This document shows positions 1 through 37,666 of a DNA stretch of 37,666 nucleotides, one piece after another; position 1 is the first letter of the stretch; every line of letters begins with the position of its first letter. Both the position numbers and the translations under genes were made by a program. The stretch covers positions 1 to 37,666 of the forward strand of contig KE647169.1 of assembly GCA_000447185.1 (NCBI GenBank). The letters are read 5' to 3'. This DNA is from Vairimorpha apis BRL 01. Taxonomy: Eukaryota; Microsporidia; Nosematidae. The notes under the pieces are model-generated. The model ran no database searches. It was not told the origin of the DNA and saw nothing but the letters and a program-made list of their open reading frames with translations.

Positions 1-244
1 AAACAAAAAACTAATATTATATGCATAAAAAATATTTTTTATTGTAATTTTTATTGGATATTTATTAGAAAAACTAAAGTTATAAAACTTTTGTTATTTT
101 ATTAGTTAAAATGCTCGTATTGTTTAATTTTATAAAATTTAAAATATTTTACTAATCAATTAATATTTATTATTAAATAAAATTCATATAAAAATTATTA
201 AATTTACAGATATAAATCTATTTTAAAACAATTATAAATTTTAT
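1..244. other. AT-rich flank, no gene seen
   Basis: Very AT-rich sequence downstream of the PDCD5-like gene. I see no reading frame, tRNA or repeat that I can support. Confidence 0.5.
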
Positions 245-510
245 TCATTCCTCATCACTCAAATCAAAACAATTATTTCTTCTTTTAAATTGTATTTCGT
301 TTTTTTATTTTTATCTTCTAATTTATTCACTATACATAAATATTCATTATAAGATATTCTATTTCGTGTGCTGTGAAAATGTTGAATAAGCAGATCTTGC
401 AATAATTTACCTTTATCTTTATTAATATGTTTTAAATTATTTAATGATAGTAGACTTTTATCATCTAATATTTGTCTGATTATTTCATCATTATTATTTT
501 TATCTGACAT
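245..510 (-). CDS. PDCD5: PDCD5 / TFAR19-family protein, -1 frame change near the C-terminus
   Basis: Small helical protein of the PDCD5 (DNA-binding TFAR19) family, found in archaea and eukaryotes. In animals it is linked to apoptosis and prefoldin/CCT; its role in microsporidia is unknown. The core has the family pattern: a helix starting LLSLNNLKHINKDKG, then LLQDLLIQHF, then an N-EY-LCIVNKLEDKNKK helix. The open frame from the ATG at 510 runs to a stop at 259 with an unfamiliar tail. Shifting -1 inside the A7 run (coding strand, 300-306) restores the family basic and acidic tail QFKRR...LSDEE with a stop at 245. That gives 88 residues, slightly short for the family. A CCC motif lies 3 bases before the start. 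I am confident of the family; whether the frame break is real is undecided. Confidence 0.75.
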
Positions 511-513
511 TTA

Positions 514-516
514 GGG
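514..516 (-). promoter_or_regulatory. CCC start-proximal motif of the PDCD5-like gene
   Basis: CCC on the minus strand, followed by TAA and then the ATG. CCC or GGG just upstream of the start codon is a known microsporidian expression signal, and it supports the chosen start. Confidence 0.6.
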
Positions 517-785
517 TTTTTTTAAATATTAAAATTTATATATTCTGAACAAATTTTATGAATTAATATTTAATGATAAAAGTTTAAATTTAAAATAATT
601 TAACGAAAAATATATTAAACATTATAGTAACTAATTAATAGTTTTTTATAGATTTGAAAAAAATATTCATACATGTTTGATCTTTAAATAAATTTGAATT
701 AATAAATTAAGTTTTTTTGAAACTAAATCAGTTTAAAAATTAATTATATATTTTTAATTTAAAAATTACAATATATTTACATTAA

Positions 786-3700
786 TCATTTATTTTTTAC
801 TTTTATGCAATCTATAATTTTACAAACCCACTCACTTTTTATTAATTCTTCATAAAATATTTTTAACCCAATGGGAACATATTCTGAATTATAATATATC
901 CACATTAATGTAATAAGTTTGTTAACATTGTTTTTTTCATTTATCATCGTTTTTAATGCATTACTAGAATGAATTGTTACAAGATTTCTATCATTAAGGT
1001 TATCAAAAAGATAAATAAATATTAAATTTGTATTAAAATAATCTTTAGCTATAAATGTATTATTCTGCAACAATCTTCTAATTTTAAAATAAGTATTTTG
1101 ATTTTCTAAATAACTTATGTTATCCCTGTATCGATTAAATATATTTTTTAAATGAATAAATTTAATTTTACAAATGTAACTTAAATAAATACCGTATGTT
1201 TTTATAAATATTTTATCATCTTTTACAACTTCGAATATTTTAGTAACAGGATAAATAAATTTATCATTTAAATTTAAAATATTTAAACATTCTTCTGCTA
1301 TTGCAAAATCAAATAACTTAAATACAAATTTATGTTGAATTAATTCTAACCATCCAGTTGTAAAAAAAGGACATACACTTGGTTTTAAAATATTTATAAC
1401 ATCATATACTGTCTTAATATTTTCATTTGTATCTTCTATTATATCAAATAATTTAGTAAAAAATCTACATATAAATTTAATAAATAAATAATTTCTTTTT
1501 CTGTATGCGTCTATAAAAACTTCTAATGTGTCTTTTATATACAAATTTATATTATTCTTACACAATTTAGAAAACAAGTCAATTTTGTAAAAACAATATT
1601 CAGTAGGTACTTTATGATGTCTAACAAAATGTTCCCAACTTGATTTGAAAGCAGATTTTACATTCACACTTTTAAAAATTTTTGATTTTTTAGTATCTAA
1701 AAAAATATTAAATTTTTCATTTTTTACTATTTCTTCAAATTCCGATGTATTAAAATTTTCAAACAACATCATCAAAGAAGATATTTTTTGAAAAAAATCA
1801 TAAACTTTTGTGTTGTCGCTTAAATTTGAAAGTGACTCTAAAGTTGCTATAAAATCATAAACAGTACAAATTTGAACGTCTTCTGTTAAAAGATTACTTA
1901 ATAAATTAATTATAAAATCAATGTTTTCCTCGTTATTTAAACTCTTTGCTAATGCTTGATCATATTCTACAAGATTTAAAAGTTGATATTCTATAAATTT
2001 ACTAACAAATTTAACACTAAATCTCCTCGGATCAGATGAATAAATTAACCAACTAAGAACTTCTTTTTGTGTTCTATGTGAAATTTTAAACACGTTTTTA
2101 AGACATTGAAATAAAAACTCTAAAGAATCTTCTTGACTAACAAAATCAACATTTTCTGATATTCCTGAAATATTTGTCTGATTACCTATTTTTACTAAAT
2201 GTCCTGTTATATACTTACAAAGTTTTAGGCATTCTAAATCTTTATCCTCACTTTTTACAATAAATGAAATTATTCTATTAAATTCTTCTTCAGAATTATT
2301 GCCTAATAAACAATGCCATTCTTCAGAAACGAAATCAAGGCTATTTTCAATTTTTTTTCTGCTAATTTGAAGTAAATGAGATTTAACTTCTTGATAATCC
2401 ATCTGCTCAATTGGTTTAATATGAATTTTTTCAACATGTGTTGTATTTTCAAGAATTTCTAAATCTATATCCGTATTTGTCCCATATCTAATTTCAGTAT
2501 TTTTAAAATTTTCATTTATTAGATCACTAATCCTAGAAACTCCAGATCTTTCAATTAAATCACAACAGTTTTCTTGATTATTTGTAACTAAAAAATTAAT
2601 TTCTTCTGGTGTCAATTCGATGCTCGATAATTTCAAAAAATAATTTATATTTCCAGACATACAAGCTCTTAGAGGTTCTTGAGATGAAACATAACATAAA
2701 GATTTTGTTAAATTTATAAGTAAATTTCTAAATAATGGAAAATCATTGCCTTTTTCAACTTCAATAGTTTTAAACAAAGCCATTCCGGTTTTAAGTGCTA
2801 TTTCACAAGCATTTTCTACTATTGTTTCAAAAATTTCTCTAATACTAAAATCAAAAGCTAGTGATATCACATGTTTAATATTTTCATTATCTATTTTAGA
2901 AAACCCTGAACTTTCGTTTTGAAAACTATATTCTAACAAATAATCTCTTGTCTTTTGATTTAAAATTGGTTATAGATGTATGAGTAAGAGGTAAATTAAA
3001 AAATTTAAATATTTCGAAAATTTCTTTTCTGACATTTTGTAATGTACATGAATAAAGTTCACTTAAAATATTTAAAATTCTCATTAGCCACGGATTATTT
3101 GGAACAAAAATTTTTCCTTGTTTTCCTTGTTTTAATACACTACACAAAAAGGCCACACTAAATAAAATTCTTCTACATTCTATAGAATCAATCAAAAATT
3201 TCTTAAAATCAAATTTTTCTAAAATTACAATTTTGTTTCTAGCTAAAGTTAAACTTCCTATAATTGTACCCAACTTTTTTACAAATTCTATTTCGTTTTC
3301 CATATGAAAATTTAACAAAATTTTAGTGAAATTTAAACATGAATATACAAATTCAAAATTATTTTTCATTTGATCAGCTATTTTTATAATTACTGAAACT
3401 TCCTCTTTTTCTACAATTCTGAACAAAATAATTCCAAATTCTTCTTTATTTAAAACTTCTATATTTTCAGATATTTTTGAATTTTTTAAGTTATTTAAGA
3501 TGCTAATATGTTCATTTGACACATTAAACTTGAAACATAATTCAAATAATTCATGAAATTTCATCCTAGAATAAAAATTTTCGTCTACTAAAATTAATTC
3601 TTTTTTAATAAATTATTTTTGACATTTTCAATAGTTTCAATTTCGCTTAAAAATTTTGGCATTTTTCTTATAAAAGATTCTAAACATTTAAAAGCAAAAT

Positions 3701-5251
3701 GAAATTCTCTATCCGTTTCAGGATAACGCAAAGATTCTTTTAAATAACTAAGAGCTACCTTTAAAAACGGTTTAGGAATAATATCGTTCTTAATTAATTC
3801 ACCGTAAAAATTAGCTAATAGATCAGAATTTGGCAGTTTGTATAAAGCAGTATAATTTTCAATTAATGTGCTAAAAATTCTAAATGTTAATTCTTTTAAA
3901 TTATTATCTCCTTTTTGCATTTCTTTAATATTTTCAACACCTTCTTTAATGGTCATTTGAGAATTTATAATTGAACTAATAAAACTTGACGCTTGTTCTT
4001 CTATATTATAATCATTTCCTTTTTTATTTTAATAATTTGTGGAATTTGTTTTTTCAATTGATTTAATCTGTTTATGGTCTCAAAATTTAATTGTCTTTGA
4101 AATAATTCAATTGTTTTTATAAATGTTATAATAATCTCTACGGTTAGTGGAAACAATTTATCAATAATTAAATTATTTAATTTGACATTTAAATCAAATT
4201 CACTCTTCATTTCTGTAATTCCTTGAACTTTAAATTCAATATAATTTATTAATATATTTGCAAAAATGTCTTTTTTTGATACCATCATATTATTAAGCCA
4301 AATCCCTAAATTTAAATGATCTCTTAAAGAACTTAATATAATAATATCCATACAAATATTAGGAGGATCCAATTCTTCACTTACAAAAGGTAACATCTTT
4401 TGTTCTAAGATGATATCTAATACTTTTGACAATGAAATACCATTCGACATATATTTTTGTAAATTTTGTAGTATAATTTTAGATATATTCTTAAATAAAA
4501 TATAAAAAACAAAATTACTTGACGATCCACGCATAAAATTAATCAATAATTCATCAAAAAATCTTTTAAAAGAAGGGTAAACATGTGATAAACCTAGAAG
4601 ACACCATTCTGGTGCTTTTTTTGCAATTTGTTCTATTAAAATGTTAGAATCTAGTGTTTTTATACACTCAAATAGCTCAACACAATTAAAAGTACTTTCA
4701 TAATTTAAGATATTTTTAAAACGTAAATTTCTTGTTTCTTCTAATTTTACTATTCTTTTAAAAAAAACATTTGAATAAAGTTGTGTTTTTCTTTCATCAC
4801 TTTCAATAATAAGTCTAATGAAATATATTTGTGATCTTGAATTTTTCCATCTTTTAAAAAAAATTTCATACGGAACTGTAATAATTCCAGATATACAAAC
4901 CCAACAATCAATTATAACATATAATGAATCTAAAGACCAAATATTAAAATCTTCTTCTAAAAAATACGAATAAACATCTCTCCAATTAATTTCTTCTAAA
5001 TTAATTTTAATAGCTTCCATGATACCTTTAATATTCCAATTTCTCTCTGGAAAATCTGCCATAAATAATATCATTCTTGCAATTTCTTTTTTTTCAATTT
5101 GTCTTTTCTGCTTAATTCTTTGTAGAATTTCACTTATTAAATCTTTATTTATTTCTTGAGGATCAAGCCTCTCTAATATCTCTTTAAGATCTAAAACAAC
5201 AAATTTATCAAATATTTTATGTTTGTCTTGTTTCTTCTCTGTCGATTCCAT
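786..5251 (-). CDS. NOT1: NOT1 / CNOT1, scaffold of the CCR4-NOT deadenylase complex (four frame segments)
   Basis: NOT1 holds the cytoplasmic CCR4-NOT complex together, binding the CAF1/CCR4 deadenylases and NOT2-NOT5. Four adjoining open segments read in CNOT1 order. Segment 5251-4001 is helical, with a W-K and a DHLNLGIWL stretch typical of the HEAT region. Segment ~4022-3594 matches the tristetraprolin-binding-like domain (LKESLRYPE). Segment ~3606-2926 is the MIF4G domain that binds CAF1 (TLARNK, VPNNPWLMRILNILSELY). Segment ~2970-786 holds the CNOT9-binding domain (REPLRACMSGNI) and the C-terminal NOT1 superfamily domain (GWLELIQHKFVFKLF, YLFDNLND). The joins are -1 in A6G at 4020-4025, -1 in A6G at 3601-3606, and +1 somewhere in 2930-2970. 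The joined product is about 1488 residues, shorter than yeast or human NOT1, and the CNOT10/11-binding N-terminus appears absent. It starts at the ATG at 5251; no CCC motif is close. If the breaks were real and unrescued, this core gene would be dead, which is unlikely. Confidence 0.85.
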
Positions 5252-7836
5252 GCCTTTAATTTTTTTTTATTTTTATATCCATCTCACAAAATTGAACATT
5301 CATTTTTGTATAATTTAAAAAAAAACATTTATAAAATGTTGAATGATGATCATAAAAATGTAAACAAAATGAAATTCAATAATCAATAAGTTGAAAATTT
5401 TGATATGTTTAAAAAAATATAGAGAAATATTTCTAAATATGAATTTTTATACATTTAAATTTTTTATTCTTTGTCTGATATTTTTTAATAATCAAATAAA
5501 TTTTTAATAAATAAAATTTAAAAATTAACAAATATAATTTAAAAAATCAAAAAATTATAAACAAAAAACATTTTTTTTAATTAATTATTAAAATTTAAAT
5601 TTTAAGTAAAAAATACTTTTTTTAGTAATTCTAAGGTTGATATTTAAAAAAATAAATAAACTAAATGTCAAAATAATTAAATTTGACATATATGTATAAA
5701 TATAGATTATTGATTTTATTTATTCTTATATTTAATTATATAAAAAAGTTTGAATAATTAATAAAAAAATTAAAAATTATTTATATTGTTTTAAATTATT
5801 TTTAATATTATTGTATTAAATTTTAAAATAAATTTTTTTATATTTCAAAAAACAAATTAGAACATTGTTTTATTAAAAAAACCTATATTTCTTTGTAAAA
5901 TATTGTTTTTAAAATTTAATACAATAAACATAGGAATTTAATAAAATAAAAATTATTTTTTTTGGCTTATATTCTTTTTATTTATTAAAAAATATAAAAT
6001 TTTAAATTTATGTATTATTTTATTAAGAAAATTAAATTTTTAAAAAGAATATAAATATTATTCCAAATATAATAAACTTTAAATTAGGTATATCGATATT
6101 TCTGCTAAAAACATTTAAATATTTATGGTTTAATATTTTAAGGTAATTTTTAAAATGCAAAAGCTGTTTATTTTATGTTTACATAATAATTAAATGATAC
6201 AATTTTTTATATATTTTATGTATTGATTTTATTATGGCAATATTTAAAACATGCACATTAACCGTTTTGATATTTTTAAAGATTTTCATTTTTTATTGTT
6301 TATTTCTATTTTTTATTTTAAGAGACAGATATAATAGAAAATATCAAATTTTCTAGTTTAACAAGATTTTATTTAAGTATAAATTTAAAAAAATTTTTTT
6401 TGTATTATATATTAACCTATTTATATAAAGAATTTTAAGGAATTTACATACAAAATCAATATAAACTAAGCATAATAAAAAAACATGTTATTTTTAAATA
6501 TTCTGGTATACTTAATAAAAGTTCAATTTTATAACTTTTACAGTATTAAAATATACAAACAAATATCTTATGAAAATTTTTGATTTTTATATTTTAATAT
6601 GATAATAATATATCATTTCATTTATTTAACTTATTTTAATATACAAAAATTTAGTTGTTAAATTAAAAGAAACTACCATTAGCATTCTTCTGATAAATCA
6701 TGCAAAAAAAATAATCAAAAAATGAAGTCTTTAATTTTTTAATAAAATATTGTTCCAACAATTAACTAAATTGCTTTTAAAATTTTAAATTATATTAATT
6801 ATTTGCATATCTTTTATTTGTATAGATTACTTTTGATTTAATTGTCATAATGAAAAAAATTTTAAAATGATATTAAAATTATTTTTTTATAAAATTAAAA
6901 ATTAAATTAATAGTAATAAAATATTCTTTTACGGTTTTATTAAATATTTTTTTAATGTTAAAAATTTTTTTATTCATGATTTACTTTTTTATTTTTTTAA
7001 ATCAATATTTAATTTTTTCAAATTTATTTGAAATATATAGTATGATAACCTTTAAGATTTAAATTTATACAAAAAAATTATTTTATTACAGATTTTTCAA
7101 AATTAAAAAAATTTTAATATGAAAATCCATTAGAAAAAGTATTTTTCTTTATAAATAAAAAAAATTGTTTAAAATTGTAAGCAAGTAATATGAAAATGAT
7201 AAATTTAAAAAAAATAAATTAAATTATAATAAAGAGTGATTTTTATTATTTTTCTGGTTTTGATAAGATAAAATTTTTTGTTAATAAAAAAAAGTTAATT
7301 TTAATTTTAAAATTTATAATTATGGTAAATTTTTTAAATGAATTATTTTAAATGTTTTATCTAAAAATTTCAATATTTTTCTTAATTTTCTTACGTTTTA
7401 AACTATTTTATCTAAAAATTTTTAATATATAATTTTTCTAAATTTTTATAATTCAATTTAATTTACAAATTATAATGCTAAGAAACAAATATTTTTATTT
7501 TGTTATTTTAAATTTAACTATATATTATATTTGTATAAACTATTAGTATTAATAAAATTACACCTATATATATCTATTCTATAAATAATAAAAAATTATA
7601 AATATAATTTGTTTAATATATTGAAGAAAAACTGTATAGATCTATTATATTAAAGATTTTTGTAAATTAAATAAAAATAATTTTTTATAATGGTGAACTA
7701 AATATATACTGTATATTACAAAAAATTAAAAATATTAAAATATTAATAAATTAAAACATATGAAACATTTAAAATATACAAATTATATTTTTTATTGAAA
7801 CATTTTTTAATAAATATCAATTTATTATATTTAAAA
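5252..7836. other. AT-rich spacer, no supported gene
   Basis: A 2.6 kb stretch dominated by A/T runs and frequent stops in all frames. I see no domain, tRNA or CCC-ATG signal. A short phrase (TTTATCTAAAAATTT) occurs twice near 7356 and 7407. Confidence 0.5.
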
Positions 7837-8142
7837 ATGAACAATTCAAATAATATAAACAAAAAAACATGTTTAACAAAAAATAAATCCGTCTCAAAAC
7901 TTAAAAGTAAAGTATCAATTGATTATGATACATTTAATGTTGATGTAAAATCTCTTATATCTTTTTATGAAAATATAATAATAAATAATGATGATAATTT
8001 TTTCGAAAAAACGAAAAATAAAAATGTTAAACACAATAAAGATATAACATTTTCACCAATAAATCATAAAATAATACAAATTAAAAATAGAAGTTTTAAT
8101 TTTTTATCTTTAATTAAATTTTGGAACACATTAAAAATATAA
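7837..8142 (+). CDS. small hypothetical lysine/asparagine-rich protein
   Basis: A possible 101-residue protein, starting at the first ATG of a longer open frame. It is rich in Lys, Asn, Ser and Ile, with one more ordinary stretch (DYDTFNVDVKSLISFYENI) that uses a mix of codons unlike the surrounding spacer. There is no signal peptide or membrane helix and no family I recognise. It stands alone in a gene desert with no CCC motif. It could be a lineage-specific gene, a relic, or a chance frame; the length is modestly above what this composition gives by chance. Confidence 0.4.
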   Translation: MNNSNNINKKTCLTKNKSVSKLKSKVSIDYDTFNVDVKSLISFYENIIINNDDNFFEKTKNKNVKHNKDITFSPINHKIIQIKNRSFNFLSLIKFWNTLKI

Positions 8143-9168
8143 ATGTTTTTAATAGTAATTAATTAAATAATTTTTATAAGTATAAAAATATGCACATACG
8201 AAATATTTTAAAATAATATAATAAATTTTAATATTTAATAATCAAATATATGTAAAAATTGCAATTTTTAAAATTTTTATCTAATTATAATATTTAAATT
8301 GTGATTTAATTTTATTTGTTAAAGATATTTAAGATAATTTGTTTAAAAATAAACATAAATTATTCATAAAAAAATTTATGCAATTTTTTTTAATAAGATC
8401 GTATAATTTAATATTTAATTAAAATAACTTTTTAAAATTACTATATTTGTAATATATTTACTAGTATAATATATTTTATGAAATAAATTTGTTTTAATTT
8501 TATGCAATTTTTAGTATTTATCTTATATTTTTTTTTTCAAAAAGATAAAAAATAGTTAATATTAATTATTTAAAGTATTTGTAGAATATTTTAACATATA
8601 TTTAAACTATGTTCATAGTTTAATTTTTTAAAATTTAGTATATTTATTAACACTTTAAAATAATGAAACAAAAATGTCAAAAAGTAAAAAATAAATTTTG
8701 TCTACAATTTTACATATATTTTAAATCATATTTGTTATTAATAATTAAAAAATAATAGTTTTTGTTTTTATATAATTCCAGAAAAATTTAACTAGAAAAA
8801 TAATATTAAATTTACTAAAATAAAATGTATAAATTTAATTTTAAAAAATTAATATTAAAACTTAAATATAATATTTTTTAAAAATTTAAACTTTTTTATT
8901 TAAAAAATTAAAACAATATTGTAATTTTACAATAATATTAAAAAACATACATAATTAATTTTTTCTAAAAATATTATGCAATTTATAGTGCATTGTATAA
9001 TATATGTTTAATTTTTATACTTATGCACATTGAAATATTTTATTAAGATACATTGTGTAATATATGTAAAATTGTTTTAAATTAACGCAAAAAAGGATTT
9101 TTTATTACCCAAAAAACATATTTTATTAATACTAAGTAACAAAAAAAATTTAAAAACCTACCGTTCTT
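8143..9168. other. AT-rich spacer with a short direct repeat upstream of the ferredoxin reductase gene
   Basis: No gene is visible. The only structure I noted is a 17-base direct repeat pair at 8991-9007 and 9051-9067, described separately. Confidence 0.5.
8991..9067. repeat. 17-bp direct repeat, two copies 60 bp apart
   Basis: CATTGTATAATATATGT at 8991 and CATTGTGTAATATATGT at 9051 differ at one base and are exactly 60 bases apart. They end about 100 bases before the ferredoxin reductase start, so they could be upstream promoter elements. The low sequence complexity makes chance possible. Confidence 0.35.
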
Positions 9169-10043
9169 ATGAAGGTTTGTGTAATTGGTGCAGGACCTTC
9201 AGGATTATACGTTTCTAAATTTTTAGCATCTTACGTTGATAAAATATCAATTTTTGAAAAAAGTAAAGCAATAGGTGGTCATTATAAATATTCTCAAAAC
9301 CCAAAAATGAAATCTTTTTTAAGAATATTGGAAAATAGAAATGTCAATCTTATTACTAATTATAAAATTAACAAAAAAACATTTCCTAAAATTGAAAAAG
9401 ATCACGATGTTTTTATTTTGGCAACAGGTGGAAAAGAAAAATATTTTAAAAATAAAATTACAATAAATGGTTTAGATATATTAAAAAATCGTATAGATTT
9501 AAAAAGTTTAGGTAATAATGTCTGCATTTTAGGAATGGGAAACGTTTCACTAGATATAATTCGAAAAATTTATAAGTTTGTATCAAAAATTGATGTTTTT
9601 TCAAGGTCAAATATTATGGATAGCAAATTTACAATTAATGAAATGAGGGATTTAATCAATCAAAATGTTTTTAAAATTAAAATTAAAGAAGATAAATCAC
9701 ATGCTAACATTCAAAATAATAGAAGATATGAAATGTTTAAAGATTTAAAAGATAATAATTCTAATAAAATATTGAATCTTTTTTTTAATGCAAATATTAA
9801 AGATATTATCAAAGCAGAAGACAAAATTAAAGTTTGTTTTGATAATGAAAAAAAGATTAATTATGATAGTGTTATAACAAGTTTTGGATTTGTACCTAAA
9901 AAATTAAATTGCTAACAAAAAAACCAATTTTTAAGATTGGTTGGTGTGTAGAAGCACGAGGCAACATTTCCAATGCATTAATTGATGCAAAAAAACTTGC
10001 TGAAAAAATCATTAAGAAATTTAATTTGCGAAAAAATTCTTAG
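9169..10043 (+). CDS. FDXR: minimal NADPH-adrenodoxin/ferredoxin reductase (mitosomal), -1 frame change
   Basis: This flavoenzyme passes electrons from NADPH to ferredoxin for iron-sulfur cluster assembly; in microsporidia it acts in mitosomes. Residues 3-12 are the FAD-binding GxGxSG loop (VIGAGPSGLY). ILGMGNVSLDI is the NADPH-binding Rossmann turn, and KFTINEMRDLI matches the family FTIKELREL segment. The open frame stops at 9915. A -1 shift in A6 (9898-9903) continues into the FAD-binding C-terminus (IGWCVEARGNISNALIDA) with a stop at 10041-10043. The joined length is 291 residues, far below the usual 400-plus. The loss includes much of the region after the first Rossmann loop, so this is a pared-down form. 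No mitochondrial presequence is evident. The start at 9169 follows a CCG-containing leader. Glutamate-synthase-type oxidoreductases are the nearest alternative family. Confidence 0.85.
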
Positions 10044-10294
10044 AATACGTTTACTTTTTTGTAAGAATTTATAAGAAAATATCATTAAAATTCTTTTTTT
10101 GATATATGAAGTATTATTTTTAAGTGTTTTAAAAAAGTTTTACTTATATCTTTTTATTCTTTTTTTTAAATTAAAATTTAATTTGAGCTAAAATTTCTAT
10201 ATGAAACCTTATGACATTTAAATTATGTAACCAAATTTTAACATGAAACAATGTTTCAAAATTTAATATAAAAAAATTTTAATTTGTTTTGATA

Positions 10295-12246
10295 ATGAAA
10301 AAAGCAATTAACATCTTTTATGTTGCACTAGCTGTAACTTTTTTAGGAGTAGTATATTACGTCGTTGATTATAAGGGTCTTGGACAAAAGAAGCTGAATA
10401 AGCTATTAAATTTTGATGATCATACATCCAAGTCTACTACTAATGAAATGTTATTGAAGACTGCTAATGATAGAATAAATCAATTAGAAAAGAAATTTGA
10501 AGAACATATCAAAGAACATAATTCTTCATCGAAAGGAATTCCTAAGTCGAAAGCAAAAGAAAACAAATTAAATGAAACATTTAAAGTGTCTACGCCTGAC
10601 AAACATTTAGATTTAACAACTTTTACAAGCAATGAAAAATTAAAAGATTTAAAAAACGATGATAAAATTTTTAAATTAAATGAGATGAATAATATAAATT
10701 CACAAGATGATGGTAAAGAAAACCTTTTAGACCTTGTTAAATTGCTTGCGAAAGATAATGAGAGAGATATGATTTTAAAAGATACTATTAATTTAATTAA
10801 TCAAAAATTAGTTTATCCAAGTAAAGAATATGAAAAAAATAAACAATATGAAACAAAAAAATCAAATGAACCTATGATGAATAAATCATCTGTTTTAAAT
10901 GCATTTGAAAATAAATTTAAAGGAAATGTTGTTGATCTTACACCTAATTCAAATCAAAATAACGAAAATTTTATTATTAATAACACAAAAAATAACAATT
11001 CTTTAGAAAATAATTTAAATGAAACTTCTGGAATTAAAAAACAACCTATGGATATTTTTGGAACCGAAATATTTAATCCTTTTAACTTTACAAATATGCA
11101 AAAACCTCCATTTGAAGAATCATATGACAAAAAAGTTCCACCCTATGATAATATTTCTGATCTAACAGATATATTACCTAGATCAAATTCTAATTTGTGG
11201 CATCCTGTTTTTTTCGAGCCAATACGTCGATTTAATGATGCTCCTAAAATTATTCCGATAAATGAATCAGATGAAAATCCAAATTTAGTTTCAGATAAAC
11301 ATCTAAAAGAAAAAATAAAGAATTAAATTTTAAACCTATCGAGGTTAAAGTTGAAAAAAAAGATAAATTAAATTCAGATAATGAGGATAAAAGAATAAAT
11401 AATTCTGATTTATTCAATTTAGAGTCAACAAGTGATACTTTATTTGATTTAGATATTAATAAAAATGACAAAAAAGAAGAAGATAAAACTTCTAAAAAAG
11501 ATAAACAGGTTTCTAAATCGTTAACGAAGAAAAAACAAAGCCCAATTAGTGAACACAAATCAATAACAGATGATTCAAAAGATAACATTTATACTGCTAT
11601 GATTACAACAAATCAAATTAAAACAAATCTTGATGATTCATTGGTTAAAGACATTATGAAAGAATTTAACGATCGACCGAAAGATTTAAGTGAAACTATT
11701 AAAGAAAAAAAACTTACGAAATCTAAAAATAAAATATCATCTAAAAAAAAGTCTGATAATATTGATGATCAAAATATTAAATTTGAAAACAATAATGATC
11801 AATTAACTAAGAATTCAGTATTTCCATTTAAAAAAACAGAAAAAAATTCGGTAAAATCTGATTTTGATGACTCCCCATTAGATATATCAAAAAACAACAA
11901 AAATCTTAATAATAAAGATAATAGTTCTTCATCATTCCAGGTACTCGACGATAAAAATAACGTCTTGATTAAAAAGGAAGATGATGGGGAAATAATATTT
12001 TCAAATAATTTTCCAGTACATAACGATATAAATGCATTTGTTGAGAATAAAAATGAAAAAAAGGATGATGATCTAAAGACAGAAAAATTTAATGATGATG
12101 ATGAAACTTTATCTAATTCACTTAAAAATAATACAAAATCTGAAAAAAATCCAACACAAAGTGACTATACTTTATTATCAGGAAAAAATGATAAATTAGC
12201 AGAAACATTATCATCAGTTAAAAATTTATCAGAATCGGATGCATAA
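10295..12246 (+). CDS. membrane-anchored, charged low-complexity protein, -1 frame change
   Basis: I do not recognise this protein. From the ATG at 10295 it has one N-terminal hydrophobic helix (about residues 5-24, INIFYVALAVTFLGVVYYVV), which would serve as a signal anchor. About 600 residues follow, dominated by Lys, Asn, Asp, Glu and Ser, with short coiled-coil-like pieces (INQLEKKFEEHIKEH). A small Pro/aromatic patch (MDIFGTEIFNPFNFTN... LWHPVFFEPIRRF) near residues 250-325 is the most ordered-looking part. The first frame stops at 11326; a -1 shift in A6 (11310-11315) gives open frame to 12246, 650 residues in all. The same composition on both sides supports one gene. A surface, secretory-pathway or mitosomal outer-membrane protein are all possible. 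It follows the reductase gene by 250 bases. Confidence 0.65.
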
Positions 12247-13339
12247 TAAATAAATCCTTTAAAAAAAGTTTAGTTTGTTTAATATTTATTTTAATTTTTA
12301 TGGTTTTATCGAACAATATTAAAAATATTTTTAAATATAAAATATTAGTATTATTTCAAGAATATGATTTATTATGAAAAATATAAAATATGTTTAGTTA
12401 TTTATAAGTATATAGAAATTTTATTAAACTTATATATTACTTAATATTTAAAAATTAAAACAGGATGATATAAAATTCTTAAAAAATAAATCATGTTATT
12501 TAATGATTGATAACATTGAAATATTAATTATTTTAAAAATTGATTTAATAAAATCACTAAATTTAAATAAAAAATTCTAAAACTAATAACAAAATCTTTT
12601 TTATTTTATATCTAAAGATAAATGTTAAAATTAAAAAAAATCTTGATATTTATTTATTTCTCTTTTAATATTAAATTTTATCACATTTTTAAAAAACTAA
12701 ATATTTAAAATTTTTTTTAATGTTCTATTTTATTGCATTTTTAATTGTATTACTAAGTAAAAATAATGTTATATAAATCAAAAAAAATTTTAGCTAAAAA
12801 AACTAAATATGAATATTTGTGCCAAAGCATATACACCATAAACATTTATTTTATTTATTTTCTATTTTTATAATAAATTTAACATTGTTCTAAATATTAA
12901 ATGAAATTTTTTATAAAAAACGTTTTTATGTTAGCTATAATTAATTAAATGAACTTTTAGAACATTTATGTTGTTTCGAATAATAAATTCAATTAATATA
13001 ATGTAAAATTTAAAAATAATTTTTATATATTGAAAATAAAAAATTTGCTATATAACAATTTAAAAAATACATCTTTGCATCTTAAAAGTTCATTATATTT
13101 GATTATACTAAATAAGCATCATAATTTTATTATCTTAAAAAAAGTATTTATAATTATAAAATTCATACATAATTTAAAAGTTTTAAAATATATTTATTTG
13201 TTTTATTTTTGCAATTTTAATATAAGTATATATATTCATCCATTTTTAAATTTCCAGAATAAAAATTTTTTATTTATTATTTTTTATAAAATAGGATCAC
13301 CGATTCAATTCTGTATAATATACTAGTAGCTATTATTTT
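12247..13339. other. AT-rich spacer
   Basis: No supported gene. A plus-strand frame at 13030-13326 is open but consists of Ile/Leu/Phe/Lys/Asn only and runs into the retroelement relic; I treat it as chance. Confidence 0.5.
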
Positions 13340-14860
13340 GCTCTTCAATAATTTTTTAACCTTGTATAGATTTAAATAATATACTTAAAAAGCTTTGAGT
13401 AATTACTTTAATTATACTTAACATATAATTGTATTTGAATATGTGTAATTTAATCTCGAATATATTGCTGTAAATTATGTAAAAATACGACACAAATCAC
13501 AAATATAAAAACTTTAAACTTATATTTATGTATTATTTTATATTCAATTACCAACACTTAAGATTTGGTTCTTTTTTTCATTTCTATAAATTATACGTTA
13601 TCTATGATAAATGTTTTTATTTTTAAAAAAGATGTGCTTTACCTCTTTTTATAATAAATATAGCTTATTAATTAGATTTAATTTTTAATTAATAGGTTTT
13701 CTACAATTACTTACATGACAACTTTAAGCTCTCATTATTTTTTTCAATTGAATAATTTTATATTTTATTAGATGTTCTTAACAGTATTTTATAATTAATT
13801 TTAAAGAATACATCTTTATACTATGGTTTTTTTTCAAAAAAATTTAAAAAAAGCATTCACATATCTTGTTGAGATGTTCTACAGTTTTTCGTTTTTGATT
13901 ACAGTACATATACATAATATTCTTTTAAAAAAAACTTTTTCTTTTGCACAAAATAAAGTAACACTTCTTTCTATAGACTAATTTTTTTTATTGTTTAACT
14001 ATTTGTTAAATTTTTTAGATATATCTTTAGGTTTAAATTAAACTATAAAACTTTTGCGTAATTTTTTTATACTCCTAAAGTCCTAGAATAATTATTTTCT
14101 CTTATCTATATTCTATATATGACCTTAAAGTAAGAAATATTAGGCTACGAAATGCTTATAAAATATTTATTTATTGTAAAACAGCTATTTATCAGTTATA
14201 AAGCTTGTGATAATAAAATGCGTCTTAATCCATTATAGATTACTTTCAAACTTTTATTAACATTTTGTAATCTTCTATTTAATTTTTCTATATTTGATGT
14301 ATATAAATGTATAGTGTAAATCATCAGCATCTTTCTTATTTATTTATCAATTTCTTAAAAAATTAAAGTTTGATGTGTAATATGCCGACAAAGTAATTAA
14401 TTAACAATAGTATATTTTTAATAGAGTTTTAAAGTTTTTAGGATAAGCTTTTTATTGCATAAAGATGAAAAAACCATTATATTATGTTACTATAAAATAT
14501 TTTTTAAAGTCTTCTTCAATATCTTAATTTATCATTTTCTACTATACTAAAGTACATGTCTCTTTTTTTTATCAAATCTGATTATATCGTGATAGAATTT
14601 TCTCATTTACTTCCTAAACTTTTTTTAAAGTCATAATTTATTTTAAATTATTTACACATACATCATTTAAATTTATCATTAAATTAAGATCATAAATGAA
14701 CAGCAAATAATAAATACAATATAAACAAAAACATTTTTTTTCAAATACTGGATATTTACTAGTTAATGTTTTACTCAGTGAATCAGTACATTAAACAAAT
14801 AATAACGGTAATAAACTATTTTTTGAAGTAATAATATTTTTTCTTTTTTCTTAAAATATT
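13340..14860 (-). mobile_element. decayed LINE (non-LTR) retrotransposon: reverse transcriptase to C-terminal nuclease region
   Basis: Reading the minus strand and hopping frames recovers the order of a LINE polyprotein. SLLPLLFV-CTDSLSKTLTSKYP (about 14817-14742) is reverse-transcriptase motif B. YYLLFIYDLNLMI (about 14710-14671) is the FxDD motif C with one catalytic Asp changed to Tyr. IRKMLMIYTIHLYTSNIEKLN (about 14330-14260) is the post-RT segment. YCNQKRKTVEHLNKIC (about 13905-13860) is the C-terminal CCHC-type finger (xTVEHLxxxC). TFIID-V (about 13610) followed by KVFIFVICVV (about 13515) resembles the C-terminal nuclease-like domain of R2-type elements. Many stops and frame changes of both signs show a dead copy. 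The N-terminus and ends are not visible. The family assignment comes from motif pattern only. Confidence 0.7.
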
Positions 14861-16967
14861 TTGTTTATAATATTTAAGTTAATAAACATGTTATAAATTA
14901 TTTATTTAAAATTTTTTAATTTAAGGTTAAAATTTATTAAATACTCGTAAACCTGCATTTTTATATTATTAAAAATAAATTTAATTATATTAATAGTGTA
15001 ATAATAATAGAAAATAATTTTATCAACAAAAATCGTAATATAGTTATAAAAAAATGCTAAATTATTCTTTTTATTTTGATATTATTTATGGTATCTCAAG
15101 CACCTTTATTTAAAGTTTATATTTAGAATCTAAAATTTAAAATTTTATTAGTTAATTAACAATCTACTATATTTTAAGTATTTTTTTTAAAAAAACATAG
15201 CATTTAAAAATTACTATATAAAATTACTATCTTATTCAAATTTAAAAAATAAACCATTGATAAACAAATTATTGTAATTTTCATATAAATTTTTTTAAAA
15301 GATTAATAATAAATCTTAAAATATATTTTTTTGCAAGTAATGATTTAAAATTTTAATTTAATTATATATTCTATATTTTTAACTTAAATAAAAATTATTT
15401 ATAAATATGTTATAAATTCAAAACATAAAAATAATATCAAAATTATTTTTTAATTGTATATAGTTAAATTAAATTTAAGAAAAATTATCAAGCATATTTA
15501 CATTCTAAAGATTTTTTTAAAAAAATGTAAACTTAAAATATTATATAATCTATGATATAGATAAAATAGATCAAAGTAATTTTTAGTTGTTCACATAATT
15601 TTTAATTAAAAACATAAATTTTCTACTTTTTTTAAATATACATCACTATTAATAAAAATTCAAGTTGTTTTATATTAAAAAAATAAATTAAATTTGTTCA
15701 AAAAAATAAAAAATTTAGACAGTATATATTTATTATGTAAAATATTACAAATTGATTTATTAAAACTAAACATTAGTTTTTACTGTAATAAATTTTATAT
15801 TAACGTTTTTTATAATTGAATTACTTATATTTAATTTATTTATTAAATATAAATCAAAAAAAAGAATGATTTACAATTTGTATACATTATAAATTTAAAA
15901 ATTATAAACAAACATATTAATAAATTATTTGTATTAATAATATTTTTTTATAATATAGTTTAATTAGTTAAATTATGTGTTTTGATTAAAATACTATAAT
16001 TTATATTTTTAATTTAACTTTTATATAAATAATAATTTTTTATTTTAAAATTATGTTGTTCGATAAAAATACGATAATTTTAATTTTTGATTTTACTTTT
16101 ATGTAACTAATATTAAATTTTATTTAATCTTATAAAGTTGATTTTAATCTTGATAATTTTATATAATTAAATATTATAGCATATTAATAGAAATTAATAT
16201 ATATATTTTATATGATATTTTTTTGATAAATTACAAAACATCTGAAAAAAATTACTTTATTGGTTCATTTGAAACAGACATCTCACATTATTAAAATGAT
16301 TAATTTTTTTCATCATAGTAAAATTTATAAAATTTAAAATGAAAAATTATCATTAAAAACGATTTACAAAAATATGTAAATTTATATTTTTTTTGTAATA
16401 ATATTTTAAGGATTACATAAAAGGTTCTACAAAATAATTTTATTTTGTTAAAAGAATTGAAATTAAAATGTTAATGGTTTTAAATATTTATAAATTATTC
16501 ATAATATAATCTTTGATTTTATTCAACATTCATCATTATAATAAACGATTAATTTAAAATAATACTCTCAAATAAACAATTTGATCATAATTTACAGTTT
16601 AGTATTTCTTAAAGCATTGTATTTTATTAAATATATAATTTAAATTTTTTTATTTATTTGGATATTTCTAAAATTATTAACTATATTTTTAATACTTTTT
16701 TACATCTAAGATAAAAAATTCTGATTTTGATTTAAAATTAAGTAATTAAATTGTGTTGTTAAAAAATTATATATAAATTTTTTAATGTTTTAAGATAACA
16801 AACATAAAATATTATCTTAAAGATTCATTTTTATTCATAAAATCAAAAATATATTATTTAACATTTTTTTACATTTATTTTAAAATTACATATTGTGTAA
16901 AAATTTATAAAACATAAATACATTTGTATTAATTTATAAAAAAGCAATTTAAGACATAACAAATTTT
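14861..16967. other. AT-rich spacer with an imperfect tandem duplication
   Basis: No gene is visible. The 5' part of the LINE relic may extend into its left side but is not recognisable. The duplication near 15973-16112 is listed separately. Confidence 0.5.
15973..16112. repeat. imperfect direct repeat, period about 78 bp
   Basis: A block starting TTATGTGTTTTGATTAAAAT at 15973 recurs at 16051 as TTATGTTGTTCGATAAAAAT. The two copies stay alignable for roughly 60 bases, through ATAATTT, a T-rich centre and ACTTTTAT. Divergence suggests an old tandem duplication. Confidence 0.5.
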
Positions 16968-18802
16968 TTATTTACTTTTAAAATTACTAAAAGTTCTTTC
17001 AATATCACTATTTAATTGTTCAAGTTCGCTTATTAAACTGTCATCAGACATAATAAATTTCATTTTTATCAGTCTGTAAAAAATATCTTCAGTATGTTTT
17101 TTATATTGGCCCATGTTGTTTTACTATTCGAAATTATTTTTTGAGATTTTTCAAAATATGTTATTATATTGTTCAACATAAGTCTTGTTTTATCAAAAGG
17201 ACAATATCTATCATAATCAGAATAACCATTTTGTTGTAAAAAATCTTCTTTAATTAATTTCGAAATATCTAAAATAAGTTTTTCAGTTTCTGATAAAGCA
17301 TTTTTACCAACAAGTTGAACAATCTCAGAAAGATCATCATCCATTTGTAAAATTTCTTTGCACTTAGTTCTATTTTTAATAAAGTTTGGATCAATATTAT
17401 CATAAAATGGTTGAAGATTTGCAAAATATTTTGAATAAGATAAATTCCAGTTAATTGAAGGAAAATGCTTTCTTTGAGCAAGCTTTTTGTCAAGTCCCCA
17501 AAACACTTGAACTATACCTAGTGTTGCAGATGTAACAGGATCACTAAAATCCCCACCAGGTGGAGATACCGCACCAACTATAGTCACAGAACCAGTTCTA
17601 TCAGGAGAACCCAAACATTTAACAGCTCCGGCTCTTTCATAAAAAAATGCTAATTTTGCAGCTAAATATGCAGGATAACCACTATCAGCAGGCATTTCTG
17701 CCAATCTACCACTTATTTCCCTAAGTGCTTCAGCCCATCTTGAAGAAGAATCTGCCATCATTGAAACATTCATACCTTGATCTCTTAAAAATTCTGATAT
17801 TGTTATACCTGTATATATTGAAGCTTCTCTCGCAGCTACAGGCATATTAGATGTATTAGCTACTAAAACTGTTCTTTTCATAATACTATCGTTTTTACCT
17901 TCAACTGTCAATTTTGGAAATTCCATTAAAACTTCACTCATTTCATTTCCTCGTTCACCACAACCAACATACACAATTGCATCAGAATTTGAATACTTAG
18001 ACAAAGACTGTGATATAACTGTTTTTCCACAACCAAATGCTCCAGGTATAGCAGTTGTTCCTCCTTGGACACAAGGAAATAAACTATCTAAAATACGTTG
18101 TCCAGTAAACAACGGATTTACTGCGTTTATTTTTTCTTTGCACGGTCTTGGAATTCGAACTGGCCAACTGTGATATAAAAATAATTTTTTTATATTGTTT
18201 GAAGTTTCTACTTCAGCTACAATATCAGTAAGGGTATAAATACCTTTTGGTGCAATAAAAATAATTCGTCCATTTGTTTTTGGAGGCACAAGAATTTTAG
18301 TTTGAATAAGTGAATTTTCAAAAATTTCACCTAAAATATCTCCTTCGAATACATATTCATTTTCTAAAATTTTTGGAACAAATTCATATTCTCTTTTCCT
18401 ATCAAGTGATGGAATATCGATTCCACGTGGTATATAAATACTATTTATAGCTGACTGAATATCCTTTAAAGGTCTTTGAATTCCATCATATATATTTTCA
18501 AACATCCCTGGTCCAAGTTCCGCACACAAAGGTTTGCCTGTTCTGATAATAATATCATCAACACACAATCCACTTGTTTCTTCATAAACTTGAATTGTTA
18601 CTTTATCATTTTCAATTTTAATAATTTCTCCTGTAAGTCCTTCAGATCCCACCTTTACTAATTCGTACATGGCACATCCGGACAAATTTCTACCTATTAC
18701 CACAGGACCACTTATTGAATATATACGTCCTTCTTCTGATTCTTTTATTTCGTTTATATCAAGTTCCTTAAAAATTTTTTCAATAATATTAACATCTGAC
18801 AT
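16968..18802 (-). CDS. VMA1: V-type H+-ATPase catalytic subunit A, -1 frame change near the C-terminus
   Basis: This is the catalytic ATP-hydrolysing subunit of the V1 head, which drives proton pumping into vacuolar and secretory compartments. The P-loop GAFGCGKT is intact, followed by the catalytic-Glu region [10 protein letters not shown], the [14 protein letters not shown] segment and the strongly conserved [15 protein letters not shown] block. The open frame from the ATG at 18802 stops at 17069 with FFTD. A -1 shift in T6 of the coding strand (17078-17083) continues as FYRLIKMKF, equivalent to the family xYKxSxMKF end, then a short helical tail with a stop at 16968. The joined length is 611 residues, as expected for VMA1. 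The start is preceded by CC. The gene lies 240 bases downstream of the reptin gene on the same strand. Confidence 0.95.
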
Positions 18803-19039
18803 GGATTATTTTTTTTTGATTTTTTTAAACAAAAATCTGCAACATATGATATGATTTGTATAATAAATATTTTATGCAAAACACACAACAAAAAGTTTTA
18901 AATTTTATATAATTTAATAGATGTTTATTTTTAGAAATTTAACAACAACCAAAAAAAAATATAATTTCAATATGATCACTTTAAACTAAAATTTTTTATC
19001 ATAAAAATTTTAAAAAACCATAACAAATAACATAAAATT

Positions 19040-20238
19040 TTAATATAATTCTGTTATGTCTTGAAAATTGTAAAAAATATTCATCATTCTTTTAATATCT
19101 TCAACTTTAATTATTTCGGAATTTTTTATATTGCAAAAAATTTTAGACAGATGTATAATATTAATTGCATAACTTATATTTTTTTTAATACTTACATCAA
19201 TAATAAATTCGAGAGCAGATTCTTCTAATTGAATCTCTTCTAATTTAAATTTTTCAAAAAAAATACTTTTTAAATCTTCTTTTTGAATTTCTTTAGTTGA
19301 AACTACCAAAGTTGATTTAGGATAATTTTTAATATCTTCTGAATTTGTTGTTAAAATAACTAGTGGAGACTTACCAAATTCTATACTCTGAACTAATAAA
19401 TTTAAACATTCATCATCTAACATATGAGCTTCTTCAATACACAAAACACCACGCTGAATTTTAGCCTTTTCTTCCATAATCCACTTTCTTACTATTTCAT
19501 CAACTTCTTCCCTTGTATCAGAACTTATTTCTCCAGTTTCGCCATTATATAATCTAATAACACTATATAATTTATCATTTATTACATCAATATCATGCAT
19601 TGAAATTTTTTGATTTTCTTCAAGATTTTTAAACATTTCACCTTCAGGACAATTTACAACATTAGCATCACCTAAAAAGTCTTGTGTTTTTCTTGATGAA
19701 CTAATTCCAATTTTAATAATATTTCCTCTTTCCTTTACTATTCTGATTATATCACCGACGGTAATTCTTTCTTTTTGTATTTGTAACAACATTTGTTCGC
19801 CAATATCAAATATAGATTCCATATCTAGAGTTTTAAGTGTTAATTTTTCATTATTAAGACTTACAACTTCTCCTTCAATAATTTTTATATTGTCTTTAAT
19901 ATTTAATCCTATTGATTTACGAAGATTTTGCATTAAATATTCTGTTTTACTTATTACTTTGCTGTAAATTTCAGAAGCAGAAATTATATTAAAATTTATT
20001 TCAGGATAAAGCTCACCTTTTAAGGCATTAATCAAAGCTGTTTTTCCAGAACCAGAAGGTCCCTTTAATAAAATAAGTTTACCAATATAATTTTTTCTAA
20101 TAAATTTTTTAAAATGTTAAAACTTTTTTGAATTTGTGGTTGAATTATAAATGGTGAATCTGAATTATTAGAATCAAAATTTTTCAAATGTGAATGATAT
20201 CCTATTTTTTGCAATTTGTTTGGAATTTGAGAAGTCAT
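19040..20238 (-). CDS. RVB2: RVB2 / reptin-like AAA+ protein with degenerate ATPase motifs, -1 frame change
   Basis: Reptin pairs with pontin in INO80/SWR1 remodelers and R2TP. The N-terminus from the ATG at 20238 carries the IG-HSHL motif. A -1 shift in the coding-strand A6 run (20105-20110) leads into Walker A GPSGSGKT, the RKSIGL segment, the domain II core (KLTLKTLDMESIFDIG), CPEGE and HDIDVIN. GETGEI and the LTLKT-DMESI stretch favour reptin over pontin. Joined length is 399 residues, against about 460-470 in the family. Oddities: Walker B reads CIEEAH instead of IDEVH, the stretch SPHGIPxDLLDR with the arginine finger is missing between TTNS and LVVST, and the sensor 2 Arg of LRYA is replaced (ISYA). 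It may be a weak or inactive ATPase subunit. A CCC motif one base before the ATG supports the start. Confidence 0.85.
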
Positions 20239-20239
20239 A

Positions 20240-20242
20240 GGG
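20240..20242 (-). promoter_or_regulatory. CCC start-proximal motif of RVB2
   Basis: CCCTATG context on the minus strand: one base separates CCC from the start codon. It fixes the start upstream of the frame change. Confidence 0.6.
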
Positions 20243-21729
20243 ATGAAAAAAAATTAATCAAAAATTTATAAGTTTAGACAAAACAAAAAAACTTCAATTT
20301 TTATTTGTATATGTATATATTTAAAAAAAATTATCATTTGTTTTTTCAATTATTATAAATTTATTTAAAAAATAATTAATTTTTATTTTTATTAGGATAG
20401 AATATATATAAAAAATTTCATACTTAAAACATTGTACTTTGTATAAAATTTAATTTTTTTTAGTTGACTTTAAATAAAAATTTCTCACTTATGAATAATT
20501 GAAAATTATATTTTTATAAATATTATTTTAATAAATAAAAATAAACAAATTCATTAAGTATATATATTGTAAAAAAAATAAGAAAACGTAATTAATTATA
20601 GTTGATTTTTTAAGTATAATTTTGTATTCTAATTTTAAATATTAAACGTAAAAAAAATTTGGTGTTTTTGAGACATAAAACTGTATTGAAAATTAATATA
20701 TATTTCAATTTTTAATAAAAGTGAATTCAAAATTAATAATATAAATGTTATTATTTTTTAATTATTTACTGCCACATATTTAAATAATTTAAAAATAAGT
20801 TTTATATCAACTTAAAATACATTCTAACAAATATTTATTCATATAATTTTATATTTTATTTATATTCAAATAACAATATTTTAATTTTTAAATCTAATTA
20901 ATAATATTTAAAAATAAATAAAGTTTATAATTAATCATCTTGTATTATAAGATATAGATAAATATTTTTTGCTTCAATATAAAACTATATATGTATATTA
21001 TAAAATTATATATTAAATGTTTAAAAATAATAATAATTTTATAAGCTTTTCTTTAATGCACAAGTTTACATTTTATTTATCTATATTTTTTACAAAAATA
21101 AATAAAAAATAAATTTTATTAATATGTTTATATGGATTTTATACACGATAATATATTTTTAAGTTATAGCTAAAAAATACATAAAAATAAATTACAAAAT
21201 TATGATTTTAAAATGTTTATAATATTTATTTAATCGAAAAATATTATGCTAAAAATCTTTAATGTATATATTTATTTTCAAATATGTTTATAATTTTTGT
21301 AATTATAAATTTATATATTTTTATTTTGTTTATTACTTAAAATATAAATTATAGCTATTTTTCATAAAAAAATTTTATTTCGAATTTAACATTATTGTAT
21401 TAAAGATACATAATAGAATTTACAAATCTAAATAATAAACATTTTGAATATTATAATTTACCACATAAAAAATCATAAATTAATCAAATACGTGTTTATT
21501 CGAAAATTTTACTTACAAGTTAATTTTAAAATTTAATATATATGTATATATTATCAAAGTTTTACTTTCAAAACCAAATATATAGTACCTTATAATTATT
21601 TTATTTTTATTCTATAACTTTTTAATAAATAAAATATTACATATTTGTTAAAAAAATATTGCTTATCATTTTTATATATTAGCATTTATTTAAAACAATT
21701 ATTAAAAAAAAAATAAAATAAAATCCCTA
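20243..21729. other. AT-rich spacer
   Basis: No gene, tRNA or clear repeat seen between the divergent RVB2 and the 44-residue ORF. Confidence 0.5.
21725..21727 (+). promoter_or_regulatory. CCC start-proximal motif of the 44-residue ORF
   Basis: CCC followed by TA and the ATG, the same arrangement as at the recognised genes of this window. It is the main reason to believe the very short downstream frame. Confidence 0.55.
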
Positions 21730-21864
21730 ATGAAAAATTTACTTGAGGAGATTAAAAAAGAGATTATAGAATGTGATATTTTGTTAAGAGAACTAGAGAA
21801 AGAATCGAAGTGTTTTACAATTAATGTGACAACATCTAATTTGCAATATGATAATAAAATGTAA
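21730..21864 (+). CDS. 44-residue coiled-coil-like small protein
   Basis: Short frame with three supports: a CCC motif just upstream, a G/C-bearing codon choice unlike the flanking spacer (GAG, CTT, TCG, AAG, GTG), and an amphipathic helix MKNLLEEIKKEIIECDILL followed by RELEKE. The heptad pattern suggests a dimerising or complex subunit, but I recognise no family. It converges on the secreted-protein gene, whose stop lies 13 bases away, so the two 3' ends may overlap in transcripts. Confidence 0.6.
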   Translation: MKNLLEEIKKEIIECDILLRELEKESKCFTINVTTSNLQYDNKM

Positions 21865-21877
21865 AAATTTAAAATAT

Positions 21878-22774
21878 TTAATCATATTCATGTTCTGATC
21901 CAACATGATGTACTAATGTTGTGTGTGTACCTGCATCCTCTGCAGGTATAACATGTACTAACTGTATTGGTTCATGATTCCTAAATCCTATTATACTAGG
22001 ACTTTCACCTATACAATCTCCAGCAAATTTACATGTTCCTAACAATTCCTCATTAGTGGGAATCCTTCCATCTAAATACAATTCCGGAATGCCTAATAAG
22101 GCCTCTAATAGTGAAGATTTGATTGTTAAGCTTGTTATATCACCTCCTTGCCAAAGCAAACCTATTACATTCCCGCATACACCATTTTTATAAATCTCCG
22201 AAATCATAAAATTTTTATTGTCTTTTGGACAAGACCATATAAATTGGTGAATACCCATGTTATTCGTACTATAACCTTTTAATTGCTCAAAACTTTTGCT
22301 TGTTCTGTCCAAAATAGGATCTTTTACTTCACAAGAAAAATCAAAACCGTCTGTAATTAATAAATCTTCTGCCCGGTAGTGATCTAAATACGTTGCTATT
22401 TGTATACCATATCTTATTAAATCTGAATTTAGTTCATTAAAAATTGTTCCTATATATGCTTTTACAGCATTTAATTCATCTAAAATCATATTTAATTTAG
22501 CATAAGAAGCAGAAACAATTGATTTTATAGCAAAATCGTCAAAATGTAAATTTACTCTGACTATTGACATTTTTCCAGATGTCGAACATTGGCCACCACT
22601 ATTAAATTCTTTAGTATCTGTGCGAGTTAATATATGGTCTGGTAAATTTAAATATTCATCTTCCTGTAAATGAACAGGGTATGGATCATAAGAAGTATAT
22701 TCATCCAAATTGATAGCATCACCCGATTTTACCAATATTGGAAGTAGGATGAATTGATATAAAAACATTTTCAT
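21878..22774 (-). CDS. secreted cysteine-containing protein, possibly spore wall or a dead reprolysin-like fold
   Basis: 298 residues, one intact frame. Residues 1-20 (MKMFLYQFILLPILVKSGDA) are a signal peptide. The mature part has about seven cysteines (GGQCST, FSCEV, WSCP, GVCGN, GTCKFAGDCIGE), suited to disulfides, and ends in a His/Glu-rich tail (TTLVHHVGSEHEYD). The order of a long helix (LNMILDELNAVKAYIGTIFNELN), YGIQIATYL, VCGNVIGLLW and LLGIPELYLDG loosely recalls ADAM/reprolysin proteases, which microsporidia do encode. The HExxHxxGxxH zinc site is absent here, so if related it is inactive. That link is a guess. Codon use is more varied and G/C-richer than its neighbours, and it has no frame breaks. 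A spore-wall or host-interface role is inferred from secretion only. Confidence 0.75.
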   Translation of the reverse strand: MKMFLYQFILLPILVKSGDAINLDEYTSYDPYPVHLQEDEYLNLPDHILTRTDTKEFNSGGQCSTSGKMSIVRVNLHFDDFAIKSIVSASYAKLNMILDELNAVKAYIGTIFNELNSDLIRYGIQIATYLDHYRAEDLLITDGFDFSCEVKDPILDRTSKSFEQLKGYSTNNMGIHQFIWSCPKDNKNFMISEIYKNGVCGNVIGLLWQGGDITSLTIKSSLLEALLGIPELYLDGRIPTNEELLGTCKFAGDCIGESPSIIGFRNHEPIQLVHVIPAEDAGTHTTLVHHVGSEHEYD

Positions 22775-22915
22775 TGTTTAATTTCAAAATGTTATTTTTT
22801 ATATTACTTATTTGAAACATGTTTTACTTTTAAAACATAACATTAGTTTCAACTGGAAAATTATAAAATAAATATATTGAATTTATAAATAATTTTTATT
22901 TAGAACAACATAAGA

Positions 22916-23649
22916 TTATAATTTTCTTATTGTATTAATTATATTAAAAAATGCAAGTGTATTATTTTTATCAATTTCAAAAATAAAATTGTCAATTGCT
23001 CTTTGTTTTTTATCAGTTTTATCGTTTTTTATTATTCCATTTGATATGTTTAAAAGTTCTTTATATAGATACATATAGTATTGTATTTCTTTATTTCTAA
23101 TTCCGTCAAACATATTAATAAACAAAACATTTTCACTAATATTAATCTTCTTAACATTAATATCATTCAAAGGCTTTCCATCAAGTACATTTTTAAAAAC
23201 ATCATTGCAAATTTCTTCTATTGTTTTTGTGTACATAATAACATTTAATGATTTTTCAATTACAATATTAATTAAATCTAAACAATTCAAATCATCACAA
23301 GCTAAGATTCTTTTTGTTTCCATTTTAAAAATATATTCGTTAATATTATGATTTTTATTGATTTTCAAAACACTTGTAACATCTTCAATTTTTAAGTTAT
23401 TAAAAGTAAATGTAGAAAATATTTCAAAAAAATAATTTTTTTGTTTTTCATTTTGTTTAAAACATTTAATAAAATTAAATCATATTTATTTTTTACAAAA
23501 ATAAGAATTTTACTTTGATATGGTAAATTTCGAATGTTTTTATATATTTTGTTTTCGAATTGTTTTATAAAACATGCATCACAATAATTTAGTACATTTA
23601 TTTTAATTTTTGATTGTTCTTTACAAATTATACAAAGAAAAAATTTCAT
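22916..23649 (-). CDS. CTU2: CTU2 / NCS2, cytoplasmic tRNA 2-thiolation subunit, -1 frame change
   Basis: CTU2 works with CTU1 to thiolate the wobble uridine of Lys, Glu and Gln tRNAs. The N-terminus has the paired cysteines CIICKE and YCDACF with the following F-xK-xxK helix, a CTU2 hallmark, then a degraded P-loop strand (ILIFVKNKYDLILL) in place of the SGGxSS signature. The first frame stops at 23392. A -1 shift in the A7 run (coding, 23436-23442) or the adjacent T7 (23426-23432) leads into NYFFEIFSTFTF and then the C-terminal half, with ILACDDLNCLDLINIVI and the R-x-K-EI-YY-YLY segment of the family. The joined length is 244 residues, well short of other eukaryotic CTU2. CTU2 is normally non-catalytic, so loss of the P-loop residues is tolerable. 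The start at 23649 follows CCCC. Confidence 0.75.
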
Positions 23650-23650
23650 T

Positions 23651-23654
23651 GGGG
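23651..23654 (-). promoter_or_regulatory. CCCC start-proximal motif of CTU2
   Basis: CCCC one base before the ATG on the minus strand; supports the start codon. Confidence 0.6.
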
Positions 23655-24726
23655 ATATTTAAAATATTAAAATTGTCTTTTAACAATCATTTTAATATTA
23701 AAATAATTTATTATTCTAATAGATATAAGTTTCGAATATAATAAAATAATACACTAAAATGTATTAAATTAATTATAAAACATAAATTAATATTTAATAA
23801 TAATAAAAATCAAAGTTAAATAAATAATATTTTAATTAAATTAAATTTTTTAAATAAGAAACTTAAAAAAATAATTTTCATTAATCTTATAAAATATTAA
23901 ATCTTTTTTATGAAAATTCTTTAAGAAACATACAAAACATTCGTATCGAAAATTTTTTTTATTAAAAATATTTAATTTAACAGTATTTGTATCTTTGATA
24001 AAACCTATACAAAAATAAATTTATTTATGCTAATACTATCTTTTTAAATTGATGATAGTACTTAAAATATCTATGCAGATAAAATTTTCTGTATTTTAAC
24101 AATTCTTAATTATTATATTCTAGAATATTTTATTGTTTATATTTGTTGTTTCAATTTCTTGATATGTATAACTTCATATAAATTTTTTTATGAAGATTAA
24201 AATATCTTACAATTTATCGTTCTTTAAATACAATAAAAAATTAATCTAAACTTATTGTCAAATATCATTTAATTGTAAAAAATTTAATTTTTACAATTTT
24301 ATAAATTTCAACATTATTTAATTATATAGATTAAATATATTTTTTATTTTTAAATATTTAAAATTTTAAAAGTAGATCTGTGTAAAGATTAAACTAAAGA
24401 ATATGGTGTTTATTATAAAATTTATTCTTAAATAAAAATAATAAAATTTAAAAAGAAACATTTTTTATTTAAGTATCTACAATAATCTTTTAACAAAAAG
24501 TATAATGATTTTTTTTCATAATATTTATCTGTTAATTTATACAATTAAAAAGACAAAACATATTTGTTGCATTTACATTTATAAATATTAAAAAAAGAAT
24601 AAAAAAGTTAATGTATACTTTTAACAAAACACAAAGCGTTTAATGATTCATAAAATGACTACTTTAAACGTGCAATAATATTAAAAAAGTAAGAATAACG
24701 TGTTTATCTTATACTTTTAGAAAGTT
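23655..24726. other. AT-rich spacer
   Basis: No supported gene. The last 100 bases before the integrase relic are less AT-rich and may be part of it (NNVFILYF then a stop, in frame with the relic). Confidence 0.45.
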
Positions 24727-25350
24727 ATGTTTAATAAAGATCAATTAAAAGAATATATAAACTCAACATCGTTTAGATACAAAAAACTAAGAAAAACTAA
24801 AGCTAAACAACAAATTTAAAAAGTGGGTTAATAATGGTAAGTTATATAAAGCTAGGGATAATGAAAAAATAAATTATTAAGATTTTTCTACATGACTAAC
24901 AAATATAAAATAATCAGGTCATATCCGAAGCAATGTATGATAAAATATATAAAATAAAAATTTTTTTGAACAAAATGACAATATTTTTGTTTTGTATACA
25001 AAACATTCTTATTATTGTCAAGAATGGAAAATAAAAAAAATATGGTTTTTGATTAATGAACAAGGTAGAATAAAAATGTAGTACACAAAGATCTCTTTAC
25101 ATAAAAACATAGTTTAGAAAAGTTATAAAATAACATTAAAATATATAAGATTAAAAAATTAAATAATTGTACTAAAAAAAATTTATAGTCTTTTTTTATC
25201 TAAATTAGGATATTTATGAAATGATTATGAAAAAATAGAGGTAGAAAATTTTGTGTTTAAACTAGTTAAACTTTTGCATACAAAAAATGTAAAATATTGT
25301 TTTGATTTAGACAAAAAAACACAAAAATTGTTTAAAAGTAATTTAAATTA
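24727..25350 (+). pseudogene. relic of a transposable-element integrase (HHCC zinc-finger region)
   Basis: A run of coding-like pieces in changing frames, broken by stops. ATG at 24727 gives MFNKDQLKEYINSTSFRYKK; next come KKWVNNGKLYKARDNEKINYY, then SGHIRSNVMYDKIYK, then FFEQNDNIFVLYTKHSYYCQ and EWKIKKIWFLINEQGRIKM. The last parts resemble the H-x3-H...C-x2-C finger of retroviral-type integrases (xSGHxxxxxMYDKIxK, YxKHCxxCQxWK), with the first His and one Cys lost. A further piece, VENFVFKLVKLLHTKNVKY, ends at 25350. Two stops are TGA at plausible Trp positions, as expected from G-to-A decay. Whether the parent was an LTR element or another integrase-bearing element is open. Confidence 0.55.
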
Positions 25351-26094
25351 AAGCAATTTATCGTAAAAAAAATGATACGATTAATTATGATTTTAAATAA
25401 AAAAATTTATAACTATATTTTGTAGAATTTTATTTTTGAAATATATGGATTGTTATAAATTATAAAATATAAAAATATGATTGGCTTTTAACATTTAAAT
25501 TTACATGAAACCAAAGATTTAATGTTTAATGTCACAAATTGTACATCAGATTAAGTAATATATGTTATAAATAAGTTGGTTTTATATTTTTTGTGATAAT
25601 TATTTTTTCATTTATATACTATAATTTGTTGTTGTTGTTCAGAAAAAATTAAAGTTAAAATATTTATTTTAAATACAATATTTTATTTTTACATATTATT
25701 TTAAAAATCTTCTTTTGAAAGTGTTCTAAAAAGTTCTTAATTTTTTTAGTATCGATTGTAATACCAGTACTTTTATTCATTAAACATTTTATAAAAATAT
25801 GGAAGCAAAAGAAAAATGTATATTAATCATAAATATATTTTAATATTTTTAAAACTAATTATTAAAAAAAATATTGTTTGAATGTGCAGATTTTTTTGCT
25901 TTAATACTGTAGAAATTTAATTTAACTGTAATAAAATTTGAAATGAATTTTACACATTTAAAAAAAATAGTTTTATAATTTTAAGTTTTAAATTAATTAA
26001 TTTGGTTAAATAAAATTTCAAATTATATTATTAAATAATATACAAATATGTTATTTTTATAAAACTATAATGTAATGAGTTTAAAAGTTAAATT
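25351..26094. other. AT-rich spacer
   Basis: No gene seen between the integrase relic and the 3' end of the ABC transporter gene. Confidence 0.5.
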
Positions 26095-27804
26095 TTATAA
26101 TACACTTATTTTATTAGACTTTATATCATTATTTGAAACAACTTCAACATTTTTATCTTTAATATGTAATATTTTATCAAAAAGATGAAGTAAATCTAAG
26201 TTATGTAGTACAATTATTATGGTTGCATCTTTGTTTGTTGTTAATATAAATTTTAATATGTCAAATTCAGCACTTTGATCTAAAGCAGATGTGGGTTCAT
26301 CAAAAATATATATGCTTGATTTTTTTAAAAATGCTCTTAAAAGTAAAACCTTTTGTCTTTCACCTCCACTTAACTTTTTTCCTTTATCACCTACATTTGT
26401 ATCATATTTTTTTTCTAATCTATTTATTGAATTATCAATATTTGCTTGTTTAGCTATTTCAACTATTTTATCATGTTTTATATTTGTATTGTTATATGAT
26501 AAATTATAATTCACAGATTCATTAAAAAGAAACGAAGATTGAGGCACATAAGATATTAATTTTCTAAAAGATGAATTTGAAATATTTTTAACAAAACATC
26601 CATCAAACAAAACCGATCCTTGGAACGGCACAAAATTCATTAAAATATTAATTAAAGATGATTTTCCAACACCGTTTCTTCCAATAATTGCTACCTTCTC
26701 TCCTTTTTTTATAACAAAATTTATATTTTGCAATATAATTTTACTATTTAAGATGTAACTGACATCAATAAGTGATATATCTTTTTGCAAATAATGCCGA
26801 TCAATTACATTAAATTCTTCAGATGTTGTTTCAAGTTTTAAAGAAGTTCTTACATTCATAACAGCTTGTGTATATCTAGAATAGAAAAATCCTAAATTAC
26901 CTAAACTTTGATATAGTGATTTATTTATTGATAAATAATAAGTTATATCCTTAGCGGTTAATTTAGGTGTAAAAATACCATATCCTCCAAATATTATTAC
27001 GAAAAAATATTGTGCTGCAAAAATTAACTTATTAACTAAAAATAAAATGCTCAAAGATCTCCATAATCTATTACACTCATGTTCCACAATAGTCACATAT
27101 TCTTTATATTTTAATGATTCTTGTTCTTCGGTTTTGCAAGCCAAAATTGTTTCATGATTTATTAATGAATCATGTAACATATTAGAACATTTTTGTTGTG
27201 ATTTATTGTAATCATGTCTAATTTTTGTTCTCCAATGAACTATTTTTATGGTTGATACAATATAAATAAAAAGTGATAAAAAAATTATTATTAAATTAAA
27301 AATACCTATGTTAACTAATATAGATGCAAAAGCTAATGTTAATAAAAAAACTATTGGAATTATTTTTAACATAATAACTTCTATCAATTCTGAAATTGCT
27401 TTACTTTCCCTATCTATAATAACTTGTATTTCTCCGCAACCTATTTTACTATATTGTGTAATATCCATATGTAAAAAATTTTTAAATGAATTTCTTGCCG
27501 TTAATCTATAAACATGTTGAACGGGTGATGTAAACATTAAATTATTTAGTTCTATTAGAGATATTGAAATAATTGTAATTATTGAATAAAGTAATAAACT
27601 TGTTCCTATGTCTTTGCTATTTGTTATTTTTTCTGTAAGATTTTTAGTTACTTGTCCAACATGTATATCAAAACATGTTGAAGCAAAAGTAGCAAACAAT
27701 ATATACATTGAAAATGTTCTTACGTATGACTTAGAAAATACATATTCATACAATATTTCTTTTAATATATATAAGTCATTCTTAGAGGAAGTTTCTTTTA
27801 GCAT
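26095..27804 (-). CDS. ATM1: ATM1/ABCB7-like half ABC transporter (copy 1)
   Basis: Half-size ABC exporter of the ATM1 type, which moves a glutathione-linked sulfur/iron compound out of mitochondria; here the mitosome is the likely site. The N-terminal half (about residues 30-320) is the six-helix domain, with the family pattern SKIGCGEIQVIIDRESKAISEL. The nucleotide-binding domain has Walker A GRNGVGKSS, Q-loop YVPQSS, signature LSGGERQ, Walker B IYIFDEPTSALD and the H-loop ending IIVLHNLD. It is intact over 569 residues. A GTG sits directly before the ATG at 27804; the ATG is preferred. A CCC motif is 7 bases upstream. No targeting presequence is evident. A diverged paralogue lies at 34.2-35.9 kb on the other strand. 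Confidence 0.9.
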   Translation of the reverse strand: MLKETSSKNDLYILKEILYEYVFSKSYVRTFSMYILFATFASTCFDIHVGQVTKNLTEKITNSKDIGTSLLLYSIITIISISLIELNNLMFTSPVQHVYRLTARNSFKNFLHMDITQYSKIGCGEIQVIIDRESKAISELIEVIMLKIIPIVFLLTLAFASILVNIGIFNLIIIFLSLFIYIVSTIKIVHWRTKIRHDYNKSQQKCSNMLHDSLINHETILACKTEEQESLKYKEYVTIVEHECNRLWRSLSILFLVNKLIFAAQYFFVIIFGGYGIFTPKLTAKDITYYLSINKSLYQSLGNLGFFYSRYTQAVMNVRTSLKLETTSEEFNVIDRHYLQKDISLIDVSYILNSKIILQNINFVIKKGEKVAIIGRNGVGKSSLINILMNFVPFQGSVLFDGCFVKNISNSSFRKLISYVPQSSFLFNESVNYNLSYNNTNIKHDKIVEIAKQANIDNSINRLEKKYDTNVGDKGKKLSGGERQKVLLLRAFLKKSSIYIFDEPTSALDQSAEFDILKFILTTNKDATIIIVLHNLDLLHLFDKILHIKDKNVEVVSNNDIKSNKISVL

Positions 27805-27810
27805 CACTTT

Positions 27811-27813
27811 GGG
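27811..27813 (-). promoter_or_regulatory. CCC start-proximal motif of ABC transporter copy 1
   Basis: CCC with AAAGTG between it and the ATG on the minus strand. Confidence 0.55.
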
Positions 27814-29866
27814 TTATATTGAAATTTTTATAAAAAAACCTTGATTTATTAAAATATTGAAATCAAAATTTTAATACACATATTAATAATCAAAATATAA
27901 TTATCATTAATATTTTTGTTTATTTATATTTAGATTTGTTTTTTTTTTGTTTAAAAATTTAATTTTATGTGACTAAACAATACCATTGATAAAAAAAATT
28001 TATATATAATATTTTATTTATTTAATTTAAAAGATTTAAAATGAATGAATTTAAACTACTTGACTATATAATTTTTTTTATACATGTCAAAAATAGTAAT
28101 CACAAATCAATAAAACTAAAATAATAATAACAATATTTTAAAATATTATGTAAATTTTTTTAATTATATGTTATTTAATGAAAAAGGTAATTGTTAGTTT
28201 TAATTAAATAAACAAAATACAATATATTTTTTTTCTAAGATATTAAAAGTTTGTTTATTTTATTACTTTTGGTTACAATAAAAAATATATTTTTTAAATG
28301 ATAAACTAGATTGAAATTACAACATAAATTTTTAACAACTATTAAATAAATTTAATTGTAAAGTATAAGAAATAATTCTTAAATATAAATTTTTTATATT
28401 ATTAAAAATATTTTTTTTAAAAAAGTATAAGCAAAAAAATTATCATTAAGATTTTAAAATTACTAAAATATATTTAAAAAATTAATAATGCTTTAATAAA
28501 AACTTTTTAAATTTACTATTTTATGATTGTAAAAAAATATAATGTATATTTTTTACAGAATTTTATAATGTATAACATAACTTTTATGTTTGTAAAATAA
28601 AATCAATAACAATATTTATTTTAAGATTCTCAATTTAATAAGTTTTGTTTTTATGAAATTGTTTTTCTATTTTTAAATTTATATTTATAAAAAATAATAA
28701 AAATTTTATTTTATTAAAACAATAAATAGATTTCTTTTAATTGTTAAGAAGTACTTCTAATATAATAAATTAAATATAAAGTTTAAATATCTTATTTATA
28801 TTTATGTTTAATTATTAACCACATAAAAAGTTAAATTTAAAAATTTATTAAACAATAATAATGAATACATTTTGATTAAAATATATTTTTTTCTACCTGT
28901 TATATAATATATATTTTAACTTATTTTTAGATTTTTGTAAATAAAAAAATGTCTACAATAAAACATTTCTCTAAAAAATTTAAAACTAATTCAAACATTA
29001 TTTTTTTAAATTATTTTAAAATTAACAATATTTATATTTTTTTGAAATCTAAATTTTTTGTTTTTTATCCACATAAACATAAATTTTAAATGTTAAAATT
29101 GTAAAACAAATTAAATAGTATTATTTATAGTATTTAATTTTATAAATTATACATTTGTACCTTAAGTTAAACCATCATTTTTTATTTTTCAAAAATTTCA
29201 TAAAAATAAATTATTTTTTAAAAGAATACATCTAAGTATATATTTTTAAAATCTCTTTATGATTTAAACATTATAATCAGTTGATAAAAAAGTATGTTTT
29301 TTTTGTACATTATTAAATGAATTAATTTAAAATTATGATTATATATAATAAATCATAATTAACAATATGTATGTTTAAAATAGTATGATTTGTTATAGCA
29401 ATTTAATTAAATATAATGATTTACATTTTTTTGATAAATGTGATTTATATAAGTAATTTACAAGTAAAAAATATCATTCAAAATAAAAAAATAAAAAATT
29501 TTATAATTTTTTAAATATAAATAACTTAAAACAAATAAATATTATTTTACAAAATAGATATAATATTATTTATTTTTAAATAATTTTTTTTACTATATTT
29601 AATAAATAGATAAATTTTTTAATAAAAATTGTTTATCATATTAATTATAGTATAGTTTTCAATATTACCATTCATTAAAACATTTTCAATGTATTTTTTT
29701 TTATAATAATATTGAGCAAAATACAAAGTTTTTAAATTAAAGTCTTAAGCTTTTTTAATTTAATTTTATTTGTAATATTTTTTTAAATATAACATACATT
29801 TATTACATATCTAATAAATTTTATAGTCCTATTTTACACAGTTTATAACAAAAAATTTAAATACAT
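27814..29866. other. AT-rich spacer between divergent genes
   Basis: Two kilobases with no supported gene. A 47-codon plus-strand frame at 28949 is open but has the composition of its surroundings and no CCC signal. Confidence 0.5.
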
Positions 29867-29869
29867 CCC
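29867..29869 (+). promoter_or_regulatory. CCC start-proximal motif of TFIIF alpha
   Basis: CCC, then TCTT, then the ATG at 29874. Confidence 0.6.
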
Positions 29870-29873
29870 TCTT

Positions 29874-30718
29874 ATGAAAAATTTTCGTATGATTTTTTTA
29901 CCAGATGTAAACAAGAAAAAATGTATTTTTACTAATATAAATATATCTGAACTTAGTCCTCCAGTTGTAATTACACGTGAAAAACCAATAGAAGAAGAAG
30001 TTGTTTTTAATTCTAGAAAAAAAAGTGAAATTTTAGAATATGAATCAGAAGAATACAAAAAATTAAAAAATAAAGAATCTTGTCCTTTATTTATAGAGGA
30101 TGTCGATCAAGTATCATTTACAGGTAAGTTACAAAATTTGAATTCTAATTCATGCTATTTTACATTTGTTAGAGAAGGAGAAAATATTTATATTACACCT
30201 ATTCATAAATGGTACAGATTTACGCAAAAATTTAATGTTAATAGTGATATAAATTCTGAAGATATAACTAAAATTACTTTTGAAAAAAATAAAATAGAAG
30301 ACGATTATGAATCGGACAAAGAGGAGATTGATTTTGACGATGTATTTGAAGATGATGATGGTGAAGATTATAATTTTGAAATTCATCGAACAAAAAAATT
30401 AACAAAAACAGGGAAAAAATTACGAAATTTAGTTGAAAGTTTAGAAAAAAGTGAAAATTTTGAAGACGAGAGTGAAATAGAAGAAAAGATTAAACGAGAA
30501 AAATCGTTAGATATAAAAAAACAAATTTACTTACATATGAAGACATAAAAGGTTACTTTTCATCTTCAAAGATGTCGGTTAAGGAATTAATTAGAAAACT
30601 TAAAACAAATTTTGAATTAAATGAGGAAGATAAACATGTTTTAAAGAAATTTATTAATGAAAATTGTAAATTTGAAACAAATAATAATGGTGAAAAATTA
30701 TTGATATTAAGGAAATAA
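29874..30718 (+). CDS. TFG1: TFIIF alpha subunit (RAP74/TFG1), -1 frame change
   Basis: Large subunit of general factor TFIIF, which escorts RNA polymerase II into the preinitiation complex. The N-terminal dimerisation part contains the conserved LEYESEEYKKLKNKE... PLFIEDV stretch and the IHKWYRFT motif (VHNWYNFT in human RAP74). A short acidic linker follows (FEDDDGED). The first frame stops at 30548. A -1 shift in A7 (30517-30523) restores the C-terminal winged helix, YEDIKGYFSSSKMSVKELI through LNEEDKHVLKKFI, ending at 30718. This corresponds to the human TEDAVRRYL...TTKDLLKKF domain. The joined length is 281 residues, about half of human, because the acidic linker is nearly gone. TAF8 follows on the same strand 124 bases later. 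Confidence 0.85.
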
Positions 30719-30839
30719 ATAATTATTTGCAATTTTTATAAAATATTCAATTATTTAAATCTGTTTTAGAATTATTTTTTCATTTATAACAATTTTGAGA
30801 TTTATTTTAACAAAACAATTTAATTTTTTTAAAAATAAA

Positions 30840-30842
30840 CCC
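30840..30842 (+). promoter_or_regulatory. CCC motif abutting the TAF8 start
   Basis: CCC directly precedes ATGG at 30843; it argues against starting at the in-frame TTG 48 bases upstream. Confidence 0.6.
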
Positions 30843-31358
30843 ATGGATGAAATAATAAACCATATTATTATTAGGATAATTAAAGAACATGATTTTAATT
30901 TTGCCGATAATAAAGCTATATTATTGATTAATGAAGCATTAGAAATTTATTTAAGATCTATATTGAAAACATTATTTTCACATACACTTCACGCTAAAAA
31001 AACGTCTTCGAATATTTTATACTTGTTAAGAATACTTGGAAAAAAAGATATAAATTTAACATGCTCTTTAAATCCTATACAATATCAGAAACTCTGTCCT
31101 ATCAAAATTCCTGAATTTAAATCTCCTTTGTCGACTTATTTAGAACGATATATTCATATTTATGAGTTTATGCCTAATTTTCCTCCTACTCATACATTTA
31201 GAAATACTTTTTGTAAAAATAAAGAAAAAGAAAACATACCTGAACAAGTTAAAAAAAGATTAGAACAAAGTTTAAAGACAGAAAAAAATTTATTTAAGAT
31301 AATTAAAGCCTCGGGAAAAATGCCTAAATTTATTAATTATTTGTATAGTAAAAAATAA
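30843..31358 (+). CDS. TAF8: TAF8, TFIID subunit
   Basis: TFIID subunit with an N-terminal histone fold and a downstream TAF8-specific segment. Residues 1-70 form the histone-fold helices (MDEIINHIIIRIIKEHDFN, then the long AILLINEALEIYLRSILKTLFSHTLHA helix ends). The TAF8 C-terminal motif follows: YIHIYEFMPNFPPTHTFRNT, equivalent to the family xFPxPHTYxxT signature, then a charged helix with KKRLEQSLKTEKNL. It is a single intact frame of 171 residues, shorter than the animal protein but about the size of the conserved core. The start is the ATG with an abutting CCC. The gene is next to TFIIF alpha, both Pol II initiation factors, though shared transcription cannot be shown. Confidence 0.8.
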   Translation: MDEIINHIIIRIIKEHDFNFADNKAILLINEALEIYLRSILKTLFSHTLHAKKTSSNILYLLRILGKKDINLTCSLNPIQYQKLCPIKIPEFKSPLSTYLERYIHIYEFMPNFPPTHTFRNTFCKNKEKENIPEQVKKRLEQSLKTEKNLFKIIKASGKMPKFINYLYSKK

Positions 31359-31550
31359 TCATTTTTGTGTTAGTAATCAAATTTTTTTATTTTATTAATT
31401 TGTCACTATATATTAATAAAATAAACTTTTTTTAAATAATGTAATAAAAAATTTGAATACACAATTAAATTAACAATTATTTATTTTTTTTAAAAACATA
31501 CACTATAAAGTTTTCTTTATATAAAGTTATTAATTTATTTAAGAATAATT

Positions 31551-32247
31551 TCATTTACAAAACTCTCTTACAAATTCGTATCTAATTAATTGTACCAGAT
31601 CAAAAAATTTGGTTTTATCTTTTAATACACAAGTAAATCTTTCAATACTACATATTTTAGGATAAACATCAACGATTGTATATCCATCGTTTAAATCGAT
31701 AATAGCATAACATTCAAAAGACTCATCTTTACACAATTTATCAAAAATAATTTTTATTTTATTGTTATCTGTTACTTGAAAAAAATACCTAAATATTTTT
31801 TAAATTCATCTACACGTGTTTGTAATTTATATTCTTTTTTCTGATTAGTTTTAGTAATTGTATCGATCTTTTTTTTAAATCTAACATCATTGTTTTTTTA
31901 TCATAAAGATCATTACTTAAATCTTGGTTTATTAACTCTTGTTTTTCAATTTGATTCTTTAATTTTATATTCTCTTTTTCAATTTGTTCAATATCATTAT
32001 TTTCTGATCTTACCAAATCTAAGTAGTAATTTCTATCTTCTAATATTTTATTATATTGATCTTTTAATGTATCATATTTTTTGGATAATTTAGTATTTAA
32101 ATTTTTAATCTCGATCTTTTCATGTTTAATTTCTGATTTAATTTTTGAAATTGATTTTTCTATTTCAATCTTTTGGTCTTCGAATTCTGATTCTATGTCG
32201 TTAATCAGGGATTGTATTCTAGAAATATTATTTGATTTTTCAGTCAT
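31551..32247 (-). CDS. SPC25: probable kinetochore protein Spc25 (NDC80 complex), two -1 frame changes
   Basis: Spc25 pairs with Spc24 to link the NDC80 rod to the inner kinetochore. The first 145 residues are nearly pure coiled coil (SEFEDQKIEIEKSISKIKSE onward). A -1 shift in A6G (31835-31840, coding AAAAAAG) continues as KKEYKLQTRVDEFKKYLGIF. A second -1 shift in T7C (31779-31785, coding TTTTTTTC) continues into the globular RWD-like domain, FQVTDNNKIKIIFD, then GYTIVDVYPKI and a C-terminal FVREF helix, fitting the Spc25 fold (LGIxFxxxxxxxIxFxxI, YxVxxCxPxL, FxxLxRxxF). The joined length is 232 residues, typical of Spc25. Spc24 has the same design and is the main alternative. It has a CCC motif 3 bases before the ATG and converges on TAF8. 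Both shift sites are perfect X-XXY-YYZ slippery heptamers. Confidence 0.65.
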
Positions 32248-32250
32248 CTA

Positions 32251-32253
32251 GGG
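32251..32253 (-). promoter_or_regulatory. CCC start-proximal motif of SPC25
   Basis: CCC, TAG, then the ATG at 32247 on the minus strand. Confidence 0.6.
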
Positions 32254-32485
32254 TTATAAATATTTAAAAAAGTAAACTTTTTATAAATAAATTCAGAATT
32301 ATTTATACATATATTAAAAAATTTTTGAAATAATTATAGAATAATGAATTTTCATATTTTTGATAATATTTAAAAAAATTTTAATATTAAAAGATTAAAA
32401 TAATAACATTTTTTAAAGCAAATTTACTTTTTTTTAGGATCAAATTGAGATTTTAAAATGTATATTACTATTCATTAATAAATAC

Positions 32486-32847
32486 TGGTCTTAAGCCCGA
32501 AGCCTTGTCCGAAGGAGTAGAAAAAAACTCATTATTTTCACAATAATAATTTTTATTTAGACTCAAAATGTGAGGGGCTATTTTCGACTTAAATAGTTAC
32601 GAATTAATTTAACCGCCAAAAATACTCAACTAGTAAAGAGGAAATTAAGCTTCCTCACCTATAGAGGTGAGATTATTCTAACCTCGCTTATTATTTTCAA
32701 GGTCTTCTGTCAAACATATCACCTGTCATAATTAATATAATTTCCCTCCTTTAATCAGAATCACTCTAAGTTTGGGATTCTGATGGTCAGAGACGGCTTG
32801 TCTCCCGGCAAATACAATCCATAAAACTTTTAAGATTATTTTTTTTT
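32486..32847. ncRNA. structured non-coding RNA candidate, about 360 nt (Pol III type if plus strand)
   Basis: An island of much higher G+C with no reading frame but a series of hairpins. These are CTATTT/AAATAG (32578-32596), GAGGAA/TTCCTC (32638-32656), CTCACCT-ATAG-AGGTGAG (32654-32671), a perfect 9-bp ATCAGAATC/GATTCTGAT stem with a 13-base loop (32754-32784), and GAGAC/GTCTC (32790-32804). On the plus strand the ends close as TGGTCTTAA (32486) with TTAAGATTA (32830), using two G-U pairs, and T9 follows directly, like a Pol III terminator. RNase P, MRP or SRP RNA would fit size and shape, but I could not match their conserved boxes. The minus strand offers a rival reading as an Sm-class RNA, given in the findings. 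Strand is therefore left open. Confidence 0.6.
32839..32847 (+). terminator. T9 run, possible Pol III terminator
   Basis: Nine T immediately after the putative closing stem of the structured RNA. In so AT-rich a genome T9 is not rare, so the weight comes only from its position. Confidence 0.4.
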
Positions 32848-34208
32848 GATCGAAGGTAAGTATTTGAGTGAAATGAATATAAAGAGTATAAGGTGGAAAG
32901 AATAGTGGATAATGTAATTAATAATATACATTATAAAAGTGTCATTATTTAAGATGCAAATCCTAAAAATCTCCAAACAAAAAAACGCTAAATAGTTTAA
33001 ACTATGAAATTATTTATATATACAAGATTGAAAATACAAATGAAAACAAAAACACAATAAACCTATTCTATTATTTATAAAAAATAAATGTAAACATTTT
33101 TAGAAAAACTTTCATTGTATTTTTTTTTAAATTTATAAATTTAATAAAAACAAATGTAACAAAAAGAAAAAATATTATTAATTAAAATATAGAAATCAAA
33201 ATGATATAATTTTCATTTGTTTTTTAAAATAAACACCCTTGTAATTGTAAATAATTTAATATAGTATATATATAAATTAAAATCCATAGATCATTAACAT
33301 TTTTTGTAATCAAGTATTATATCTAAATTTTTTTTCATAAAAAATATCTTAAACATTAGTAGTAAAAATTTATAAAACATTGTTTTATTTAAATATCTCT
33401 AATATTAATAAATTTAAACAAAATTACTAAGGTTAAAAAATTTGTTTATGTTATAAAAATAATTATATTTTACATTCCATTATTTTACAAATTTTATAAA
33501 AAATAAGATTATTGTTTTAAAAATTAATTATAAGTAAAATAATTTTTTTTTATATGAAAATCTTATCTTAAAACTTTTATATGTAATAATATCGCTTTTC
33601 AAGTAAAATTAAATTCATCATGACTATAAAATTTTATTTAGATATTTTTTTAGCTTTGTTAATATTTCAATTTTGATTTTATTTTCAAATCGTAAAGTAT
33701 AATTATTAATTTAATATGAAATGCATTTATTCTTTTTTTATAGGGATGATGTATAATTTTTTATAATACATTGAAAATCTATTTAAAAAAGATTTTAAAA
33801 TATATAAGTATAATAATTGACAATTTAATATTAAAAAAAATTTATATACATTTGTAATTATTTAAAATTAAAATTAAACTATTCTTTTATCGTTTTATAA
33901 GAACAATTAATGGTAGTATATTTTAAAATTAAAAATTATTTTGTTTATTTTTTTATTATGTTTTTTTCACATGATAAATTATATTTTTTATTCAAAAAAT
34001 ATTTCTACAGTAAAATTTAAAATTTTTTGTTTATGTCAATATTATTAATAATTTAATTAAAACATAATTTGGTATATTTCATATTGGTTCATTAATCAAT
34101 GATACTTTACATTAAATAGAATTTACAAATATATATTAATGAATGTTATAAGAATTTTTTAATTAAATTTTAGGATATAAAAGTTTGTTTGTTTTTATTT
34201 CATCATTA
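32848..34208. other. AT-rich spacer
   Basis: No gene seen. The first 16 bases contain AGGTAAGTAT (32854-32863), discussed in the findings. A CCC on the minus strand near 33743 is not followed by a usable frame. Confidence 0.5.
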
Positions 34209-34211
34209 CCC
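34209..34211 (+). promoter_or_regulatory. CCC start-proximal motif of ABC transporter copy 2
   Basis: CCC, TAAT, then the ATG at 34216. It marks the true start upstream of two frame changes. Confidence 0.6.
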
Positions 34212-34215
34212 TAAT

Positions 34216-35929
34216 ATGAAAGAAAAAACAAATTTAGAAATATTACATGATACATTTGTTAATATTGTTATGATATACCTTATATTCGATACACAATGAT
34301 GCCTGTATTAATGTCTACAATACTAGCATGTTATCTAGAGTAAAAGCCAGTGTGGTTTCAAAAGATATTGTTGAGTGTATACAAAATATAAAATATGGGA
34401 GGAAATGTATTATTATTTATAATGTATTACGGCTTTTCTATAATTTTAAAACAAGTAATGAAATTGTTTTTAGTGGACCTATACAATTTGTTTACAAAGT
34501 AGTAGGTGTAGAGGCTTTTTTTCATTATATTTGTCTTGATTTAGATACATTTAATAATGTAGGTAGTGGAGAAATTCAACAAATTATTGAGAGAAAAAGT
34601 AGAGCATATGGTGACATATTAGAACTGACAACTTTGTCTGCTGTTCCTACATTGATAACATTAATCATATCTTTTTATTCGATTTATATTAATCTTGGAA
34701 GTCACGCTTTATTTGTTATGATAATTACAGGCACAATTTATGTAATTTTAACTTTTATTTTTTCAGTGTGGAGGACAAAAGTAAGAAGAGCATATAATAA
34801 ATCACAGGATATTTCTTCTAACAAACTACAAGACTTTCTAGCTAATCATGTTACTATTAAATCTTATAATACAGAAGAAAACACAATACAATATTATGAT
34901 GAAACACAAAAATCAGTAGAATATTACGGAATAAAATCACATAGAATATTATATGGAATGTTTTATTTGCAAAAACTTATTTTTAGCTTTCAAGCAATTA
35001 TTATCATAGCTTTAGGATGTTATGGTTTTTTCCCTATAAAACTTAATCCACAACAACTTGTTTTTTATATTTCTATATCTAAAACGTTGACTAGCTCATT
35101 AAATGAAATGGGAATGTTGTATAATAGATATGTACAAGGTTTTTTAAATGCAAAATCAGGATATTTTGAATTCAAAGAGCCTGATCAGTCTGGATTACTT
35201 AGAGTAGCTAAATTTGAAAAACAAATAGAATTTAAAAATATAACATTTTCATATAATAATAATAATATTCTAAAAAATACATCATTTTTAATTAATAAAA
35301 ACGAAAAAGTTGCTATAATTGGAAAAAACGGTACAGGAAAATCAACAATTATTAAAATTTTAATGAAATTTTACAACTATGATGGTCAAATTCTTTTGGA
35401 TAACAACGATATTCAAATTATAGCTGATAGAGTTTATAGATCAATTATTGCTTATGCTACACAAAACACTTTTCTTTTTAATAATACTGTATCTTATAAT
35501 ATTAAATATGGGAATAAACAAATATCAAATGAAAAAATTTTGGAATACTCAAAAAAAATGGGAATATTTGAGCATATACAAGAACTTGATAATAAATTTG
35601 ATACATACGTAGGAGAAAGAGGAAGACTTTTACCTGGAGGAGAAAGACAAAAAATTATGTTAATGCGATCACTTTTAAAAACTTCACAAATTTTGTTAAT
35701 GGACGAACCTACTTCTGCATTAGATAGATCTTCCGAATCTGAAATTATTGAATTTATTTTAAATGAGTATGAAAATAAAACTATTTTAATGATTGTTCAT
35801 AATCTAGATTTGCTTAGGTTGTTTGATAAAGTACTATTTGTTAATAATAAAAAAATAGAAGTTATAGAAGATGTAAAAAATAAAATTTTACAAAACAACA
35901 ATTATTTTAAAAATTTAATAAACTGTTAA
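34216..35929 (+). CDS. ATM1/ABCB7-like half ABC transporter (copy 2), N-terminus in three frames
   Basis: Paralogue of the copy at 26.1-27.8 kb, presumably also an organellar exporter. From the CCC-marked ATG the first frame (NLEILHDTFVN) aligns with copy 1's ILKEILYEYVF. A -1 change near 34267-34275 reads the first membrane helix (PYIRYTMMPVLMSTILACYL). A second -1 near 34327-34342 enters the long frame that continues to 35929. Neither change sits in a homopolymer. The rest is intact: NVGSGEIQQIIERKS, Walker A GKNGTGKST, Q-loop YATQNT, Walker B ILLMDEPTSALD and H-loop IVHNLD. The signature motif is LPGGERQ instead of LSGGERQ, a substitution that would be expected to matter in a canonical site. 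Joined length is 571, almost equal to copy 1 (569). It may be a functional paralogue with sequence errors, or one beginning to decay. Confidence 0.8.
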
Positions 35930-36336
35930 ATATATTTTTAAAGTGTTGTTATTTAAAATATAATTTTTTATAAGATTTTTTTACATCATATTTTAATTTT
36001 TATATTAAAATAATTTTATATTTAATATGAAATTTGTAAATTAAAAAAAATTTAACATGTAAAATTATTTTCAAACTTTAAATTTTTTAAATTTTTTAAT
36101 CATTGAACTATTTTCATTATATGAAAATAATTTGTTTTTTAAAATTTTTCGTTATTTTTAATTATACACTTTTTATCATTTCTATAAATTATATGAAAAA
36201 TCATAAAAAATTGTATTTTTAAAATTTTTATATCGAAACAAAAATTTAATTTTTATTAAAATTTATAAAAAATTTGTATTAAATTATTTTTCAAATTATA
36301 TTTTTTATGATTTTTTTTAAAAAGTTTTAACCGTAA
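35930..36336. other. AT-rich spacer
   Basis: No gene or signal seen, apart from a CC shortly before the RPC2 start. Confidence 0.5.
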
Positions 36337-37666
36337 ATGCAAACTGAAAAAAGTGAAGAACTCATCAAATTATTTTTTAGAGAAAAAGGATTAGCAAGAC
36401 AACATATAGAATCTTTCAATTATTTTATAGATTATGATATACCTAATATAATTAAAGTAAATGATATAGTAGATTCTGATATTGATCATTCTTTTTACTT
36501 AAAATATATAGATGTTCGAGTTGGAATGCCAAGTATTGAAGAAAATATGATTAAATCAATTTTATATCCAATGGAATGCCGTTTAAGAGATTTGACATAT
36601 GCTAGTAATTTATATGTTGATATTGAATATGTTAGAAATAAACAAATAATTAAGAAAAAAAATGTATTTATGGGAAGAATACCAATAATGTTAAAAAGTA
36701 ATAAATGTTTTTTAGGTCAAAAAAAAGATGAAATTAAAATAAGTTCTAGAACTAAGGATGATGATATGTTTACTACACAAGAGTGTCCTTATGATATTGG
36801 TGGATATTTTATTGTAAGAGGTGTTGAAAAAGTCATTCTTATTCAAGAACAACTTTCTAAAAATAGAATAATTGTAGAAAATGGACCTAAAGGATTTTAT
36901 TCATCTGTCACTAGTTCAACACATGAAAATAAAAGTAAAACTTCGGTTACATATAAAAATGACTGTTATTATATTAAAAATTCAGTTTTTACAGATGAAG
37001 TACCTGTTATTGCTGTTATTAAAGCTTGTAATTTAATATCAGACAGAGAAATTGTTGAATGTATTGGTACAGAATTTTCAGATAATATTACACTTAGTTT
37101 TGAAGAAATAAGCAAAAATAAAATTTTTTCTACAAAACAAGCTTTATTATATTTATCTAATTTTATGAAAATAAAGCCTGATGCTAATAAATGTGACGAA
37201 GTAAGAAATGCATTAGTGGAAAAAATTCTTCCAAACGTTAATTATGAAAATGTAGATTTACGAAATAAAGGAATTATGATATGTCTTATGATAAGGAGGT
37301 TAATTTTGACACAAAATAAAATTTTAGATGAAGAAGATAAAGATTTTATTGGTAATAAAAGATTTGAATTAGCAGGTCAATTATTATCGATTTTATTTGA
37401 AGATTCGTTTAAAAAATTCAACTGGGAATTAAAACGGTCAATTGATAAAATTTTAACAAAAAGATCACGTGCTCAAGAATTTGATGCTTTAACTTTTTTT
37501 AATTTACAAACTAATATAATAACAACAAGTATGCAACGAGCTATTTCATCAGGAAATTGGAATCTAAAAAGATTTAGAATGGAAAGAAGTGGGGTAACAC
37601 ATGTTTTAATTAGACATTCTTATATAAGTGCTGTAGGGATGATGACAAAAGTGAATTCACATTTTG
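36337..37666 (+). CDS. RPC2: RNA polymerase III second-largest subunit RPC2, N-terminal part (cut by window end)
   Basis: The beta-like subunit of RNA polymerase III, which transcribes tRNA and 5S genes. The first 443 residues are present in one unbroken frame from the ATG at 36337, even though the frame contains an A8 run (36655-36662). It shows the protrusion and lobe motifs: the PYDIGGYFIVRGVEKVILIQE block, SSTHENKSKT, GNKRFELAGQLLSILFEDSF, and near the edge RAISSGNWNLKRFRMERSGV and SYISAVGMMTKV. The wording YIDVRVGMPSIEE and GNKRFELAGQLL-LFED favour Pol III over the Pol I and Pol II homologues. The start follows AACCGTAA, a weak version of the CCC signal. The remaining two-thirds of the gene lies beyond the window. 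Confidence 0.9.
   Translation, partial: MQTEKSEELIKLFFREKGLARQHIESFNYFIDYDIPNIIKVNDIVDSDIDHSFYLKYIDVRVGMPSIEENMIKSILYPMECRLRDLTYASNLYVDIEYVRNKQIIKKKNVFMGRIPIMLKSNKCFLGQKKDEIKISSRTKDDDMFTTQECPYDIGGYFIVRGVEKVILIQEQLSKNRIIVENGPKGFYSSVTSSTHENKSKTSVTYKNDCYYIKNSVFTDEVPVIAVIKACNLISDREIVECIGTEFSDNITLSFEEISKNKIFSTKQALLYLSNFMKIKPDANKCDEVRNALVEKILPNVNYENVDLRNKGIMICLMIRRLILTQNKILDEEDKDFIGNKRFELAGQLLSILFEDSFKKFNWELKRSIDKILTKRSRAQEFDALTFFNLQTNIITTSMQRAISSGNWNLKRFRMERSGVTHVLIRHSYISAVGMMTKVNSHF

Follow-up and report, generated by a model that had tools for sequence, protein, structure and literature searches.

Single-base frame breaks in conserved genes of a Vairimorpha apis contig are very probably assembly errors

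Frameshifted genes rescued by slippage have been described in Buchnera and Blochmannia, with eight such genes in B. vafer (PMC3017870). In nanopore sequencing, deletions predominate in long homopolymers (PMC8486125), and the systematic errors that stay uncorrected are mainly homopolymer indels, which shift reading frames (PMC8011154). A paper on a microsporidian annotation tool likewise names sequencing errors among the sources of frameshifts (PMC10815200). The window analysed here, 37,666 bases of Vairimorpha apis BRL 01 making up the whole of contig C103, has features of both settings. As in Buchnera and Blochmannia, single-base frameshifts lie in A/T tracts of conserved genes in an AT-rich intracellular organism; there, however, each genome has only a small number of frameshifts, some of them conserved across species (PMC3017870), whereas here the comparable breaks are missing from other sequence. 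With nanopore-type assemblies, as characterised in the papers cited above (PMC8486125, PMC8011154), the window and the assembly around it share a deletion bias, an association with A/T runs of at least 6, a spread across genes in general and spurious split genes.

The assembly comprises 5,960,447 bases (5.96 Mb) in 223 contigs, and the draft is AT-rich, with a GC content of 0.188 in the window and about 0.19 over the entire sample. By protein comparison the named relatives of the window proteins are microsporidian; the first NOT1 piece shares 68% identity with its Vairimorpha necatrix relative, and RUVBL2 shares 44% with that from Nosema granulosis. Families recognised by Pfam or through solved relatives include V-ATPase A, a TIP49 (RUVBL) protein, Spc25, TAF8, an FAD/NAD(P) oxidoreductase and the second-largest subunit of one of the RNA polymerases. 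An ABC half-transporter ORF at 34274-35929 seemingly lacks its N-terminal part, and directly upstream of it (34174-34343) a different frame holds a short open stretch.

The original prediction held that genes of the window carry frame breaks, nearly all of them one base short, and named A/T runs as the sites of eleven of its 14 frame changes. That the window sequence contains such breaks was borne out in NOT1, the frame pieces of which match successive CNOT1 domains in Pfam, in the order CNOT1_HEAT, TTP_bind, CAF1_bind, then DUF3819 with ARM. The genes and breaks that could be set against near-identical proteins are the following.

786..5266, minus strand: NOT1 (CCR4-NOT subunit 1), in frame pieces 4001-5266, 3594-4028, 2926-3612 and 786-2969
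4019..4025, minus strand: NOT1 break, one base short, at a T6 on the plus strand (tblastn of P0122)
3600..3609, minus strand: NOT1 break, one base short, including the T6 at 3601-3606 (tblastn of P0122)
2947..2970, minus strand: NOT1 break, one base too many, without a long run (tblastn of P0122 and frame scan)
19043..20238, minus strand: RUVBL2 in two frames, with a break at about 20104-20110, one base short (alignment to P0001)
31554..32247, minus strand: Spc25 in three frames, with breaks at T8 31869-31876 and A7 31779-31785, each one base short (Pfam Spindle_Spc25)

The comparison covered NOT1, RUVBL2 and Spc25 and was made at the protein rather than the DNA level, by tblastn alignment to the window of proteins carrying the source tag 'lgn'. 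For NOT1 the 'lgn' protein P0122 is an unbroken chain of 1506 aa (5 members, longest contig 17,990 bases), and its identity to the four pieces in order is 99.8% over 416 residues, 100% over 142, 98.6% over 221 and 100% over 722. The surplus base of NOT1, which the alignment places at 2947-2954, is presumably the single +1 change of the original prediction. P0122 also extends upstream of the first piece in another frame (window 5223-5303), so that one more small length difference may sit just before the probable start; an error, a difference between strains or the choice of start site could each account for this mismatch. RUVBL2 is unbroken in P0001 (399 aa, 13 members), to which the main piece is identical at 354 of 357 residues and the upstream piece at 44 of 49. 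Spc25 is unbroken in P0121 (232 aa, 6 members, contig of 1,605 bases); the outer pieces match it at 125 of 127 and 76 of 77 residues, and the first frame switch, at residues 125-127 of the alignment, corresponds to T8 31869-31876.

All six breaks in these three genes are absent from the 'lgn' proteins, the length difference being -1 five times and +1 once, and apart from the breaks the window pieces are 90-100% identical to those proteins. Of the two explanations originally offered, this result supports systematic homopolymer under-calling and leaves rescue of genuinely short runs by slippage or frameshifting unsupported. The tag 'lgn' presumably denotes Logan, a resource that includes transcriptomic libraries besides genomic ones (PMC12424806). 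Since Logan includes RNA libraries, an RNA origin of the 'lgn' proteins is possible; the contig carrying NOT1, at 17,990 bases, is difficult to reconcile with a transcript, while the 1,605-base Spc25 contig could be one. Judging from the few residues at which they differ from the window, for example 3 of 357 in RUVBL2, the 'lgn' proteins may stem from another strain.

These data bear directly on the hypothesis that the DNA itself lacks one base in each run and that the full-length protein arises through slippage of RNA polymerase or through -1 ribosomal frameshifting. The precedent in Buchnera and Blochmannia and the fact that the broken genes belong to conserved families speak for it. Against it stand the six comparable breaks missing from near-identical proteins, one of them encoded on a contig long for a transcript, although their possible RNA origin softens this point. 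Other NOT1 proteins, 92%, 74% and 68% identical over the first piece, are also single proteins, of 1501, 1522 and 1512 aa, and all 37 NOT1 proteins among the matches listed measure 1443-1704 aa, in a search that admits only 0.55-1.75 times the query length and to which split records are therefore invisible. The literature retrieved for microsporidia together with programmed ribosomal frameshifting concerned viruses, judged by titles. Furthermore, the break rate estimated below, about 0.6 per coding kb, would require a large fraction of the genes to be rescued, compared with the eight of B. vafer. Taken with these points, we consider rescue at the RNA or ribosome level extremely unlikely.

As to the individual sites, four of the eleven listed runs (3601-3606, 4020-4025, 20105-20110 and 31779-31785) coincide with breaks located by tblastn of near-identical proteins, but 31835-31840 had been misplaced, the break lying at the T8 of 31869-31876. 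The A8 runs in NOT1 and the putative RPC2, adduced against simple miscalling, are indeed both in frame. As an argument against miscalling they are nevertheless weak, because calling errors spare some runs, because a run of called length 8 is itself the site of one of the six breaks, and because in one read-level survey the share of length-8 runs read correctly was no more than about a quarter (PMC8486125).

The remaining listed runs have weaker support; most fall in the following genes.

9154..10043, plus strand: FAD/NAD(P) oxidoreductase, which we take to be adrenodoxin-reductase-like, with a break near 9898-9912 (Pfam Pyr_redox_2, open piece 9900-10043 in another frame, frame scan)
10283..12246, plus strand: unrecognised charged protein, with a break near 11299-11315 placed by the frame scan only
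16968..18805, minus strand: V-ATPase subunit A, with a suspected break near 17078-17083 and an open tail at 16968-17120
29793..30718, plus strand: unrecognised ORF pair, with a suspected break near 30515-30524 (frame scan, loosest penalty only)
259..510, minus strand: dsDNA_bind-like ORF, presumably PDCD5-like, with a suspected break at 300-306 (Pfam 19.8 bits, below the cut-off of 26)

The alignment of the V-ATPase A gene to the yeast protein (617 aa) ends at yeast residue 571, and the frame scan gave no match at the suspected break. In the ORF pair the A7 run sits at 30515-30521, not at 30517-30523 as first given. A Pfam scan returned no family above its cut-off for the charged protein, and the gene at run 23426-23442 likewise had no Pfam match above cut-off. 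We infer that the breaks lacking a near-identical comparison share the assembly-error cause; there is only the barest chance that some of them, such as that near 11310-11315 in the unrecognised gene at 10.3-12.2 kb, are genuine, with rescue in the RNA of this microsporidian.

The extent of the phenomenon was estimated by a frame scan with start and stop rules over 190,878 bases, made up of the window plus whatever was readable in 17 other stretches; L005 (GC 0.32), L006 (all N) and L009 (466 readable bases) were excluded. At penalty 12 the scan placed 57 breaks (44 short, 13 long) in 88,477 coding bases, the rate of about 0.6 per kb referred to above, and at penalties 8, 10 and 15 it placed 87, 65 and 42. 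As control, six Buchnera pLeu plasmids (46,556 bases, 40,224 of them coding), a smaller and GC-richer set (0.26), gave no break at penalty 12 and 2, 0 and 0 at penalties 8, 10 and 15. Penalty 12 recovered five of the eleven listed runs (4020, 9898, 11310, 20105 and 31779) along with the Spc25 T8 break and the +1 of NOT1, and nothing at listed runs 300, 3601, 17078, 23426 and 30517; since listed runs were missed, the scanned rate is likely a lower bound.

When two matches at sequence ends were dropped (window position 37663 and one other), 55 breaks remained, 43 short and 12 long. A run of at least 6 lay within 10 bases of 51% of the 43 short-type breaks, 25% of the 12 long-type breaks and 12% of 5,000 random coding positions. 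Both the bias towards short breaks (43 vs 12) and their enrichment at runs (51% vs 12%) exceed chance in this 191-kb sample, window included. Roughly one in five breaks in the scan is of the +1 type, and most of these lie away from long runs, with only the quarter just given near runs of at least 6; this is a counterpoint to homopolymer error and a difference from nanopore-type assemblies.

The absence of the comparable breaks from near-identical proteins, in addition to deletion-biased, run-preferring breaks across the sampled assembly, favours the explanation that the frame breaks are assembly errors and that the genes of this organism are ordinary and unbroken, which we hold to be very probable. 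The draft would derive from error-prone reads and be incompletely polished, with single bases lost, or more rarely gained, chiefly at A/T runs; the platform appears to have been nanopore-like. The apparent gene breaks are then most likely an ordinary data artefact, and until the draft is polished, its gene counts, its apparent pseudogenes and any supposed recoding are unreliable. If rescue were true, this would be a eukaryote tolerating frameshifts to an extreme degree, a reading against which the near-identical proteins speak.

Breaks elsewhere in the assembly speak for assembly error and bear also on a further possibility, namely real indels specific to this isolate, either of recent origin or still polymorphic, as when a polyploid genome carries them in a single copy. 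The CCT chaperonin family gave 13 matches at seven loci, of which two span the whole profile in one frame and five are divided among two or three frames, and of 12 proteasome-family matches 8 stay in a single frame across almost the entire profile while four are partial or contain stops; the partial matches in both families may also include introns or true divergence. The few residue differences of the 'lgn' proteins indicate that strain differences may exist. Nevertheless, such a rate in core genes (CCT, proteasome, NOT1, RUVBL2) is hard to reconcile with the viability of the isolate unless it also has intact copies, and a search of the assembly for a second V-ATPase A found one copy and no other. 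The pieces are moreover otherwise 90-100% identical to the 'lgn' proteins, and we regard real strain-specific indels as very unlikely.

Run lengths are compatible with assembly error but not decisive for it. The window holds 61, 8 and 3 A/T runs of 8, 9 and 10 and none longer; in 20 other stretches (163,678 readable bases) the numbers are 202, 59 and 7, with one run of 11. Noncoding DNA, as defined by the scan, has 9 runs of at least 10 where an order-4 chain predicts 60, a deficit also present in the mostly coding Buchnera plasmids (L104-L109), with 5 runs of at least 10 against about 33 expected. The idea of a homopolymer cap as decisive proof was dropped on account of this control and the deficit is treated as supporting only, since natural avoidance can also produce it. 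The same plasmids have a slight excess of A/T runs of 9, 37 vs 28 expected, ahead of the sharp drop at 10 and above, a pattern that looks like natural avoidance. Among the sampled stretches L005 (G000:C5:1-10000) stands apart with a GC content of 0.324 and few long A/T runs, and may represent another organism or a special region.
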